Origin: a virus
Direction: 5' to 3' (one strand)
IMG/VR virus record: IMGVR_UViG_3300033552_000011
Span: 1-53,454 of that record
Length of the DNA: 53,454 nt
The notes beneath the pieces are model-generated. The model searched no databases. It saw only the letters and a program-made list of their open reading frames with translations, and was not told where the DNA came from. Positions within the stretch are counted from its first letter, which is position 1. Each line of letters opens with the position of its first letter. The position numbers were made by a program, and so were the translations under genes. Below are positions 1-53,454 of this stretch, one piece after another.

Positions 1-163
1 CTACGAGCGGCACAGTTGATATTATACAATCAAAAGTTGTCACCTCGGAATTTAAAATCAGATCGACTTGCGACCCGCCATTAACGCTTGCTTGAATGCG
101 AAAAGCTTTGCCTGGGTCCAAGAGCTTTAGGATCTTAGCACGGGCACAGAGTGTTATTTTCAT
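1..163 (-). CDS. Partial small protein, possibly A-type Fe-S carrier (IscA/HesB-like)
   Basis: Reading starts at an ATG at 163 and runs off the left window edge after 54 codons with no stop. The N-terminus has an ITL-x5-KIL pattern, then 'FRIQASVNGG', followed by hydrophobic strands. This layout recalls the start of A-type Fe-S scaffold proteins, which some myoviruses carry. The first conserved cysteine of that family (in GGCSG) appears as serine here, and the later CGC motif lies outside the window. The functional guess is therefore weak. It is separated from the next upstream gene by a terminator-like hairpin. Confidence 0.45.
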   Translation of the reverse strand, partial: MKITLCARAKILKLLDPGKAFRIQASVNGGSQVDLILNSEVTTFDCIISTVPLV

Positions 164-173
164 GGGATTTGAA

Positions 174-194
174 AGAGGGGCTCGAAGCCCCTCT
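174..194 (-). terminator. Hairpin terminator after the 60-aa gene
   Basis: A perfect 9-bp GC-rich stem (AGAGGGGCT / AGCCCCTCT) with a 3-base loop lies just after the stop codon at 197. On the minus strand it is followed by TTTC, so the U-tract is short. It probably ends, at least partly, the uvsX transcript before the partial gene at the window edge. Confidence 0.6.
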
Positions 195-196
195 GG

Positions 197-379
197 TTAC
201 TTCAGACGTTTTTCGCCGATGTCTTTCAACGCTTGAGCAGTTGCCGTAACGCTGTTGTCTTCGAGCAGGTCAGAAAGCTTGCGATGAACTTTAGTACCTT
301 CATCGGTCACCACTTCTACGTAAACTTGAAGTTCGTCGGTGCCGTCGAAATAGTCGAGACCGATGTTGGTTAACTTCAT
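197..379 (-). CDS. Hypothetical protein, 60 aa
   Basis: A small acidic protein I do not recognise. The first half is strand-rich ('LQVYVEVVTDEGTKVHRKL') and the C-terminus looks helical and ends with basic residues. The start codon overlaps the stop of the preceding gene as ATGA (376-379), which implies translational coupling with the 68-aa gene. It is last in the uvsX gene run and is followed directly by a hairpin terminator. No domain can be assigned. Confidence 0.7.
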   Translation of the reverse strand: MKLTNIGLDYFDGTDELQVYVEVVTDEGTKVHRKLSDLLEDNSVTATAQALKDIGEKRLK

Positions 380-582
380 TCTGCTTCGCCTTGAGCGTCA
401 GTCTTTTCGCCGGTCTTCTTCACCAACGAGTTGGATTCGATTGCTGCGCGAATTGCTTTCATGAGCTTGGCTTGCGAGGTGAAGACCTCGGTCTTGTAGC
501 AGCCATCTTCGCCTTGTGAGCTGAAGATGAATCCGCCGTGTACCAGCTGAATGCTGATCGATGATTCCATTGTACTATCCAT
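376..582 (-). CDS. Hypothetical protein, 68 aa
   Basis: This unrecognised gene lies 21 bases downstream of uvsX. The first ATG (582) is chosen because AAGGAG lies about 8 bases upstream; the in-frame ATG four codons later has no such site. The product has a beta-rich core ('FIFSSQGEDGCYKTEVFTS'), a helix ending in 'AIRAAIESN' and a charged tail. Position suggests a small recombination or replication accessory factor, but the sequence itself does not show this. Confidence 0.7.
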   Translation of the reverse strand: MDSTMESSISIQLVHGGFIFSSQGEDGCYKTEVFTSQAKLMKAIRAAIESNSLVKKTGEKTDAQGEAE

Positions 583-603
583 TGTGATACTCCTTATGTT
601 GGT

Positions 604-1674
604 TTATTCGTCTTGATCCGCAATTGAATCAAGGGCGTCTAGGTCGATTTCTGGTTCGTCACGAGCCAGCAGTGGTGCGCAAGCTGGGTGCTTCAACAGC
701 TTGAGTGCAATTTCGTCGGTGATTTCGCTTTCTTTAAAGGCAATGCGTTCGCCATTTACTTCTGCGATCCACTTCAACTTCTCACCGACTTGTGTTCCTT
801 TTGCAATCACACCATCAGCTTCAAGGAGATCAATCAGCCCTGAAGTCGAAGACATACCACGATTGTAAGGAATATCCAGTTCCACCTTAGTACCGAGCTT
901 GGCGAAACGAGATTTGTAGGTTTCAAACTTCATGCGAACACCTACGACTTCAGTATCTTCCTTGAGCTTCAGCTTGGTAATCATGCCGATGATCGAGGAG
1001 GAAAACTTAGTCGAGTTGGTAACTGCCCATGGTCCATCACCCAACATAATGTCTTGAGGATAGACGTGGTCGGTAACCAACATCTTGATTGGGAGACGTG
1101 CAATCTTGCCAACAGCCAGACGCAGCATCGCCTTACGGCGTTTTGCCAACTGACCTTGGTCACCCTTGATGACACCCTTGTCGTAGTTCGTCATTTCGGT
1201 TTCGGAGGACAGCATCGCCAACGAGTCGATAATGATGAGGGTACGCGGAGCATCCGGATTGTCCTTGCCGTATTCCTTCTTGTAGTTCAAGAAGAAGTCG
1301 GAGAGGATACCGTTCATGTCTTCGATGGTCGAGCATTGCATGTACGTCAACGCATCTTCGCCAATGTCCACGCCAATCTTGCGGAGATAATCCACGTCGA
1401 AAGCGTTTTCAGTATCGATGAGCAGGACGTGATAGCCTTGCTTCTGAGCGTGCAGCGCGATGTTGGAAGCAATGAACGACTTACCAGAACCCGATGGACC
1501 TGCAAACAGGGTGATGCGGGAAAGTGGTACGCCTTTCAGATAGTCACCTGACAGCGCGCGGTTCAAGGCGTAGTTACCAGTGCTCAACCATTCTTCGACG
1601 GAACGAATTCCGACTCCGACTGTATCAAGCTTGGCAGCATCTTTCTTGAATTTTTCGAGGAACTTAAGACCCAT
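604..1674 (-). CDS. uvsX: UvsX-like RecA recombinase
   Basis: T4 UvsX is the phage RecA homologue that forms filaments on gp32-coated ssDNA and drives strand exchange in recombination-dependent replication. The 356-residue product carries a P-loop 'GPSGSGKS' near residue 58, a Walker B strand 'TLIIIDSLAML', and RecA-core segments such as 'HVLLIDTENAFD'. The C-terminus is acidic, as is common for recombinases. I choose the internal ATG at 1674 ('MGLKFLEKF') because GGGAGAG lies just upstream; the longer frame adds 36 residues of low-quality sequence that overlap the previous gene. It overlaps the 69-aa gene upstream by 11 bases. Gene 32 lies immediately upstream in the same direction, a natural functional pairing. 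Confidence 0.93.
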   Translation of the reverse strand: MGLKFLEKFKKDAAKLDTVGVGIRSVEEWLSTGNYALNRALSGDYLKGVPLSRITLFAGPSGSGKSFIASNIALHAQKQGYHVLLIDTENAFDVDYLRKIGVDIGEDALTYMQCSTIEDMNGILSDFFLNYKKEYGKDNPDAPRTLIIIDSLAMLSSETEMTNYDKGVIKGDQGQLAKRRKAMLRLAVGKIARLPIKMLVTDHVYPQDIMLGDGPWAVTNSTKFSSSIIGMITKLKLKEDTEVVGVRMKFETYKSRFAKLGTKVELDIPYNRGMSSTSGLIDLLEADGVIAKGTQVGEKLKWIAEVNGERIAFKESEITDEIALKLLKHPACAPLLARDEPEIDLDALDSIADQDE

Positions 1675-1873
1675 TTTTCTCTCCCGTGCCGTGCTTGTCG
1701 CTGGCGTTGTAGAGACGAATTGCACTGCGTCCATCTCCGAATGTTTCCTTGATTGCAGCCTCAGCAGCATCGCGTGATGCAAAGCTAACTACGAGGTTGG
1801 ATTCCGGAAACAAGACGGGGCTCACGGAGATGAAATGTCCACCCGTAAAGTCGATGTGTTTTGTTTGTTTCAT
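1664..1873 (-). CDS. Hypothetical protein, 69 aa
   Basis: A small unrecognised protein between gene 32 and uvsX. The start at 1873 ('MKQTKHIDF') is preceded by ACAGGAG with good spacing. The product has alternating strands ('HFISVSPVLFPESNLVVSFAS') and a helix 'RDAAEAAIKETFGDG', an arrangement like a small ferredoxin-type alpha-beta fold. Its 3' end overlaps the uvsX start by 11 bases, so translation is probably coupled. Confidence 0.65.
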   Translation of the reverse strand: MKQTKHIDFTGGHFISVSPVLFPESNLVVSFASRDAAEAAIKETFGDGRSAIRLYNASDKHGTGEKNGS

Positions 1874-1901
1874 AATACTCCTGTAAGAAACTTGTGTACA
1901 A

Positions 1902-1935
1902 CCTGGATGATTGCATGTAGAATGAACCATCCAGG
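1902..1935. repeat. Inverted repeat upstream of the uvsX transcript
   Basis: CCTGGATG (1902-1909) and CATCCAGG (1928-1935) form a perfect 8-bp inverted repeat with an 18-base centre. It sits between the terminator after gene 32 and the start codon at 1873. It could be an operator or an RNA hairpin in the leader of the uvsX run; no T-run follows. Confidence 0.5.
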
Positions 1936-1949
1936 AAAATCACAGATCA

Positions 1950-1967
1950 AGAGACCGTGTGGTCTCT
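1950..1967 (-). terminator. Hairpin after gene 32
   Basis: AGAGACC-GTGT-GGTCTCT is a perfect 7-bp stem with a 4-base loop, beginning 5 bases past the gene 32 stop codon. On the minus strand only TTGATC follows, so it is probably a weak or partial terminator, or a 3'-end stabiliser that keeps gp32 mRNA abundant relative to uvsX. Confidence 0.55.
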
Positions 1968-1972
1968 AAGAA

Positions 1973-2839
1973 TTACTCGGCTTTAGCAGCAGCGCGGAGG
2001 CGGAGCTGTTCAACAACCGACAGTTTCTTTTCGCCAGGTACGGCAGGAGCAGCTTCAGCTTTCGCTTCAGGTGCAGCCGTCTGTGCAGTTTCTTGCTTTG
2101 CAGCAACAGGAGCAGCTGTCTCAGCTTGTTCGCCGGTGAACTGGCCACCAGTCTGGTCGGCCAGAAGCATAGCTTCCATCACATCACGGGTGATGCGCGG
2201 AGTACGGTACTCGCCCAGGTTGTACAGCGTCATCGATTCGATGATGTCGTCTGCAACGTCCGTTTGCTTCGGCGCGAAGCTCGAAGTGCCGTAGTCTGCG
2301 TACTCGCCGGACTTGGACTTCTTGATGCGGAAGTTGTAACCGCCTTTCAGTTCGAATGGTGCTTCTTCCAGATCGCCGCTCGAGAACGAGGCTTGGATCT
2401 GCTTGAAGATCTTCGGACCGAATTCCATCAGCTTGACCAGTTGTTCCTGATCGTGCTCAATGGTCGTGTCAATCACCAGCACCTGGCCGATGTACGACTT
2501 CTTGCGGTAGTATTTCTTACCGAGTTTCTCGTTGTGGTCAGGAGACTTCTCGTCGTAGTACTTCTGGGACAGAGCACAGATTGGGCAGTCTTCACCGTAC
2601 ATCTTCAAGCAGGCGACTTTTTCGCGCTTGCCATTGATCGTCAGCTCGTGAGCCAGGTTTTCTACCAGGAAACCCATTGGGTTTTCTTCGTCTGCGTCAG
2701 GGAGGAATCGTACGATAGTGGTGGAGTCAACGTCCATCTTCCAGAAGTTGAAGAAGAGTTTCCACGTTTGGTTGCCAGTGTTGTCGCCGGAGGTTTTCGA
2801 AGCGAATGCGGAGGCCAGATCTGCGAGTGATTTTTTCAT
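1973..2839 (-). CDS. 32: gp32-like single-stranded DNA-binding protein
   Basis: gp32 coats ssDNA at the replication fork and recruits UvsX and replisome proteins. The 288-residue product shows the expected layout: an N-terminal helix rich in Leu and Ala ('SLADLASAFASK'), like T4's cooperative LAST region, then an OB-fold core, then a long Ala/Glu/Pro-rich C-terminal tail. A zinc-binding set is visible: a His in 'NLAHEL', then cysteines in 'ACLKMYGEDCPIC', matching the His-Cys3 arrangement of T4 gp32. The tail is less acidic than in T4 and ends in basic residues. I use the ATG at 2839 because its context matches the T4 N-terminus; an in-frame TTG lies ten codons upstream. A late promoter lies about 65 bases upstream. 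Confidence 0.9.
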   Translation of the reverse strand: MKKSLADLASAFASKTSGDNTGNQTWKLFFNFWKMDVDSTTIVRFLPDADEENPMGFLVENLAHELTINGKREKVACLKMYGEDCPICALSQKYYDEKSPDHNEKLGKKYYRKKSYIGQVLVIDTTIEHDQEQLVKLMEFGPKIFKQIQASFSSGDLEEAPFELKGGYNFRIKKSKSGEYADYGTSSFAPKQTDVADDIIESMTLYNLGEYRTPRITRDVMEAMLLADQTGGQFTGEQAETAAPVAAKQETAQTAAPEAKAEAAPAVPGEKKLSVVEQLRLRAAAKAE

Positions 2840-2904
2840 TTTGGTAGTTCTTTCAATAAAGTTTGTCAAATGTTTGTAAAGTACAACCTCTTTCGGTTGC
2901 CAGG

Positions 2905-2912
2905 TATTTATA
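2905..2912 (-). promoter_or_regulatory. T4-type late promoter, TATAAATA
   Basis: The minus strand reads TATAAATA, the T4 late consensus recognised by the gp55 sigma factor, about 65 bases upstream of gene 32. T4 gene 32 also has late as well as earlier transcription. Confidence 0.7.
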
Positions 2913-3029
2913 GGAAATACGAGATGCTTTACAATTTTTCTTGATTAGTTGCGCTCGATCAAGAGAATTCATTGTAACATGGAAACATTGTTTTCCACAA
3001 ACTTTTTCAACGTTGTACTGAAAGAAACG

Positions 3030-3689
3030 TTACTTTGAGATACGTAAGACGATGTGTGCGATTATGATATCGACAATCATTTTGACACGGCCGAACAAGC
3101 CGCGGAAGAAACCTTGCTTCTGCTCTTTGATTACCTGAGAGAGACCCGGCATAATTTTGAAGTCAAACCCGCATGTGCGGTCTGCAATGTAGTTGAGAGC
3201 CGTTTCAATCATGAAACGCGACTTGTACTTTGCTGGTACTGATTCCCACATCTCGCGTGACACGGCTCGTTCCCCACCCAACTTTGCTGCCATCTCAATG
3301 GTGAATGGCAAATGCCAATACAGACCGCGGTCTCGCATGGCAACCATCATGCATACTTGCTCAGACAGAACTGGTTCAAGCGTTTGGTCAATGATCTCGT
3401 GAGTCAACCCAACAATGTCAGCATCACAAAAGAAGATCACATCTGGATCGGATAGCTGCACACCCAGTTCCATCGCCGCGCCTTTGCCTTTATTCGGCCC
3501 AGTGTGGACGATTACTTTCTGTTGTGGCCATGGTGGGCGTGAACCCAACGCGGTGAGGTATGTGTCATCTGTAGAACCGTCGTCGACAATTATGATCTGA
3601 TCAAATCCCGGATACGACGAAAGGACCTCCATCACCTTTCGGATCCGAGGTCCTTCATTGTAAGCAGCAACTATCGCTACGACTTTCAT
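3030..3689 (-). CDS. Family 2 glycosyltransferase
   Basis: A GT-A-fold nucleotide-sugar glycosyltransferase of 219 residues. The GT2 signature 'IVDDGSTDDT' is at residues 34-43 and the metal-binding 'CDAD' at 88-91, preceded by the typical opening 'VVAIVAAYNEG'. The acceptor is unknown: modified phage DNA bases, as with T4 hydroxymethylcytosine glucosylation, or host surface glycans are both possible. The C-terminus ends in a hydrophobic, amphipathic segment ('MIVDIIIAHIVLRIS') that could dock to the membrane, which would favour a lipid-linked or surface acceptor. It lies between gene 32 and the HD-kinase fusion in the DNA-metabolism block. Confidence 0.85.
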   Translation of the reverse strand: MKVVAIVAAYNEGPRIRKVMEVLSSYPGFDQIIIVDDGSTDDTYLTALGSRPPWPQQKVIVHTGPNKGKGAAMELGVQLSDPDVIFFCDADIVGLTHEIIDQTLEPVLSEQVCMMVAMRDRGLYWHLPFTIEMAAKLGGERAVSREMWESVPAKYKSRFMIETALNYIADRTCGFDFKIMPGLSQVIKEQKQGFFRGLFGRVKMIVDIIIAHIVLRISK

Positions 3690-3703
3690 CGAACAGTTTC
3701 ACC

Positions 3704-4861
3704 TCATGGTATGAAGATCGAAAATGAATCTACTTCGGCTCCCAACCACGGAGTCTCCAACTGCATTGCAATCTGGTGAACGCGGTAATCGCTCAACGAC
3801 TTATCGCCGCGAGTCTTCTGACGAGCCATTGCCTTCGACTCGGAGATGAAGAACTCGATCGAGCGGATACGGTAACCTTTTGCCTTCGCTGCTTCGATGA
3901 ACTTGCCACGAGCCTTACGACCCTGGTTCATGCGATCCAACACGATCGTCGCTTTGGTTTCCAACAAGTCAGCGAACTGACGTGCGGAGTACTGGTCAAA
4001 CTTCGAGTCCGGATGCATGTGGCAATACTTCCAGCACGCATCGTACTTCTGCGCACCCGTCAATACTTCCAGAGCCGTGTAATCCTCGTACGGCATGTTG
4101 GCATGTGCATACTGCAAACGCAACTCATCTTCGCTGAACACTTTGAAGAGGTCATCCATCGCTTTGATGAACGTTGACTTGCCGGCACCAGAGATGCCAA
4201 CCATCAAAATCAATTCAGGCGCATTCGCAGGAATCTTGCGCTCGTTAAACGAGACCAGCTGGAAACCTTCGATCCACTCCTCGACGTTCTGCTTCTTCGT
4301 CTCGTGATCGTCGGAGATACGGCCGTGGCAATCCGAACGCAGCATGTCGTAGAAGCAGACTTCATCGATGCCCAACGTCGCGTCGATCATGTGCGCCAAC
4401 TTCTGACGCTTCTGCTCGTTCTTCAAACCGTATGGCAAGTGATGTTCGATCATGACTTTGATGATGCGGACATCTTTCCACGAGAAACCTTGGGCGAAGA
4501 ACATCTCGCGCAGCTCATCGTTGTCGCACATGAAGGACAGGAACACATTGCCGGAGATCGGTTCGTGGCCGGCGTAGCGACGATAGAACACACCTGGCTC
4601 TTCTTTCTTTTCCAGGGTTTCTTCTGCTTCCGGTTTACCGAAGTCGTGGAACAGCAACGCCATCAGTGTCAACGTGCGCTGACGCTCTGTGCGAGTGTGC
4701 GAAAACATTTCGATGTACTTCTCGATCGTCATGCTCGTGTGAACAGCGACGTTCGCTTCGCGATGCCACGGCGAGTTTTCGACCGTGTTCTCCATCGTCT
4801 TCCAGTTCGGCGTCTGCTCGATGCGAGCTTTGAACTGCGCGAAAAATTCCAATGCGTCCAT
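3704..4861 (-). CDS. HD-domain plus P-loop polynucleotide-kinase-like fusion
   Basis: A 385-residue two-domain protein. Residues about 30-200 have an HD metal-dependent phosphohydrolase pattern: His33, His41, the HD pair at 72-73 ('LLFHDFGKP'), His99 and His140-141. Residues about 215-385 form a P-loop kinase with 'VGISGAGKST' near 221-230 and a basic lid region ('QKTRGDKSLSDYR'). The order resembles a polynucleotide end-processing enzyme in which an HD domain replaces the HAD 3'-phosphatase of T4 Pnk, with the domains swapped. Substrate (RNA or DNA ends) is inferred, not shown. An early promoter (TATAAT plus TGTACA) lies directly upstream, so it is probably expressed early. Confidence 0.75.
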   Translation of the reverse strand: MDALEFFAQFKARIEQTPNWKTMENTVENSPWHREANVAVHTSMTIEKYIEMFSHTRTERQRTLTLMALLFHDFGKPEAEETLEKKEEPGVFYRRYAGHEPISGNVFLSFMCDNDELREMFFAQGFSWKDVRIIKVMIEHHLPYGLKNEQKRQKLAHMIDATLGIDEVCFYDMLRSDCHGRISDDHETKKQNVEEWIEGFQLVSFNERKIPANAPELILMVGISGAGKSTFIKAMDDLFKVFSEDELRLQYAHANMPYEDYTALEVLTGAQKYDACWKYCHMHPDSKFDQYSARQFADLLETKATIVLDRMNQGRKARGKFIEAAKAKGYRIRSIEFFISESKAMARQKTRGDKSLSDYRVHQIAMQLETPWLGAEVDSFSIFIP

Positions 4862-4887
4862 GTATAATCCTTTTATTCGTTGAGGCC

Positions 4888-4916
4888 ATTATACATCCGG
4901 CCCGAACGAATGTACA
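4888..4916 (-). promoter_or_regulatory. Early promoter (TGTACA-N17-TATAAT)
   Basis: On the minus strand TGTACA (4911-4916) precedes TATAAT (4888-4893) by 17 bases. It belongs to a recurrent family in this window (see the sites near 6786, 8630, 25099, 48601, 51182 and 51577). It drives the HD-kinase fusion, whose start codon lies 26 bases downstream. Confidence 0.8.
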
Positions 4917-4923
4917 CGACTAT

Positions 4924-5421
4924 TTAGGTGTTCTTCACCGTAACGGTCAAGCCGGCAAAGATGTATTCACCTTCGCCGATTGCATCGCCATGCGAGAATT
5001 CGCGCCGCGGCGAGATGGTGAGGCGGGCAACTGGTACGCCAAGCTGACCAGCAATCAGTTGTGCGAGGTCGGCGATCGACAGCTCGTAGGTTTGAACGCT
5101 GGCTTTGAGTTTGAAACTTTCGCCTGGTGACTGATATGCGTCGTCTATTTTCTTCTCCGTAATTGAATCGAGGTAATCGGTGAGTGCCGCTTTAGCTTTG
5201 AGTTTGAAACTTTCGCCTGGTGACTGATATGCGTCGTCTATTTTCTTCTCCGTAATTGAATCGAGGTAATCGGTGAGTGCCGCTTTAGCTTTGGTCAGTT
5301 TATTCCCAACATACTCTGCGTCAAAGTTTGTGTAGCCCTGAATGAAACGCTCGGCAAGCTCATTCGCATCATCGACCTCGCGTTGCAGCTTCTTCATCTG
5401 CTTGAGTTGTTCTGCGTCCAT
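4924..5421 (-). CDS. Hypothetical protein with a perfect 31-residue internal duplication
   Basis: An unrecognised 165-residue protein. The N-terminal 40 residues are helical and probably coiled-coil ('QLKQMKKLQREVDDANEL'). The middle contains two identical 31-residue units ('AKAALTDYLDSITEKK' through 'SPGESFKLK'), encoded by a perfect 93-bp tandem DNA repeat. The C-terminal part is beta-rich ('EGEYIFAGLTVTVKNT'). Without one repeat the protein would be about 134 residues. The start overlaps the upstream stop as TGATG. Function unknown. Confidence 0.7.
   Translation of the reverse strand: MDAEQLKQMKKLQREVDDANELAERFIQGYTNFDAEYVGNKLTKAKAALTDYLDSITEKKIDDAYQSPGESFKLKAKAALTDYLDSITEKKIDDAYQSPGESFKLKASVQTYELSIADLAQLIAGQLGVPVARLTISPRREFSHGDAIGEGEYIFAGLTVTVKNT
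5102..5287. repeat. Perfect 93-bp in-frame tandem duplication
   Basis: Positions 5102-5194 and 5195-5287 are identical base for base, followed by six more matching bases. The period (93) keeps the reading frame. No silent differences are visible, so the duplication is very recent or is an assembly artefact. Confidence 0.95.
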
Positions 5422-5759
5422 CAGTCAAGCCTCGTGTGCGAGGTTACATCGACGCCATACTTTCGCAGGTGTTCGGCGAATGCACGTGCACCCGCTTCTT
5501 TCGCGTCCATGCATTGCGTGAAGTTCTTCGATGGATTCCAGACGGAGTATCCGCCTTCATACGAAGTGTCGCCGAGTTTCATTTCTTTCAGAACCTTGAC
5601 GAACTGGCCACGAGCTGGTTTGATTTTGACCCATGCGAAACCGCACGGGAAATGTTCACCGTATTGCTCGATGTACGCAGCTGTAAACCGAGCAGCTTCT
5701 TCCAAGCCTGCTTCGATAATCAACTGCACATCGTTATCTGTGAGCTTGACTTGGGCCAT
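5421..5759 (-). CDS. Hypothetical protein, 112 aa
   Basis: Unrecognised. The start at 5759 ('MAQVKLTDNDVQ') is chosen over an upstream TTG in the same frame because the longer form overlaps the upstream lipoprotein gene by about 40 bases. The sequence is mixed alpha-beta with the segments 'FPCGFAWVKIKPARGQFVK' and 'YEGGYSVWNPSK'. It sits in the early accessory run between the lipoprotein gene and the repeat-bearing gene. Confidence 0.7.
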   Translation of the reverse strand: MAQVKLTDNDVQLIIEAGLEEAARFTAAYIEQYGEHFPCGFAWVKIKPARGQFVKVLKEMKLGDTSYEGGYSVWNPSKNFTQCMDAKEAGARAFAEHLRKYGVDVTSHTRLD

Positions 5760-5761
5760 GA

Positions 5762-6013
5762 TTAGTCCGTCCGAATGGTTGAGCCTTTGAACCAGCCGCT
5801 GCAAACAACGCCGGATACCTGGACACCAGTTGGGCCTTTGGCCGTGAACTTGGTCTTGAACGAATCATCCTGGCCGCAGCCGAAAACGGAGTAGCCGTCG
5901 GTTTTGATGTCGGTGTAACCGGCACCTTGCAGCGCTTTAGTTGCGTCAGTAGCACTGGAACAACCGCTCAGCGCAGCGGCGAGGAGAATGAGAACGAGAG
6001 TTTGCTTTTTCAT
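5762..6013 (-). CDS. Small lipoprotein
   Basis: An 83-residue protein with a type II signal peptide: basic start 'MKKQ', hydrophobic core, then a clear lipobox 'LSGC' with Cys18 as the predicted lipidated residue. The mature part is about 66 residues and contains two more cysteines ('FGCGQ' and 'VVCSG') that could pair in the periplasm. Phage lipoproteins anchored in the host envelope often act in superinfection exclusion or lysis; which applies here is not shown. It overlaps the gene upstream as ATGA (6010-6013). Confidence 0.8.
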   Translation of the reverse strand: MKKQTLVLILLAAALSGCSSATDATKALQGAGYTDIKTDGYSVFGCGQDDSFKTKFTAKGPTGVQVSGVVCSGWFKGSTIRTD

Positions 6014-6258
6014 GATGTGCTTTCAGGGGCAAGACGACATTGGTAACAACGGACGAAGCTTTCATCTTCTTCGAAAATGAAGCAGGCGTGATTTGTTTCT
6101 GGCGGGAAAATCACCGCCTTTACTGTGTTCACGCGGAATGTGGACTTGAAAGGTTTCGGAGTAACTTTGTTGTTGCTCCGCGACTTCTTCATCACGCGCT
6201 TACCTACCATCGTGTGGTAGGTTTCGATAAGTTCTGGAGTGTCGTGGTACATAATCAT
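6010..6258 (-). CDS. Hypothetical protein, 82 aa
   Basis: A small basic protein I do not recognise. It has an N-terminal helix ('DTPELIETYHTMVGKRVMKK'), a basic Lys/Arg/Ser/Asn stretch and a beta-rich end ('AVIFPPETNHACFIFEEDE', then 'VRCYQCRL'). The close cysteines in the last segment could bind metal. It is coupled to the downstream lipoprotein gene by an ATGA overlap. Confidence 0.65.
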   Translation of the reverse strand: MIMYHDTPELIETYHTMVGKRVMKKSRSNNKVTPKPFKSTFRVNTVKAVIFPPETNHACFIFEEDESFVRCYQCRLAPESTS

Positions 6259-6260
6259 CC

Positions 6261-6752
6261 TCAGAAACTTGGGTTACGTTCGTTTACAATGCCTTTGACC
6301 AGTGACCACGTGCCGCCGACCATGACCCAGCGCGAGCTTTGCTTCCGGCGATTGAACACTTCACCGGTCGAGGTCGTGATGCGCCAGCCCTTCGTGATGC
6401 GGGTGATCACGCCACACGGGTAGTAGTCACCGTTGAAGCCGTACGAAACATCGTCACCAACCTTTGGTGGTTCGACAATGCCGAAACGATGGCTGGTGTA
6501 TTCGCCATCGTCGTAGGCCAGGAAGAAAGGTTTGTCTTCGCTACGGCCATGAACGCCTTGCTCGTTGAAGTGTGCGGCAATCGCTTCCACTTCTTCGATG
6601 CTCTTGAAATCCGGGCTGCACTTTGCCAAGTCGTACTCGAGGCCAAAGAAATCGCGCAGGATTGGTTTGTACTCTTCAGTGCAACGGCCGGTGTAAGGCG
6701 ATTCGCTGGTTACATGAACCGGCTGGCCTTTGTTAAAGAGTACGTAGATCAT
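6261..6752 (-). CDS. Hypothetical protein, 163 aa
   Basis: First gene after an early promoter whose -10 box ends 34 bases upstream. The protein is unrecognised; it begins 'MIYVLFNKGQPVHV' and has a C-terminal half rich in Gly, Trp and Arg ('VSYGFNGDYYPCGVITRITKG') that looks like a small barrel, possibly nucleic-acid binding. This last point is inference only. Confidence 0.7.
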   Translation of the reverse strand: MIYVLFNKGQPVHVTSESPYTGRCTEEYKPILRDFFGLEYDLAKCSPDFKSIEEVEAIAAHFNEQGVHGRSEDKPFFLAYDDGEYTSHRFGIVEPPKVGDDVSYGFNGDYYPCGVITRITKGWRITTSTGEVFNRRKQSSRWVMVGGTWSLVKGIVNERNPSF

Positions 6753-6785
6753 TTTGAAGCTCCGTGTTTGTCAGTCGATATAAAG

Positions 6786-6814
6786 ATTATACACGCAACC
6801 CCGCCGCGTGTACA
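6786..6814 (-). promoter_or_regulatory. Early promoter (TGTACA-N17-TATAAT)
   Basis: Minus strand TGTACA (6809-6814), 17-base spacer ending in GTG, TATAAT (6786-6791), then the shared downstream sequence ATCGAC near the expected transcription start. It drives the genes from 6752 downwards. Confidence 0.82.
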
Positions 6815-6822
6815 CACTTCTT

Positions 6823-7254
6823 TTACTTTTTACCGGCAAATCCAGTAGCGCAGATGTAGTCGCCGCTCGGCATCGGTTCGTCGAGCTGGCTGATCATCTC
6901 GTCGGCATGGAGCACCAGCGTTCGGTATGCTTCTTTGCGACGCTTCAGATATTCCTGCAACTGTGGCCGGATCATCTCGAGCACTTCCGCTTCCGACTTT
7001 CCGGAACGGTAGACGAACACGTAACCAGACGAACCATTGCGGTTGCGATCATCCCAAACAATCTGATTGAGTTGGTCTGGGCGAACGCTGACGTTGTTGT
7101 GGTGACCAGGTGGATTCACTCTCAGTTCGACACCGAGCCAGTCACTGGTTTCAACTGGGTACATGAACTCGTGATTCGTGCGAACCATGAAGCCATGCGA
7201 CTCGACGCTGATCGTTGCGTAGCTGTACAGATCGCCATCTTTGATTTCGGGCAT
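6823..7254 (-). CDS. Hypothetical protein, 143 aa
   Basis: Unrecognised. The start at 7254 ('MPEIKDGDLYSY') is preceded by TGAGGAAC and sits just after the stop of the 114-aa gene; a longer frame to 7335 would overlap that gene heavily. The C-terminal half is a long charged helix ('SEAEVLEMIRPQLQEYLKRR') suggesting a coiled coil. It is last in its gene run. Confidence 0.68.
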   Translation of the reverse strand: MPEIKDGDLYSYATISVESHGFMVRTNHEFMYPVETSDWLGVELRVNPPGHHNNVSVRPDQLNQIVWDDRNRNGSSGYVFVYRSGKSEAEVLEMIRPQLQEYLKRRKEAYRTLVLHADEMISQLDEPMPSGDYICATGFAGKK

Positions 7255-7255
7255 G

Positions 7256-7600
7256 TCAGTGTTCCTCAGGTTCGTACAACCAGCAGGTGCGGAGTGTAAT
7301 GCACCCGTTAAAAAGAATGATGACCGATGTTGCACCGTTGGAGCAATGGATACGATGCTGCATCTTGCGGCCCCACGTGTTCTCGTTCTGAAGCATCGCG
7401 TAGTTTGCCTTCAGCCACTTCATCGTGTCGATGAGGACGCACGCTTGATCTTCGTTCTTCGGAAAACGTTCGAACAGTCGTTCCAGAAAATGGGCCTGAA
7501 TCTGCGTCTTCAAACGAGTCGCAGGGTCTGGACACCACTTGTCATTCTTCTCTCGAAGAATGGCACGGAACTTGCTGAGTGTTGGATAGTCTACTGACAT
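7256..7600 (-). CDS. Hypothetical protein, 114 aa
   Basis: Unrecognised. A helical N-terminal half ('QAHFLERLFERFPKNEDQ') is followed by a Trp-Gly-Arg segment and a hydrophobic C-terminus with two cysteines. The start overlaps the upstream gene by 10 bases. It belongs to the run of small accessory genes at 6.8-8.2 kb. Confidence 0.68.
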   Translation of the reverse strand: MSVDYPTLSKFRAILREKNDKWCPDPATRLKTQIQAHFLERLFERFPKNEDQACVLIDTMKWLKANYAMLQNENTWGRKMQHRIHCSNGATSVIILFNGCITLRTCWLYEPEEH

Positions 7601-7890
7601 TCGACAACCTCCTCAACTTGTGTAATGCCGATGGTTGCCATCTGCCCGGATTCTTCGTCGAGGTGCATGAACAGCACATTTGGCGTATTCGGATTCGTGT
7701 TCGCGATAATCTCTGCTGGATCAACACCGATCAGTGTGAACAGCTCAGACGCGTCATCGATAGCAAGAACAACTTCGACAGCATTACGTGCATCCCACGC
7801 ATTTGCTTCGCCGGTCCACTGCCGGAGGATTCGTTGCGCCATGTCAGGAACTGAAATGGACCACTTGTATTTGATCAATGGACGGCTCAT
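7591..7890 (-). CDS. Hypothetical protein, 99 aa
   Basis: Unrecognised, acidic, mixed alpha-beta. Visible segments are 'KYKWSISVPDMAQRILRQW' near the N-terminus and the strand 'NVLFMHLDEESGQMATIGI'. It overlaps the upstream gene as ATGA (7887-7890) and the downstream gene by 10 bases, so it is part of a tightly coupled run. Confidence 0.68.
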   Translation of the reverse strand: MSRPLIKYKWSISVPDMAQRILRQWTGEANAWDARNAVEVVLAIDDASELFTLIGVDPAEIIANTNPNTPNVLFMHLDEESGQMATIGITQVEEVVECQ

Positions 7891-8153
7891 ACTTTACACT
7901 CCTTAATGAATTGTTTCAGTTCTGTAGTGTTCATGTTGCTGATGTGGATATCCATCAGCTCTGCAGTCCATGCTTCATTGGCCAGGACTTTGAGAATGCC
8001 AGAGCCCATGTTCATTGTGGAAGACATAGTCATTCCGAAAAGAACCGACTTGGTTTCTTTCTCGTCTTCCGTGATCTCGTGCCATGAGGCAACGTAAGTT
8101 CCTTCGAGAGAACTACGCAGCACGAAGATATATTGGTGTTTGTAGGTTTTCAT
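7887..8153 (-). CDS. Hypothetical protein, 88 aa
   Basis: Unrecognised. It begins with a strand-rich region ('YKHQYIFVLRSSLEGTYVAS'), contains several Met residues in the middle and ends with a helix 'TELKQFIKECKV'. Its ATG overlaps the stop of the 24-aa gene upstream as ATGA (8150-8153). Confidence 0.68.
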   Translation of the reverse strand: MKTYKHQYIFVLRSSLEGTYVASWHEITEDEKETKSVLFGMTMSSTMNMGSGILKVLANEAWTAELMDIHISNMNTTELKQFIKECKV

Positions 8154-8224
8154 GCCGGTGTCAGTGGTTGGTTGTTCTCATCGCGGGTTTCATCCCACGT
8201 CGTTTTCTCATCGAGTTCAGACAT
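8150..8224 (-). CDS. Very small acidic ORF, 24 aa
   Basis: A 24-codon frame, 'MSELDEKTTWDETRDENNQP' plus four residues. Support comes from a strong ribosome site (AAGGAG about 8 bases upstream) and an ATGA overlap with the following gene. It may be a real micro-protein or a leader peptide that couples translation to the 88-aa gene. Confidence 0.5.
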   Translation of the reverse strand: MSELDEKTTWDETRDENNQPLTPA

Positions 8225-8242
8225 GGGAAAGCTCCTTTTTGG

Positions 8243-8599
8243 TTAATAAGCGTAACGCGCTTTGTCAGCTGCCATTTTGGCTTTGATTTTCTCGCAGTGC
8301 AGTTCGTTCAGCGACTTGTAGCCGCCGATTTCCTGTGCGAGGCCAAGTGGGCTTGTCCGGTCCGAAGCTTCGCGGTTCGTGAGACGTGCAACAATGTCGG
8401 TGGAGGTCATGCGGGCAAGGATGAACTTGAGCCAATGTTTGGCACCGGCTTTTGGACGCATGTATTTGAAGCGCGAAACAACAACGAACACACCAGCAGC
8501 ATCTTTCATGCGAATGTAGACTTCGCCGCGGCCACTCATTTCTGCAACGATAACACCATTGACCAGGACATTGTCGCCGTCGAAAGTTACCTTGTTCAT
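8243..8599 (-). CDS. Hypothetical protein, 118 aa
   Basis: First gene after the early promoter at 8630. It starts with a small beta domain ('VTFDGDNVLVNGVIVAEM', then 'EVYIRMKDAAGVFVVVSRF') that looks like a compact hairpin-rich fold, followed by a helical, basic C-terminal region. No family is recognised. Confidence 0.7.
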   Translation of the reverse strand: MNKVTFDGDNVLVNGVIVAEMSGRGEVYIRMKDAAGVFVVVSRFKYMRPKAGAKHWLKFILARMTSTDIVARLTNREASDRTSPLGLAQEIGGYKSLNELHCEKIKAKMAADKARYAY

Positions 8600-8629
8600 G
8601 TTCGCTCCAGTTGTTTAGCCGATGTAAAG

Positions 8630-8658
8630 ATTATACCCAACATCGACTAACATGCACA
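8630..8658 (-). promoter_or_regulatory. Early promoter (TGTGCA-N17-TATAAT)
   Basis: Minus strand TGTGCA (8653-8658), a 17-base spacer, TATAAT (8630-8635), then ATCGGC near the expected start. It drives the 118-aa gene and probably the coupled run below it. Confidence 0.82.
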
Positions 8659-8663
8659 GTGTT

Positions 8664-8717
8664 TTATTCGCTGGTGTCGAGAAGGAATTCCGGTTGGCCT
8701 TGTATGCGGATTTTCAT
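8664..8717 (-). CDS. Very small ORF, 17 aa
   Basis: A 17-codon frame ('MKIRIQGQPEFLLDTSE') whose ATG overlaps the stop of the 90-aa gene as ATGA, with GAGG just upstream. It ends just below the early promoter. The overlap and ribosome site are the only support. Confidence 0.35.
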   Translation of the reverse strand: MKIRIQGQPEFLLDTSE

Positions 8718-8986
8718 TTTTTGATAACCTCTTTCTGCTGTTTCGCACCAGCACGATGTGATTTCGACCATGCGTAGTCTTCACCGTTTGGAAGCTTACC
8801 GTCGACTACAGCTCCGCCAGGGTCGGAAGCACCGACCTGAACGAAGGTTTGTTGTGTGGACGTGACGTGCGTGTAACCTTGGTTGATTAGAGATTCGCAC
8901 TTGGCGATGCTCTTTTCACGTTCGTCATCATCAAAGATTTGGCAGCGAGGCGCGCTGCCGGAGAGGTAATAAACTACGATGCTCAT
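8714..8986 (-). CDS. Hypothetical protein, 90 aa
   Basis: Unrecognised. The N-terminal half reads as an alpha-beta unit ('SIVVYYLSGSAPRCQIFDDD', a helix, then 'GYTHVTSTQQTFVQVG'); the C-terminal part is polar and Lys-rich. It lies between the fibre cluster and the early promoter at 8630, with no obvious promoter of its own. Confidence 0.65.
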   Translation of the reverse strand: MSIVVYYLSGSAPRCQIFDDDEREKSIAKCESLINQGYTHVTSTQQTFVQVGASDPGGAVVDGKLPNGEDYAWSKSHRAGAKQQKEVIKK

Positions 8987-9045
8987 AAAGTTCCTTTTTC
9001 AATAGGCCCATAATAACATGAACCTACGAAAAAGGGAACTGATAA

Positions 9046-9276
9046 TTATGGAGCTGGTGTTGGTGCTGGTGCAGGTTCCGGTGCTGGCTTTGGAAACTCG
9101 TCGCGTACTGCTTTGATCGCGAGGTACCAGGTGCCTGTCTTGGCAGGCTCGCCGAACTTGCCGTCACGGACATCGTCGTACAACAAGCCAAGCTGATCGC
9201 CGATCAATGGATAGTTATTCTGGCGCAATGCATCATAGGGTGGGGTGAATGGAAGTGCTTGGTTTTCGGTAGGCAT
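9046..9276 (-). CDS. Small fibre-locus protein with a YPxIGDQL motif
   Basis: A 76-residue protein with the segments 'YPLIGDQLGLLYDDVRDG' and 'TWYLAIKAVRDEFPKP', a pattern common in short phage proteins next to tail-fibre genes. It ends in a Pro-Ala tail (repeats of PAP). The start overlaps the upstream paralogue gene by one base, so it is the last gene of the fibre operon. A structural or assembly role is inferred from position. Confidence 0.65.
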   Translation of the reverse strand: MPTENQALPFTPPYDALRQNNYPLIGDQLGLLYDDVRDGKFGEPAKTGTWYLAIKAVRDEFPKPAPEPAPAPTPAP

Positions 9277-9785
9277 TAGTATTGTGCTCCTGTTGTATTG
9301 ACCACAGCGTAGTTTGTGATCGAGATGGTTTGACCTGAATTGTTTGTGTTAGCTGGGTTCAGCAAGTACGCAGTAAGATTGAAGCCGCAGTAATATGAAG
9401 TCAGCGCAGTTCCAACGATAACTAAAAATCCGTCGGCACTGGCGTACTGTCTCTCTGCCGTCAAACCCGTGTATGCGGTGTTGTGCTGTGCTGGATTATA
9501 TATGTCCACAATGTTCGGAGCATTATACAGATAATGAGTCCATGCGCAACGGATCGGTTGCGACTGACCATAGTTGTAACCTTCTGCTTCGATCATTATC
9601 ATGATATCGCTTTTGATTGCGATGTTTGTCTTCATGTGAAAGAAGCATGTGCCGAAGTTGTCTTGCGTCCAGATACGAGCAAAGTCAAGCTGAATATTTG
9701 CTAACCCGTTTGTGCCGGCGCCATATGATGTGCTGGTGCTGTTTGGCCCAACCTTGAGACGGACTGCGCTGTTAAGTTTAGCCAT
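9276..9785 (-). CDS. Fibre-cluster paralogue 3, adhesin-like
   Basis: A 169-residue protein, one of three tandem paralogues. Shared landmarks are 'FHMKTNI', a central 'MIEAEGYNYGQSQPIRCAW', 'YASADGFLVI' and a C-terminal strand region ending in an aromatic residue. It is beta-rich and lacks a signal peptide or membrane segment. Its place directly after the long fibre gene, joined by one-base TAATG overlaps, suggests small fibre-tip or head-decoration subunits. A receptor-binding role is inference. Confidence 0.65.
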   Translation of the reverse strand: MAKLNSAVRLKVGPNSTSTSYGAGTNGLANIQLDFARIWTQDNFGTCFFHMKTNIAIKSDIMIMIEAEGYNYGQSQPIRCAWTHYLYNAPNIVDIYNPAQHNTAYTGLTAERQYASADGFLVIVGTALTSYYCGFNLTAYLLNPANTNNSGQTISITNYAVVNTTGAQY

Positions 9786-10234
9786 TAGAATACATTCCCT
9801 GCGTTAGATGTTGTTGAAATGTTTAGCACTCCAATTTTGCGACCCTCGCTAGAACCAGTGGTTGTCACATAAGCATTAATGGTCAAACCAATAAAGTACG
9901 TAGATGAAACAGAAGCTTTCAAACACATATATCCATCAGCACTTACATAAACACCAGTTGCATCCAAACCTAGATAACAGTTGTGTAGACCAACGCTATA
10001 CGTGGTGTTTGCGTATCTATGAAACGACCACGAAGACCGAATTGCTTGTTGAGCTGCGTACGCATATCCGACAGCTTCAAACATCACCATGATGCTTGGA
10101 ATATTCGATGGAATATCGGTCTTGATATCAATGTACCCGAAGCTGTCGCCAGTGCTTAGTGTCGCGATGCCATATTGAATATGCCCGTCTGGACCAGCAG
10201 GGGAGATTGTTGTTGGTAGATTAAAAGAAGCCAT
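9785..10234 (-). CDS. Fibre-cluster paralogue 2, adhesin-like
   Basis: A 149-residue member of the triplet, with 'IDIKTDIPSNI', 'FEAVGYAYAAQQAIRSSW' and 'YVSADGYMCLKAS'. It is more divergent at its N-terminus than its neighbours and one of the cysteines in the IRCAW motif is Ser here. It overlaps both neighbours by one base. Confidence 0.65.
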   Translation of the reverse strand: MASFNLPTTISPAGPDGHIQYGIATLSTGDSFGYIDIKTDIPSNIPSIMVMFEAVGYAYAAQQAIRSSWSFHRYANTTYSVGLHNCYLGLDATGVYVSADGYMCLKASVSSTYFIGLTINAYVTTTGSSEGRKIGVLNISTTSNAGNVF

Positions 10235-10704
10235 TAGAAATAATTCCCCGCGGTAGTTACGGCTTGAACGTTTGTAATTTGAACATTGAAACCTGGGCTA
10301 GCAGAAGGCGCAGTGTTGTGGCAATTGAACATAACACTCAAATAATACAAATCCCGCTGAGTTGTACTAAGGCAAACAAATCCATCAGCTGAAATGTAAA
10401 CCGAATTCGGAATCATTCCAGGATAAATTGACTGAAGGCCAATGTTCAAGATAGGTGCGGTCGCACCTTCCGAGTAAGGATAGAACGTCCATGCACAGCG
10501 AATAGATTGAGCGGTTGCATACGAATACCCAACTGCTTCAATCATACACATGGCATTTGACCGCGCCGGGACATTTGTTTTAAAATGCAGGAAGTATGAA
10601 GTGTGATCTTCAGACGACCTGCTGTAATTAAAAATACCGTGACGGGAGGCTCCTACGAGCCCGTCCGTCGACGTTACATTTGTGTTAGCTGAAAGCTTAG
10701 CCAT
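10234..10704 (-). CDS. Fibre-cluster paralogue 1, adhesin-like
   Basis: A 156-residue member of the triplet, with 'LHFKTNVPARS', 'MIEAVGYSYATAQSIRCAW' and 'YISADGFVCLSTTQ'. It overlaps the end of the tail-fibre gene by 8 bases. All three copies differ strongly outside the shared motifs, the pattern expected of diversifying surface proteins. Confidence 0.66.
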   Translation of the reverse strand: MAKLSANTNVTSTDGLVGASRHGIFNYSRSSEDHTSYFLHFKTNVPARSNAMCMIEAVGYSYATAQSIRCAWTFYPYSEGATAPILNIGLQSIYPGMIPNSVYISADGFVCLSTTQRDLYYLSVMFNCHNTAPSASPGFNVQITNVQAVTTAGNYF

Positions 10705-13700
10705 TCTTCAACTCCTGGACCATCGCTTCGAGAGACTTGATGCGCTGCTCTTGTGCCTTCATACCTTCAATCAGCACAGCTACCATACGCGCGTAGTGAA
10801 CACCGGATACTTCGCCATCGCCGTTATGTGCAACGAGTGCTGGAAGAACTTCTTTCACTTCTTCAGCGATCAAACCAATCTGGTTCATTGCCGAACCGTC
10901 GATCAGATCGTACACAACACCGCGCATTGCGAGCACAGACTCAAGACCGCCGGTAAGCTGACGAACGTTTTCTTTGATGCGAATCGTTGAAGATTCGGAA
11001 ATCGAAGCTGCAGTAAATGCACCAGTTGCAGTGACAGTAGCTGCAGCGATCGTGAGTGCACCAAGGCCAGTTGATGCTGTTCCGCCCTGCGCGATCAGAC
11101 GAACGTCGTAGTCAACACCGCTATTTCCTGATGAACGGAAGTCGATGAACGGAGTGCTTGCTGTTCCTGGTGCACCCATCTCAATGCCGGTGTTCGCGAA
11201 CGGCAGGGACAGCGCCTGGGCGCTCAGGCTTCCGCCCATGGTGACTTGGCCGGTCGCCTCGATCGACAGGCGGTTCACGTAGGTCAGCAGCGCCGGGTCG
11301 GAGCCCTGCGTGCCGGTATTGGACGACCCGGCGATCGTCAAAGCTCCGCCGCCGACTGCGCCGTTGTACGACGAGCGGATGCGGAAGGCCTTCAGCGTCG
11401 AGGACCCGCCGTCGAACGGCACGAAGATGTCGTTGCCGTAGTCGGTGCCGGCGTTGTCGACGATGCGGACGCGGTGGAGCGCGCGGCCGGTCTGCAGGGA
11501 CCCGGAGGTCGCCAGACCGGTAGCTACTACCGAGCCCGTAACCTGCAGCTTATTAGTGGCGTCGTCTGTCGTTGCGCCAATTAGCAGATTACCAATTGAA
11601 GTGACGCGCATGCGTTCAGCAAGACCTACACCTGTAACTCCAGCAGTTTTTGTGAGGAATGCAATATCACCAGCAATGCTGCTGGTATCAACTGTTTTTG
11701 ATACCCCAAGAATTTGCGATGTCGGATTGCTCGTCTGATCGCCGGCCACAAAGCTCAAAGCAACATTCGAGTTTGCAGAAACAAATGCATTCGTCAGCTT
11801 CAGATTTTCGCCGAGTGCACCGTTGGCGTTGTTTGAAAATGTAACGTTTCCAACAACGTTCAGGCCGAAAAGTGTGCCGACCGAGGTCAGCGACGAAGCG
11901 GTTACGCCGGCTGCAAGAGTTGCACCTGTCAGAGTTCCTGCGGCGGATGCTGGAGCAGCTGACCATGTAGGAGGCGCGTCACCTGCCGAAGTAAGAACTT
12001 GACCTGCAGTTCCGACGTTTGCAGCGTTGTTACCAAACGCGAGACCGCCTGAACCAGTTACACGGAAACGTTCGAGGTACGATGCAGACGTACCTGTCAC
12101 AAAGCGGATTGCACCGGAGTTTGCGAGTGTTGCACCCTGTCCACCACCAAGACTTACATTACCACCAGTGTTTGCACCAGTTGCAGTACCACCAATTACT
12201 GTTGCGTTACCGCCGTTACCAGCGGTGCTTCCTGCTGCACCGGCAAACGTAACGTTACCACCGTTACCACCGGAACCTGCGCCACCCGTAATGTTTACTG
12301 GTCCACCGTGAGCACCAGCACCAACACTTGTGTTAGCACCACCAGTCAAGGCAAGTGTACCACCAGTTGTGCTTGAGAATGCAATATCACCAGGGCGAAC
12401 AGTGATGGTACCTGGTCCAGTGCCGCCGTCGAAACCACGGATCAAACCACCTGGGCCAGAGTTGCCACCAAGGATGATGGTACCTGCGGCTTCAGCAGTT
12501 GTCTTGAACGTGGTGCTTGGGCTGTAAATTGTCGACAATGAAGCTTGAACAACGTTAGCAGCGATGATCGTACCAGTCAACGATCCAGCAGCAGCAGTTG
12601 AGCCTATTACCGTGCCGTTAACTGTAGGTGTTGCCTTAAAATCAACAACGCCATTTGCTCGCGACACTGTCAAAACGATGTTTTGCACGCCGTCATTGTA
12701 TTGACGAGTCAAGAAGAAGTTCGAACCGGTTGTTGAGCTTTCAGCAGCGTTGTCCGCGCCCATGATCCAGCGGCCACCGTTTGCAACACTTGAAGTCGAG
12801 AAGAACAACGAACGATAAGTACTGGCCGCAGCAGCAATATTTTCACCTGTGGTCGTCACGTAGTTTGGTGTGATGTCGCCAAGGGTCAACGTGATTGCCG
12901 GAGTAGTGGTTGCCGTTGCAACAGTTCCTGAAATACCATTTGCAGTCGTAACCGATACGGATGATACACCACCTGCGGCAGTTGCCCAGGTTGGAGGTGC
13001 TCCGCTGCCAGCCGATGTCAGAACTTGGCCGGTAGTACCAGTGGCAGTCGTTGTTGCACCAACCGAAATTGCACCAGTATTTGTAATCCTGAAGCGTTCT
13101 GCTCCACCTGTAAACATACGAATATGACCAGGTGTTGTACCTCCACCTGCATTTAGGACAATGTTACCGCCAGTTCCGCCAGTTCCGCCAGTTGCGGCGG
13201 CAATGTTTACTGTTCCGCCGGTGGCTCCAGTTTGGGCTCCAGATGTTGCACCACCCAAGATGTTTACTGTTCCGCCAATCACACCGAAACCGGTAGAAGT
13301 ATTTGCGCCGCCCTGGATAGTGAGTGCAGGTGCCGTAGTGCTGTCAAGGTTAATGTCAGCTGGACGAATAGTCGTCAGCGATGCGGTGACAACGTTCGCA
13401 GCAAGAATTGTTCCAGTCAGCGTACCTGCCGCTGCTGCAGCGACGGTTGTCCACGTAGGCGTAGACCCAGCACCTGCGGAGGTCAAGACTTGACCTGATG
13501 TTCCCGTTACTCCGTTAACCTTCCATTCACCCACACGGGTGATGACGAGTCGGTCAGCGTAGCTGCCTAAGCTCGGCGAAGTAGCCAAACGGATGAAGCC
13601 CGTCGTACCACCTTGTTCCGGTGAACTACCAGCCCGAATGACAACCGAACCACCAGCCATCGTACCCTGGAATGTCGAATTGCCTGCGGTAAGAGTAAGG

Positions 13701-14854
13701 TCAAGACCAGTGTTACCATCGTTCTGCGCAGTGATGGTGTTTGCCGTGAAGCTTGTAGGAACAGTAGCCGCAGGAATCGCTGTCCACGTTGGCGCTACAC
13801 CTGTACCGTTAGATGTCAGCACCTGCCCTGAAGTGCCGGACAGTCCACCAACTTTCCATTCACCCACACGGGTGATGACGAGTCGGTCAAGGTAGCCCCC
13901 GGCGTCGCTTGGCGTGGTAGCCAAACGGATGTAGCCTGCCGTACCACCAGGCTCGGTCGAAGCACCGGCCTTGATGATTACATTACCAGGTGCCGTGGTT
14001 GCCTGGAACGTCGAGTTGCCCGCGGTCAGGGTAAGATCGGCACCTTGCAACCCGCTGTTTGTCGTCGTGATGTTGCCCGGAGTTCCGGCCTGACCCAATA
14101 CGAGGTTGCCGCTACTACCACTGCCACCCAGAGTTAGAGTGCCAGACGCATCAACCCAAGTGAACTTGGCTGAACCAGTCAGGATGCCGTTTGCATTGTA
14201 TTGAACTTGATTGTTACCACCGGAACCATTTGCAAGCGTAAAATTGCTTGACGAAGCAGCTGCGATTGTGATCACACCAGTTGTTGGGTTGTACGAACCG
14301 CCATCACCAGTTACACTGATCGACGAGCGAGCACGAGCATTCGTGTAATAGAGGTTTGTGCCTTCGTCAACCACGGTAGATGTAAGCACAACAGTGCCAG
14401 TCAACCCGTTGACGGAAGTGACATCGCTTGTAGGATTCAGGAGTTGAACCCAGTTTGCCAGGACCGTAGGATTCGCGGTACGCAAGATGTAGGTCGTGTT
14501 GGTGTCTGTACGTACTGCAACGTCGCCAACTTCTGCTGTCAAACCAAGCATAGCTGCTTGAGTAGACACAACAAAGGTGTCAGTGATTGTAAGCGATGGG
14601 ATCTGAGTTATTGCGATCTTGCCGTTTTCCAGCGCTGCAGGCGTAAAGCCAAGTGCAGCAGTGATAGACTGAGCAGTGAGTTCGGTACCTGCTCCAACTT
14701 GGATCCAGGCAATACCGTCGTAAATGTGGAGGCCAACGCCTGTTTTGAAGAACAGCTCACCATTGGTAGCATTAGCTGGGAACGTTACTCCGCTAACAAT
14801 TGCCAGATTCGTAGCTGTCGATGATCCAAGAAGCTCGATGCCGTCTAATTTCAT
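10697..14854 (-). CDS. Large tail fibre with C-terminal S74 self-cleaving chaperone
   Basis: A 1385-residue, low-complexity Gly/Ala/Thr/Ser-rich fibre. The N-terminal part has 'GELFFKTGVGLHIYDGIAW' and 'VTSVNGLTGTVVLT', typical of phage tail-fibre stalks. The body carries several repeats built on 'GQVLTSxGxGxxPTW' and two homologous units of about 111 residues. The last 100 residues are an intramolecular chaperone of the peptidase S74 type: a Ser-x-x-Arg-x-Lys motif ('STIRIK', about 1289-1294) marks the self-cleavage site, followed by 'IGLIAEEVKEVLP' and a C-terminal coiled coil. A short GC-rich block (about 11205-11535) interrupts the otherwise uniform composition. A late promoter lies about 40 bases upstream. 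Confidence 0.88.
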   Translation of the reverse strand: MKLDGIELLGSSTATNLAIVSGVTFPANATNGELFFKTGVGLHIYDGIAWIQVGAGTELTAQSITAALGFTPAALENGKIAITQIPSLTITDTFVVSTQAAMLGLTAEVGDVAVRTDTNTTYILRTANPTVLANWVQLLNPTSDVTSVNGLTGTVVLTSTVVDEGTNLYYTNARARSSISVTGDGGSYNPTTGVITIAAASSSNFTLANGSGGNNQVQYNANGILTGSAKFTWVDASGTLTLGGSGSSGNLVLGQAGTPGNITTTNSGLQGADLTLTAGNSTFQATTAPGNVIIKAGASTEPGGTAGYIRLATTPSDAGGYLDRLVITRVGEWKVGGLSGTSGQVLTSNGTGVAPTWTAIPAATVPTSFTANTITAQNDGNTGLDLTLTAGNSTFQGTMAGGSVVIRAGSSPEQGGTTGFIRLATSPSLGSYADRLVITRVGEWKVNGVTGTSGQVLTSAGAGSTPTWTTVAAAAAGTLTGTILAANVVTASLTTIRPADINLDSTTAPALTIQGGANTSTGFGVIGGTVNILGGATSGAQTGATGGTVNIAAATGGTGGTGGNIVLNAGGGTTPGHIRMFTGGAERFRITNTGAISVGATTTATGTTGQVLTSAGSGAPPTWATAAGGVSSVSVTTANGISGTVATATTTPAITLTLGDITPNYVTTTGENIAAAASTYRSLFFSTSSVANGGRWIMGADNAAESSTTGSNFFLTRQYNDGVQNIVLTVSRANGVVDFKATPTVNGTVIGSTAAAGSLTGTIIAANVVQASLSTIYSPSTTFKTTAEAAGTIILGGNSGPGGLIRGFDGGTGPGTITVRPGDIAFSSTTGGTLALTGGANTSVGAGAHGGPVNITGGAGSGGNGGNVTFAGAAGSTAGNGGNATVIGGTATGANTGGNVSLGGGQGATLANSGAIRFVTGTSASYLERFRVTGSGGLAFGNNAANVGTAGQVLTSAGDAPPTWSAAPASAAGTLTGATLAAGVTASSLTSVGTLFGLNVVGNVTFSNNANGALGENLKLTNAFVSANSNVALSFVAGDQTSNPTSQILGVSKTVDTSSIAGDIAFLTKTAGVTGVGLAERMRVTSIGNLLIGATTDDATNKLQVTGSVVATGLATSGSLQTGRALHRVRIVDNAGTDYGNDIFVPFDGGSSTLKAFRIRSSYNGAVGGGALTIAGSSNTGTQGSDPALLTYVNRLSIEATGQVTMGGSLSAQALSLPFANTGIEMGAPGTASTPFIDFRSSGNSGVDYDVRLIAQGGTASTGLGALTIAAATVTATGAFTAASISESSTIRIKENVRQLTGGLESVLAMRGVVYDLIDGSAMNQIGLIAEEVKEVLPALVAHNGDGEVSGVHYARMVAVLIEGMKAQEQRIKSLEAMVQELKNG
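11205..11535. other. GC-rich mosaic block inside the tail-fibre gene
   Basis: About 330 bases are visibly much richer in G and C than the flanking gene. They encode roughly residues 1107-1216, just before the last fibre segment and chaperone. The reading frame is intact. This looks like a recombined module. Confidence 0.65.
13521..13889. repeat. Two identical 36-bp direct repeats, 333 bp apart, in the fibre gene
   Basis: 13521-13556 and 13854-13889 are identical over 36 bases and encode the same 'DRLVITRVGEWK' segment. They lie 111 codons apart, in frame, at equivalent places of two homologous fibre units. Recombination between them could change fibre length. Confidence 0.85.
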
Positions 14855-14893
14855 AATATGTCCCTAACCAGTTGTATGTGATTGACTTAGGGC

Positions 14894-14901
14894 TATTTAT
14901 G
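14894..14901 (-). promoter_or_regulatory. T4-type late promoter, CATAAATA
   Basis: CATAAATA on the minus strand, about 40 bases upstream of the fibre gene start at 14854 and just downstream of the gp17 stop codon. Confidence 0.7.
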
Positions 14902-14910
14902 TCGACAAGC

Positions 14911-16443
14911 TTAAATTAGGAACGGAACTGGCTCTTCTCCAAACTGATCATTGTCGTCTGGGGCAACATACTCATTGACCTGTTCAAACGCTGTTTCGTT
15001 GTACTCCGCCAGACGTTTCAGCAGGCGGATGACAATGATCGTGGCCATGACCGCATCATCGGTTGCTCCGGCTTTCGCCTCATACGTTTGGCCCTTGGCG
15101 ACGAAGTTCTTGAGTTCTTCCAGCAGAACAGATGAATTGACGTTCAGACCGTTTGACACTTTCTCAATCAAGCCCTTGAGCTGCAGACATGCGAGGATCT
15201 TCTTCTTGCCAGATGTAAACACACCAAGCTTCTGCGTACTAGGTTCATCGTTATACAGCTCTGCAAACTCAGGCTGTTTCTCATCGTTCATGTACAGGGC
15301 AGCTACAGCTTCACCGATACCGTTACGTTCGAATGTCCAGATAACATCTGCTCGACCCTTGCCGACAGGTGTGCTGAGAAGGTTCAGAATCCATTTGAGC
15401 TTTGCATAGAGCAGCGGGATATTAATCTCGTTGCTTCGCCACTCTGCGACCTGATTGAGAGATGGGAATTCAAACACCTCGATGACAGAGAAGTCTTTAC
15501 CAGTGCCTGTCGCAGGATCGAGACCGACAAGGTATGTTTTGTTTTGACCACCGATCTCTGAATCAGGAACCCAGAACTTGAAGCCCATGTCCTCGTACAG
15601 GTGAGGACGAGACCGCATGTTGACCAGCTTCATACTGTTCATCAGCAACGCATCGGAGGAAACAAATATGCAATCCAATTCGGCTGCCGCTTTGACTGTG
15701 CCCAGTTTGCCAACCATCTCATCGTAATACTTCTGGCCACGGTCAGGGTGTTCGTGCCAGTATGCGGCCACTGGATAGAAACCATTCGTGCCTGCGTTCG
15801 CGCCACGCCAGAGTTCAGCGAACAAGTCCGTGTCTCCGTTCGGTGTAGAGGTTACAATGAATTGACCACCAGTCGACAGGGATGGAGCGAGCGATGCCCA
15901 CATTTCTTCCTGGATGCGAGGCGAGGCGAAAGCCAATTCGTCCAGCATAACGCCAGCAGGTGAGCTACCACGGCCTGTACGTTCTGATGTTGCTTCCGAA
16001 GAAATCTTCGAGCCGTTGTCGAACTCGAGCATGGTACGGGAATTGAACTTCGCACCAGCCTTGAGCCAGTGTGGTAGTTCATCGTACGCAGTCTTGATGC
16101 GGTCCATGATCTGTACCGCGTGATTCATGTTCTTGGATGCGATGATCAGTTCTTTGTTTGGCTGAAAGTTTGCGATCCACAGGAAGTACATTGCCACTAT
16201 GGTAGTCTTACCAAGCTGTCGGCTGCAGAGCATGACGACGTCTTTGTGGTTCATGAGCGCGTCAAGCATACGCTCCTGGTAACCGTACAGTTCCAGCGGT
16301 ACCAGACCTTTTGTCGGGTGCTTTACCTTGATGTACTTCGTGAAAAAGAATTCAGGATCTTTCATGCAGCGACCAAGGTCTATAATATCTTCTGGCCGGT
16401 ACTCACTATTTTCATGAGCGCGTTTTGATTTTGGGTTTTTCAT
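14911..16443 (-). CDS. 17: Terminase large subunit gp17 (ATPase-nuclease)
   Basis: The DNA-packaging motor and headful nuclease that docks on the portal. In the 510-residue product the N-terminal ATPase has Walker A 'SRQLGKT' at residues 74-80, Walker B 'VMLDE' with Asp168-Glu169, and the coupling motif 'TSTPNG' at 198-203. The C-terminal RNase H-like nuclease shows Asp309 ('GLDPATG'), Glu372 ('FERNG') and Asp462-463 ('ATDDAVM'). All key residues are present and the length is close to other T4-like terminases. The start overlaps the stop of the degenerate paralogue upstream (16440-16443), so both are probably made together. Confidence 0.93.
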   Translation of the reverse strand: MKNPKSKRAHENSEYRPEDIIDLGRCMKDPEFFFTKYIKVKHPTKGLVPLELYGYQERMLDALMNHKDVVMLCSRQLGKTTIVAMYFLWIANFQPNKELIIASKNMNHAVQIMDRIKTAYDELPHWLKAGAKFNSRTMLEFDNGSKISSEATSERTGRGSSPAGVMLDELAFASPRIQEEMWASLAPSLSTGGQFIVTSTPNGDTDLFAELWRGANAGTNGFYPVAAYWHEHPDRGQKYYDEMVGKLGTVKAAAELDCIFVSSDALLMNSMKLVNMRSRPHLYEDMGFKFWVPDSEIGGQNKTYLVGLDPATGTGKDFSVIEVFEFPSLNQVAEWRSNEINIPLLYAKLKWILNLLSTPVGKGRADVIWTFERNGIGEAVAALYMNDEKQPEFAELYNDEPSTQKLGVFTSGKKKILACLQLKGLIEKVSNGLNVNSSVLLEELKNFVAKGQTYEAKAGATDDAVMATIIVIRLLKRLAEYNETAFEQVNEYVAPDDNDQFGEEPVPFLI

Positions 16444-17225
16444 ATGAATTCACACATATAGTTTTGACGCCATGCTTGCATGCCTATCATGGTCATCGTT
16501 CTTTGCTTCCACATATCGGTAAACGACAGGTCATCAATCGTCCGTTTGAAAGATGTAAAAGTGGAGAAGGGTTTAAAGGAGTCTGTCCAAGCAGCTGCAA
16601 ACGAGTTGTTCCTACCATTAGGCGTGGAGGCAATTAGAACTTTGCCGCCTTGAACTATCGTTGGACAGATGTCGTTATAGATTGCACGCTGAATAGCATC
16701 AGGTGCAAACGCGAAAGAATCGAGGTAGACGCGATCGACAGTGCGCCCGCGCATAGAATTTACGTTAAGTGTTTCAACCATAATTGCGGAGCCGTTGTCA
16801 AACTCCATGTACGACTTACGATTGCTCCGAATACTCGGGCGGAGATATGTTGGCACGTGGGTAATCATGTGAGTCAAGATGTCGTACATCTCTTTTGCAA
16901 ACGTCGCGCTGATACCAAAAGCAATTGCCTTGTGACGCGGTTTGAAGATTACTTCCCACAGAATGAATGCAAGCGACATCGTGGTCATGCCAGTGCCGCG
17001 TGGCATCATGGCAACCATGTTCTGTGATCGCTTAACTGTCGTAATAAATTCGCAGTGATAAGTGTCGAGCCGAAGTTGCCGAGCACCTGATGGCGTACGC
17101 AGCATGAGATATTTCCTCATGAAATACAGCGGGTCACCGGCGCACTTGATTAACTCTTCGCCCTGTTCTCGTGAAAGCCTAGACTGACCTCCTAAGCGTC
17201 CACGCTTGGAAATAATCTTCGTCAA
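16440..17225 (-). CDS. Degenerate terminase ATPase paralogue without nuclease domain
   Basis: A 261-residue protein that aligns with the ATPase half of gp17: 'YHCEF...NMVAMMPRGTGMTT', 'SYMEFDNGSAIMVET', 'RVYLDSFAFAPD', 'IASTPNGRNNSF'. The Walker A lysine is Met80 (RGTGMTT instead of RQLGKT) and the Walker B catalytic Glu is Ser170 (LDS instead of LDE). It ends where gp17's nuclease domain would begin ('YMCEFI', matching 'ELDCIF'). The reading frame is intact and overlaps gp17 and the hydrolase gene by ATGA-type junctions, so it is not a decaying fragment. It probably binds gp17 or procapsid as a non-hydrolysing subunit or regulator; that role is inference. Confidence 0.82.
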   Translation of the reverse strand: MTKIISKRGRLGGQSRLSREQGEELIKCAGDPLYFMRKYLMLRTPSGARQLRLDTYHCEFITTVKRSQNMVAMMPRGTGMTTMSLAFILWEVIFKPRHKAIAFGISATFAKEMYDILTHMITHVPTYLRPSIRSNRKSYMEFDNGSAIMVETLNVNSMRGRTVDRVYLDSFAFAPDAIQRAIYNDICPTIVQGGKVLIASTPNGRNNSFAAAWTDSFKPFSTFTSFKRTIDDLSFTDMWKQRTMTMIGMQAWRQNYMCEFI

Positions 17226-17806
17226 CTGGTTTCTCCAAACACGAAGTTCTGAATAGTCCGGACGGTTGCATTACTCAGCAAAACTTCGAAGTGAGTTGCA
17301 TTAATTTCTACTCGTTCGCCAAAGCCGAGACCTTGCTGGCTGGAGATCGTTACCACACCGTCGTTGGGTGCAGGTGACGTATGTAGGTGACCGCCAGTAG
17401 AAACTATTGTGAGGGTTGGGATATCTAATTTCAATTCTCTGCAACGCATGATGTGCGGAGCGCGTGGCACAATGTCGTTGAACACACGTGAACTACCCGG
17501 AAGCCAGCGCAGGGTTTCTGCCGCGCGCGAGCCTTTGAACGGAGTAGAGATCAGTACCAGTCGCTCAACGAGCTGTGGCATATCAGCAGCCACTAGGGTG
17601 GCAATGACGCCACCCAGTGAATGCGCAACCAGCGTTAGCGAATGACCACGTGGAAGCTTTGAAACTACTTCAGCAATAGATGCCTGAAGGTTTTGGTGGC
17701 TTCGGTAATCAATGCAGTGCGCCTGATGTTTTGGCAGCTGGGAGATGATGTAACTGAACGACGTGGAACTTGAATTGAGTCCATGAATGTAAGCAATGTG
17801 TTTCAT
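17222..17806 (-). CDS. Alpha/beta hydrolase (lipase/esterase-like)
   Basis: A compact 194-residue alpha/beta hydrolase. The oxyanion region is 'IHGLNSSS' at 8-14, the nucleophile elbow 'AHSLGG' places Ser63, the acid is probably Asp149 ('PNDGVV') and the base His172 ('NATHFEV'). The complete triad predicts an active serine hydrolase. It has no signal peptide. It lies upstream of the terminase genes and is ATGA-coupled to the degenerate terminase, so it is expressed with packaging genes; roles in lysis or in modifying host lipids are possible. The family is unusual among T4-type morphogenesis genes. Confidence 0.78.
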   Translation of the reverse strand: MKHIAYIHGLNSSSTSFSYIISQLPKHQAHCIDYRSHQNLQASIAEVVSKLPRGHSLTLVAHSLGGVIATLVAADMPQLVERLVLISTPFKGSRAAETLRWLPGSSRVFNDIVPRAPHIMRCRELKLDIPTLTIVSTGGHLHTSPAPNDGVVTISSQQGLGFGERVEINATHFEVLLSNATVRTIQNFVFGETS

Positions 17807-17855
17807 AATGGGACCTTTTCATTCCATCTACGGATGGTTGGAATCGCAGCAAGGT

Positions 17856-17990
17856 TTACTCGCCGTTCTTCTTTTTCTTTACCTTTGGCTTGATCACACC
17901 AGCCCAACGCAAGAATTTATTGCCAAGATAAGTTGTTGCCGCCGTAGCTGCTGCGGCGGCAATTGTCTTACCGATCAAACGCAACAACAT
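17856..17990 (-). CDS. Small basic protein with hydrophobic segment, 44 aa
   Basis: A 44-codon frame starting at 17990. An Ala/Thr-rich hydrophobic segment ('IGKTIAAAAATAATTYLG') is followed by a lysine cluster (KVKKKKNGE). Its ATG overlaps the stop of the upstream gene as TAATG. The N-terminal layout resembles that of the upstream 99-aa protein ('GILKKILVSAVGAAASYYVT'), so the two may be related membrane-associated proteins. Confidence 0.55.
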   Translation of the reverse strand: MLLRLIGKTIAAAAATAATTYLGNKFLRWAGVIKPKVKKKKNGE

Positions 17991-18289
17991 TACACGTCTT
18001 TCTTGTCGTTGTCGTCGGTGTGACCATACCCATTGTCACCACCGTCATAAAGCGACTTCGCTTTATCGACTGCGTTGTTCTTCACTTCAGCAGCACGTGC
18101 TGCTACAGTGTCCTTGGTTTCCATAGCCTTGTTCATGACTTCGTTCTTCATGTCAACAACTTTGGACTTGCCGTCACGCATGCGTGCTTTGAGCGGCTTG
18201 CGCTCGAGTGCAGCCGTAACAACTTTCGTTACGTAGTATGAAGCTGCAGCGCCAACAGCGCTTACGAGGATTTTCTTAAGAATTCCCAT
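17990..18289 (-). CDS. Membrane-anchored helical protein, 99 aa
   Basis: Begins with a short hydrophobic segment ('ILVSAVGAAASYYVTKVV') followed by an amphipathic helical region with LEA-like repeats ('MKNEVMNKAMETKDTVAARA') and a Gly/Asp-rich tail. The ATG at 18289 is chosen since AAGGAG lies at proper distance; the ATG two codons earlier is too close to it. Function unknown; an envelope-associated role fits the sequence. Confidence 0.65.
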   Translation of the reverse strand: MGILKKILVSAVGAAASYYVTKVVTAALERKPLKARMRDGKSKVVDMKNEVMNKAMETKDTVAARAAEVKNNAVDKAKSLYDGGDNGYGHTDDNDKKDV

Positions 18290-18331
18290 GGTCATCTCCT
18301 TAGATTGTGGGGTTAATGCGCGAGATGCGTC

Positions 18332-18889
18332 TTAGTCTAACATTTGATATTCATTCAGCTTAGCGAGTTCTTTCTTGAACTCGTGTGCAAAGCCTTCATT
18401 CCAACGTTTGATGACCGGTGTTTTTGGCCGGTCAAACGTCCATTGAGGTATGCGATAAGCCGTGGCACCAGGATTGGACAGGAGCAACTTCACGTTACGG
18501 GCCGCAACCTTCGCAGCCATCTTGACGCGCTTCGATCCTTCCTTGCTGATACCAATTTCTTTCATACGCTTCGAAATCTTGGTCATCACAACCAGGTTCC
18601 GCAGCGTGTTGTAAAACTCATTGAACCAGCGATTTCCACCGAAGCCTGTTAGCGGTCCACGTCCCCAGCCACCTGTGCTGTTGGTCGTTGTTCCTACAGG
18701 CGGTGGTTGAACTGGTTCACCGGTGATGTCACCAGAACCTCCAGTGCTATCGCCAACTGCTGGCACTCCACCAGCATCACCTCCGCCTTCACCTTCCTCC
18801 ATCAGGAGCATAGGTAACAGGCTCTCGTAGATGGCAAGTCGCTTGCCTTCAAGGAGAGTTGGTGGATTCAGAAGTTCGTCTAGTTTCAT
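18332..18889 (-). CDS. Late protein with MKLxELL leader, candidate head component
   Basis: A 185-residue protein directly behind a late promoter. It opens with 'MKLDELLNPPTLLEGKR', containing a possible prohead-protease site LLE|G, followed by a helix, a long Gly/Pro/Thr-rich linker (about 35-80) and a basic helical C-terminal domain ('RVKMAAKVAARNVKLLL'). The leader resembles that of three other genes here (42291, 42992, 30528). A head-packaged or core protein is the best guess, inferred from the leader and late expression. Confidence 0.62.
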   Translation of the reverse strand: MKLDELLNPPTLLEGKRLAIYESLLPMLLMEEGEGGGDAGGVPAVGDSTGGSGDITGEPVQPPPVGTTTNSTGGWGRGPLTGFGGNRWFNEFYNTLRNLVVMTKISKRMKEIGISKEGSKRVKMAAKVAARNVKLLLSNPGATAYRIPQWTFDRPKTPVIKRWNEGFAHEFKKELAKLNEYQMLD

Positions 18890-18910
18890 GTCGGGTTCCT
18901 GGTGGTGTCT

Positions 18911-18918
18911 TATTTATA
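18911..18918 (-). promoter_or_regulatory. T4-type late promoter, TATAAATA
   Basis: TATAAATA on the minus strand, 22 bases upstream of the start codon at 18889 and just upstream of the stop of the kinase gene, so it sits between two gene runs. Confidence 0.72.
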
Positions 18919-18920
18919 GG

Positions 18921-19658
18921 TTACGAACGGTACCAACCTTCAGCTTTCTTTTTCAGATCAGCTTCATTGAAGATTTCAGGGATCAGGTAACCGCCCTTTG
19001 CAGCAGTCAGTTTTTCAAGCGTGCGAATTCCAACAGGGTTGTCTACCGCCTCGTTGTAGAATCCAGACACCTGCTTGAAGATTTTTTGAATCGCATCATT
19101 GTCCAGCTCACCGTCGTTGTTTGAAACCTCGCGGAAGAAATCAAACTTGCCCTTGAAATACTCCTTGTTCACTTCTGATTCAGCGTAAACTTTCTTGATA
19201 AAGTCCTCGTCAACGTGGCGATCAATTGCTGCGCCGCGTGCTTTGGCTCGCTCAATTGCAACGTCTAGGTTGACATTGATAAACACCATGCCCACATCGT
19301 AGCCAACTGATTCCAAGAGACCGGCACGAGCCAGAATGTTCGACGCATCGTTTGAGGTACCGTCTACAAACAGCGGCAACATCGAGTTCAAATAGTTGAA
19401 CAGCGAAGTGCTCGTGATAGGCCGGGTGCGATCACGGAAGAACGACTTCCATGTTTCATTGTTAGAAGGCATCTTGTATTTCTTCGACAAGAACTCTGTT
19501 GCGATGTCGGTGTTTACAACCTTTGGTGAAATCGTGCCATGCAGCTTAGAAACTGTGTAGGACTTACCTGCACCAGGAATCCCTACAACGAAGAGTGCCT
19601 TGAGGATACCCTTGTCGTTAATTGATTCGTTCATCATGAATTCTTTGAATGTGATCAT
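18921..19658 (-). CDS. Zeta-toxin-like P-loop kinase with capsid-targeting-like leader
   Basis: A 245-residue P-loop kinase: 'FVVGIPGAGKSYTV' (P-loop at 26-33), 'VVNTDIATEF' after the second strand, 'LPLFVDGTSND' and a basic lid segment 'AIERAKARGAAIDRH'. This layout matches zeta-toxin/polynucleotide-kinase-type ATPases. The N-terminus 'MITFKEFMMNES' matches the leader of the paralogous family next to it and offers a protease-like site (M-x-N-E|S, less canonical). The start overlaps the upstream gene's stop by one base. If the leader acts as in T4 internal proteins, the kinase would be packaged and injected. Substrate unknown. Confidence 0.75.
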   Translation of the reverse strand: MITFKEFMMNESINDKGILKALFVVGIPGAGKSYTVSKLHGTISPKVVNTDIATEFLSKKYKMPSNNETWKSFFRDRTRPITSTSLFNYLNSMLPLFVDGTSNDASNILARAGLLESVGYDVGMVFINVNLDVAIERAKARGAAIDRHVDEDFIKKVYAESEVNKEYFKGKFDFFREVSNNDGELDNDAIQKIFKQVSGFYNEAVDNPVGIRTLEKLTAAKGGYLIPEIFNEADLKKKAEGWYRS

Positions 19659-20536
19659 TACTTTGCTTTCAACTTTTTAACTTCGGCCTTGAACTCGTCA
19701 TAGTAACGAGCTGGCACAGAAAGGTATTTACCGGAGAACCAGCACTCACGTGTCTCTCCAGGCAAATCTAAATCTTTGGATGTGATCAGCTTCGCACGCC
19801 AATCTTCTGGCGTAAGCTTCTCAGGAATTTCTGTAGCTGCGATCTGTACCAACTGCGACAGCCAGGAATCGTCGTTAGCTTCCTCAGCGAACTTGTCAGC
19901 CACCTCGTCATTGCCATTGGCTTCTGAATTGAATCGACCCCTGCCATTACTGAATACCTTCTTGATCAGCTTCAGCTTGTCAAGAATGCCCATGTGGTCA
20001 GGGAACTCTTTGTAAAGCTCAGTGCCAACAAAGATTCGGAATGCATCGTCGATCAATCCAAAAATGCCATCGATTCGAACACCATCAAAGTTGTCTGTTA
20101 CTGTGCTACGCTTGAGCACGTTCATTTGATTTAGGTCGTAGTCATCCAGCATCGCAATCTTTACCCCGTCGAACGGGAAGATCATGAGAAGGTTTGATTT
20201 GTCATCGCTCACGGTGCCGACTGCGGATTCAGCATTAGTTGAGCAGAAAATCGATTGCCGACGAGCCGGCCAACCTTTCCAGGCCGGCTGAGAGAAAACG
20301 AATTCTTGTTCTTCAGCGCTGCCACCTCGGGACGTGGATTCGCGAGTGCGGGGTACACGGGTGCGGAGTGGATGATGTTTTTCATCCCAGGCACTGCCAC
20401 TTAGCCGGCACAACGGGTTATTGATATCAGGGAATTGCGAGCAATGGTTCAGAAATTCCTTGGCAGCGGCTTCTACTGAATCGTGCTGTTGGTCTTCTTC
20501 CTCAGCTTCGTTGAGGAACTGTTTGAATGTAATCAC
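19658..20536 (-). CDS. Leader-bearing ART-like family, member A (divergent)
   Basis: 292 residues. The leader 'MITFKQFLNEAEEED' offers a cut site FLNE|A. The body keeps family landmarks: a Cys near 'NHCSQF', 'RRQSIFCST' (like RSxSI in relatives), 'LMIFPFDGVKIAML', an Asp-Leu pair, and a C-terminal 'RECWFSGKYLSV'. The usual Arg-Gly of the first motif reads Arg-Leu-Ser-Gly, and the region around it is Arg-rich, so catalytic activity is doubtful. It is ATGA-coupled to the next paralogue upstream (20533-20536). Confidence 0.72.
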   Translation of the reverse strand: MITFKQFLNEAEEEDQQHDSVEAAAKEFLNHCSQFPDINNPLCRLSGSAWDEKHHPLRTRVPRTRESTSRGGSAEEQEFVFSQPAWKGWPARRQSIFCSTNAESAVGTVSDDKSNLLMIFPFDGVKIAMLDDYDLNQMNVLKRSTVTDNFDGVRIDGIFGLIDDAFRIFVGTELYKEFPDHMGILDKLKLIKKVFSNGRGRFNSEANGNDEVADKFAEEANDDSWLSQLVQIAATEIPEKLTPEDWRAKLITSKDLDLPGETRECWFSGKYLSVPARYYDEFKAEVKKLKAK

Positions 20537-21276
20537 AAGGTGCCTTCCGTTTTTAGGCGAGTATAAAAGTTACGACGGATTGCGACACACTTGCCGCCGA
20601 TCCATAGTTCACGCTTTGTGTCAGAATAGTTGTCGATGGTTTTTGTTGTGGCTAACTCAAGCTTCAATCCTTCAGGACTGTAAGCCTTTTCCAGAGCTGC
20701 TTCAACGTTGTCCGGTGTACCGAATATTTGGATCAAACTCTCAACAATGCTTCCGCCCGAATCATCTGACATTTTCTCTTTGATAGCGTCGACGAACTCA
20801 AGGTAAGAAGACTGTGGCAAATCAAAGCTGCGCCAGATTCCGTTCCAATTGTGAATGCGATGGTCATCTTCTGAATCACCGATTTGAAAACTTGGTGTTG
20901 ACCAAAGATCATAAGCTGCGCAGACACCGATCTTTACACCGTCGTAAGGAAACACCGCATATACAGCACCGAATGCATCAGCGGTGTCTAGGTCATTTGC
21001 CAGGATGATTGACTTGCTCCGCTTCGGATATCCGAGTGACGGAAGGAAATTATCCATGATGTTGGTGTAAAAATTCGATGTGTTGGCAGACTCACGTGTT
21101 GATGCTTCACCATTCAAAAGGAAAGAATCTGAACCTGGGTTCATACCACGCCATAATGGTTCCTTCAGCTTGAGCGCGTCCCCGCAATGCTCTTTGATTA
21201 GAGCAACAGCTTCGGCAACTTCAAGTGCTGTTTTATGCGCACCCGCTTCATTCAGCAGGTATTGTTTAAATCTCAC
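20533..21276 (-). CDS. Leader-bearing ART-like family, member B
   Basis: 247 residues. Leader 'MRFKQYLLNEAGAHK' with possible cut LLNE|A. Family motifs: 'LWRGMN' (Arg43-Gly44), 'RESANTSNFYT', 'PKRSKSIILAN' (about 84-93), 'AFGAVYAVFPYDGVKIGVC', and 'RELWIGGKCVAI' with Glu223. The set Arg-Gly, a Ser-bearing strand followed by helix and Phe/Tyr-Gly, and a late Glu resembles the R-S-E layout of ADP-ribosyltransferases. It sits directly after the small-terminase gene, coupled by ATGA at both ends. Confidence 0.75.
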   Translation of the reverse strand: MRFKQYLLNEAGAHKTALEVAEAVALIKEHCGDALKLKEPLWRGMNPGSDSFLLNGEASTRESANTSNFYTNIMDNFLPSLGYPKRSKSIILANDLDTADAFGAVYAVFPYDGVKIGVCAAYDLWSTPSFQIGDSEDDHRIHNWNGIWRSFDLPQSSYLEFVDAIKEKMSDDSGGSIVESLIQIFGTPDNVEAALEKAYSPEGLKLELATTKTIDNYSDTKRELWIGGKCVAIRRNFYTRLKTEGTL

Positions 21277-21743
21277 TTGATTTCCTTTACTTCGGCATCA
21301 ATCGAAATCATACGCATGATCTCTTCTCGCGATGCAACCACGACGTTGTTCTGATTACGTCCTCCGCTGAATGGAACGAAAGCTGCTTGGCGCTTACGGT
21401 CGCCCTTGACCTTGGCACGGGTTGCAACTGCGTTCAGCGCTATGGTTAGATAGGATGCAGCAACCTCAGCATTACGAGCTGCGTAACGAGGCTCGATGAT
21501 CTGTGTGTACTCGGTCTGCTGTTGGAAGGTTTCGAGTGCAGCGTCATAGATGGCGTCGATGCGCTCATCAATAACTTTGTCATCCTCGTCCTGCTCTTCA
21601 CCCTCAGGTGGTGCAACCATCTCGGCCAGTTCACCTTCGGTTACCTGATCGTACTCTTCCAATTCCTGGCCATCCTCTTCGCGCTCGGTATTGAACAGCT
21701 CGTCAAGCGGGTTCAGAATTGGGTTTTCAGATTTCTGTTTCAT
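21273..21743 (-). CDS. 16: Terminase small subunit gp16
   Basis: gp16 regulates the gp17 motor and recognises packaging DNA. This 156-residue protein has an acidic N-terminal half ('LDELFNTEREEDGQELEEYD') and a helical central core 'YAARNAEVAASYLTIALNAV', followed by basic and polar sequence, a pattern I associate with gp16 of T4-like phages. The call also rests on synteny: it lies in the gp4-to-gp17 interval where gp16 is expected. Unusually, gp16 and gp17 are 5 kb apart, separated by inserted effector-like genes. It overlaps both neighbours by ATGA. Confidence 0.68.
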   Translation of the reverse strand: MKQKSENPILNPLDELFNTEREEDGQELEEYDQVTEGELAEMVAPPEGEEQDEDDKVIDERIDAIYDAALETFQQQTEYTQIIEPRYAARNAEVAASYLTIALNAVATRAKVKGDRKRQAAFVPFSGGRNQNNVVVASREEIMRMISIDAEVKEIK

Positions 21744-22450
21744 TTTCGTACTCCCTTTGCGTTCCGCATTACAGAGCGGTACAGCATCATGTCAACAGCA
21801 ATACATTTGCCGCCGATCCATAGTTCGTGTTCTTTGCCATCATTGTAAATCCCAGATGTGGCGGTAGTAGCAAGCTTAAACTGCTCTGCGTAAGCCTTTG
21901 CTATCGTTTCCTTGATCGTCTTAGGATCGAGGTCTAAGATGTCACGCCTACCTAACAATGCCTTGAAGTCGCTTATTAACTTTGGAAATGACTTGTCGGT
22001 AATATCGTTATCGTTGTAGAAGTTGTTCCAGCGGTTAATGGTTCTTGCCATCGACCTCGGATGATTACTCAGCGAGATTTCAGTCTCAAAAATATCTCGA
22101 CCAGGACAAACACCAATCGTTACTCCGTCATATGGAACGATCGCATATGGTTCACCGTACCCGGCAGCATACTTTCTATTCTTCCAGTTCGCGGCGATGA
22201 TTGATGCGCTTCGCTTCGGGAACTCCTTAGGCAATACCGCATCCAGGATGACCGTGTAATGGTTAGATGTATTTGCTGACTGCCGTTTGCCAGCTGCACC
22301 GTGAATCAAGCCATAGCCATTTTCAAATGGATTCATGCCACGAACGATTGGCAGTTGGCCGATCGCATCTTTACAATGCTTATTCAGTAGCTTCCAGACT
22401 TCCTCTTCAGCGAGATCGGTCTTGTACTGTTTGATTTCGCTGAGTATCAT
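21740..22450 (-). CDS. Leader-bearing ART-like family, member C
   Basis: 236 residues. I choose the ATG at 22450 because it forms an ATGA overlap with the upstream paralogue, as in the rest of the operon; an ATG five codons earlier also exists. The leader is altered ('MILSEIKQYKTDLAEEE') but still offers L-A-E|E. Motifs: 'IVRGMNPF', 'RQSANTSNHYTVILD', 'FPKRSASIIAANW', 'YGEPYAIVPYDGVTIGVC', and 'HELWIGGKCIAVD'. It is closest to member D. Confidence 0.74.
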   Translation of the reverse strand: MILSEIKQYKTDLAEEEVWKLLNKHCKDAIGQLPIVRGMNPFENGYGLIHGAAGKRQSANTSNHYTVILDAVLPKEFPKRSASIIAANWKNRKYAAGYGEPYAIVPYDGVTIGVCPGRDIFETEISLSNHPRSMARTINRWNNFYNDNDITDKSFPKLISDFKALLGRRDILDLDPKTIKETIAKAYAEQFKLATTATSGIYNDGKEHELWIGGKCIAVDMMLYRSVMRNAKGVRK

Positions 22451-23208
22451 TCTGGAGAGTACCATCGAGATTGACCCAACATATTAGGATCAGGGTTCTC
22501 CATCATGTCTTTATAGACATTCATATTTATGACCACGCACTTGCCACCAATCCAAACCTCGCGACGCTTCTTGTCGTTGTAGACTTTGGATTCATCAGTG
22601 GTAGCCAGCTTAAACGGTTTCGTATAAGCTTTAATGAACTCCTGCTTAATGGTGCCTGGGTCAAGATCCGCAAGCCAATCAGAAATTCCGCTTTCTTTTG
22701 CCCGAAGTTTTTCAAGACGTTCCATCATTTCTTCAAAACTTAGTTTGTCATTGGCGACCGAATTACGCAGGTTGTAATTCCAATCCTCAATACTTTCATT
22801 GTATCCATTAACCTCAATTCGTGTGTCCCACATATCCGAGTCCGGGCAGACACCGATCTTCACCCCATCAAACGGAATGATCGCGAACAGCCTCCCACCA
22901 TATGCAGCTGCATGACTACGGTTCGCCCAGTTGGCACAGATGATTGACCCACTGCGCTTTGGAAACTCTTTCGGCAGAACAGCATCGAGAATGACGGTGT
23001 AATAATTAGTTGTGTTGCGTGACTTACGCCCGCCAACCTCACCATGTAAAACTCCGAAGCCGCCATCGAACCCCTTCATACCACGGACGATTGGTGTTTC
23101 CAAATCCTTCAGTGCGTCTTTGCAATGCTTGTTGAGAAGTTCCCAGGCACCTTGGGCGTCTGTCTCAGTTTTATACTGGTCTTCTGCCAGATAGTCTTTG
23201 AATCTCAT
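22447..23208 (-). CDS. Leader-bearing ART-like family, member D
   Basis: 253 residues. Leader 'MRFKDYLAEDQYKT' with cut site YLAE|D. Motifs: 'IVRGMKGF', 'RKSRNTTNYYTVILD', 'FPKRSGSIICANW', 'YGGRLFAIIPFDGVKIGVC' and 'REVWIGGKCVVIN'. The stretch 'TVILDAVLPKEFPKRS' is identical with member C, pointing to a fairly recent duplication. It is ATGA-coupled to gp4 upstream (23205-23208) and to member C downstream. Confidence 0.75.
   Translation of the reverse strand: MRFKDYLAEDQYKTETDAQGAWELLNKHCKDALKDLETPIVRGMKGFDGGFGVLHGEVGGRKSRNTTNYYTVILDAVLPKEFPKRSGSIICANWANRSHAAAYGGRLFAIIPFDGVKIGVCPDSDMWDTRIEVNGYNESIEDWNYNLRNSVANDKLSFEEMMERLEKLRAKESGISDWLADLDPGTIKQEFIKAYTKPFKLATTDESKVYNDKKRREVWIGGKCVVINMNVYKDMMENPDPNMLGQSRWYSPE
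22524..22531 (-). promoter_or_regulatory. Possible internal late promoter, CATAAATA
   Basis: CATAAATA on the minus strand inside member D, 73 bases upstream of the start of member C. It matches the motif seen upstream of virion genes but is in coding sequence, so it could be chance. Confidence 0.35.
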
Positions 23209-23690
23209 GTTGCAACTTTCTTGCCGGCCTTTGCCGCAGATGTTTTATAGATTGTTTTTTCAGTCACCACGCGGAACGTAGCACCTTGGGATTCAGCAAA
23301 GATCGCAGCAGCTTTCCATTTTGCCTGGTTCACTGCGTACATCATCTTGTCCCGCTCGGACATGCCAGGTGTAAGCACTGACTCACGATACGGTTTGACC
23401 TCGATGATTTCTTTCTTGATGGCACCGTTCGCATCACGGTACAGCATGATAAAGTCTGGATAGTAGCGGGATACTTTCGGCCGGCCATTCGGATCGAGCT
23501 TGATTGGGTTTACGTACGGGATCGCCAGCTCTTCAGAACCCCAGCGGAGCACTGCATTGTTCTGATCGAGCCATTTCATAAATGTCACTTCCCAACTGGA
23601 CCTGAACATAATGTTGTGCACGTTGCCCACATACTTCTGTGGATTCTTCGGCATGAACCTACCATGCATTGATCGTTTTGTACCTGCCAT
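23205..23690 (-). CDS. 4: Head completion protein gp4 (PD-(D/E)XK nuclease-like)
   Basis: T4 gp4 (also called gp50) seals the packaged head before tail attachment. The 161-residue product matches its layout closely: 'PKNPQKYVGNVHNIMFRSSWE', 'FMKWLDQNNAVLRWGSEE', 'RYYPDFIM' and 'IIEVKPY', i.e. the E-PD-ExK pattern of a restriction-like nuclease fold. Length is near the T4 protein. It lies 12 bases downstream of the tube-initiator-like gene and is ATGA-coupled to the following effector-like gene. Confidence 0.88.
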   Translation of the reverse strand: MAGTKRSMHGRFMPKNPQKYVGNVHNIMFRSSWEVTFMKWLDQNNAVLRWGSEELAIPYVNPIKLDPNGRPKVSRYYPDFIMLYRDANGAIKKEIIEVKPYRESVLTPGMSERDKMMYAVNQAKWKAAAIFAESQGATFRVVTEKTIYKTSAAKAGKKVAT

Positions 23691-23702
23691 GGGTCTAATC
23701 CG

Positions 23703-25043
23703 TTATTTGATTGTTGTGCCAGCTGAAAGCGGGTTGTTCGGATCAGACGTGACGACCGCTTCAACAGAAGGTCTACCGGCAACATCTGAGTCCAGCACTG
23801 TTGTAACACCTGCAGGCGAAATGCTTGGTGCTTTAATCACGTTCATGTTTGTGAACGCTGCACCGGCCTGATTAACAAATCCTACGCCACCGCTTATGAA
23901 TCCTGCACCTAGATTACGCGAAGCAGCACCAACCAAGCCGCCAAGAATATTGGATGCTTGGCTACCAATGAGAGAAGCGAAACGACCGTTGCCAGCTATT
24001 GATTGCACCGTCCTGTTGATTGCAGATGATGTAATCTTCTGGGTAGCTCGGCCAAGTTGATTTGTGATGATGTTCGCGAATGGGTTGCCACCACCTTGCG
24101 GGTTGACACCGCGACCGGTTGGTGAAAAATCTACCGGAGCACCGTTGATACCTGGTGTGGTGATGTTATAGAACGGGCCGTCTGGGCCCTGCAACGGGCC
24201 GACCTGAACAATTTCCATCCAGTCATAGTCGAACTGCATGGTAACCAGGTTGGCGTCAGAACCTTCGTGTGAGAGGTCATCCAAGTCAAATGAGACCAGA
24301 CGCGCATTCAGAAAGTCAAAGATTGTTTCCTCAACTGCGGCGCCAAGTTGTGAACCCGGGTTCACATACATTTGCTTGACACGAATTGTTTGGATGACGT
24401 TACCAACTTCAGACGTGAGTGTGCCGCGGATTGCTGTGTCATTCGATTTGGCATCGTTGATCGCCGAGAAGTTCATACCGTTACCTTCTTGGATGGACAA
24501 CGGATCCGGAATACCAGTAGAACCTTCGCGACGCAGCTGACGGCGTGTGATCGGCGAATGAATCATCATGATCGCGCGGAAGAAGTTCATCACCCGGTTA
24601 CCAGTATCATCCATGAATGTCAACGTCAGTTCGCGGTGGCGAATCTTCTTGAGTACCTTCGTTCGGAAGTTGTACATGTTGATGTCGTCTTCATACTCGA
24701 AGTCGATTTTCGGGCGGTCGACCGACTTGACCATGAAGGTGAAGTCTTGCGACGCCAAGTTCGGATAAGCTGCCTTTGCTTCGGCAGTAAAGACAAACTC
24801 GACCTTGAAGAGGAACTTGAGCTTCGGGCGATAGCTTGTACCACCGGCCAGTGCCGCAGCATAGGATGAAGAATAGAATGATCCGTCGTTCCTATTGGAA
24901 GACGAGCTTGGTGGATTTGGGACACCCAACAATGGGCCCAACGTTCCGCGCGAGAATTCTTCTACAGCAGCACCAAACTTATCTGAAGCTTGACGCTCGA
25001 GTGCAATTTTGGTACTCTTTAGAATTGGGCTAATATCTGACAT
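23703..25043 (-). CDS. Tail-tube-fold baseplate protein, gp54/gp48-like
   Basis: 446 residues, starting at 25043 ('MSDISPILKSTK') behind a late promoter. The middle has a tail-tube-type fold: 'KLKFLFKVEFVFTAEA', 'DFTFMVKSVDRPKIDFEY', 'INMYNFRTKVLKKIRHRELT', 'TFMDDTGNRVMNFFR'. That pattern occurs in tube initiator or cap proteins (T4 gp54, gp48) and in gp19 itself. The C-terminal third is Gly/Ala/Asn-rich and low in complexity, suiting a flexible or trimerising tail. Which T4 equivalent it is cannot be settled by eye. Confidence 0.7.
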   Translation of the reverse strand: MSDISPILKSTKIALERQASDKFGAAVEEFSRGTLGPLLGVPNPPSSSSNRNDGSFYSSSYAAALAGGTSYRPKLKFLFKVEFVFTAEAKAAYPNLASQDFTFMVKSVDRPKIDFEYEDDINMYNFRTKVLKKIRHRELTLTFMDDTGNRVMNFFRAIMMIHSPITRRQLRREGSTGIPDPLSIQEGNGMNFSAINDAKSNDTAIRGTLTSEVGNVIQTIRVKQMYVNPGSQLGAAVEETIFDFLNARLVSFDLDDLSHEGSDANLVTMQFDYDWMEIVQVGPLQGPDGPFYNITTPGINGAPVDFSPTGRGVNPQGGGNPFANIITNQLGRATQKITSSAINRTVQSIAGNGRFASLIGSQASNILGGLVGAASRNLGAGFISGGVGFVNQAGAAFTNMNVIKAPSISPAGVTTVLDSDVAGRPSVEAVVTSDPNNPLSAGTTIK

Positions 25044-25070
25044 GTTTTGCATCCACAATAGTGATTCCTC

Positions 25071-25078
25071 TATTTATG
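25071..25078 (-). promoter_or_regulatory. T4-type late promoter, CATAAATA
   Basis: CATAAATA on the minus strand, 28 bases upstream of the start at 25043. It heads the long coupled run tube-initiator, gp4, members D and C, gp16, members B and A, kinase. Confidence 0.75.
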
Positions 25079-25098
25079 GGTATCGGCCAACAAACTTG

Positions 25099-25127
25099 TG
25101 TGCATAGTCGCGAAATGCAGGTATAAT
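25099..25127 (+). promoter_or_regulatory. Early promoter on plus strand (TGTGCA-N17-TATAAT)
   Basis: TGTGCA (25099-25104), 17 bases, TATAAT (25122-25127), then CTATCAAC. It is the same motif as the minus-strand early promoters and drives the two plus-strand genes that follow. Confidence 0.82.
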
Positions 25128-25152
25128 TCTTCTATCAACTCAGGAGACACAA

Positions 25153-25458
25153 ATGGCAAATGTTGCAGACACTATCTTGGAACAACTCGGCGGTAACAAG
25201 TTTCGTGCCATGACTGGTGCAAAGAACTTCTTGTCCTACGGTCCTGAGAATGCATTGTCGTTCCGTCTGCCAGCGAATTTATCCAAGGACAAAATCAACT
25301 ATGTGAAGATTACGTTGGGCAGCAACGATCTCTATACCGTGGACTTCAAATATATCCGTGGGGTGAAGGTCACGGATATCAGTAAGCATTATGCTGTTTG
25401 CTGCGACGAGCTGCAAGAACTGTTCACCGAAGCAACTAGTCTTGCTACCCATCTGTAA
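25153..25458 (+). CDS. Conserved phage protein, MANVADTILEQLGG family
   Basis: A 101-residue protein beginning 'MANVADTILEQLGGNKFRAM', an opening I recognise from small proteins widespread in phages and other mobile elements but without known function. The rest is alpha-beta ('INYVKITLGSNDLYTVDFKY') and ends in a helix 'DELQELFTEATS'. AGGAG lies 8 bases before the ATG. It is one of few plus-strand genes and has its own early promoter, so it is an early gene lodged between late structural genes. Confidence 0.8.
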   Translation: MANVADTILEQLGGNKFRAMTGAKNFLSYGPENALSFRLPANLSKDKINYVKITLGSNDLYTVDFKYIRGVKVTDISKHYAVCCDELQELFTEATSLATHL

Positions 25459-25466
25459 GGATAATC

Positions 25467-25721
25467 ATGAGCATCTTCGCCCGCGCCTTGAAGTTAGAAA
25501 TGGTAAAAGCTGACCGCGAATCCCAGAAGCAACACCGGGAAGAAAAAGAAGAACAAGCTGTCATGAAGGAACAGTTTCACGCCGAACAGATCGATGTTGG
25601 CTTTCGTGAAGAAGTGATTGCCGAACTGGTCGCAAGTGGATTTGCTCCACACGTGGCTGCGAACCTGACCGACACACCTGCCAAGTTGATGGCGAAAGCC
25701 CGCGAGATCGAGTACATCTAA
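25467..25721 (+). CDS. Hypothetical helical protein, 84 aa
   Basis: Follows the 101-aa gene by 8 bases with AAGGA at the junction. The N-terminal two thirds are highly charged and probably coiled-coil ('KADRESQKQHREEKEEQAVM'); the end 'AELVASGFAPHVAANLTDTP' looks like a small helical domain. Same early transcript as the preceding gene, ended by the hairpin at 25726. Confidence 0.72.
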   Translation: MSIFARALKLEMVKADRESQKQHREEKEEQAVMKEQFHAEQIDVGFREEVIAELVASGFAPHVAANLTDTPAKLMAKAREIEYI

Positions 25722-25725
25722 TAAA

Positions 25726-25745
25726 AATGGCCCCGAAGGGCCATT
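25726..25745. terminator. Bidirectional hairpin terminator
   Basis: An 8-bp stem AATGGCCC / GGGCCATT with loop CGAA (UUCG when transcribed from the minus strand). The minus-strand side is followed by TTTATTAG, giving an intrinsic terminator after gp19; it also separates the convergent plus-strand early genes. Confidence 0.82.
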
Positions 25746-25764
25746 GAACTTTAAGCGTGGTAGC

Positions 25765-26361
25765 TTACGTAGTGACGTTGCCGCCGAGAGCCGTGCCGTA
25801 ACCTTGGCCAGATTCTGTTTTGCGAGCATGGTCGTAACGAATTGACAGAGTGACTGTTGCTGCTTCGGACGCTGAGTAATCGCGATCACCGAAGTCGGCG
25901 TTGACGATGTAGCAACCTTCGAGAATCCATGAGGATGTAACACCTTCGTCACCGTCAAGTTGATCGATGCGAATGCCGAATTTGTAGTCAGAACCAGTAG
26001 CAGCAGTGTTCAACCAACGGCCGTCGAGATCGGAGCCGATGATACGCTGTTGAGTTTCCATCTGTGCTTCGATGACGCGAGTGGCGAGTCCACCGAGGTC
26101 GTCTTCAAACGTAACAGAGATTGGTTCCCAGCTGTGTTTACCAGCGATATACGCTGTCGAGTTGTAGCGGTGCAGGGTTACTTCTTCCCATGTAATGTTC
26201 GGCATCGTGACAGTAGTCACTTGCATAGTCAGGTTACGAGAATTGGCACCAGGAATCAGTTGACCGATGTTCTGGAAGATGATACGGAATTTGTTCTTGA
26301 GACGTGGGTGCAGAATACCTGCGCCTGCACCGGGAATTCCGAAATTTGAAAGTGTGGCCAA
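25765..26361 (-). CDS. 19: Tail tube protein gp19
   Basis: The tube subunit that stacks as hexamers inside the contractile sheath. The 198-residue product shows the gp19 pattern: 'LHPRLKNKFRIIFQNIGQL', 'RNLTMQVTTVTMPNITWEEV', 'YIAGKHSWEPISVTFEDD' and 'WILEGCYIVNADFGDRDYS' near the C-terminus. Length is slightly above T4 gp19. It has its own late promoter and a strong terminator behind, as expected for a very abundant protein. Confidence 0.9.
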   Translation of the reverse strand: MATLSNFGIPGAGAGILHPRLKNKFRIIFQNIGQLIPGANSRNLTMQVTTVTMPNITWEEVTLHRYNSTAYIAGKHSWEPISVTFEDDLGGLATRVIEAQMETQQRIIGSDLDGRWLNTAATGSDYKFGIRIDQLDGDEGVTSSWILEGCYIVNADFGDRDYSASEAATVTLSIRYDHARKTESGQGYGTALGGNVTT

Positions 26362-26399
26362 GGTTTTCTCCTTTTGTATTGGATGAGCTTTTCAGAAAC

Positions 26400-26407
26400 T
26401 ATTTATG
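26400..26407 (-). promoter_or_regulatory. T4-type late promoter, CATAAATA
   Basis: CATAAATA on the minus strand, 39 bases upstream of the gp19 start and downstream of the terminator at 26452, so gp19 is transcribed as its own unit. Confidence 0.75.
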
Positions 26408-26451
26408 GATTAGCATCAAAAAATGGGCTAAACTTTTGAGGGGCCTAATAA

Positions 26452-26471
26452 AAAGGACCCGAAGGTCCTTT
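26452..26471 (-). terminator. Hairpin terminator with UUCG loop
   Basis: An 8-bp stem AAAGGACC / GGTCCTTT; in minus-strand RNA the loop is UUCG and TTATTAGG follows. It lies three bases past the stop codon at 26474, ending the sheath transcript. Confidence 0.82.
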
Positions 26472-26473
26472 GT

Positions 26474-26692
26474 TTAATCTAGCTTGTCGAGCTTACCAAG
26501 ATCAACGTCTTTGCCGTCGATCTTGATTGGTGTTCCTAACGTCTTGAGAACAAACTTGACTGCGTCTTTCTTTGACTTTGCGTGGACCTTCCTGGTGTTG
26601 GAGTCCTTGCCACGGTTGGTGGTGTAGGTGACTTTGTATTCATTGTCACCGTCCGCCGCTTTTCCGTAGTCCGCAATCTCAAAGAGCTTCAT
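26474..26692 (-). CDS. Small basic protein, 72 aa
   Basis: Begins 'MKLFEIADYGKAADG', similar to the MKLxE leaders of other genes here but without a clear L-x-E site. The body has 'EYKVTYTTNRGKDSNTRKVH' and 'SKKDAVKFVLKTLG' and ends in 'DLGKLDKLD'. The ATG overlaps the sheath stop as TGATG, so it is co-translated with gp18. Function unknown; possibly tail- or head-associated. Confidence 0.65.
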   Translation of the reverse strand: MKLFEIADYGKAADGDNEYKVTYTTNRGKDSNTRKVHAKSKKDAVKFVLKTLGTPIKIDGKDVDLGKLDKLD

Positions 26693-28551
26693 CAGATCTC
26701 CGCGTCAGTTGCTACAACACGAATAGCGATGTAAACAAATTCCGCTGCGCGTACTGGCTTGATAGCCACGTCCAACCAAAGTTCGTTACGGTCGATACGA
26801 TCACCGAAGTTGTTCGACTCGTTGCAATACGTCGCGTAGTCGCTCAAACCACGTTTGACCAGGATGTCGTTCAGGATACTATCTGCTGCCGACTTCAGGT
26901 TATCACGAGTGATTTGATCGTTTGGTTCGAACACGAACGGCATTGCACCCTTGCGGAGTGAACGCTTGAGGTACATAACCAGACGCACAACGTTGATGCG
27001 GTCGAGAGCCGAAGCTGCAGGAGCCGAAGTCTTCTGACCCCATACCAACATACCGCGTCCTGGGAAGAACGTGATTGGGTTGATGTTCTTGTCGTACTCG
27101 TACAGGTTGTCGCGCTGGCCGTCATTCAGATTGCATTCCACGAAGGTGGTTGCAGTTCCTGCTTGACCAGTGAAGTAACCAGCTTTGGATACGCCGGTGA
27201 CCAGACCACGTGCCACACCTGCTGGCGGAGTCCAAACATAACCTTCTGAGTCGCTGTATGTAATCGTGCGCAGTGCAGTTCCAGATGGTGCACCCATAAC
27301 GTTGCGGCCGTCCATGTTGGATTGCAGAGTCCATGGGTAGTAGTACGCAACCGATTCCGAAGAGAAGCGTTCCGACGTCAGCGCCCATTGAGCAACTTGG
27401 TCAGGCGACATGTTACCTGGAGTATCAGCGATGACCATTGCTTCGTCCTTGACAGCAACCGACAGTGCCAACAGTTCATCAACAACTTCTGGATAACCAG
27501 GGCAGAGGATGAGGTTGTATTCGTACATGTTCGAGCGAACTTCAACATTGCTGTTGATTTCAGCTTGGAGCGCAGTCGTGATAGCAACGCGGCGAGCAGC
27601 ATCGTTTGCACCGAGTGGAGCAGTGATGGTGACATCCGATACAGTGATGACAAATTCGTCGCCAGCAGCAAATGGTACTGAACCTGGCACAGCAGTGAAG
27701 CTGATGACCTGGCCGTTGGTGTTGCTGTCTGCAAATTCAGAATTAACGAAGCCAGTACCGATTGGACCGGACACAGTACCCGTCACGTCGAACGAAGTTG
27801 GCGAAGTGAAAACGATCGTGTAGGTTTCTGGGATTGCCAGCTCACCAGCGTCAATGTTTGCGATACGGCCGTTGCCTGCAATCTCACCAGTAGTTTGAGC
27901 GACGTAGTCAGTGCTGAACGTGAAGTAATCGTTTGCAGTGTATGGTACATCTCCACCAGTCACGTTGAAGTTGATGACGTTCGAGCTGAATGCAAGACCG
28001 ATCGAACCAGCGCCAATATAGCCAGACTTATCGCCGACAACTGAGAAGGAAGATGGTGACGAGAACCTAACGGTATACGTCTGCGGCTTGACGCCATTAC
28101 TGCTTGAGAAAACGTCCTGAAGTGCACCGTTACCAAGACCTTGGAAGTCAACTGCGCCTGACAGCTCGGGAATTCCCATGCTGAGGAATGTTTCTGGTGT
28201 GTCAGTCAAATCGATGTTTGCACGTACAACGAAGGCACGGTTACCGATGCCGAGGAAGTTGTTCAGTGCAAGTAGACCGTATTCGTTACGCGCGTCGCCG
28301 TGGAATTCATTGCCTGCGGAATCGCGGCGGAACGATGGGACACCGTAAAGCTGAAGCGACTGCGCCATGGAAGTGACGGTACGGACGACTGAATGTTCAA
28401 GCGTACCAGCGGCTGGTGTAATGCCGTTTGGTTGTACTTTCCCTGCATTGGATGCAATGAAAATAAGCGGAACTGTCGAAGCCGACACCGGAATGAAATA
28501 GCTCTCGTTTGTAACAGTGACTGAGACGCCTGGGGATACCAGTGTTGCCAT
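26692..28551 (-). CDS. 18: Contractile tail sheath gp18
   Basis: 619 residues starting at 28551 ('MATLVSPGVSVTVTNES'). The opening matches myovirus sheath proteins; 'VPLIFIASNAGKVQPNG', 'WGQKTSAPAASALDRINVVRL' and 'AIKPVRAAEFVYIAIRV' at the C-terminus form the conserved polymerising core. Between about residues 165 and 310 two related beta modules are inserted ('TYTVRFSSPSSFSVVG' and 'TYTIVFTSPTSFDVTG'), which probably project from the tail surface. Late promoter 55 bases upstream. Confidence 0.92.
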   Translation of the reverse strand: MATLVSPGVSVTVTNESYFIPVSASTVPLIFIASNAGKVQPNGITPAAGTLEHSVVRTVTSMAQSLQLYGVPSFRRDSAGNEFHGDARNEYGLLALNNFLGIGNRAFVVRANIDLTDTPETFLSMGIPELSGAVDFQGLGNGALQDVFSSSNGVKPQTYTVRFSSPSSFSVVGDKSGYIGAGSIGLAFSSNVINFNVTGGDVPYTANDYFTFSTDYVAQTTGEIAGNGRIANIDAGELAIPETYTIVFTSPTSFDVTGTVSGPIGTGFVNSEFADSNTNGQVISFTAVPGSVPFAAGDEFVITVSDVTITAPLGANDAARRVAITTALQAEINSNVEVRSNMYEYNLILCPGYPEVVDELLALSVAVKDEAMVIADTPGNMSPDQVAQWALTSERFSSESVAYYYPWTLQSNMDGRNVMGAPSGTALRTITYSDSEGYVWTPPAGVARGLVTGVSKAGYFTGQAGTATTFVECNLNDGQRDNLYEYDKNINPITFFPGRGMLVWGQKTSAPAASALDRINVVRLVMYLKRSLRKGAMPFVFEPNDQITRDNLKSAADSILNDILVKRGLSDYATYCNESNNFGDRIDRNELWLDVAIKPVRAAEFVYIAIRVVATDAEI

Positions 28552-28605
28552 TGTTTTTCTCCTATGGATTGGCAGCAAACCTGCTGCTCTGGTTGTTCAT
28601 GATGA

Positions 28606-28613
28606 TATTTATG
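28606..28613 (-). promoter_or_regulatory. T4-type late promoter, CATAAATA
   Basis: CATAAATA on the minus strand, 55 bases upstream of the sheath start codon and 31 bases past the stop of the amidoligase-like gene. Confidence 0.75.
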
Positions 28614-28643
28614 AATATGCCCAGTTTCCCGGCAACAATGACA

Positions 28644-29828
28644 TCACTTTAGGTTGAAAGCTTTCATGAAAGCTTTCAAGGCGTTCTGTTCGGTTTCGTT
28701 GTCAAACATAGTTTTTGCTTTTTCAAAAGCATCAGGCACATGTTTATGAATTTTGTTCAGCATTGTCTTGAACTCAGCAATCATTTTTGTAGATATGTTG
28801 GGTTGCTTTTGGTAGATCAATTTACCCATCCAGTACATGGCAGTGTACAATGCCTGTTTGGCGTCTGTCCCATCCTCAACAGCATGTTCCAATCTACCCC
28901 AGACTGCGCCGCCCGCCTGAGAACTGATAAACGTTTGCAAGGTATCTCGTGGGTTGGCACCAACATCATCTTGCTTTTTGGTCTGGCTTGCACCAAACAA
29001 CTTCGCAAGCTTCTTCAGGTATTCTTGCTTCTCAGCTTCCGGATCACATGCCAGTTCCAGGATTGTGAGGAAGCGACCAACGTCGTCGGTAACCTGGTTC
29101 AATTTCTTGTGGTAGTCAGTGTTGCCTGCAGTACGGAATTCCAGGTAGCCAGCATCCAGTTTCATTAGGTTGACGGTACGGTACTTCATTTTCTTGAGAG
29201 CTGATCCGGCCATTGCCTTAAGCATCGATGCACTCTCTGGCTTGCTGGCATATTCTGACAGAGCTGCCATCAGGTCAGCACGGTGTTCCTGGGCATATGT
29301 GTTCAGCTTGCGATCGTAGGACTTTAGCACGTGTGCTTCGCCCATGAACAGGATCAGCTTGAGCGGATCGAGCTTTTCTTTGATGTCAGGGATCGACAGG
29401 TTCAAGTGCAGACCTGTTGTCGAGTTGGTAACCACTTCGTGCTTGACCATCCATTTGAACAACATCTTCAGGTCGCCCAGCGAGTCTTCGACTGGGTCTG
29501 GTGGGGAGATGATTTCAATTCCGCAGCCCAGTCCACCCTCTTGAATCGAACCGTCGGGAACGATTCGCCATTGGTTGATGCTCTCGCCGTTGACTCGCAC
29601 GGAATAGCCCAGCAAATCTTCGAGGGAATCTTTGGCCATCTTTGCTGTGGCCATGAAGTCGCCCTTGCTTGAATCCTGTGTGCTGACAATGAGCAGGTCC
29701 GATTCCTCTGGAACCCACATCTCTAGTTCGAAGCCCATCTTCGCAGAACCAGACATGCGTTCGATTGCTGCGGCGAATACGCCCTTGGACATGCGTGCTT
29801 CGTCCAGAAATTGTTTGAATGTAATCAT
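28644..29828 (-). CDS. Amidoligase-like enzyme with capsid-targeting-like leader
   Basis: 394 residues. Leader 'MITFKQFLDEARMSK' with cut site FLDE|A. The body matches the amidoligase group of ATP-dependent carboxylate-amine ligases (glutamate-cysteine ligase fold): 'MGFELEMWVP' (Glu34, Glu36), 'WRIVPDGSI' (Asp91), 'GIEIISPPDPVE' (Glu104), 'TGLHLNLSI' (His140) and 'YLEFRTAGNTDY' (Glu229-Arg231). All expected metal and substrate landmarks appear intact. Such enzymes form peptide or amide bonds; the substrate is unknown. With the leader, a packaged and injected ligase is the inference. It is ATGA-coupled to the paralogue upstream. Confidence 0.75.
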   Translation of the reverse strand: MITFKQFLDEARMSKGVFAAAIERMSGSAKMGFELEMWVPEESDLLIVSTQDSSKGDFMATAKMAKDSLEDLLGYSVRVNGESINQWRIVPDGSIQEGGLGCGIEIISPPDPVEDSLGDLKMLFKWMVKHEVVTNSTTGLHLNLSIPDIKEKLDPLKLILFMGEAHVLKSYDRKLNTYAQEHRADLMAALSEYASKPESASMLKAMAGSALKKMKYRTVNLMKLDAGYLEFRTAGNTDYHKKLNQVTDDVGRFLTILELACDPEAEKQEYLKKLAKLFGASQTKKQDDVGANPRDTLQTFISSQAGGAVWGRLEHAVEDGTDAKQALYTAMYWMGKLIYQKQPNISTKMIAEFKTMLNKIHKHVPDAFEKAKTMFDNETEQNALKAFMKAFNLK

Positions 29829-30535
29829 AGGTCTACAAAAGCTTTCTTTATGACGCCGAGTTGCAGGTCACGGTTTTCTTTATCGTTGGCCAGCGGAATG
29901 ACGTAGTACTCGTCGCAATCAATCATGATCTCAACTGCCATACCTACAGCCTTGTCGAATCCGTTGATGGTGTAACCGAGACCCTTCATCAGTTCACCGA
30001 TTGCCTCAACATCTGGCTTACCGTCTGAACCAACGAACTCTTTTTGAAGTTCACCAGGTGTACCGTGATCTTTCGTATTTGTCTGCAATTCTTTTCGAAT
30101 CACATCATCATACAGGTCGGCAACTTTTGGTGACCAGACATAGGTGAACTTACCGATTGGCAATATGACTGCGACCTGCCCATACTCATATGCGTTTTCA
30201 CGGCCAGCCTCACCAAAGCAAAACACCGCCTGTGAGCGGGCACGGATGCCCATCTCTTCTTCAAACCAATCATCAATGATTCCATGGATTGCTTTCGCGG
30301 TATCCATTGGCTTGCGTTCTTTGCGAACAGTCTTCTTGAACACATTGAAAGTAACGCCTGGGAATTTCTCACCAAGCGACATGTTGCCAACCAGCGAACC
30401 AGCGCCGTTCATGCCCCGGACTATCAGGCCATTCTGTTGGGATCGTTTGAAGAAGTCAGAACAGTCGCCACGAAGCAATCCCTCGAAGGTCAAGTTTTCT
30501 TTTTCCTCTAGGAACTGCTTAAACGTTTTAGTCAT
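29825..30535 (-). CDS. Leader-bearing ART-like family, member E
   Basis: 236 residues. Leader 'MTKTFKQFLEEKENL' with cut site FLEE|K. It belongs to the second sub-lineage: 'LIVRGMNG' (Arg40), 'KKTVRKERKPMD', 'IRARSQAVFCFGEAG', 'YGQVAVILPIGKFTYVWSP', 'DLYDD' and a late 'EIMIDCDEYYVIP'. The motif order is the same as in members B-D, so the two sub-lineages are homologous. It overlaps its upstream neighbour by 8 bases and the amidoligase-like gene by ATGA. Confidence 0.74.
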   Translation of the reverse strand: MTKTFKQFLEEKENLTFEGLLRGDCSDFFKRSQQNGLIVRGMNGAGSLVGNMSLGEKFPGVTFNVFKKTVRKERKPMDTAKAIHGIIDDWFEEEMGIRARSQAVFCFGEAGRENAYEYGQVAVILPIGKFTYVWSPKVADLYDDVIRKELQTNTKDHGTPGELQKEFVGSDGKPDVEAIGELMKGLGYTINGFDKAVGMAVEIMIDCDEYYVIPLANDKENRDLQLGVIKKAFVDL

Positions 30536-31031
30536 CTGATTTTACTTTGTACATTTCACGACGCAAGTCGCGCGGTGAAGTACCCTTGATTTTCATGGTG
30601 CGCTTCGGCATATCAAAGATATACTCTGGGATCGAACCAACAAAGTGCTTGTCAGTACGCTTGATGGCGTAGGTCTCTGCGCGCGATGCACCATTTTCCA
30701 GGTGACGCATATCAACCAACTCCACGTCTGAAAACATCTGGCGAACCTTCTGAACATTGTCAATCGTGAATTCAATCATTTCAGAATTGCGTTTTTGTTT
30801 CGCCTTATCGAAATCAGTCCACACTTTCAGCTTGATTTTCATTGGCTTACCGTCATACAGTTTGTCAAGCTTGGCTTGCTTCTCTGCCTTCAAACGATCA
30901 CCGGCTGCGTTCAGTACTTTGTCGTTCTCAGCTTTCTTTTCAGCACGCTTCGCATCTTTCTCTGCGCGCGTTACCTGCTTGCCGCCTTTGTTCTCGGCAA
31001 TGTACAGGTCGATTAATTGAATCAGTTTCAT
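30528..31031 (-). CDS. Basic protein with a possible packaged-protein leader
   Basis: 167 residues. The start 'MKLIQLIDLYIAENKGG' offers a clear YIAE|N site. It is followed by a Lys/Glu/Ala-rich helix (about 20-60) and a mixed domain with 'PMKIKLKVWTDFDKAK' and 'MIEFTIDNVQKVRQMF'. The strongly basic character would suit a DNA-associated internal head protein. It is ATGA-coupled to gp15 (31028-31031). No enzyme family is recognised. Confidence 0.68.
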   Translation of the reverse strand: MKLIQLIDLYIAENKGGKQVTRAEKDAKRAEKKAENDKVLNAAGDRLKAEKQAKLDKLYDGKPMKIKLKVWTDFDKAKQKRNSEMIEFTIDNVQKVRQMFSDVELVDMRHLENGASRAETYAIKRTDKHFVGSIPEYIFDMPKRTMKIKGTSPRDLRREMYKVKSDD

Positions 31032-31819
31032 AGGATCTCGTTTGGTTGTGGTGGAATAGGACCCTGTGCAGGGCGTTCAGTAATTTCAACGGTGCCGTAG
31101 GTCGGGTCACCGAAAGGCAGAAGGTTACCGTCATCAGTTACTTCAAGAGTACCCATTGACCCGAGGTCACCAAGTTGAATCACGACCTTGCGTACCAGGT
31201 CATCCTTGATGCCCATTGGAATGCTGAGGTAGATTGGCATGATGAAGCCGAGTGACCAGACGATCATGCGGCGATCTGCACCTGATGGATAGTTTTCTTC
31301 GTTGTTGATGTCGGTCAGGGTAATGTTGGTGATGCGCGTCCAGTCAAACGGTCCATCAGACTTTTGGATCTGAATGTCTGGGTTGAAGAGAACGAGGATC
31401 TGTTCGAGGATCTGGTGAAGCTGTTGGGTGTTTGATGCCCAGATAGCAAGTTCCATAGTCATGTCATATGGAACAGGCATGACGCGCTTGACAACCGTCA
31501 GGTCATCTGGGAAGACACCACCGGTTTTCATTGTAACGATTTGATCGACGAAGCCAATACCACGACGACGTTCATCGTTAGGTACAAGGCCAGTCATGTA
31601 TGCGGACATCGTCGGCAGGGAGAATACACGGTTCGATGTGTTGCCTGACATGATGCCGGCAACAACACGGTCTTTGTTACCAATGACTGTAGGTACACTG
31701 ATGAATTCGGGCTCGCCGCATTCACCGATGCCAGTCTGTACTTGCAGGCCGTGGAAGATCGAGACGAACTGGAGCAGGTATGCCCTGAGTTGTCCGTGGT
31801 AAAAAAAGTGGTTTATGAT
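31028..31819 (-). CDS. 15: Tail completion and sheath stabiliser gp15, with non-AUG (ATC) start
   Basis: gp15 caps the tail tube and sheath and joins the tail to the neck. The region 'PYDMTMELAIWASNTQQLHQ' followed by 'ILEQILVLFNPDIQI' and 'RRMIVWSLGFIMP' matches T4 gp15. The first ATG (31651) would remove the conserved N-terminus. Reading on upstream, the frame stays open and encodes 'INHFFYHGQLRAYLLQFVSI', the expected gp15 opening. GGAG (31828-31831) lies 8 bases before an ATC codon (31817-31819); no ATG, GTG or TTG is in place. The protein would be 263 residues, close to T4's 272. The start is therefore AUC, or one base differs from a true ATG. Confidence 0.82.
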   Translation of the reverse strand: MINHFFYHGQLRAYLLQFVSIFHGLQVQTGIGECGEPEFISVPTVIGNKDRVVAGIMSGNTSNRVFSLPTMSAYMTGLVPNDERRRGIGFVDQIVTMKTGGVFPDDLTVVKRVMPVPYDMTMELAIWASNTQQLHQILEQILVLFNPDIQIQKSDGPFDWTRITNITLTDINNEENYPSGADRRMIVWSLGFIMPIYLSIPMGIKDDLVRKVVIQLGDLGSMGTLEVTDDGNLLPFGDPTYGTVEITERPAQGPIPPQPNEIL

Positions 31820-31836
31820 GGTAAAAGCTCCGTGTG

Positions 31837-32466
31837 TTATTTGAATCCTAGAGATTTTTTAAGCTCTTCCTCGTATTCAATCGGGAAAGCATAGTATTTA
31901 TCGCACTTGATCATGATCTCACATTCATTGCGAACGGCAGAATCCAGACCAGTCTTTCGGTATTCTTGTTTATTCAGCCACTCGATAATGTCGGCTGGCT
32001 CACCTTCGTCTAGCTCTTCACCTTGGAGGTCAACATACAAATCGCTGATGTTAACCGACCACACATATTGAAATTCACCAATCGGGAAAATAATATGAGG
32101 ATCGCCGTATTCTTCGATGATCTCTGAAGAAGAATTTTCACCAAAGGCAAAGAGGCCTTCGGTACGCGCTTTGAACCCAAACTTATCATCGAACCAAGCG
32201 TTAAGTGTGCGATGGGTTTCGCTCGACATATCGCGTGGTTCACGATCAGAACGTACAGTTTTCCTGATGTACACCAGCTTGTTGCCTTCAGAATCTGTTA
32301 CATGCAGATCACCGGAAAGATGACTGTGTTTAATACCACGGAACAGGAAACCATTGCGGTCGGAGTCCCTAATGAACTGGCCGCAATCGCGTTCGATCAT
32401 CGTGCGAACTTCGTTGTCATACGACTTTGGATCGGCTTCGTTCAGGAATTGTTTGAATGTTTTCAC
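31837..32466 (-). CDS. Leader-bearing ART-like family, member F
   Basis: 209 residues. Leader 'MKTFKQFLNEADPKS' with cut site FLNE|A, very close to the T4 internal-protein leader. Second sub-lineage motifs: 'FLFRGIKHS', 'RKTVRSDREPRDM', 'FKARTEGLFAFGEN', 'YGDPHIIFPIGEFQYVWS', 'DLYVD' and 'ECEIMIKCDKYYAFP'. It is ATGA-coupled to member G upstream and ends 17 bases before the gp15 start. Confidence 0.75.
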   Translation of the reverse strand: MKTFKQFLNEADPKSYDNEVRTMIERDCGQFIRDSDRNGFLFRGIKHSHLSGDLHVTDSEGNKLVYIRKTVRSDREPRDMSSETHRTLNAWFDDKFGFKARTEGLFAFGENSSSEIIEEYGDPHIIFPIGEFQYVWSVNISDLYVDLQGEELDEGEPADIIEWLNKQEYRKTGLDSAVRNECEIMIKCDKYYAFPIEYEEELKKSLGFK

Positions 32467-33104
32467 GGGGTCATATCCAGTGCTAGTTTGATGGCATGCT
32501 CGCCGGCAAGTTCAAATGCGTAGTAACGATCGCATTGGACCATAACTTCATTTTTCATGTTCACGGCTTTGTGTAGGTGAGAGTCGATGTACTTGGCGGA
32601 GTTTAGAAACTCAATGAGCTTTTCTTCATCTCCATCTTTTAACTTGTTAATATCTTGGCCAATCTCGTTGTAAAGATCCTTGACAATCGGGGACCAAACG
32701 TAATTGAATTCACCAATTGGAAAGACTGCGCATGGTACACCGTACTGACGCAGGAGATTTTTGCCGGTCTCACCCAGGCAGAACATTGTCTGCGAGCGAG
32801 CACCGAAGCCGAATTTCTTTTTGAACCAGTTGTCCATGATCTGGTGTTGCTGCCGTTGGCTGTCTTTCGGCTTGCGATCTTGCCGAACAGTCTTCTCCCA
32901 GTAAATGAGGTCGTGTTCACGAGGTGAATCTACGCCGGCTCTAATTGACAGAGCTGTATCAATAGGAATTCCGCCTTCGGAAACACCTCGATACAGGAGA
33001 CCATGTTGTTTCGACTCTTGCAGGAAAGGTTTGCAGTCGCGCTCGACCAGTTCCCTGAACGTGATGGCTTCTTCTTCGGTGATAAATTGTTTGAATGTAA
33101 TCAT
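32463..33104 (-). CDS. Leader-bearing ART-like family, member G
   Basis: 213 residues. Leader 'MITFKQFITEEEAIT' with cut site FITE|E. Motifs: 'LLYRGVSEG', 'EKTVRQDRKPKDSQ', 'FGARSQTMFCLGETG', 'YGVPCAVFPIGEFNYVWSP', 'DLYNE', 'KNEVMVQCDRYYAFE'. Closest to members F and H, forming a three-gene tandem between gp14 and gp15. It overlaps member H by one base and F by four. Confidence 0.75.
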   Translation of the reverse strand: MITFKQFITEEEAITFRELVERDCKPFLQESKQHGLLYRGVSEGGIPIDTALSIRAGVDSPREHDLIYWEKTVRQDRKPKDSQRQQHQIMDNWFKKKFGFGARSQTMFCLGETGKNLLRQYGVPCAVFPIGEFNYVWSPIVKDLYNEIGQDINKLKDGDEEKLIEFLNSAKYIDSHLHKAVNMKNEVMVQCDRYYAFELAGEHAIKLALDMTP

Positions 33105-33724
33105 TATGTTTTGCCAGTCGTTAGTGACTCTCGTAGCAGCGTTGCGTATTCCATAGGGAACGCATAGTAGCTGCTACATTGGACCATGATCTCATTACGA
33201 CCACGACATGCGTGCTGCAAATCCGTTGTTTGGTAACCAGCGCCTCCCAACCATTTGGTAATCTTTTCTTCCTCGTATTCATCCATGACGTTATACATGT
33301 CCTCAACATGTTCTGACCAAACGTATTTGATATCACCAATTGGGAAGATAATGCAGGGTGTTCCATAATGAGAAAGTTCATTACGATGAAGTCCAGCACC
33401 GGCTGCGAACACACAATTTGTGCGGGCACGGATGCCGAACTTTTCATTGAACCAATCATCAACAATGGTAGTGCGCTTCCTGGACATGTCCTTCGGTTTA
33501 CGATCGGTGCGAACAGCCTTCTTGATGAAGTCCATGTTGGTACCATCGTAAGCCTCGGTCGATCCAGGAATACCAGTATCAATCTTGACACCACGATACA
33601 GGAATCCACCCTTGGCTTCTTTTAAGAACGGGCCGCAATGCTTCTCGAGAAGAATCTTCACCTCTGCAGGTGGTTCTTCTCCAAGAAATTTGTCCTCACC
33701 TAGATATTGCTTAAATGTTATCAT
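33104..33724 (-). CDS. Leader-bearing ART-like family, member H
   Basis: 206 residues. The start at 33724 gives the leader 'MITFKQYLGEDKFLGEE' with two possible cut sites (YLGE|D and FLGE|E) and an ATGA overlap with gp14; a longer frame would lie inside gp14. Motifs: 'FLYRGVKID', 'KKAVRTDRKPKDM', 'IRARTNCVFAAGAG', 'YGTPCIIFPIGDIKYVWSE', 'DMYN' and 'RNEIMVQCSSYYAFP'. Confidence 0.75.
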   Translation of the reverse strand: MITFKQYLGEDKFLGEEPPAEVKILLEKHCGPFLKEAKGGFLYRGVKIDTGIPGSTEAYDGTNMDFIKKAVRTDRKPKDMSRKRTTIVDDWFNEKFGIRARTNCVFAAGAGLHRNELSHYGTPCIIFPIGDIKYVWSEHVEDMYNVMDEYEEEKITKWLGGAGYQTTDLQHACRGRNEIMVQCSSYYAFPMEYATLLRESLTTGKT

Positions 33725-35655
33725 GGAACCTTCTTGCTGGATGGATTCATTGTCGTATCCATATTCAGAATTTGAAGCTGACTTGGACGGTGCGCAGAAC
33801 GCTGGGCACGGCGATCGGTCTCGACATAAATCCAATCGTTCTTGACGATTGAGAATTTGTACAGGCGAGCTGGCAGGTTGAGCTGAGGCGCGTACTCGAG
33901 GCGGTAGTATTCTCCGTCTTTAGCTTTTGCAGCATCAGGTAACTTGTCGAAGCCAGTCGTGTATGGTGCTCCATCTGGCGGCAAGCCATCCTCGACATAC
34001 AGGCCAACACCGTCGTACGAACCTGGTTGGCGGAAGCGATTGGTACCAGAGGCTTGTTCGCGAACGTTCGTTCCCTTTTCTGGAACAGCGCGAACTGCTT
34101 CGGCTTCGTTTGCCTCGGATGCTGTGAGTCCCATCGTTTCGATTTGTTCAACACCTTCAAAGAATCGGAAGTCGTCAGTGATGTATTTCTGTGTGTCGGC
34201 AGTGCCGAGCAAATCGCGGTGCTCTTGACCTGGAATAAGTTGTTGAGCCTGGAAACGGTAGATGATCGGCTTCCAACCAGAGGTGAAACCATCTGCTGCC
34301 CAACCGCCGTCAGTTACTTCCAGGAACTTACGCACTGGACGGAGGTGTTGATCCCACTGCATTTCAGATGGGACTTCAAGGATGTCTCCAATTACGATTG
34401 GCCGACCAAGTGCTCGCACCATGTCAGCGAAGGATACAGTGAACGAATAGATGTCAGCCATCTGGAAACCGAACTTTGACAGGTCAGACACAGCGTCAAA
34501 TGGGGTGTACTGTGCTTTGAGCTGGATAGATGATTTCGCGTAGTCGCGATCACGGTTCTCCATGAAGAGCGGGTCTTGGATATCGTCAAGCGTTGTTGCC
34601 TGGTAATCGAATAGCTCGAGCTTGTCTACAACCCATGGCGAACCATTGCTGGCACCAGCGAATGATGTAGGTACAATCCTCCAGTAACGGGATGCAGCTG
34701 ACTGCTTGATACGAATCAACGCACCTATTGCTGCATTCGGCAGGTTGACAACGTCAACACGCTTCCATTCCATCTCGACAGGAACCATGAACGAATCGCC
34801 AGATTGGAACGGCACAGCACCTGGGTTGATTGTGAACGAGCCTTCTGGCGAATTGAATTGAGCGCCGACAGTTGCTTCACCAAGGATCGATGTGCCTTCG
34901 TTCGACGTGTACATGACCGTAAACTTCATCGGCGAATCAGCAAACAGCATGAATGATCCTGGCCGGGAACCAAAGCCTGGGCGGAATCCACCCACGGCGC
35001 CGTCGCCGCCCTGAGCATTGGACGTTGTGATCTTGAACTGGTTGACTGTAAAGTTTCCGTCGGAGCGGTCAACACGAACCTGCATCGCACGAGTAGTCGC
35101 ATCCGGTCCTTGCTGGATACGGAAACTTGTGATGTGTTGGGAGTCAGGTGCACCAGGTGCGTTCTCAGGTTCGCCGAAAGAAGTCTTGCGAATACCAAAA
35201 TCATAACCAATATACGCGGGTCCTTGCAGAACGTCTAGGCCAGTGGTTGAGCTGACCCAACTGTCGGCCAGCTCGTCAAACACATTGGCAACATCTCCGC
35301 TCGACCCGATTGCGTGGCCAGCACCAACGAGGTCAATCAGCTTGCCCTGCTCGTGGTTACCCAGGAGCTTGAACACATTGACTGGCGCGCCAGAGATGTT
35401 CAGTGCTTCAGCAGCAACTGCATCCTGGTAAGTGTTCTCAGTGTATGCACAAACGTCTTGCGAAAGCCTGTACGTACCAACGCAGAATTCCGGAGGCACG
35501 TAGGTTCCACCGCCACCAGGCGGTATGACTGCGCCAGGGCCAAGTGGTGGGGCATAAGGCAGGCCCGAGTTAGGGGTCACCGGATTGTTGAAGGAGCCTG
35601 CAGCATCCAGGCATTCTTCAAGTGTAGTTCGTTTTGGTGGTAGTGGTGTAGTCAT
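33721..35655 (-). CDS. 14: Neck protein gp14-like, enlarged
   Basis: A 644-residue virion protein placed where T4 gp14 lies (between gp13 and gp15). The region about 405-500 ('LKAQYTPFDAVSDLSKFGF', 'IYSFTVSFADMVRALGRPIV', 'GDILEVPSEM', 'KPIIYRFQAQQL') resembles the core of gp14 neck proteins. T4 gp14 is only 256 residues, so about 350 residues are extra, including a Pro/Gly-rich start and a beta module ('FTVMYTSNEGTSILGEATVG') like those in the sheath. The assignment rests on synteny plus this core. It is translated immediately after member I. Confidence 0.65.
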   Translation of the reverse strand: MTTPLPPKRTTLEECLDAAGSFNNPVTPNSGLPYAPPLGPGAVIPPGGGGTYVPPEFCVGTYRLSQDVCAYTENTYQDAVAAEALNISGAPVNVFKLLGNHEQGKLIDLVGAGHAIGSSGDVANVFDELADSWVSSTTGLDVLQGPAYIGYDFGIRKTSFGEPENAPGAPDSQHITSFRIQQGPDATTRAMQVRVDRSDGNFTVNQFKITTSNAQGGDGAVGGFRPGFGSRPGSFMLFADSPMKFTVMYTSNEGTSILGEATVGAQFNSPEGSFTINPGAVPFQSGDSFMVPVEMEWKRVDVVNLPNAAIGALIRIKQSAASRYWRIVPTSFAGASNGSPWVVDKLELFDYQATTLDDIQDPLFMENRDRDYAKSSIQLKAQYTPFDAVSDLSKFGFQMADIYSFTVSFADMVRALGRPIVIGDILEVPSEMQWDQHLRPVRKFLEVTDGGWAADGFTSGWKPIIYRFQAQQLIPGQEHRDLLGTADTQKYITDDFRFFEGVEQIETMGLTASEANEAEAVRAVPEKGTNVREQASGTNRFRQPGSYDGVGLYVEDGLPPDGAPYTTGFDKLPDAAKAKDGEYYRLEYAPQLNLPARLYKFSIVKNDWIYVETDRRAQRSAHRPSQLQILNMDTTMNPSSKKVP

Positions 35656-36492
35656 TTAATCATTCCAGTCAGGAGCATTCCAGTGTTCTTGCAGTTCTTC
35701 AAGTAGCTCTGGATATTGATCAGCCCATTCCATAATTCGTTTTGCGTCTGCTTCTTTCATGCGGCCGATAGTTGGAATGAATCCAACTTCACCCTCGATC
35801 CAGACTTCACCATCTGAGTCGTGGTTACCTACCTGTGCACCGGTCGTGTTACGAAGGAACAGGGACGGTGTCATCACAGCTTCCCATGCCTCGTATAGAT
35901 TGTCCAACTTGAGACGCTTCATGTACTTGTACAATGAGGCAATGGACGAGCTTTGGTCGCCCTCATCTTCTACGTGCCGTTGCACATCTTCCAAATCGAT
36001 ATTCTTTAAGGCAGATACCAATTCAGGATAGGTGTCATGCTTGTCGGTCATCAGCGATTCTGACACTTGGTTAAACTCTTCAATGGTCATATTCGAAATT
36101 TTGGTCTCGGCATCCCACAAGTCGCGGTCGCCTACAACCCCGATCTTGGCTTCATCGTGTACTATGAGGAGAGCAGCCGAACCAAAGCCTTGAGCGATGT
36201 CTCGGTCATCGGCAGCGATCCAAGCCTGTGAACGCTTCGGCCAGTCTTTGAACATGGGATGATTGTCAAACCACAATGTGTAGTTGTTGTACGTGTTGGC
36301 GCTTTTGCGAGGCAAGCCACCAAGCGATGACCCAAGACGCAGACCTTTCTCGCCATCGCCAGATCCGCCGCGATACAGGAACTTCGGTCCAGACATATAC
36401 ACTTTCGCGTTTGTGTCCGCCCACTTGATGAAGGCTTCTACGCCGACGACGGCAGTGCGTGATTCAGAAAGGAATTGTTTAAAAGTCTGCAT
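35656..36492 (-). CDS. Leader-bearing ART-like family, member I
   Basis: 278 residues. Leader 'MQTFKQFLSESRTAV' with cut site FLSE|S. First sub-lineage motifs: 'KFLYRGGSGDG', 'RKSANTYNNYTLWFD', 'WPKRSQAWIAADDRD', 'GFGSAALLIVHDEAKIGVV', 'RDLWD' and 'GEVWIEGEVGFIP' in place of EVWIGGKC. Longer than members B-D because of a helical insertion ('EDVQRHVEDEGDQSSSIASL'). It abuts gp14 downstream and member J upstream without spacing. Confidence 0.74.
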   Translation of the reverse strand: MQTFKQFLSESRTAVVGVEAFIKWADTNAKVYMSGPKFLYRGGSGDGEKGLRLGSSLGGLPRKSANTYNNYTLWFDNHPMFKDWPKRSQAWIAADDRDIAQGFGSAALLIVHDEAKIGVVGDRDLWDAETKISNMTIEEFNQVSESLMTDKHDTYPELVSALKNIDLEDVQRHVEDEGDQSSSIASLYKYMKRLKLDNLYEAWEAVMTPSLFLRNTTGAQVGNHDSDGEVWIEGEVGFIPTIGRMKEADAKRIMEWADQYPELLEELQEHWNAPDWND

Positions 36493-37350
36493 TTAATCGT
36501 CCGCGCCTTTGCGGTTCCATTGTGCTGTGAGTTGTTTTGACAACTCCTCGTTTTTATCTTTCAACCATTCAGTCAAAAGCACTTTGTCTTCTTCGCTTAT
36601 TTGATTCCTGTCAAGTGAAATGAATCCGCATTCACCTTCGATCCAAACCTCAACGCTACCACTCGAATCGATGTTCGCACCGGTAGTCAGGCCGAAAATC
36701 TCTGGTTTGACGAGACCATTCCAAACATCCCACATGTCGTCCCAATTTCTCTTGTCCATCTCTTTGAGCAAGTGCTCAAGTTGGTCCTCATAGAACGTAG
36801 CGAGATTAACCTTGTCGTCATACCATTTACGCATCAGCCTCTTTGAAACGTGCTGCAAGGCATTCTGAAGTTCAAAATACTTTTCGCTGCGGCCCATATC
36901 GAACCTGTGCAAGAGCGTTTCGGTAAGCTCATTTAAACCTAAGAGATCTATATCTGGCAAAACCTTCTTGACCCAGATATCACCAACCAAAACGTCTGCG
37001 ACCTTATCGTTGTCCTTGATGAACATCAGGTGAGGGTAACCAAAGTCGCCAGCTTTCCCCGCACTGGTTGAAGCAATGAATGACGACGAACGCTTCGGGA
37101 AGCCTTTGAATCGCGGATGACCATCAATCCACAGAGTGTAGTTGTTGGGGATACCACCAACACTCTTACGAGGCTTTGTACCAACTGAATTTCCAATTGT
37201 GATACCAGCATCGCCACTCGTGAATCCGCGATAGACATGTTGATTGCCCGCAATATACTTCGAGCAATTTGAGTTTGCCCACTTGATAAAATCTTCGGCC
37301 GATACTGCTTTGCCTCGTCCCTCGGAGAGAAACTGCTTGAATGTCTTCAT
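36493..37350 (-). CDS. Leader-bearing ART-like family, member J
   Basis: 285 residues. I choose the ATG at 37350, which overlaps the stop of the homing endonuclease as ATGA; another ATG lies two codons upstream. Leader 'MKTFKQFLSEGRGKA' with cut site FLSE|G. Motifs: 'HVYRGFTSGD', 'PRKSVGGIPNNYTLWID', 'FPKRSSSFIAST', 'FGYPHLMFIKDND', 'GDIWVKK' and 'VEVWIEGECGFIS'. Closest to member I; the pair probably arose by local duplication. Confidence 0.74.
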   Translation of the reverse strand: MKTFKQFLSEGRGKAVSAEDFIKWANSNCSKYIAGNQHVYRGFTSGDAGITIGNSVGTKPRKSVGGIPNNYTLWIDGHPRFKGFPKRSSSFIASTSAGKAGDFGYPHLMFIKDNDKVADVLVGDIWVKKVLPDIDLLGLNELTETLLHRFDMGRSEKYFELQNALQHVSKRLMRKWYDDKVNLATFYEDQLEHLLKEMDKRNWDDMWDVWNGLVKPEIFGLTTGANIDSSGSVEVWIEGECGFISLDRNQISEEDKVLLTEWLKDKNEELSKQLTAQWNRKGADD

Positions 37351-38087
37351 TTGCATTTAACGTGAAATTGCTTCAACGCACCTATGGTAGTTTCCTTCTT
37401 ACAGTAAGCACACGACGCTCGAATATTACCTGGTGCAGGTTTTCCGCGTTGTTTGGCAGACTGTCGATCTTTTTGTTCTTGCGACATTGGTATTCCCTTT
37501 GGCCTTCCGCCTAGGTTGGTTCCGTTTTTAGTGCGGGCTGCGGCAGATTTTCTACCGCGCTCGATTAGTTCCTCTTTGTTGGCTGTAGCGTAATATTTTT
37601 CCTGGCCAGCAAGAAGATTTTGCTTCTGCTCCGCATTGCGTTTCTTTCCAGTATTAGCTGCTGCTCGTTTAGCAACTGATTCTGGGGATTGTGCCGGTGG
37701 AATATAACCTTCAGCTTTTCTCTTTTCCCACATTAGCTTACTTGCTACCGAGTTCTTTAACTTTGATTCTTCAGGTGAAACGTATCCTGGAAAATTACCC
37801 AGTCCACCTCTAGCAATGTTCATACACAGCGGGTCGGATTTTAATTCCGCAGTTATCAATTCTTCTTCTCGCAATCCCAGCGATTCTCTATCAACACAGA
37901 ATTCTAAAATCACACACACATGATTTTTCTTACCGTGTTTTCTTATAGATCGAGCTAAATGCGTTCCGCTGCCTTTGTACCCGTCCGTCAAATCGTCCGT
38001 CGAATGCATCCCGATATACCACTTGCCTGTAACTAAGCAGGTTGTTTTATAAATGAAGTGATATTTTCTGCGCTGTGCCCGTGTCAT
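37347..38087 (-). CDS. GIY-YIG homing endonuclease (Seg-like)
   Basis: 246 residues. The GIY-YIG nuclease domain is seen at 'FIYKTTCLVTGKWYIGMHST', with 'GSGTHLARSIRKHG' and Glu in 'REEELITAEL'. The middle contains DNA-binding-like repeats ('SPEESKLKNSVASKLMWEKR', 'SPESVAKRAAANTGKKRNAE', 'KGIPMSQEQKDRQ'), the NUMOD3-type pattern. The C-terminus has a possible zinc finger 'CAYCKK...FHVKC'. It is free-standing between gp13 and member J, as Seg enzymes are in T4, where they cut phages lacking the gene and spread themselves with flanking DNA. Confidence 0.9.
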   Translation of the reverse strand: MTRAQRRKYHFIYKTTCLVTGKWYIGMHSTDDLTDGYKGSGTHLARSIRKHGKKNHVCVILEFCVDRESLGLREEELITAELKSDPLCMNIARGGLGNFPGYVSPEESKLKNSVASKLMWEKRKAEGYIPPAQSPESVAKRAAANTGKKRNAEQKQNLLAGQEKYYATANKEELIERGRKSAAARTKNGTNLGGRPKGIPMSQEQKDRQSAKQRGKPAPGNIRASCAYCKKETTIGALKQFHVKCK

Positions 38088-38134
38088 ATATTTCCTAAAA
38101 TTGTTTATCTAAGGTATATATGGCACTTTTGGTA

Positions 38135-40051
38135 CTACCCCATAAGAAAACTTACGTTACCGAGCCCAATCAGCCCACCGTATTCGTAGTTCAACAGTTC
38201 TTCTTTCAGTTCCATCATGTCCTGACGCGCTTCGGAAACCAGGAGTTCACCGTTGAGGTTGATCGTGCCGCTTGGTCCTGGAGTACCAGAAGCAAACTTC
38301 GAGCGGATCAGGCCGAGCATCATCTTGAGTTCAGCCAATGCCCAGTTCTGAATGTACTGCTTGCACCAACGGTCGAGGAGGAGTTCCTGCTCTGAACGTT
38401 CCAGCATTGCTTCGATTACAACGGTTTCGTATCCACGGATTGCACGGAGGATAACCAGCTCGTGCGATGCTTCATCCCATTGGTATGTCAGATCGCCGGC
38501 GAACAGGCGATTCAGTTCTTCGCCGTATGCTGCAACTAAGTGAGTGCTGAGAATGTCTCCGCCACCAGCTGCCAGGTTGTAATACTGCTGTGCAAATGCG
38601 TGAGCCCAAACATCATTCGGTCCACCACCGTAAACACCCAGTGGGCCCATGCGGTGAATCTTATGGATGTCAACGATGTGGTCTGTCTTGTCGATTGCCG
38701 AGTTCAGGTAGTATTTCTGTTGACCTGGAATCAGCTTGAACAGGACGAAGCCACGGCGGTACGCGCCGCTCGACAGCTGACGATAGTTGTCCAGAGCATT
38801 GTCGATCGCGATGTTGAATTGTTCTTCTTGCAGCTCGACGCAAAGCTGTGGCCAACCAAGTTGGGCATTCAGGGACTTGATCAAGGTAATGCGCTCGTCG
38901 TATGATCCGTCGTTACCAATCGAAATCTTCTCAGTGGACGGTGAACCTGCCTGGTCGCTGTTGACCTTGTTCCATGACACACCGTTCCAGGCGTTCAGAG
39001 CCTTGGACGTCGTGTTGTAGAAGAGTTGACCCAGGTACGGGTTGCGAAGCAGTTCGGTCTCAACAGTGATCGGTGTAATAAATGCTGGAACCAGTGAGGT
39101 GCCGTTGTCGTACAGAGTGTTGGTTGCATTCGGGAAGATCCACGAAGCACCATCGTAGAAGTACAGGCGACCAAGTGTATAGTCGTAATACATTTGTCCG
39201 GCAACGGAAGGTGTTGGTGTTTGAATCTCAGATGTGAAGCGTCCCATAGCTACCCAAGGGTCACCAACGGCAGAGCGCAATTTCAGGTTTGATGAATTCA
39301 GTTCGGCCCAACGTACGCCATTGAAGATACGTAGTTGCCCACCCATCAAGTAGACCTGGCCCATGACACCTGGGTTGTACGGTCCAGACAGGATCATATT
39401 GGCTTCGGTCGGAATCCATGAACCGGAGACACCGTCATAATACTGGACGATGTTGAGCACCTGGTCGTGGTAGACCATGCCCGGAGCCGGAGCTGTTGGG
39501 GCTTGTGGGTACGACGGGATGTTGCCTGTATATGCAGCCGAACCACCGTGGCCGGAGACAGCTCCGACTAAAGGATACGATTGAACCCCGATCGGGTAGT
39601 ACTGCAGAATGTTCGATGAAGCATGGACAGATGCGTAGTAGATTTTGTTCGGGTTAGTATTGTTGATGGTGATCGTAAAGACCTGCATCGTGCTTGGGTA
39701 ACCAGTCGTTACCGCGTCGACTGTCAGATCCTCTGGTGTTGGGAACTGAGTACCCATGGCAGCATGGAATGCACCAACAACGTGTGCATCGCCTATCATT
39801 AGAATTGGATTCAACCAATCAGGTTCTGCATCTGCAGCGTAGGCCGTTCCGTCTTGCGGGTAGTTAGATGCGCTGATCGGCTTTTCGCTCAGGAGAATAA
39901 CTGCGCCATCTGTCACAGACAGGGCAACAGGTCGCTTGACCGTAAGCTTAATGCTTGTTGGTGTAGGGCGGGAGACATCGATGCTGAACTGGCGGGCGTC
40001 GATCCACAAGTCATGTGTTGTTTTTGCTGAAATATCGGAAGGTGTAGTCAT
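38135..40051 (-). CDS. 13: Neck protein gp13 with fused fibre-like N-terminal region
   Basis: 638 residues behind a late promoter. The C-terminal about 250 residues match T4 gp13: 'ITLIKSLNAQLGWPQLCVEL', 'FNIAIDNALDNYRQL', 'RWCKQYIQNWALAELKMMLG', 'LNGELLVSEARQDMMELKEE' and the end 'GLGNVSFLMG'. T4 gp13 is about 309 residues, so this protein has about 330 extra. The extra part carries four repeats of the form G-Q-x-Y-x(6-8)-L-x-Y-[DN]-G-x-x-W, also found once in the tail fibre and in the 286-aa virion protein at 44206. A decorated neck or whisker-like projection is inferred. Confidence 0.78.
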   Translation of the reverse strand: MTTPSDISAKTTHDLWIDARQFSIDVSRPTPTSIKLTVKRPVALSVTDGAVILLSEKPISASNYPQDGTAYAADAEPDWLNPILMIGDAHVVGAFHAAMGTQFPTPEDLTVDAVTTGYPSTMQVFTITINNTNPNKIYYASVHASSNILQYYPIGVQSYPLVGAVSGHGGSAAYTGNIPSYPQAPTAPAPGMVYHDQVLNIVQYYDGVSGSWIPTEANMILSGPYNPGVMGQVYLMGGQLRIFNGVRWAELNSSNLKLRSAVGDPWVAMGRFTSEIQTPTPSVAGQMYYDYTLGRLYFYDGASWIFPNATNTLYDNGTSLVPAFITPITVETELLRNPYLGQLFYNTTSKALNAWNGVSWNKVNSDQAGSPSTEKISIGNDGSYDERITLIKSLNAQLGWPQLCVELQEEQFNIAIDNALDNYRQLSSGAYRRGFVLFKLIPGQQKYYLNSAIDKTDHIVDIHKIHRMGPLGVYGGGPNDVWAHAFAQQYYNLAAGGGDILSTHLVAAYGEELNRLFAGDLTYQWDEASHELVILRAIRGYETVVIEAMLERSEQELLLDRWCKQYIQNWALAELKMMLGLIRSKFASGTPGPSGTINLNGELLVSEARQDMMELKEELLNYEYGGLIGLGNVSFLMG

Positions 40052-40077
40052 CTTGGTTCCACGTAAGCTATCTGAGC

Positions 40078-40085
40078 TATTTATG
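40078..40085 (-). promoter_or_regulatory. T4-type late promoter, CATAAATA
   Basis: CATAAATA on the minus strand, 27 bases upstream of the gp13 start; it heads the run gp13 to the amidoligase-like gene. Confidence 0.74.
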
Positions 40086-40170
40086 GATAACGGTGCCTTA
40101 TTTGATGACAGCCGAACCGATTCTTATTTGCCAGCTAATGCTGTATATTTCTCGTTTAGTAAATAGATGT

Positions 40171-40449
40171 ATGAACTTTATCCTCCATAAATTTCGCTCA
40201 GGCGAAACAATAGATGCTGTGATCCGCCTCAAAGGCAGGCACAGTTATTCCCACGAAGAAATTTTAGCTCTTCGCAAACGCTTTAACGAGTTGAATGGAT
40301 TGATCGTGCCCAGACCTGGGCAGACTTTCAAGATACCGTTGGAAGGTATTGGCACAGACGACTTTGGAAACTCAGTCTTCCTCGTGCCGGTAGATGGCCC
40401 AGTAGTGTCGGACCCAAAAGCAGATGGTAATGATCCAGCCAATGGCTAG
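40171..40449 (+). CDS. LysM-like domain protein
   Basis: A 92-residue plus-strand product starting at 40171 ('MNFILHKFRSGETIDAVIR'). The pattern H-x-F-x-x-G-E-T-I, a helix with 'ALRKRFNELN', then 'RPGQTFKIPLEG' is that of a LysM domain, which binds peptidoglycan-type glycans; T4-like baseplate proteins also contain LysM. The C-terminal 30 residues are Pro/Asp-rich. The ribosome site is weak. Its last 78 bases overlap the end of the minus-strand membrane-protein gene. Confidence 0.65.
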   Translation: MNFILHKFRSGETIDAVIRLKGRHSYSHEEILALRKRFNELNGLIVPRPGQTFKIPLEGIGTDDFGNSVFLVPVDGPVVSDPKADGNDPANG

Positions 40450-40605
40450 GAACGCGCCAATCCACAGTAACAAATACACAATTACGTAGTCTAGCCAGAT
40501 CCCGGCAATGAGCCAGCCGATCGTACCCAGGATCGTGGGAATCAACATGTGACCCCACGCCTGTGTTAACACGATGCCGATGATATCAAATAACCTTGAG
40601 TTCAT
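40372..40605 (-). CDS. Small membrane protein, 77 aa
   Basis: Two strongly hydrophobic segments ('IPTILGTIGWLIAGIWLDYV' and 'VYLLLWIGAFLAIGWIITIC') separated by almost no loop, with a charged tail 'RHYWAIYRHEED'. It could be a holin, an antiholin or an envelope protein for superinfection control; sequence alone does not decide. It overlaps the plus-strand LysM gene tail to tail by 78 bases. Confidence 0.65.
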   Translation of the reverse strand: MNSRLFDIIGIVLTQAWGHMLIPTILGTIGWLIAGIWLDYVIVYLLLWIGAFLAIGWIITICFWVRHYWAIYRHEED

Positions 40606-40620
40606 CTGGCCGCTCCGCCA

Positions 40621-41199
40621 TTATGCTAGAACGTACTTTACAATCTTAGCAATGTTGACCGCATCATCCATGCCATTGTGGTGACGGCCTTCCAGCTTCT
40701 CACCAATGACTTCGAGCATGCCGGCCATACCTTTTTCCTTCTTGTACTTCATCTTCTGGGCGAACGCAGTCTTGATGTTGACGTGTTCCATGTAGTCGAA
40801 CGGATTCACGTCGGCCTGGATTCCGTACAACGCACCGATACCTTTTTGGGTCTTCGAGCTGAGCATGTTCTTGTCGTACTGCCCACACGAATACCAGATG
40901 TGATCGGGTGTCGGCTTGAAGATGTTGATGAATTCCTTGAGGGAACGCGCCATGGTCTTGCCTTCTTCGATGATCTGTTCTTGCGTCCAGCCAGTCAGCT
41001 CGGTGCAGAACGGAGATACCTGGGTGAACTGTGGTCGAATGACGAAGCGTTGCTTGTCAACAACTGTCCAGGTCGCGTATTCAAGAACAGCAACGCCGAT
41101 CTCGATTACTTCGTTTGGCTTGGTTCCCTGTTCTTCCTTGGTATCCCAGCATGTGGCTTCGATGTCAATCACGAAGCCAATCTCTTTCTTGTATGTCAT
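40621..41199 (-). CDS. DEDDh 3'-5' exonuclease (ERI-1/DnaQ-like)
   Basis: 192 residues, starting at 41199 ('MTYKKEIGFVIDIEATCWD'). Catalytic residues: Asp12 and Glu14 in 'IDIEATCW', Asp109 in 'SCGQYDKNML', His174 and Asp179 in 'RHHNGMDDAVN'. The 'CWD' after the first motif and 'TGWTQEQI' suit the ERI-1 branch, which acts on RNA or single-stranded DNA 3' ends. A stand-alone exonuclease, not a polymerase domain. It lies two bases from the upstream gene, so it is in the same run. Confidence 0.85.
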   Translation of the reverse strand: MTYKKEIGFVIDIEATCWDTKEEQGTKPNEVIEIGVAVLEYATWTVVDKQRFVIRPQFTQVSPFCTELTGWTQEQIIEEGKTMARSLKEFINIFKPTPDHIWYSCGQYDKNMLSSKTQKGIGALYGIQADVNPFDYMEHVNIKTAFAQKMKYKKEKGMAGMLEVIGEKLEGRHHNGMDDAVNIAKIVKYVLA

Positions 41200-41201
41200 T
41201 A

Positions 41202-41498
41202 TTATTCTTTCTTCACTATTGTAAGTTTCGGACGCACCTTGGGTGCTGGCTTTGCCCAAACCAAGTGCATCATGTGTGTATTGGGTTTAACGCGGAATGC
41301 AGTGATCTCTGATTCGCTGGCAGGTCGCCAATGATCGGATGTGAACAGTCTGCCGAAGGCCACCGACATGTTGCACAGGTCCTTCGTATCTTCGTTGTTG
41401 TACACAGCACCTTGCGGTGTCAATACAACTGTATGATCTGACTGCTCGTTGTAAATCACGAGGTCACCGCCGATCGGAATCAGCTGGTGGATTCTCAT
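41202..41498 (-). CDS. Hypothetical protein, 98 aa
   Basis: Unrecognised. N-terminal 'MRIHQLIPIGGDLVIYNEQS' and 'TVVLTPQGAVYNNEDTKDL' suggest a beta-rich protein; the C-terminus is basic ('KVRPKLTIVKKE'). It is ATGA-coupled to the 72-aa gene upstream and two bases from the exonuclease. Confidence 0.68.
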   Translation of the reverse strand: MRIHQLIPIGGDLVIYNEQSDHTVVLTPQGAVYNNEDTKDLCNMSVAFGRLFTSDHWRPASESEITAFRVKPNTHMMHLVWAKPAPKVRPKLTIVKKE

Positions 41499-41713
41499 GG
41501 AGTAACGCCGAATTTCGTCAGTGCACGGAGTTCGATTGCGATGGCCATGTATTCCGTATTGAAATGTTTCAGCGCATTGGAAAGATCGTCGCGCTGTGCA
41601 CCACCTGATGATAGTGCATACATTTCACTTTGGGCAATGCGTATGCATTCCGACACAACCTTATGACGGGCTTGCAGGAATTCAATTCGTTCGTTCGAAA
41701 TGGGATGAGTCAT
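41495..41713 (-). CDS. Hypothetical protein, 72 aa
   Basis: Starts at 41713 ('MTHPISNERIEFLQARHKVV'), with AAGGACT upstream; a longer frame would lie inside the upstream gene. The product is mostly helical with 'ECIRIAQSEMYALSSGGAQR'. It overlaps the upstream gene by 32 bases. Unknown function. Confidence 0.65.
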   Translation of the reverse strand: MTHPISNERIEFLQARHKVVSECIRIAQSEMYALSSGGAQRDDLSNALKHFNTEYMAIAIELRALTKFGVTP

Positions 41714-42254
41714 AATTCGTAGTCCTTTGGATAAACCATTCTGGTGGGCGTCGGTTGGTCCAGCGGGCGAACCGCGCTTTGCTACCCACGTATAAATTTT
41801 GGTAAGAAATGACAGCATCGTCAACCTTGTATTCGTCTGGCATTGACAACGGCGGATCAGTGAACTCGCCGTCGGGAATGTTTTTTGGTAAGCTGCTCAG
41901 CAGCGACAGTGTCTTAGTTTCGGTTGCGTGCACCTTGCCGTAACGGCGAGTGTACTCTTTGCAGCACTCGAAAAAAAGATCATACAAGAATTTATAGTTT
42001 TTTGAGGATGCTCGAATCCAGATATTATCCGGATGATTGACGTGGGAACCTTTATAGAAGACATCTTCATTCTCGGCGAGAACCCATTGCTGTTGCTTGC
42101 GACCTTTGTGTATAACGACTTGATGCTTGCCATCGACGACGCGATGGCATGTGCTCAGCATCTGTGCATACTCAACGATCATCTTGACGATGTGCTTATC
42201 ACAATGTGCGTGTGCACATTCTTGGACATTACGGGAGAGATAAAAGATATTCAT
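41682..42254 (-). CDS. Conserved phage protein, HCDKHxVKMxxE family
   Basis: 190 residues from the ATG at 42254 ('MNIFYLSRNVQECAHAHCDK'). The segments 'HCDKHIVKMIVEYAQMLSTCH', split here as HCDKH and KMIVEYAQML, then 'HPDNIWIRASSKNYKFLYDL', 'YTRRYGKVHATE' and 'PPLSMPDEYK' form a pattern I know from unannotated proteins in many phages. His/Cys-rich motifs suggest a metal site. No ribosome site is visible; a palindrome covers the start region. An ATG eight codons upstream is an alternative. Confidence 0.72.
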   Translation of the reverse strand: MNIFYLSRNVQECAHAHCDKHIVKMIVEYAQMLSTCHRVVDGKHQVVIHKGRKQQQWVLAENEDVFYKGSHVNHPDNIWIRASSKNYKFLYDLFFECCKEYTRRYGKVHATETKTLSLLSSLPKNIPDGEFTDPPLSMPDEYKVDDAVISYQNLYVGSKARFARWTNRRPPEWFIQRTTNYDSSHFERTN

Positions 42255-42279
42255 GGAAACATTATAACACGTTTCCATG
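42252..42279. repeat. Palindrome over the start codon and a -10-like box
   Basis: CATGGAAAC (42252-42260) and GTTTCCATG (42271-42279) form a perfect 9-bp inverted repeat around ATTATAACAC. The minus strand of the centre reads TATAAT, and the start codon of the 190-aa gene lies in the downstream arm. It could be an operator or an mRNA hairpin hiding the start. Confidence 0.6.
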
Positions 42280-42290
42280 ATCTAGGGAAA

Positions 42291-42995
42291 TTAAATACTG
42301 ATGCCAAGATCCGCCTTGGCGCGAATCATAACGTTGGCCCACTTCTTCGGACCGTCCGGAGTATCGCGCGCTGCTCTGTTCCAAGCCGCTTCGACTTTCT
42401 CCATGGACTTACCAGACTTCTTCATGAGGGTGTCAAGCTTCGATTGGTGAGCTGTAGGTACACGAGGCTTTGTTGGTGTATCCGTTTCGCCACTGATGTA
42501 GGGGTCAGACCGCTTCATCATACCCTCTTTGACGAGGGTAAAGAACACCGGTTCGTGATTTACTGGGCTTTCGTCTCGGTTGATTTTCCAACCTGCTGGG
42601 AGATTCTTTTTGAACAGCCGCGCGTACAGGTCGGCACGGGTTGCTTTGCCCTTTTCCTTGTCAGCACTGAATTTGATCTTCCGTGGATTCACATCTTTGA
42701 TGAATCTCTGCAGGATAGCTTTCAGCGTAGCGAAAATCTGGAACTCATTGCCTTTGTTGGTTTTGGCAAAGGTCACAGTGGCATAGGTGTCATCGTCTTT
42801 GTGACGCTGATCGGGAACCTTCTCACCAAAGACAATATCCCATTCACCTTCATCGTCGTCATCCATCATGCCTTCATTCACAGCGCTGAAGATTATGAAA
42901 CGATCTTCGACCTTGAACTCGGCCATAAATTCTGATTCATCGGTGTCAATGACCTTGAATGGTAAAGCCTTGTCGAGGATTTCATCTAGCTTCAT
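42291..42995 (-). CDS. Conserved phage protein with MKLDEIL leader
   Basis: 234 residues. It begins 'MKLDEILDKALPFKV', like the other MKLxEL openings. The middle 'YATVTFAKTNKGNEFQIFAT', 'NPRKIKFSADKEKGKATRAD' and 'LYARLFKK' is a pattern seen in uncharacterised T4-like phage proteins. The C-terminal segment 'KSGKSMEKVEAAWNRAARDT' looks like a small helical domain. It is ATGA-coupled to the 405-aa gene upstream. Head packaging is possible but not shown. Confidence 0.68.
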   Translation of the reverse strand: MKLDEILDKALPFKVIDTDESEFMAEFKVEDRFIIFSAVNEGMMDDDDEGEWDIVFGEKVPDQRHKDDDTYATVTFAKTNKGNEFQIFATLKAILQRFIKDVNPRKIKFSADKEKGKATRADLYARLFKKNLPAGWKINRDESPVNHEPVFFTLVKEGMMKRSDPYISGETDTPTKPRVPTAHQSKLDTLMKKSGKSMEKVEAAWNRAARDTPDGPKKWANVMIRAKADLGISI

Positions 42996-44209
42996 TTGGC
43001 TTTCTTCCTTTCCTCGGCCGCCTTGGCCGCTGCCTTGACCTTTTCGGACGGGTTGTTAAAGGCTCCCAAGAAGTCTGGTCGCCGCTCAACAACGGCCAGC
43101 TGGACCGCCTCGGTCGGGTTCTTGATGTTGGCGATCATGTACGGATTGATCTTGATCGCAGCCAGCTGCACTGCCTCGCTCGGGTCCTTGATGTACTTGA
43201 TCGCCAGGCCTGCCATGTCCTCAACGGCGGCCAGCTGCACTGCCTCGCTCGGGTCCTTGATGTGCTGAATGGCATTATGTCCGCCAAAGGAGCGTACCAT
43301 GGCGAGCTGCACCTGCGTGGATACGGTATCAGGAAAATATCGCAAAGCCTTGCCGGTGAGAGAGTGGCCCTCTTCCTGTGCCAGGAAGTCCATGATGGCT
43401 ATCATCTGCTTGTCCGTAAGATTTGCACCAGCGATCTTCTCTGGATTATTGGCAAACTGCGAGACGTCCGTTCCCCCCATGTACAGCAAGGCGCCGTGCC
43501 CGTCGCGGTATAGCCCCCTTTTCATCGTGAATACGCCGTCTAGCTCTCCTCCGTTGATCTCGCCCACCCACTCCTTCACGGTCCGCGTGAAGCCGGCAAC
43601 ATTGGTCCCATAGACCTGGTCTTCGATCCCCAGGGCGACCTTCTTCTTGTTTGTGAATGGCTTGATTAGTACCCGCGCCACAGGAGCAGATATATTTTTA
43701 TCGTCGCTCTTGATCAGGTATGCAACGAGTGTGCCACCCTTGACGTCCAGCGGTACGTAGTGCATGTTTTCCCCGTCCTCCAGGTTCATACAAGATGTCC
43801 ATCCTCGGTCGGTGGACATTCCACCGAGGTCGTACGGGTGCCGGCTGATCACTACCACGTAGTCGCTTCGCTTCGCGCCCCCGCGCTTCGGGTCCTCTGC
43901 AAACTGCTTCAGCAGTTCGGGGTCCTTGAGCAGCTTGCCGATCTTGACCTTCCGTTTGCCGTCGTCCTTCGAGGCGATGCCCGTGGCGTAGTCCTCGATC
44001 TCGTAGCCGGCGTCGGCGATCGCCTTCGCGATGGCGGACGGTGCGGAGATCCTCTCCGCGTCTCCCTTCAGCGGGATGTAGATGCGGTATGCCTTCTTGT
44101 CGGAGGCGTACTTCTTGAAGATCTTGGCGTACTTCGACTTGTCCCAGCCCTTAACGAGGGAACGGTATTGGCTTGGCTTGAGCGCCTCTAGTAGTTCTGC
44201 TAATTTCAT
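42992..44209 (-). CDS. Conserved phage protein with SRHPYDxxGMSTDRGW motif and helical repeats
   Basis: 405 residues. The leader 'MKLAELLEALKPSQY' offers LLE|A. The central domain 'VVVISRHPYDLGGMSTDRGW' followed by 'TSCMNLEDG' and 'VAYLIKSDD' is a signature I know from uncharacterised phage proteins. The C-terminal 130 residues contain four short helical repeats built on 'IKDPSEAVQLAAV', similar to DUF4116-type repeats. Its DNA is markedly richer in GC than the neighbours, most clearly between about 43100 and 44150, which suggests recent acquisition. ATGA overlaps link it to both neighbours. Confidence 0.72.
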   Translation of the reverse strand: MKLAELLEALKPSQYRSLVKGWDKSKYAKIFKKYASDKKAYRIYIPLKGDAERISAPSAIAKAIADAGYEIEDYATGIASKDDGKRKVKIGKLLKDPELLKQFAEDPKRGGAKRSDYVVVISRHPYDLGGMSTDRGWTSCMNLEDGENMHYVPLDVKGGTLVAYLIKSDDKNISAPVARVLIKPFTNKKKVALGIEDQVYGTNVAGFTRTVKEWVGEINGGELDGVFTMKRGLYRDGHGALLYMGGTDVSQFANNPEKIAGANLTDKQMIAIMDFLAQEEGHSLTGKALRYFPDTVSTQVQLAMVRSFGGHNAIQHIKDPSEAVQLAAVEDMAGLAIKYIKDPSEAVQLAAIKINPYMIANIKNPTEAVQLAVVERRPDFLGAFNNPSEKVKAAAKAAEERKKAK

Positions 44210-45066
44210 TGCCGCACCAGTACATACCCAATTTCTGGGTTCGAGAAGGTTACACGGAGTTGGTTGCCTGTGAGGAACTCAACATTCGATGGAATTATAA
44301 TCTGTGGACCATCGCCGCGGTCGACGTAGAACTGACAGAAGGCAATGTACGGAGCTGCAAGTGCAAGCCCGTGGTTAACAGTCCACGTAGTAGCTGCAGT
44401 ACCTTGTGTGTGGCGGAATGTAACGCCGAACGAGGCTTTGTTGACAAGTTCCCAAGAGGTTCCATTCCAAACACGCACCTGTTCATCGTCAGTGTCGTAC
44501 CAGGTCTGTCCGACAAACGGGCTGCCAGGTGCAGTAGGGTTCGCGAAGTTGCGAGCCAGGTTGACGAAGTTCTGTGTGAACGCTTCACCCCAGCCAGACG
44601 AGTCACGACCCATTAATTCAATTGGATATGTCGTGATGTTGACAGCAGGTGGAACAACAATTGTACCTGTGCCGGTATAGAGCAAGTACGTGCTGATGTT
44701 GGTAATATATCCGTCGGAGATGAGGGTTGCAGGATCGTTCGCGCCAAGAGATGGAACCGTCTCGTTGACATTGATCTGTGTCCGTCCGGCTTGCAGACTG
44801 CTTGATGTTCTGTCACTTGCTGATACAGGTGTGTACACTGTATAGCGACCGCCGTACTTTGCATTTTCAACAATGTCAAAGGTTGTGGCCTTGATCAGTG
44901 TGTAGCCTGCTGGCGCTGGTGCCGTGTATGACGGCAGAACTTCACCGGTCAAGGGGTTGCGATAAAACTTCCCTTGAAAGATTTGGGTGTAGTCGTTGGC
45001 TACCTCAATGGAACCTGGGATTCCACCAGTTGTTGCATTGACTTTGAGAATCTTAATCTTGCGCAT
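44206..45066 (-). CDS. Virion protein, tail-fibre or baseplate-wedge-like
   Basis: 286 residues behind a late promoter. The segments 'IELMGRDSSGWGEAFTQNFV', 'NLARNFANPTAPGSPFVGQT' and 'WYDTDDEQVRVWNGTSWEL' form a module common in structural proteins of T4-like (especially cyanobacterial) phages. The C-terminal domain is beta-rich ('YIAFCQFYVDRGDGPQIIIP'). It has no fibre chaperone. A small tail or neck appendage is likely. It is coupled to the GC-rich gene downstream by an ATGA overlap. Confidence 0.72.
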   Translation of the reverse strand: MRKIKILKVNATTGGIPGSIEVANDYTQIFQGKFYRNPLTGEVLPSYTAPAPAGYTLIKATTFDIVENAKYGGRYTVYTPVSASDRTSSSLQAGRTQINVNETVPSLGANDPATLISDGYITNISTYLLYTGTGTIVVPPAVNITTYPIELMGRDSSGWGEAFTQNFVNLARNFANPTAPGSPFVGQTWYDTDDEQVRVWNGTSWELVNKASFGVTFRHTQGTAATTWTVNHGLALAAPYIAFCQFYVDRGDGPQIIIPSNVEFLTGNQLRVTFSNPEIGYVLVRQ

Positions 45067-45093
45067 TATTTTACCTGAAAGGGTGTGATCAGG

Positions 45094-45101
45094 TATTTAT
45101 A
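45094..45101 (-). promoter_or_regulatory. T4-type late promoter, TATAAATA
   Basis: TATAAATA on the minus strand, 28 bases upstream of the start at 45066. It marks the upstream border of the late morphogenesis region in this window. Confidence 0.76.
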
Positions 45102-45121
45102 AAAGATTCTGAATGTTCCAA

Positions 45122-45379
45122 TCACCACTCCCAGGGCATACATTTCTGTTCAGTCTTGGGCAGTTTCGCCCAGCTTTTTGGACCCATGAACAGAGTTTTT
45201 CGACCAGTAAGAGGGTCCTCAGCAATCTTGATCACACTATGTGTTCCGAAGAATTCCAGCATCCAAGCGTTGGTTGAGGCTACAAGTTCAGGTGTCTGTA
45301 TGCGTACAAACTCAGGAGAGCATGTCATGCGCGGCTCATAGTCCAGCGCGGGGTCAATCACAATTGGAATGCCAAACAT
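45122..45379 (-). CDS. Hypothetical protein, 85 aa
   Basis: Starts at 45379 ('MFGIPIVIDPALDYEPRMTC'), overlapping the upstream stop as TGATG. The rest has 'WMLEFFGTHSVIKIAEDPLT' and ends 'EQKCMPWEW'. The opening resembles small phage virion or neck-region proteins that begin with I-x-I-D-P, but I cannot assign a family. Confidence 0.62.
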   Translation of the reverse strand: MFGIPIVIDPALDYEPRMTCSPEFVRIQTPELVASTNAWMLEFFGTHSVIKIAEDPLTGRKTLFMGPKSWAKLPKTEQKCMPWEW

Positions 45380-45576
45380 CAGACTGCTCTCCGCACACGT
45401 TGCTTTGCAACCATCCATTGGATGCGCCGGGGATTCAGCATCTCGAACTCCGGCATAAATTCATTCTCAAATTCGTACTCGAGGCAATCCGTGATGGCAT
45501 TGATGGCGCGCATCAGGTTGTCTTCAGCAATCAGAAGATGAGCGTCGAGCTCTTCTTTGGTATAGGTTTTGTCCAC
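45379..45576 (-). CDS. Hypothetical helical protein, 65 aa
   Basis: A small, mostly helical protein ('EELDAHLLIAEDNLMRAINA', then 'PRRIQWMVAKQRVRRAV') with a basic C-terminus. It overlaps the DUF488-like gene by 46 bases upstream and the 85-aa gene by one base downstream. Function unknown. Confidence 0.65.
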   Translation of the reverse strand: MDKTYTKEELDAHLLIAEDNLMRAINAITDCLEYEFENEFMPEFEMLNPRRIQWMVAKQRVRRAV

Positions 45577-45914
45577 TCGGGAACCTCAATTTGTAAATTC
45601 TGTTCGAACCAGTCTGCGACGAGACGACGGTGGCAGAAGTCACCTGGCTTCTCATAACAGAGCAGGGTCACATTGTTCCCATATTCCTCGATGATCGCAT
45701 CGTACAATTCCCGTGCGTCGAGATGATCGAGCACACGGAGACTATATTCCATGGTGTAGTCGTGATGACTACCTCCACCTTTGATAGCACGCAGCATGGC
45801 AGGAGTGGGAGCCAGCATTTTCAACTGCGGCCCGCTGTACCATTTCGGTGGATACTGAGAAATACTTAAGGGAACCTCAATGTTCTTAAGGTTCCCGAAG
45901 TAAGATGTTTTCAC
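45531..45914 (-). CDS. DUF488-like protein
   Basis: 127 residues with the DUF488 layout: 'KTSYFGNLKNIEVPLSISQY' at the start, 'PPKWYSGPQLKMLAPT', then 'VTLLCYEKPGDFCHRRLVAD'. The closing motif LLC-x-E-x-x-x-x-CHR is the family hallmark. Biochemical function is not established for the family; the paired Cys and His suggest metal or thiol chemistry. Codes overlap with the next gene downstream by 46 bases and ATGA upstream (45911-45914). Confidence 0.8.
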   Translation of the reverse strand: MKTSYFGNLKNIEVPLSISQYPPKWYSGPQLKMLAPTPAMLRAIKGGGSHHDYTMEYSLRVLDHLDARELYDAIIEEYGNNVTLLCYEKPGDFCHRRLVADWFEQNLQIEVPEWTKPIPKKSSTLIF

Positions 45915-46177
45915 AGTGACATGCGGACGTACTCACCATCTGGCAACTGCGCCGAGACCTCGATGTCGTAGTATCCACGACCACCAACCGAAACTTGGTA
46001 ATCCGCTAGGTATCCTTGTTGCTTCAACAACGAACACGCACCGAGTGTAAGAACTTTTCGGTACATGTCGCTGGTGGCAACGCCCTCGCACTCGAGGACA
46101 TCGCGCATCATCACAGTCATTTCATCCACACACATAGATGGTGTCGTGTCAATTGCCGGGCGTGATTGGATTTTCAT
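45911..46177 (-). CDS. Hypothetical protein, 88 aa
   Basis: Unrecognised. Helical N-terminal half with several Met ('CVDEMTVMMRDVLECEGVAT') and a C-terminal beta part ('YQVSVGGRGYYDIEVSAQL'). It lies 22 bases after the SIMPL-domain gene and is ATGA-coupled to the DUF488-like gene. Confidence 0.66.
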   Translation of the reverse strand: MKIQSRPAIDTTPSMCVDEMTVMMRDVLECEGVATSDMYRKVLTLGACSLLKQQGYLADYQVSVGGRGYYDIEVSAQLPDGEYVRMSL

Positions 46178-46199
46178 AGGGATTCCAAACTAGGTTAAA

Positions 46200-46844
46200 T
46201 TATTGTTTCTTTTTGAGGGACGGAGTGATCGTGCCTGAGACCGATCCGGTGATCGTGGACTTGCCACTTTCGATCGACTGCGCTGATTCCATTCCACCCA
46301 TCGCACCACCCATCGCCATGACCTTGCCGTATGAACGATGATGGTCGCTGCCTGTGGATACGCGCGAAGACATCAGCTCCCAGGATTTGTACCCGAATGC
46401 TGCAGTCACTGCGTCTGCCTTGGCACGGAAGTTTGTGATTGCTTCAGTCATCAATTCAGCCTCAACGCTGGTACGCAATTTGCGGCTGACCGAATTCTGT
46501 GAACCCTTGACCATCATGGTTTTCACATCAGTGGCAAGCTGCGCAATCTTAGCACTGTCGGTTCCCTTGATAGTGACCCGGGCGATACCAAGGTAACTGT
46601 CCATCTTGCCCTTGGCAGTGTAGACTGGCTCGACTTGGAAACTGTCCGTCGATACTTCAACTTCTTCTGGCTTGAGATGTGGGTGGATCAGATCGAGAGC
46701 TTCACGGATCGCAGCGCGCAGTTGCACTTGAACATCTTGTGCAATGGAACCTTGGCGTTGTGCCTCGAAGAAAATTGCCACGACGTCATTCGATATTTCG
46801 CGTTCCGCAGATCCGTCAATGGTAATGGTTGTTGGTTCAGTCAT
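46200..46844 (-). CDS. SIMPL (DUF541)-domain protein
   Basis: 214 residues starting at 46844 ('MTEPTTITIDGSAEREISND'). The pattern I-x-G-x-A-x-R/E near the start, then 'VEVSTDSFQVEPVYTAKGKM' and 'YLGIARVTIKG' fits the SIMPL/DUF541 family, which usually is periplasmic or outer-membrane. No signal peptide is present here, so this version would be cytoplasmic or released at lysis. The C-terminus is Gly/Met-rich ('VMAMGGAMGGMESAQ'). It overlaps the MazG-like gene upstream by 8 bases. Confidence 0.72.
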   Translation of the reverse strand: MTEPTTITIDGSAEREISNDVVAIFFEAQRQGSIAQDVQVQLRAAIREALDLIHPHLKPEEVEVSTDSFQVEPVYTAKGKMDSYLGIARVTIKGTDSAKIAQLATDVKTMMVKGSQNSVSRKLRTSVEAELMTEAITNFRAKADAVTAAFGYKSWELMSSRVSTGSDHHRSYGKVMAMGGAMGGMESAQSIESGKSTITGSVSGTITPSLKKKQ

Positions 46845-47340
46845 TGAATACTTTCGAGAGGAGGCCGACGTTGTCCGCGTGCGATGGTGCGGACCAGCCA
46901 GCCGGTTTAATAAGGTCAGGAAGTCCGAGAGGGTTTGGTCGGTTCGCATTTACACCTGAATTTTTCTGCATGTTCTTTTCATGGACGCGACGCCATGCTT
47001 CGTCCGAGTTGACATCGAACGCGTTCAGTGTACCGATTGCAACCACGCTCAAGTCAATCAGTGCATCGACAGTTTCGTCGGCACGGTCTTTCGTGAACTC
47101 TGGATCGTTCAATGCAGCATTCATTTCATCCAGTTCTTCTTGGAGGAAGTCGATACGGAACTGAAGGAACTGTTTCAGCTTGTCCTTGTCAAGCGTGCGG
47201 ATTACCGGATTCACGCCGAACTTGTCATGCATCTCTGCAATGTCATTCACCCAGCTGATGCCGCTCTGTGGCATAATTGCTGCGGTGATACCTGGCTCGT
47301 TTACTTCTGATACAAAAGTTGGTGTTTGGGGTTGGCCCAT
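46837..47340 (-). CDS. MazG-like nucleotide pyrophosphohydrolase
   Basis: 167 residues. The all-alpha NTP pyrophosphatase pattern is visible: 'FRIDFLQEELDEMNAALNDP' (E-x-x-E-E), 'RADETVDALIDLSVVAIG' (E-x-x-D), and 'AWRRVHEKNMQKNSG', where the K-N-M/x-K ending matches phosphoribosyl-ATP pyrophosphatase-like phage proteins. Such enzymes hydrolyse (d)NTPs or alarmones and are common in phages. A -10-like TATAAT lies about 45 bases upstream, inside the end of the next gene. Confidence 0.82.
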   Translation of the reverse strand: MGQPQTPTFVSEVNEPGITAAIMPQSGISWVNDIAEMHDKFGVNPVIRTLDKDKLKQFLQFRIDFLQEELDEMNAALNDPEFTKDRADETVDALIDLSVVAIGTLNAFDVNSDEAWRRVHEKNMQKNSGVNANRPNPLGLPDLIKPAGWSAPSHADNVGLLSKVFND

Positions 47341-47357
47341 TTTTCTCTCCTTCGGGA

Positions 47358-47891
47358 TTATTGCTGCGTTAGGAGAGTGAAACTATTATACCATGATTCA
47401 GGAAACATTACGTCTTTTTCAATGTCGCGCGCTAGCCATTCTTGTAGTCGAGTAATGTTGATCGACCATGGAGTTTCAGGCTTGCCTGTTGCTTTGCAGA
47501 ATACTTTCTTGCCGTCGACAAACAGTTCTACTGCTCCGACTTCCCGGGCGTAGGCGAAGTCAAATACTGAAGTCAGCAGAGCCTCGTTCAGATCTGATCG
47601 TTCGCGATACACGACATAGGTCATGCCATGCTCTTTTGCAAAGAGGAATTCGTTGTGGGAGAGGTAGACGTAGTCAGTCCGCTCGAGACCGTTCTTGTCG
47701 GTGAGAAGTTTCAGATCGAAGTACTGATTGCCGAGTGCGACGTCGTATGGCGCGTCATCAGCTTCTGGAACGGTGAAGCCAGTGTCAGTTGCGAGAGCCA
47801 GGAACTTAAAATTCTTGTCGAGGTCGAGACCTCGCTCGCTGAAGGTCAGCTTGTGAAAGTCTTCTTCGAGTGGGATAGTGCGTGGGAACAT
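47358..47891 (-). CDS. Hypothetical protein, 177 aa
   Basis: Starts at 47891 ('MFPRTIPLEEDFHKLTFSER'); a TTG ten codons upstream is an alternative, and no clear ribosome site precedes either. Mixed alpha-beta with 'VALGNQYFDLKLLTDKNGLE', 'VYLSHNEFLFAKEHG' and 'AVELFVDGKKVFCKATG'. It looks like a compact globular enzyme-sized protein but no family is recognised. Confidence 0.65.
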   Translation of the reverse strand: MFPRTIPLEEDFHKLTFSERGLDLDKNFKFLALATDTGFTVPEADDAPYDVALGNQYFDLKLLTDKNGLERTDYVYLSHNEFLFAKEHGMTYVVYRERSDLNEALLTSVFDFAYAREVGAVELFVDGKKVFCKATGKPETPWSINITRLQEWLARDIEKDVMFPESWYNSFTLLTQQ

Positions 47892-47936
47892 GGTGTGTTG
47901 TGTAAGGTTGTCAATACACAATCATAACACAAACGG

Positions 47937-47972
47937 AAAAAAGCTCCGATCTGTTTCCAGAACGAAGCTTTT
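47937..47972 (-). terminator. Imperfect hairpin terminator
   Basis: AAAAGCT (47937-47943 region) pairs with AGCTTTT (47966-47972), with an extended, imperfect inner stem around TTTC. On the minus strand it ends in a T-run (GCTTTTTTCC), so it should end transcription after the 109-aa gene at 47989. Confidence 0.62.
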
Positions 47973-47988
47973 CTTTTGGGGTATATTT

Positions 47989-48318
47989 TTAAACGCCGTG
48001 CTGGTCGACGTAATCTTTCATTGCACCAGACCGGATGAACCATACTACGGCTTCATTGGCGCACATGCGCAGCGCTTTTGTTGCAACACCTTCGCCACCT
48101 GGAACATTGTGTGCTGCATTCCAGATGCGACACAGATCATTGTAACCCAGCGACGACTTTGGATAGTCGATTGGTTTGACACGATACGCGACGTTTGGAC
48201 TCCAGTCTGGATTCGGACAGTCCGACCAGACTTCGATATCTTCGGCTTCACAAAGCATTTGGATATCTGCACCATCCGCGAAAGCGTGGATCAGTTCAGC
48301 GTGGATACGTGGTTTCAT
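47989..48318 (-). CDS. Conserved phage protein with YRVKP motif, 109 aa
   Basis: The layout 'AELIHAFADGADIQ', 'VWSDCPNPDWSPNVAYRVKP' is a motif found at the N-terminus of many short phage proteins of unknown role (I-x-A-x-A-D-G-x-x-I, W, YR-[IV]-KP). The C-terminal helix-rich half is specific to this phage. It overlaps the next gene upstream by one base (TAATG) and is followed by a terminator. Confidence 0.72.
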   Translation of the reverse strand: MKPRIHAELIHAFADGADIQMLCEAEDIEVWSDCPNPDWSPNVAYRVKPIDYPKSSLGYNDLCRIWNAAHNVPGGEGVATKALRMCANEAVVWFIRSGAMKDYVDQHGV

Positions 48319-48569
48319 TAGCGGATCGTTTTCAGGTTTTCGGAAGGGTGTGCCAGCAGGAAGTTGGTAATGTCGAGGCCGAGATTCCGGACAGTGCGGG
48401 CTTTCTCTACCATGCGAGTGGCTTTGGCCACGTTCTCAGGAGTAGCGATACCATGCATCTTCGTGACATCAGCCATCGCGATTTCACGAGCAGCGGTCAG
48501 ATCTTTTTGAGCGCAAACAGCTGTTACAGTAGCCATCGTGAAGAAACCTACTTTGATTTGCTTGGTCAT
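48318..48569 (-). CDS. Hypothetical protein, 83 aa
   Basis: Starts at 48569 ('MTKQIKVGFFTMATVTAVCA'), 32 bases downstream of an early promoter. A short hydrophobic N-terminal stretch is followed by helices ('LTAAREIAMADVTKMHG', 'ATRMVEKARTVRNLGLD'). It could have a weak signal or anchor. The longer frame to 48671 would run through the promoter. Confidence 0.66.
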   Translation of the reverse strand: MTKQIKVGFFTMATVTAVCAQKDLTAAREIAMADVTKMHGIATPENVAKATRMVEKARTVRNLGLDITNFLLAHPSENLKTIR

Positions 48570-48600
48570 TTCAAACTCCGAAATTTTGTCGATGGAATGA

Positions 48601-48628
48601 TTATACACTATCCATCGAAAATGCACAG
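48601..48628 (-). promoter_or_regulatory. Early promoter (TGTGCA-N16-TATAAT)
   Basis: Minus strand TGTGCA (48623-48628), a 16-base spacer ending GTG, TATAAT (48601-48606), then CATCGAC. Same family as the others, with a spacer one base shorter. Confidence 0.8.
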
Positions 48629-48781
48629 TTATTTTTTGACGAAGCCGGCCAACAGAATGCCGGTGATGCAACCACCAACGGCATACGGGATCAGACTTGG
48701 GTCGCTAACCAACAATGCCAACATGAGCAAGCCGGCGATGAACATGAGCAAGCCGGCGATGATGTAAGGTAAATGTTTCAT
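48629..48781 (-). CDS. Small membrane protein with duplicated FIAGLLM segment, 50 aa
   Basis: Starts at 48781 ('MKHLPYIIAGLLMFIAGLLM'). Two transmembrane segments are likely: residues 5-25 and 29-46. The first contains a perfect repeat of seven residues encoded by a 21-bp tandem repeat. ATGA-coupled to the upstream membrane protein. Function unknown. Confidence 0.68.
   Translation of the reverse strand: MKHLPYIIAGLLMFIAGLLMLALLVSDPSLIPYAVGGCITGILLAGFVKK
48721..48762. repeat. 21-bp perfect tandem repeat
   Basis: ACATGAGCAAGCCGGCGATG plus one A is repeated twice without change (48721-48741, 48742-48762), inside the first membrane segment of the 50-aa protein and in frame. Confidence 0.92.
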
Positions 48782-49023
48782 TTGAGCAACATCATCAAGA
48801 ACCAGGTGATGACTGCCGCCGCGATTGCGAGCTTCCCAAGGTACGGAACGAACCCTAGCAGTGCGCCTTGCCACCACACAACTTGCGGAGCTTTGCCCGC
48901 GTACTCGAGCCAGCTGTTCAGCGTGTATGGCCATAGCCAAGCACAGACCGCGCACCAGCACAAAAGGAAGAACAGACCAAAACCAGCTCCGCTCGTATCA
49001 CGTCTCATATAATGTCTGCTCAT
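48778..49023 (-). CDS. Membrane protein, 81 aa
   Basis: Starts at 49023 ('MSRHYMRRDTSGAGFG'), overlapping the upstream stop as ATGA. Two hydrophobic segments ('GLFFLLCWCAVCAWLWPY' and 'LGKLAIAAAVITWFLMMLLK') flank a Trp-rich loop. It sits in a cluster of small membrane proteins at 48.6-50.9 kb. Confidence 0.7.
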   Translation of the reverse strand: MSRHYMRRDTSGAGFGLFFLLCWCAVCAWLWPYTLNSWLEYAGKAPQVVWWQGALLGFVPYLGKLAIAAAVITWFLMMLLK

Positions 49024-49277
49024 GTTTGCTTCCAAACCAGTTCGTAAGGTGGGTTGATTTGCGGCATCACTACGTTGATGCCTTCCGGTTTCTTCATGTT
49101 GAAGATGACAAGTGTGGATGTCACGTTGTCTTCCATGTCGAAGTGCGGACGGCCAGCATAATCATACCATTCGTCCCACGACATATTCACATCCGGCTTC
49201 TTCCGGTGATCCGTGAAAGTCACGGCGAAGTCACTCAGTGGCGCCATTTTAAATTCGCCCGTATTCATTGCGTACAT
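49020..49277 (-). CDS. Hypothetical protein, 85 aa
   Basis: Starts at 49277 ('MYAMNTGEFKMAPLSDFAVT'). Beta-rich with 'HFDMEDNVTSTLVIFNMKKP' and ending 'PPYELVWKQT'. It follows the 35-aa membrane ORF by two bases and overlaps the next gene by four. Confidence 0.66.
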   Translation of the reverse strand: MYAMNTGEFKMAPLSDFAVTFTDHRKKPDVNMSWDEWYDYAGRPHFDMEDNVTSTLVIFNMKKPEGINVVMPQINPPYELVWKQT

Positions 49278-49279
49278 GA

Positions 49280-49387
49280 TTACCTCGAGATTTTGTAAAG
49301 GTAAAAGAGTAACGCACATACCCCGAGCACGATGCAGATCGGCTGGACGATGCTCTCACCTATTGCTTGAATTATTTCAACTGTCAT
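49280..49387 (-). CDS. Single-span membrane micro-protein, 35 aa
   Basis: A 35-codon frame between two real genes: 'MTVEIIQAIGESIVQPICIV' followed by a hydrophobic segment and a basic end (YKISR). The ATG lies one base after the stop of the phosphatase-like gene, and GGGGTGG lies upstream. One transmembrane helix with a short positively charged tail is predicted. Confidence 0.55.
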   Translation of the reverse strand: MTVEIIQAIGESIVQPICIVLGVCALLFYLYKISR

Positions 49388-49388
49388 G

Positions 49389-49877
49389 TTACCACCCCTT
49401 CGCTGCGACCCAGATGTCTACTTCATCACCGGTGATTATACCAGGTTTGTCCCAGGATTGTTTGAGTTCCGGAAAATGTTTCCGCACCTTGTCGTAGACG
49501 AGATGGTTCGGAATGCGACCTGGCGATTCGTGCGAGTCAGCATATTCCCAACCGAGATCAACCAGCAGCGAGACGATTGCGCCACTGCGGCAAATACCGG
49601 CGTGGCAGTTGACCCAAACATTCTTCTTCTCGATCTTGGCTGCCTTGATGAAGTATGCGATCTCAGCAGCTTGAGTGTCTGTGATCTCGCCCTTGCCAAT
49701 CGTCTGCGTGTCGTTGAACTGCAGGAACATGATGCGGTCGAATTTAAATTCGACCTTGACATCATCACCATTCGAATCAGTGATCGAGATCAGCCAATCG
49801 TTCTCGTCAGTGCCGAACGGAAAGTTATGCCCGTTCAGGCCCTGGATTGTCTTGCGCGGGAAGTTCGCGGTTTTCAT
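49389..49877 (-). CDS. Dual-specificity-phosphatase-like protein
   Basis: 162 residues with a cysteine phosphatase P-loop: 'VNCHAGICRSGAI' places Cys91 and Arg97 in the C-x5-R motif, followed by Ser98. Upstream 'IMFLQFNDTQT' may supply the general-acid Asp. This is the small dual-specificity phosphatase layout found in several phages. Target unknown: host phosphoproteins, RNA 5' ends or phosphoinositides are all conceivable. ATGA-coupled to the upstream gene. Confidence 0.82.
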   Translation of the reverse strand: MKTANFPRKTIQGLNGHNFPFGTDENDWLISITDSNGDDVKVEFKFDRIMFLQFNDTQTIGKGEITDTQAAEIAYFIKAAKIEKKNVWVNCHAGICRSGAIVSLLVDLGWEYADSHESPGRIPNHLVYDKVRKHFPELKQSWDKPGIITGDEVDIWVAAKGW

Positions 49878-50206
49878 GACAGCTTGAGCGTGAACCGCTT
49901 TGCGATGTTCTTCAGCACGACTTCGCTATATTCGAAGCCGCTCTGATCGAGTGCGTCTTTTGCTTTCATGATCAGTTTGCAGTACAGCACGGCAATCGTG
50001 TCCATGTCTTCATCTGACAGCGAACCGTTTTCAAGTTCGATTTCCATGCTGCTGGCGATTGTTTCTGCTTCGAGTGAATCGAGGCCACAGAAGACGAGGT
50101 TGTCACGAAGCTTTTTCATGAAGACGAAACCGGCTGCATCGGCTTGATCGATGTCAGATGCTTCGCGGAGGAAGTCGATCAACTGTTGTGCGAGTGGATG
50201 GGTCAT
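49874..50206 (-). CDS. Hypothetical helical protein, 110 aa
   Basis: An all-helical, acidic protein ('LAQQLIDFLREASDIDQADA', 'LEAETIASSMEIELENGSLS', 'MDTIAVLYCKLIMKAKDALD') with a basic last helix ending 'KRFTLKLS'. No family is recognised. It starts one base after the DUF4031-like gene ends. Confidence 0.67.
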   Translation of the reverse strand: MTHPLAQQLIDFLREASDIDQADAAGFVFMKKLRDNLVFCGLDSLEAETIASSMEIELENGSLSDEDMDTIAVLYCKLIMKAKDALDQSGFEYSEVVLKNIAKRFTLKLS

Positions 50207-50207
50207 A

Positions 50208-50423
50208 TTATCCTTTGATGATTTGTAGAATCTCGCGAGATGTTACGACCTCGCATTGGGCTTGAATCTCCGCGATACGCTTCTTCGGAATATCGTAGTG
50301 CGGGTGGCTGTCATTGTGAAACCAACATCGCTTGATGTTCAGTTGCTCTGCCATTGCGTGTAAGTTCTCGACGCTGTACGGAACACAGACGAGATGTCGG
50401 CCGTTGTCGCAGAAGAACTTCAC
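50208..50423 (-). CDS. DUF4031-like protein, 71 aa
   Basis: Matches DUF4031: the N-terminal 'FCDNGRHLVCVPYSVENLHA' (D-N, then H-L), 'MAEQLNIKRCWFHNDS' and 'PHYDIPKKRIAEIQA' correspond to the family's L-R-x-W-F ... PHYD-x-x-x-x-R pattern. Function unknown, though the conserved Asp and His could bind metal. Overlaps the upstream gene as ATGA (50420-50423). Confidence 0.74.
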   Translation of the reverse strand: MKFFCDNGRHLVCVPYSVENLHAMAEQLNIKRCWFHNDSHPHYDIPKKRIAEIQAQCEVVTSREILQIIKG

Positions 50424-50644
50424 AGATGCCCGCGGCGATAAAACATTGTGAAACCAAGCAACAGCACATTCAAAAACGGAATGAACGACAACACAAGCAA
50501 CCCGCCGATGAATGCACCAGGCGGATCAGGGTATCCGGGTTCACCAGTGTGTCGCATGATCGTCACGTCTTCCAAGGCTGTGTGCAGGCCGTACAGGAAA
50601 ATGCACGTCGAGAAGACGCAGTAGATAATCAACCAGGTTTGCAT
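50420..50644 (-). CDS. Membrane protein, 74 aa
   Basis: Two hydrophobic segments ('LIIYCVFSTCIFLYGLHTAL' and 'FIGGLLVLSFIPFLNVLLLG') separated by a polar Pro/Gly-rich loop ('HTGEPGYPDPPGA'). The tail is short and basic. It overlaps the lipoprotein gene upstream by one base. Confidence 0.7.
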   Translation of the reverse strand: MQTWLIIYCVFSTCIFLYGLHTALEDVTIMRHTGEPGYPDPPGAFIGGLLVLSFIPFLNVLLLGFTMFYRRGHL

Positions 50645-50895
50645 TATTTGTTCGCCTTGATCAACTGCTCGACTTCACCGGAGCATGGCACCATTGTCAA
50701 CATGCCAGCATTCGAGCCGGCGTATGCCGCGGCGAAGCAAAAACCAGTGCGGGTGTCTTTGCTGTACGTCAGCTTTGGCATCGTGTCTACCGCGCGTTGC
50801 TGGTGGTCAACACACCCACTGAGCGCGGTACCAGTTCCAAAGAGAACTGTAACTGCCGCGACATAGCTGAAAAATATTTTGTTGGATTTGATCAT
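50644..50895 (-). CDS. Small lipoprotein, 83 aa
   Basis: N-terminal 'MIKSNKIFFSYVAAVTVLFG' is a signal peptide, ending in lipobox 'LSGC' with Cys28 as the predicted lipid site. The mature part is about 56 residues with Cys in 'GFCFAA' and 'VPCSG'. It is the second predicted phage lipoprotein here. An Rz1-like spanin is not supported: the mature part is not Pro-rich and no Rz gene overlaps. ATGA-coupled to the 86-aa gene upstream. Confidence 0.75.
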   Translation of the reverse strand: MIKSNKIFFSYVAAVTVLFGTGTALSGCVDHQQRAVDTMPKLTYSKDTRTGFCFAAAYAGSNAGMLTMVPCSGEVEQLIKANK

Positions 50896-51152
50896 TTGGA
50901 GAGTTTGATGAGTTGTGCTTTGGCCCCGACCAGCTTGTCGGTTTTCAGTTTCAGAGTACGACCGCGCAGCTCGCCATCACAGCAGAGGTTTTCTGGCGAC
51001 AGTTCGTTCTCGACTTTCTCCAGCAGGGTGTCGATATCGCCTTGCGACAGCTTCTTGTGATCGAAGGTTTTCTTGTCTTTCGTGAACGGTGCCCACAGAT
51101 TAACGCCATCGATGAAAGCCTTCAGATGCTGCACGTTGGTGATCGTTGCCAT
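50892..51152 (-). CDS. Hypothetical protein, 86 aa
   Basis: First gene after the early promoter at 51182. Contains 'HLKAFIDGVNLWAPFTKDKK', 'LSQGDIDTLLEKVENELSPE' and a basic beta/helix end ('GRTLKLKTDKLVGAKAQL'). Unrecognised. It heads a run of coupled small genes reaching down to the phosphatase-like gene. Confidence 0.7.
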   Translation of the reverse strand: MATITNVQHLKAFIDGVNLWAPFTKDKKTFDHKKLSQGDIDTLLEKVENELSPENLCCDGELRGRTLKLKTDKLVGAKAQLIKLSK

Positions 51153-51181
51153 TTGATGTCCTTGAAAGAGTCGATAGAAAG

Positions 51182-51210
51182 ATTATACACTTGCGCTCTG
51201 CGAATGTACA
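51182..51210 (-). promoter_or_regulatory. Early promoter (TGTACA-N17-TATAAT)
   Basis: Minus strand TGTACA (51205-51210), 17-base spacer ending GTG, TATAAT (51182-51187), then ATCGAC near the expected start. It serves the run beginning at 51152. Confidence 0.84.
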
Positions 51211-51217
51211 GTACTTT

Positions 51218-51544
51218 TTAATTCCAGACGATGGTCCAGCTCCGCCCAACTTTTTTGAGCGTGCCGACTTTGTTGAAGGAAATACCGTCGCTGAAGCAGC
51301 TGTAAATTGGACGACCTTCTTTGGTCGTGAAGGCGAACACTGCTCCGCCTTCTTCAGGCTTGGTCATGATGAAGTAATCGGGCAGGCCGACATTCTTGAA
51401 GTGTTCAATGCGCCGACCACACGTCCGATTATGAACCGCGTTCGAAACACCCCAGCCGTCTTTGTAGCGGTACTCAGCTACGCCAACCGTTACAGCACCG
51501 ATGGTGCGGACTTTGGTGTTCAGTGCGTAGACGTAAGTTCCCAT
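51218..51544 (-). CDS. Hypothetical protein, 108 aa
   Basis: Directly behind the early promoter at 51577. Beta-rich and basic, with 'IGAVTVGVAEYRYKDGWGVS', 'PEEGGAVFAFTTKEGRPIYS' and a C-terminal 'GTLKKVGRSWTIVWN'. Compact and probably globular; no family is recognised. Confidence 0.7.
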   Translation of the reverse strand: MGTYVYALNTKVRTIGAVTVGVAEYRYKDGWGVSNAVHNRTCGRRIEHFKNVGLPDYFIMTKPEEGGAVFAFTTKEGRPIYSCFSDGISFNKVGTLKKVGRSWTIVWN

Positions 51545-51576
51545 GTTCTTTGCTCCAGTGTTTTGTCGATGGAGTC

Positions 51577-51605
51577 ATTATACACGGAACCAGCATTTGT
51601 GCACA
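51577..51605 (-). promoter_or_regulatory. Early promoter (TGTGCA-N17-TATAAT)
   Basis: Minus strand TGTGCA (51600-51605), 17-base spacer ending GTG, TATAAT (51577-51582), then CATCGAC. It drives the 108-aa gene and sits just past the stop of the HtrA-like gene. Confidence 0.84.
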
Positions 51606-51612
51606 GTGTTTA

Positions 51613-52707
51613 TTAAGGGGTTACGATAATTTCTTCAGACAGTTGAATTTTGCTTTCATCGAGTGCAACCATCTTCACATCAATATTCAATTTATCAATG
51701 CCACGCAATACACTAACAACAGCAACGCTTCCAATTTCTGCAGCACCAACACGCCATGGCAAGTCCGCTGGTCCGTTGACTGAATCGCCATTGAACTTGA
51801 GAATGATGTCACCAGCTTGAATACCTGCATCTCGTGCTGGTCCGTCTTCTTCTACTCTCGCAACCAGCACGTCACGAGAACTGAAATGCCCGCCGAGTGT
51901 TGCGTCAGCAATTTGTACGCCAAGTCTTGCACGCGTTACTTTACCTGAATTCTTTAACTGGTTGGCAATACGCATTGCTTCGTCGATCGGCACAGCAAAT
52001 GAAATGCCGGCAGAACCACCAGACTGCGTGAGGATTTGTGAATTGATACCAATCACTTTGCCGTCGATGTCGATCAGTGGACCACCGGAATTTCCAGGGT
52101 TAATTGAAACATCAGACTGAATCAGTGGCAAGTACTCGCCGGCATCTCGCGCAGCAGCAGAAATGATTCCAGCAGTCACTGTGTTCTCAAGATTGTACGG
52201 TGAGCCGATTGCAAATACCCACTGCCCAACTTTGATTTTGCTGGACTTGCCGACTGGAATGTGTGGCAAATCTTCTGCGTCTACTTTCAGCAGTGCCACG
52301 TCAGTGCGTTTGTCAAAGCCAAGAACTTTGGCCCTGAACTCTCTGTGGTCGGTAAGTACAACAGTGACATCAGTTGCACCGTCAATAACGTGTGCATTGG
52401 TCAACACATAACCGTCTCTGGAAATGATGAACCCAGAACCGATTCCGCGATCCGGGTCTTCGCTGGAAAGTCGTGGAGCAAAGAAGCCCTGCAGTAAATC
52501 CTTCAGCTCTGCAGGAGTGGAAGCTTTTGCTTTCGGGTTTTCAATGGTGCGAATGTGAACGACACCAGGTCCATCCTCCTCGATCAGTTTGCTGAAGTCG
52601 GGCAGGTTGCTCACGACCGGTTTTTGGTAGATACCAAACATGATGCCGACTCCGGAACTGACAATAGCAGAGGCGATGCAACAGCCGATGATAAGCTTCT
52701 TAGACAT
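51613..52707 (-). CDS. HtrA/DegQ-like periplasmic serine protease
   Basis: 364 residues from the ATG at 52707 ('MSKKLIIGCCIASAIVSSGV'). The N-terminus is a signal anchor (about 5-27), so the enzyme faces the periplasm. The trypsin-like domain has the full triad: His106 in 'LTNAHVIDG', Asp136 in 'RTDVALLK' and Ser207 in 'PGNSGGPL'. One C-terminal PDZ domain follows ('RARLGVQIAD' to 'AGDIILKFNGDSVNGPADLP'), as in DegS, whereas DegP and DegQ have two. It is complete and resembles bacterial enzymes closely, so it was probably acquired from a host. A role in envelope stress, injection or exclusion is inference. Only a weak late-promoter-like site (GCTAAATA) lies upstream. Confidence 0.88.
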   Translation of the reverse strand: MSKKLIIGCCIASAIVSSGVGIMFGIYQKPVVSNLPDFSKLIEEDGPGVVHIRTIENPKAKASTPAELKDLLQGFFAPRLSSEDPDRGIGSGFIISRDGYVLTNAHVIDGATDVTVVLTDHREFRAKVLGFDKRTDVALLKVDAEDLPHIPVGKSSKIKVGQWVFAIGSPYNLENTVTAGIISAAARDAGEYLPLIQSDVSINPGNSGGPLIDIDGKVIGINSQILTQSGGSAGISFAVPIDEAMRIANQLKNSGKVTRARLGVQIADATLGGHFSSRDVLVARVEEDGPARDAGIQAGDIILKFNGDSVNGPADLPWRVGAAEIGSVAVVSVLRGIDKLNIDVKMVALDESKIQLSEEIIVTP

Positions 52708-52737
52708 GATAGTCAATCAATAGGGGATGAGATGTAT

Positions 52738-53106
52738 TTAGCATCTCGAAAGCTTCAAAGCTTCTGCGAGTGCCGCTCGACACTGGTCGAGTTCTGATTG
52801 CAGCCGTCGCAGCCGAATTTCTGCAAACGTGTAGATCGTGTACGGGATCGCGCTGTCAATTCCCATAATCGTGCGCAGTTTCTCGAGAGCTTCGATGTCT
52901 TCACGCTCGTGTGGCTCGACGCTCGTCATGAGCTTGCCATTGACGAACACGTCGCCGATGTGCTCACTGACGATCGTCACGTCGCGAATCGACGCTGGCG
53001 TAAAGCAATGTTGCACGAATGCTGACTTGATGTTCAGATCGACTATACCAGGCAGCGGATGCAGATGCTCGATTTCAATACCGAGATGAGATGTGACATA
53101 GGTCAT
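52738..53106 (-). CDS. Hypothetical protein, 122 aa
   Basis: Unrecognised. N-terminal two thirds are beta-rich ('HLGIEIEHLHPLPGIVDLNI', 'VTIVSEHIGDVFVNGKLMTS'); the C-terminus is a long helix likely to form a coiled coil ('AEIRLRRLQSELDQCRAALA'). ATGA-coupled to the 67-aa gene upstream. Confidence 0.68.
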   Translation of the reverse strand: MTYVTSHLGIEIEHLHPLPGIVDLNIKSAFVQHCFTPASIRDVTIVSEHIGDVFVNGKLMTSVEPHEREDIEALEKLRTIMGIDSAIPYTIYTFAEIRLRRLQSELDQCRAALAEALKLSRC

Positions 53107-53306
53107 GGTTGTTCTCTCAGGAATTTACGAATCTCGATTATGCTTTGAACGAAATGCGGCCGGAAGGTTTTCTCATGGCAAAAGTGTCTGCCCTTGACAC
53201 CGCGAATACGAGCAGCTTGACGATATGCCTTCAGTGCTTGTTTCGCGTAGACGATCGCTGCTTCTGTTCCGTCACGGGCTTCCATGAATTTGATTTGAGC
53301 TATCAT
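53103..53306 (-). CDS. Hypothetical basic helical protein, 67 aa
   Basis: A small basic protein with a first helix 'GTEAAIVYAKQALKAYRQAA' followed by 'RIRGVKGRHFCHEKTFRPHF' and a final helix. The Arg/His/Cys-rich centre could bind nucleic acid or metal, which is inference. It overlaps both neighbours as ATGA. Confidence 0.66.
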   Translation of the reverse strand: MIAQIKFMEARDGTEAAIVYAKQALKAYRQAARIRGVKGRHFCHEKTFRPHFVQSIIEIRKFLREQP

Positions 53307-53443
53307 TTCTTATATGCCCTTCGTTGACGTGCCAGGAAATTACGGCGCTGGCGTTTCTTCTCGGCAGCATCGTCAATCTTGACTGGTTGCACTTCTGTCG
53401 GCACAAGGCCTACAACAATGAGATCGGAAATGCACTTCGACAT
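53303..53443 (-). CDS. Small basic protein, 46 aa
   Basis: A 46-codon frame from the ATG at 53443 ('MSKCISDLIVVGLVPTEVQP') ending in a strongly basic stretch ('EKKRQRRNFLARQRRAYKK'). GGAAG lies just before the ATG and its stop overlaps the next gene's start as ATGA. The window ends 11 bases upstream, so an earlier in-frame start beyond the edge cannot be excluded. Confidence 0.58.
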   Translation of the reverse strand: MSKCISDLIVVGLVPTEVQPVKIDDAAEKKRQRRNFLARQRRAYKK

Positions 53444-53454
53444 CTTCCGCTTCG

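What the first reader, a model, noticed from the sequence alone, without database searches (positions are those of the whole stretch)
16440..17225. Intact but catalytically dead terminase ATPase paralogue coupled to gp17
The gene aligns with only the ATPase half of gp17, yet Walker A Lys is Met and Walker B Glu is Ser, and the nuclease domain is absent. The frame is open, with ATGA coupling to gp17. A dead subunit made in fixed ratio with the motor could form mixed rings, act as an assembly chaperone or block rival terminases.
Basis: partly seen in the sequence, partly recalled or inferred. Interest (0 to 1): 0.82.

Follow-up and report, generated by a model that had tools for sequence, protein, structure and literature searches.

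The report
Dead paralogue of phage packaging motor
Next to the gene for its DNA-packaging motor this giant phage carries a shortened copy that has lost both residues needed to burn ATP. Related giant phages keep such a copy as a folded protein under selection, so it is probably a working helper or decoy and not junk, but its job is untested.

Summary
Window 16440-17225(-) is an open 261-codon gene (TTG start) homologous to the ATPase half of the adjacent gp17 (29% identity, 2e-30). Walker A Lys is Met, the Walker B catalytic Glu is Ser, there is no nuclease domain, and ATGA overlaps gp17. It is not an oddity of one contig. I found 24 significant homologues plus one putative (RAS14), nearly all directly upstream of terL, in Rak2-like jumbo phages and uncultured relatives. 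A truncated second TerL in Rak2-like phages was noted in 2017, but I found no report of its catalytic state. Every one of these lost both Lys and Glu, yet all keep the P-loop Arg, Gly and Thr/Ser; 39/39 neighbouring TerLs keep Lys and Glu. After catalytic death the gene stays under purifying selection (dN/dS 0.12-0.37), although it diverges fastest in its block. AlphaFold gives a confident gp17-like ATPase fold. The gene is patchy: absent in some close relatives, with a deletion scar in one. Two ATPase-only paralogues (phiM12 gp17.2; L241) keep both residues, so the truncation need not be dead. Most likely it is a pseudo-ATPase partner or regulator of gp17; a mixed ring, or a decoy against TerL-sensing immunity, remains open.

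The parts
16440..17225 (-). TerL ATPase-domain paralogue (pseudo-ATPase), 261 aa, TTG start
16986..16988 (-). Met80 in place of the Walker A lysine (PRGTGMTT)
16716..16718 (-). Ser170 in place of the Walker B catalytic glutamate (VYLDS)
16440..16443 (-). ATGA overlap of the paralogue stop with the gp17 start
14911..16443 (-). gp17 (TerL), 510 aa, intact RQLGKTT and LDE motifs and a nuclease domain
17222..17806 (-). alpha/beta hydrolase gene directly upstream; overlaps the paralogue start (TTGA); also directly upstream of terL in relatives that lack the paralogue

Best explanation
The gene encodes a pseudo-ATPase: a duplicated TerL N-terminal domain that keeps the gp17 ATPase fold and the P-loop arginine, but can no longer hydrolyse ATP and has no nuclease. 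It is translated together with gp17 and most likely acts as a non-catalytic partner that binds gp17 (or its portal site) and regulates motor assembly, initiation or activity, in the gene position that TerS (gp16) has in T4. Shown: homology, loss of both catalytic residues in 24 significant homologues plus one putative, predicted fold, gene overlap, purifying selection in the family. Inferred: no ATPase activity in vitro, binding to gp17, regulatory role.
For: Lys 0/24 and Glu 0/24 in the aligned set, but Arg 24/24, Gly 24/24, Thr/Ser 24/24 and Q-motif Gln 23/24 (the window has His there); TerL Lys and Glu 39/39 (RAS14 Glu column read by eye); one more dead homologue in L034. Conservative Walker B D/E swaps already kill T4 gp17 (PMC3012670), so the Glu-to-Asp members count as dead too. 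dN/dS 0.12 for L024/L025 and 0.16-0.28 among XbC2/L079/L080/L081 with unsaturated dS. AlphaFold pLDDT 91.8 with best PDB hit the T4 gp17 ATPase domain, TM 0.87; the GAP32-type paralogue also folds as TerL ATPase. Position directly upstream of terL, often overlapping, in most carriers. No T4-type TerS (PF11053) detected above noise in the jumbo-type and window-type records searched, window included, while X1 and S-PM2 have one and lack the paralogue.
Against: Patchy: several TerS-less relatives also lack it (XacN1, PA5oct, Munch, L016), so it is not an obligate TerS substitute. TerS is too divergent for non-detection to be proof. phiM12 has gp16 plus its own gp17.2. In Phosso and Atu_ph07 the dead copy lies away from terL. 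No interaction data; no complex could be modelled here.
Confidence: 0.45

Rival explanations
1. Decoy: an ATPase-domain look-alike that occupies host sensors of TerL (Avs-type STAND proteins) or another TerL-binding host factor, so only its surface matters and not its catalysis.
For: Fastest-evolving gene in a conserved block: GAP32 vs CBB 57% identity while the flanking genes are 93-97%. Presence/absence among close relatives and a deletion scar. Avs1-4 recognise TerL, portal or another phage protein (PMC12931631), and Avs3-bound TerL (8dgc) is among the fold hits of both models.
Against: Conserved coupling to terL in most lineages; a decoy need not keep the P-loop Arg/Gly/Thr pattern; no known Avs partner for these phages. 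Avs3 structural details were not checked here.
Confidence: 0.2
2. Natural mixed motor: the dead subunit is built into the gp17 pentamer as a non-translocating subunit in a controlled share.
For: The T4 motor is a pentamer that tolerates one to three inactive subunits (PMC8589836). The paralogue keeps the ATPase fold and the P-loop arginine. The 4-bp overlap would favour a steady ratio.
Against: In T4 inactive subunits slow packaging and increase pausing. The paralogue lacks the whole nuclease half, and some members lack the C-terminal part of the ATPase domain (161-214 aa). Members evolve far faster than gp17.
Confidence: 0.18
3. Relic: a leftover of tandem duplication, tolerated and being lost.
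For: Absent in many relatives (80 loci around XaC1-type TerL have none). L029 keeps only the first 11 codons fused to terL. Truncated members exist (L030, L082, L083, L085).
Against: dN/dS 0.12-0.37 with intact frames across deep divergence. Selective loss of the catalytic positions while neighbouring P-loop residues stay invariant. A confidently folded predicted structure.
Confidence: 0.1
4. Still an ATPase by another lysine or other geometry.
For: HK97 TerL uses an extra P-loop lysine (PMC9410871), so unusual P-loops exist.
Against: No lysine within the window's P-loop and no conserved lysine near it: the only lysine-rich column is residue 195 (13 of 24), by the C-motif. The catalytic Glu is lost as well.
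Confidence: 0.04

Closest known systems
Truncated second large terminase of Rak2-like phages (CBB_274, GAP32_268, BF gp272; phrog_5989)
   Same: Same position directly upstream of terL, ATPase half only, same family profile (phrog_5989, 1.9e-34), both catalytic residues lost
   Different: Published only as a 'truncated form' or 'terminase-like protein' (PMC5259590, PMC7760394); I found no published note of the dead active site or of selection. The window gene is only about 18-22% identical to them
Sinorhizobium phage phiM12 gp17.2
   Same: ATPase-half paralogue between gp16 and gp17, start/stop overlap with gp17
   Different: Keeps Walker A Lys and Walker B Asp-Glu, and phiM12 has a TerS
T4 gp17 ATPase domain (2o0j, 2o0h, 3cpe)
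   Same: Fold (TM 0.87) and motif order, including the P-loop arginine (R162 in T4)
   Different: Lys and Glu missing, no nuclease domain
T4 gp16 small terminase
   Same: Upstream neighbour of gp17; proposed regulatory role
   Different: No sequence or fold similarity: gp16 is a coiled-coil oligomer, this is a P-loop fold

Membership tests
TerL (T4 gp17 type) as an active motor | Terminase_6N ATPase fold | tested here: met
   Pfam 1.2e-9; AlphaFold plus Foldseek TM 0.87 to gp17
TerL (T4 gp17 type) as an active motor | Walker A lysine | tested here: not met
   Met80; 0/24 in aligned homologues, 39/39 in TerL
TerL (T4 gp17 type) as an active motor | Walker B catalytic glutamate | tested here: not met
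   Ser170; 0/24 in aligned homologues, 39/39 in TerL (RAS14 read by eye)
TerL (T4 gp17 type) as an active motor | C-terminal RNase H-like nuclease domain | tested here: not met
   ORF ends at CEFI, the domain boundary
Rak2-like truncated terminase (phrog_5989) | Match to the family profile | tested here: met
   phrog_5989, 120 bits, E 1.9e-34, best family
Rak2-like truncated terminase (phrog_5989) | ATPase-only gene directly upstream of terL | tested here: met
Rak2-like truncated terminase (phrog_5989) | Common descent with the Rak2-like copies rather than independent duplication | tested here: inconclusive
   One group favoured in most trees but branches are long; lineage-specific origins not rejected (AU p 0.22 and 0.09)
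Small terminase (T4 gp16, PF11053) | Sequence family | tested here: not met
   No Pfam match of the protein to PF11053; no PF11053 in the window
Small terminase (T4 gp16, PF11053) | Stimulates TerL ATPase, binds DNA, forms rings | not testable with these tools
   needs protein

The most novel reading that the evidence does not exclude
Some jumbo phages build a hetero-oligomeric packaging motor, or a dedicated pseudo-ATPase regulator in place of TerS, from a dead TerL ATPase paralogue; ATPase-only tandem copies arose more than once and most then lost exactly the two catalytic residues.
Probability: 0.3. Interest if true: 0.85.

Novelty: new variant of a known kind. Interest (0 to 1): 0.62.

Why it matters
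Packaging motors are treated as homomeric rings, and how far they need all subunits active is debated using artificial dead mutants. A family of naturally dead TerL domains, encoded in overlap with the motor gene and kept by selection, makes that question testable in living phages. It may also explain how jumbo phages without a recognisable TerS control packaging, or reveal a counter-measure to TerL-sensing immunity.

Tried and rejected
Close relatives of the window paralogue by pattern scan of viral contigs: none. Profile scan with the full paralogue alignment: no stretch conserved enough. RAS14 TerL scan: no relatives. XacN1 ORF256 as a paralogue: no similarity. Atu_ph07 gp110/gp109 as paralogue plus TerL: rejected, this is one TerL interrupted at Walker A by an intein-like insertion. 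The split ATPase and nuclease ORFs of L031 and L032 (and, by layout, L065-L071) were rejected as paralogues: in L031 and L032 the halves carry intein-like ends. First tally 'all ATPase-only copies are dead' was corrected after phiM12 gp17.2 and L241 were found with intact residues. Published 'inactive/second terminase' searches found nothing on function.

Full report
WHAT IS THERE. The ORF at 16440-17225(-) is real and as described: 261 codons, TTG start with a GGAG upstream, no stop, 4-base overlaps on both sides (TTGA with the stop of the abhydrolase gene before it, ATGA with gp17 after it). It matches the ATPase half of the neighbouring gp17 at 29% identity (2e-30), Pfam Terminase_6N at 1.2e-9 and T4 gp17 in the PDB at 1e-18. 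Walker A is PRGTGMTT where gp17 has SRQLGKTT; Walker B is VYLDS where gp17 has VMLDE. It ends at YMCEFI, the boundary between ATPase and nuclease domain.

RELATIVES. The record is a 53-kb IMG/VR contig. Its gp17 is nearest to jumbo-phage TerLs (XacN1, Phosso, PA5oct, Rak2-like phages). An ATPase-only second TerL lies directly upstream of terL in GAP32, CBB, XbC2, BF and XaC1, in all 11 IMG/VR loci found with the GAP32 TerL, some of which are GAP32, CBB and BF again, and in the window's own clade: L017, L023, L024, L025, L027, L028, L030, L042, L047, with a more distant one in L034. Phosso and Atu_ph07 have one away from terL; Phosso's is annotated 'terminase small subunit'. The 161-aa RAS14 gene upstream of terL looks like a further, eroded member by position and by eye (R..GVST), but no profile supports it.

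CATALYTIC STATE. In an alignment of 24 copies (RAS14 included, L034 not) and 39 TerLs: P-loop Lys 0/24 against 39/39; catalytic Glu 0/24 (RAS14 by eye) against 39/39; P-loop Arg 24/24, Gly 24/24, Thr/Ser 24/24. The Lys position holds eight different residues (Leu, Ile, Thr, Met, Val, Ser, Phe, Ala). L034 makes 25 (RQVGLS). A scan of every TerL-invariant column in the ATPase domain picks out only four positions never kept by the copies: the Walker Lys, the Walker B Glu, an acidic residue in the AYE(E)LP segment and an N-terminal Lys where few rows align. No conserved lysine takes over. In T4 even Asp/Glu swaps in Walker B abolish activity (PMC3012670). The retained arginine is T4 R162, proposed as a cis arginine finger (PMC9410871).

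TWO EXCEPTIONS. phiM12 gp17.2, between gp16 and gp17, keeps RATGKTT and IDE. L241, a Phosso-like contig, has an ATPase-only ORF (863-1765) with RQSGKT and CDE just before terL; it is 40-42% identical to TerLs of its own clade against 25-31% to the dead copies, so it looks like a separate, younger duplication, although a tree that puts it with the dead copies is not rejected (p-AU 0.28). ATPase-only copies therefore keep both catalytic residues (2) or lack both (25); none was found with only one.

SELECTION. NG86 dN/dS: L024/L025 0.12 (TerL 0.08); L023 against L024 and L025 0.31-0.37 (TerL 0.12); XbC2, L079, L080 and L081 pairs 0.16-0.28 (TerL 0.03-0.07) at similar, unsaturated dS. GAP32 against CBB: paralogue 57% identical, flanking genes 93-97%. 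The protein is under constraint after losing its catalytic residues, but it is the least conserved gene in its block. These pairs are relatives; the window's own copy has no close enough homologue for such a test.

LOSS. In the window's clade the gene is absent between the abhydrolase gene and terL in L016, L018, L026 and L029. L029 terL begins with MKIISKRGREL fused in frame to VKNPQLKRAY; at DNA level the first part matches the paralogue start of L028 and the window, which I read as a deletion scar. None of 80 loci around XaC1-like TerLs has a copy.

STRUCTURE. AlphaFold2 on an alignment of window and viral-contig sequences: pLDDT 91.8, pTM 0.88; best PDB match the T4 gp17 ATPase domain, TM 0.87, rmsd 2.1. 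The GAP32-type copy: pLDDT 86.4, same best match, TM 0.68.

ORIGIN. Trees group the dead copies (99/100 under LG+F+R5; 95 under PMSF with the catalytic columns removed), but branches are long; with more rows the node falls to 94/90 and includes phiM12 gp17.2, and in one row set it is not resolved. Holding window-type copies with window-type TerLs is not rejected (p-AU 0.22), nor GAP32-type with theirs (0.09). One old duplication with many losses, or several duplications, both fit.

MECHANISM. A folded, selected, non-catalytic TerL domain made with gp17 fits a partner or regulator of gp17 best (0.45). It lies where T4 has gp16, and no PF11053 match above noise was found in the window or in the jumbo-type and window-type records searched (one E 0.016 hit in L016's contig lies inside a 1655-aa frame); but TerS is hard to detect, and several of these records also lack the paralogue, so 'TerS substitute' goes too far. 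A mixed ring is possible because the T4 pentamer tolerates one to three dead subunits, at a cost (PMC8589836). A decoy fits the fast divergence and patchiness: Avs1-4 sense TerL, portal or another phage protein (PMC12931631) and Avs3-bound TerL is among the fold hits. Sequence cannot separate these.

KNOWN OR NEW. Buttimer et al. 2017 reported CBB_274 as a truncated large terminase, shared by Rak2-like phages and present in phiM12 and phiN3 (PMC5259590); a 2020 Erwinia phage paper repeats it (PMC7760394). I found no mention in the held library of the dead active site, its family-wide consistency, the selection pattern or a function. The window gene is a new, distant member; the pseudo-ATPase character is the new part.

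Noticed in passing
L031, L032/L033, L034, L065-L071 (terL region): TerL split at the ATPase/nuclease boundary by intein-like ends, on separate ORFs (for example ...RQEVG/C...HN/CEFLSS in L031; L065-L071 judged by layout only). The insertion site is the same CEF motif at which the dead paralogues end, which may bear on how they arose.
   Followed up: partly
L004:4980-7171 (Atu_ph07), L248:1241-2941 (contig of L034), L241:1762-4335: TerL interrupted inside Walker A (GK/S or GK/T) by intein-like sequence; in Atu_ph07 it is spread over two ORFs annotated as two terminases.
   Followed up: partly
L076:44933-47151 (phiM12): phiM12 gp17 itself has an altered P-loop (RQSAKTT) while the short gp17.2 has a normal one (RATGKTT): a possible division of labour in the opposite sense.
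   Followed up: no
L029:3968-4001: In-frame fusion of the paralogue's first codons to terL, a likely deletion scar.
   Followed up: yes
window 20536-23208, 29828-33835, 36496-37356: At least seven copies of two unknown families (phrog_12810, phrog_11975) interspersed among structural genes; one more at 19661-20536 is weaker.
   Followed up: no
window 18924-19658 and 17222-17806: Zeta-toxin/AAA_33-like kinase and an alpha/beta hydrolase in the same gene cluster as terL; the hydrolase sits just before terL in several relatives.
   Followed up: no
L026:1121-3067: Four consecutive ORFs made of repeated units of the type AKSAEYSYLYAxxVLxGRFPLGEP.
   Followed up: no
L038:2306-3151 (Phosso XYS97501.1): Dead TerL ATPase paralogue annotated in the public record as 'terminase small subunit'; it lies near the major capsid gene, away from terL.
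   Followed up: partly

What the first reader, a model, noticed from the sequence alone, without database searches (positions are those of the whole stretch)
18921..37350. Expanded array of about a dozen late genes sharing a T4 internal-protein-like capsid-targeting leader
Seen in sequence: members A-J, the zeta-like kinase and the amidoligase-like protein open with M-x-x-F-K-Q/E-[FY]-[LIM]-x-E followed by Ala, Ser, Asp or another small or charged residue (member C has an altered leader). Known: T4 internal proteins and Alt carry N-terminal leaders that target them into the prohead core, and the gp21 protease cuts after L/I-x-E; mature proteins are injected with DNA. Inferred: this phage packs a large, diverse cargo of effectors into its head. 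T4 has only a handful of such proteins, so this expansion within one 19-kb stretch is remarkable.
Basis: partly seen in the sequence, partly recalled or inferred. Interest (0 to 1): 0.93.

Follow-up and report, generated by a model that had tools for sequence, protein, structure and literature searches.

The report
Phage head tag on enzyme battery
A stretch of a giant phage genome holds twelve genes, eleven of which make proteins that begin with the same short tag, very like the one phage T4 uses to load proteins into its head; ten of the twelve belong to one unnamed family that looks like ADP-ribose-transferring enzymes, so the phage probably injects a whole battery of host-modifying enzymes with its DNA.

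Summary
Twelve minus-strand late genes (18921-37350) form the set; 11 carry M-x-x-F-K-Q-F/Y-L-x-E, some shifted by one residue, and 21740-22465 has an altered leader. Dinucleotide shuffles of the window give 0.02 such ORFs on average. The register equals T4 IPII/IPIII (MKTYQEFIAE), including positions 4 and 7 (targeting) and 8 and 10 (processing). The leader behaves as a sorting tag: it sits on unrelated proteins, differs between phage lineages, and resembles other leaders of its own lineage more than leaders of the same cargo subtype in other lineages (identity 0.52 versus 0.23; 0 of 1000 permutations). In one relative a conserved slot keeps the leader but holds another protein. 'Diverse cargo' needs correction: ten of twelve are paralogues of one undescribed family; the others are a zeta/AAA_33-like kinase and an amidoligase-like protein. 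Confident models of two members match, weakly, ADP-ribosyltransferase (ART) folds. Atu_ph07 has a related set with another leader; its published virion proteome found 29 virion proteins in the 46-gene block holding the array. Packaging, cleavage and ART activity remain unshown. Best reading: a T4-type head-targeting tag on an expanded, probably injected, ART-like arsenal.

The parts
18921..19658 (-). Zeta/AAA_33-like P-loop kinase with leader MITFKEFMMNE (leader codons 19626-19658)
   Evidence: Pfam Zeta_toxin 33.5 bits (cut-off 22.3), AAA_33 33.1 (27); leader
19658..20536 (-). ART-like family member, divergent type I, leader MITFKQFLNE (20507-20536), GTG start; has CRL in place of the [YVF]RG motif
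   Evidence: family HMM E 1.9e-45; leader; alignment
20533..21276 (-). ART-like family member, type I, leader MRFKQYLLNE (21247-21276), GTG start
21740..22465 (-). ART-like family member, type I, altered leader MVLSRMILSE (22436-22465)
   Evidence: family HMM E 2.5e-56; leader pattern not met
22447..23208 (-). ART-like family member, type I, leader MRFKDYLAE (23182-23208); the modelled type I protein
28644..29828 (-). Amidoligase_2-like protein, leader MITFKQFLDE (29799-29828)
   Evidence: Pfam Amidoligase_2 28.7 bits (cut-off 22); leader
29825..30535 (-). ART-like family member, type II, leader MTKTFKQFLEE (30503-30535)
31837..32466 (-). ART-like family member, type II, leader MKTFKQFLNE (32437-32466), GTG start
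32463..33104 (-). ART-like family member, type II, leader MITFKQFITE (33075-33104); the modelled type II protein
33104..33724 (-). ART-like family member, type II, leader MITFKQYLGE (33695-33724)
35656..36492 (-). ART-like family member, type I, leader MQTFKQFLSE (36463-36492)
36493..37350 (-). ART-like family member, type I, leader MKTFKQFLSE (37321-37350)

Best explanation
The leader is a T4-type capsid-targeting sequence. Late in infection the twelve proteins are made together with neck and tail proteins. The aromatic/Phe half of the leader (positions 4 and 7) binds the prohead core. A gp21-type S77 protease then cuts after the Glu of L/I-x-E, and the freed proteins stay in the head and enter the next host cell with the DNA. 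Ten of them are paralogues of an undescribed family predicted to have an ADP-ribosyltransferase fold (conserved Arg, sometimes His, in the [YVF]RG motif; an Arg in [KA]R[ST]; an invariant Glu opening a late beta strand in E-[VI]-[WM]). They would act like T4 Alt: modify host (or phage) macromolecules with NAD before phage genes are expressed, with paralogues covering different or variable targets. Shown: leader, family, lineage-tracking of the leader, cargo exchange, confident models. Inferred: packaging, cleavage, injection, ART chemistry, targets.
For: 1) Register identical to T4 IPII/IPIII MKTYQEFIAE; in T4 residues 4 and 7 target, 8 and 10 process (PMC9026906, passages). 2) Among 68 window-type family members (window included) selected for Phe4, position 8 is L/I in 67 and position 10 Glu in 63; position 9 is variable (1.17 bits) and positions 11-14 fall to 0.6-1.4 bits. 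3) 26 non-family ORFs carry the leader; Pfam over cut-off names Zeta/AAA_33 kinase, amidoligase, GNAT and AAA proteins, and ART-PolyVal below cut-off. 4) The leader tracks phage lineage, not cargo homology (without the large window-type group 0.521 vs 0.189). 5) L114: same neck-stabiliser-amidoligase-sheath-tube order at 65-69% identity (36-53% for the amidoligase pieces); where the window has three family genes it has one unrelated protein with MITFKQFLAE. 6) Relatives encode an S77 protease (6 of 9 records over cut-off; two of the six, G001 and G002, give the same hit) and a gp23 capsid (4 of 4 searched); the capsid N-termini of G001 and Atu_ph07 hold L-K-E and L-M-E. 7) In Atu_ph07 the array is CDS 53-63, inside block CDS 31-76 with 29 MS-identified virion proteins (PMC6102473, passages). 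8) ART fold: models at pLDDT 90.8 and 88.4; VIA rows are ART-like in 8 of 13 (five distinct proteins) and 5 of 5 (four distinct proteins), the top one being BC2332 (2aua), listed among ADP-ribosyltransferase SCOP families (PMC3000352, passage). 9) The Glu is invariant in 69 of 69 type I and 59 of 59 type II proteins; the motif Arg is Arg in 67 of 69 and in 52 of 59 (His in 6).
Against: No virion or cleavage data for this phage. Which of CDS 53-63 were seen in Atu_ph07 virions could not be read (supplements not available to me), and 29 of 46 does not force any of them. The window shows no protease or capsid gene. ART fold: Foldseek gave no PDB match with E below 0.001; VIA Z is only 5.9-6.8 at best, a level the tool warns may mean a common arrangement, and in the type I list two unrelated cyclic-nucleotide-binding chains (Z 3.3, 3.2) rank above DarT1 (2.9); none of the Pfam families hit by any of the 128 members scanned is an ART family by name; the profile comparison with T4 ModA/ModB is weak (type I: score 25.5, reached by 0 of 100 shuffles, but only the RG region aligns sensibly; type II: not above shuffles). 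The third Arg (R61) is not kept in type II (best column 45 of 59). One window member has an altered leader, and 48 of 163 family ORFs outside Atu_ph07 lack the strict pattern, many of them fragments or near-leaders.
Confidence: 0.6

Rival explanations
1. Packaging tag right, enzyme reading wrong: the leader loads the proteins into the head, but the ten paralogues are structural or DNA-binding internal proteins (like T4 IPIII or the phiKZ inner body), not ARTs.
For: Weak Z scores, no ART family match in Pfam, no Foldseek PDB match below 0.001.
Against: Arg and Glu columns conserved across the family, as in a catalytic site; 2aua and other ART folds head or fill the VIA lists; family domains fused to a kinase and to a GNAT domain in Atu_ph07.
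Confidence: 0.2
2. The leader is only inherited: one gene duplicated many times, and the N-terminus is conserved by descent or as part of the fold, with no targeting role.
For: Ten of twelve window proteins are one family; the models draw a short helix in the leader.
Against: Leaders of unrelated cargo in one lineage are alike while leaders of homologous cargo in different lineages differ; homologous GNATs align from about residue 21, after different leaders; the first ten residues have low pLDDT (means 54 and 61).
Confidence: 0.07
3. The tag targets the proteins to another virion place (neck, tail lumen) or to an assembly site rather than the head core.
For: Genes lie among neck, sheath and tube genes.
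Against: The match is to head-core leaders of T4 with an L/I-x-E protease site; relatives have the gp21-type protease and gp23 capsid.
Confidence: 0.08
4. The proteins are packaged counter-defence factors that block host NAD- or nuclease-based immunity rather than modify host machinery (as T4 IPI does against a restriction enzyme). Not exclusive of the best explanation.
For: Copy number and divergence of paralogues fit an arms race; IPI precedent (PMC9026906, passages).
Against: No defence target identified.
Confidence: 0.25

Closest known systems
T4 internal proteins IPII/IPIII and IPI with their capsid targeting sequence, gp21 protease
   Same: Ten-residue N-terminal leader in the same register, L/I-x-E end (IPI: start only); protease type present in relatives
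   Different: T4 has three small basic IPs; here twelve genes, larger, mostly one enzyme-like family, set among late structural genes
T4 Alt (virion ADP-ribosyltransferase), ModA, ModB
   Same: Predicted mode of action: ADP-ribosyltransferase-like; Alt is delivered from the head (PMC9026906, passages)
   Different: No sequence-family match; about ten paralogues per phage; IP-type leader. Alt itself was not compared here
Agrobacterium phage Atu_ph07 CDS 53-63 plus one distant gene
   Same: Same family, 12 ORFs in 470 of 490 kb, same head-gene type
   Different: Leader M[KR]WxQL[TN]E instead; kinase and GNAT fused to family domains
Head-packaged ARTs and polyvalent proteins proposed by the 2022 survey of viral NAD/ADPr systems (PMC9503650, passages)
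   Same: Same concept: virion-delivered ARTs in myoviruses
   Different: The words Atu_ph07, AUZ and Agrobacterium do not occur in its main text (supplements not seen)
Ejection proteins of phiKZ/SPN3US giant phages
   Same: Many cleaved proteins packed with DNA (PMC9026906, passages)
   Different: Cleavage motif S/A-x-E for phiKZ; other phage group

Membership tests
T4-type capsid targeting sequence | N-terminal about 10 residues with aromatic at 4, Phe/Tyr at 7, L/I at 8, Glu at 10 | tested here: met
   Seven of twelve genes in exact register, four shifted by one, one altered
T4-type capsid targeting sequence | Portable: same leader on unrelated proteins of one phage | tested here: met
T4-type capsid targeting sequence | Phage encodes gp21-type S77 protease | tested here: inconclusive
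   No match in the 53-kb window, a fragment; over cut-off in 6 of 9 related records
T4-type capsid targeting sequence | Cleavage after Glu and presence in the virion | not testable with these tools
   Needs mass spectrometry; only block-level data for Atu_ph07
ADP-ribosyltransferase superfamily | ART fold | tested here: inconclusive
   VIA top match 2aua Z 5.9 and 6.8, then ART chains mixed with unrelated ones in type I and alone in type II; no Foldseek PDB match below 0.001
ADP-ribosyltransferase superfamily | Conserved NAD-site Arg/His on first strand and catalytic Glu on a late strand | tested here: inconclusive
   Glu 69 of 69 and 59 of 59; motif Arg 67 of 69 and 52 of 59, His in 6; location in a NAD site not checked
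ADP-ribosyltransferase superfamily | NAD-dependent transferase activity | not testable with these tools
   No assay
Zeta_toxin / AAA_33 kinases (18921-19658) | Family HMM above curated cut-off | tested here: met
   33.5 vs 22.3 and 33.1 vs 27 bits
Zeta_toxin / AAA_33 kinases (18921-19658) | Cell-wall-precursor kinase activity with epsilon antitoxin (recalled) | not tested
   None
Amidoligase_2 (28644-29828) | Family HMM above curated cut-off | tested here: met
   28.7 vs 22 bits

The most novel reading that the evidence does not exclude
A group of T4-type jumbo phages carries a modular, lineage-specific head zip code: a short leader that evolves in step with each phage's own head core and is placed in front of whatever effector is useful. 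Through it they deliver a battery of about ten paralogous ADP-ribosyltransferases of an undescribed family, plus kinase, GNAT, amidoligase-like and other enzymes, into the host at the moment of DNA entry.
Probability: 0.55. Interest if true: 0.86.

Novelty: new variant of a known kind. Interest (0 to 1): 0.78.

Why it matters
If true, the short tag lets one read a phage's injected effectors straight from sequence: the leader differs by lineage but is shared by the cargo of a phage, so any gene with it is a candidate virion effector. It would raise the scale of head-delivered ADP-ribosyltransferases from one in T4 (Alt) to about ten per phage and give a large undescribed family (174 ORFs in the loci fetched here, fragments and near-duplicates included) a testable role. 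It would also offer a set of natural leader-scaffold pairs for packaging foreign proteins.

Tried and rejected
Pfam and PDB sequence searches for the ART-like family gave nothing useful. PF10386 (DUF2441) was tried on the recalled idea that it is the family of 2aua; it gave only sub-threshold matches outside the arrays. Foldseek against PDB gave no usable hit for either model. BFVD gave 29 matches below 0.001 for type I; those that bear names come from Atu_ph07 and uncultured phages and are called uncharacterised, zeta-toxin-domain or, once, chorismate-mutase-like.

The profile match of the family to ART-PolyVal (E 2.4e-6; 1.9e-5) is an artefact of the shared leader: with leaders cut off it falls to 0.13 and 0.094. 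I do not use it as evidence.

Megablast of the array against 50,697 phage records: no match. Scans of bacterial and archaeal genomes: none for type I with one narrow pattern, three loci for type II. One is itself an array (L116); two hold a relative with no leader pattern and were not followed.

In print: no paper in the held open library holds the strings MKTYQEFIAE, MKTFKEF, MKTFKQF or MITFKQF, and I saw no report of such an array in the listings of searches. Most subscription papers are not in that library, so absence from print is not claimed.

Limits of the counts. In one search, 4 of 123 rows (L024, L051) were dropped, and the window-type group was lumped by me on sight of its leaders. 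The contig-level version without lumping is weaker: 0.545 for same contig/other type (166 pairs) versus 0.419 for different contig/same type (3509 pairs). Starts were picked by ribosome-binding site and codon among starts near or upstream of the profile match, and the profile includes the leader. In one search I hand-picked 20 proteins; one (L041 ART-PolyVal-like) was taken from a start three codons upstream. Position counts are conditioned on Phe4, those on more. Family counts include near-identical copies from overlapping contigs; only exact duplicates were removed. Eight of the ten family members of the window were scanned against PHROGs.
Full report
What is there. The window is a 53,454-base virus record of a contractile-tailed jumbo-type phage. 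Among the 15 best phage records its sheath is closest (about 42-52% identity over 66-75% of its length) to sheaths of Stenotrophomonas, Xanthomonas, Pseudomonas and Salmonella jumbo phages. Between 18921 and 37350, on the minus strand, twelve genes stand among neck, sheath-stabiliser, tube and sheath genes. The pattern occurs in 11 of 378 window ORFs and on average in 0.02 ORFs of shuffled windows (100 shuffles, maximum 1); in the 251-kb relative G001 it occurs in 7 of 1996 ORFs, all in its own array.

What the proteins are. Ten of the twelve are one family by profile search, in two subtypes. Of the eight scanned, the six type I proteins match PHROG 12810 and the two type II proteins PHROG 11975, both of unknown function. 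With leaders removed, the subtypes still match each other (hhalign probability 98.7, E 2.5e-16). The other two are a P-loop kinase (Zeta_toxin and AAA_33 above cut-off) and an Amidoligase_2-like protein. Relatives in IMG/VR, with Atu_ph07 and the window, give 174 family ORFs, fragments and near-duplicates included.

The leader is a T4-type capsid targeting sequence by the comparisons I could make. T4 ipII and ipIII begin MKTYQEFIAE; ipI begins MKTFKEF but has no Glu at 10. The T4 review reports that only the first ten residues of IPIII are needed, that residues 4 and 7 carry targeting and residues 8 and 10 processing (PMC9026906, passages). Starts were chosen by ribosome-binding site and codon among starts near or upstream of the profile match. 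Among the 68 window-type family members (window included) with Phe at 4, residue 8 is L or I in 67, residue 10 is Glu in 63, residue 9 is nearly free (1.17 bits), and conservation falls to 1.4-0.6 bits at residues 11-14. That is the L/I-x-E site followed by a mature N-terminus free to vary. Of 95 window-type members, 75 have the strict leader at the chosen start; most of the remaining 20 show it displaced or altered.

The leader is a tag and not merely inherited. First, unrelated proteins carry it: 26 non-family ORFs in the loci. Among those tested, Pfam names kinase, amidoligase, GNAT and AAA proteins over cut-off, ART-PolyVal below cut-off, and leaves several unnamed. Second, it is lineage-specific. 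Window-type phages use M[IK]TFKQFLxE or MRFKQFLxE, Atu_ph07 uses M[KR]WxQL[TN]E, a contig binned in a Thermoplasmata assembly (L116) uses MRL[TRN]x[YF][IL] (7 of 7), and L020 uses MK[YF]xx[FY] (6 of 6). Pairs of the same lineage but different subtype share 0.52 of the leader (2278 pairs); pairs of the same subtype but different lineage share 0.23 (1205 pairs), although their bodies are more alike (0.286 versus 0.248). None of 1000 permutations reached the observed difference; without the large window-type group the values are 0.521 (34 pairs) and 0.189 (79 pairs). By contig, without lumping, the contrast is smaller (0.545 versus 0.419). Third, the GNAT of L041 and the GNAT domain of Atu_ph07 gp63 are 39% identical over L041 residues 21-113 but have different leaders. 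Fourth, phage contig L114 keeps the gene order neck, stabiliser, amidoligase, sheath, tube at 65-69% identity (36-53% for the amidoligase pieces). In the slot where the window has three family genes, its only plus-strand ORF of at least 120 aa is one of 211 aa with MITFKQFLAE, which the type II profile scores at 14.4 bits, about the same as the amidoligase and the GNAT, so by the leader alone (the last step is inferred, the alignment was not printed).

The machinery. Peptidase_S77 (gp21 type) is over cut-off in 6 of 9 related records (G001 and G002 give the same hit; three records have none or a weak one) and gp23-type capsid in 4 of 4 searched. The capsid N-termini of G001 and Atu_ph07 contain L-K-E and L-M-E before the conserved core, and their proteases open with L-S-E and L-T-E (reading of the sequence, cleavage not tested). 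The window shows neither gene, being a fragment.

Virion data. In Atu_ph07, CDS numbering fixed by the gp70 primase/helicase puts the array at CDS 53-63. [quoted passage not shown] This is what packaging would produce, but the per-gene table could not be read, so it is supporting and not decisive.

The likely activity. Models of one member of each subtype are confident (pLDDT 90.8 and 88.4). Foldseek finds no PDB match below 0.001. Of chains re-aligned by VIA-align, type I gives 2aua (Z 5.9), two unrelated cyclic-nucleotide-binding chains (3.3, 3.2), then DarT1 (2.9), OspC3, CopC and TccC3 beside further unrelated chains (8 of 13 rows ART-like, five distinct proteins); type II gives 2aua (Z 6.8), a chain of a DarTG complex (4.0), SopF and OspC3 (5 of 5 rows, four distinct proteins). 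2aua is BC2332, listed as d.166.1.6 among ADP-ribosyltransferase structure codes (PMC3000352, passage) and matched to diphtheria-type catalytic domains (PMC3024214, passage). That OspC3, CopC and SopF share the ART fold, and that the DarTG chain is DarT, is recalled. The Z values are in the range where the tool warns of chance. Conservation: the Glu (E217 type I, E186 type II) is invariant in 69 of 69 and 59 of 59; the motif Arg (R42, R39) is Arg in 67 of 69 and in 52 of 59, with His in 6 of the latter; the second Arg (R85, R103) holds in 69 of 69 and 58 of 59; R61 holds in 65 of 69 type I but has no equally conserved partner in type II. The Glu opens a late strand in both models, as the catalytic Glu does in ARTs, where Arg or His stands on the first strand (both recalled). 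A leader-free profile comparison with T4 ModA/ModB exceeds 100 of 100 shuffles for type I but is weak and aligns only the RG region sensibly; for type II it is not above shuffles. I hold the ART reading at about 0.7 and packaging at about 0.85; together about 0.6. Membership in the ART superfamily is not claimed as established.

How it would work. Made late, led into the prohead core by the leader, cut after Glu, kept with the DNA, and injected. ART-like enzymes would then modify host polymerase, ribosome, defence or RNA targets before phage transcription. Ten divergent paralogues suggest either many targets or an arms race; the kinase and amidoligase-like protein add other chemistries. All of this paragraph is inference.

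Comparison with the known. T4 IPs and Alt, and the ART packaging survey PMC9503650 (passages), establish the kind. New here, as far as I could see, are the scale (10 family genes in the window, 11 in G001, 12 in Atu_ph07), the undescribed family, and the lineage-specific leader shared by unrelated cargo. Hence 'new variant of a known kind'.

Noticed in passing
14911-17225: Two adjacent minus-strand ORFs (14911-16443 and 16440-17225) both match the ATPase part of the same large-terminase PHROGs: a duplicated or split terminase.
   Followed up: no
37347-38087: GIY-YIG (SegE-like, below cut-off) ORF abutting the first array gene; L114 8950-9705 opens with a similar sequence by eye, in another place.
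   Followed up: no
L012 9749-10750, L015 7081-8073, L055 7549-8532: Three family members have, instead of the leader, an N-terminal module of the form MPxxALKHLxKxxxxxxxxAExxW; it may be another targeting module.
   Followed up: no
L117 7531-8103 (Silanimonas assembly), L118 7926-8438 (Massilia): Family members without the leader pattern on contigs of bacterial assemblies.
   Followed up: no
L116 2888-9495: A contig binned in a Thermoplasmata archaeon assembly holds seven family genes and one other gene with a third leader type; probably a misbinned phage contig.
   Followed up: partly
21740-22465 and apparent counterparts L009 8893-9618, L011 9793-10596: The gene with the altered leader also lacks the standard leader in two relatives (MKLYEIAGQ, MKIEELILER), so the departure looks old.
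   Followed up: partly
L112 4001-4669, L113 3992-4654: Kinase relatives in Methylophilales and Pelagibacter T4-like phages have very short N-termini ending in L-Q-E-G and L-K-E-G.
   Followed up: no
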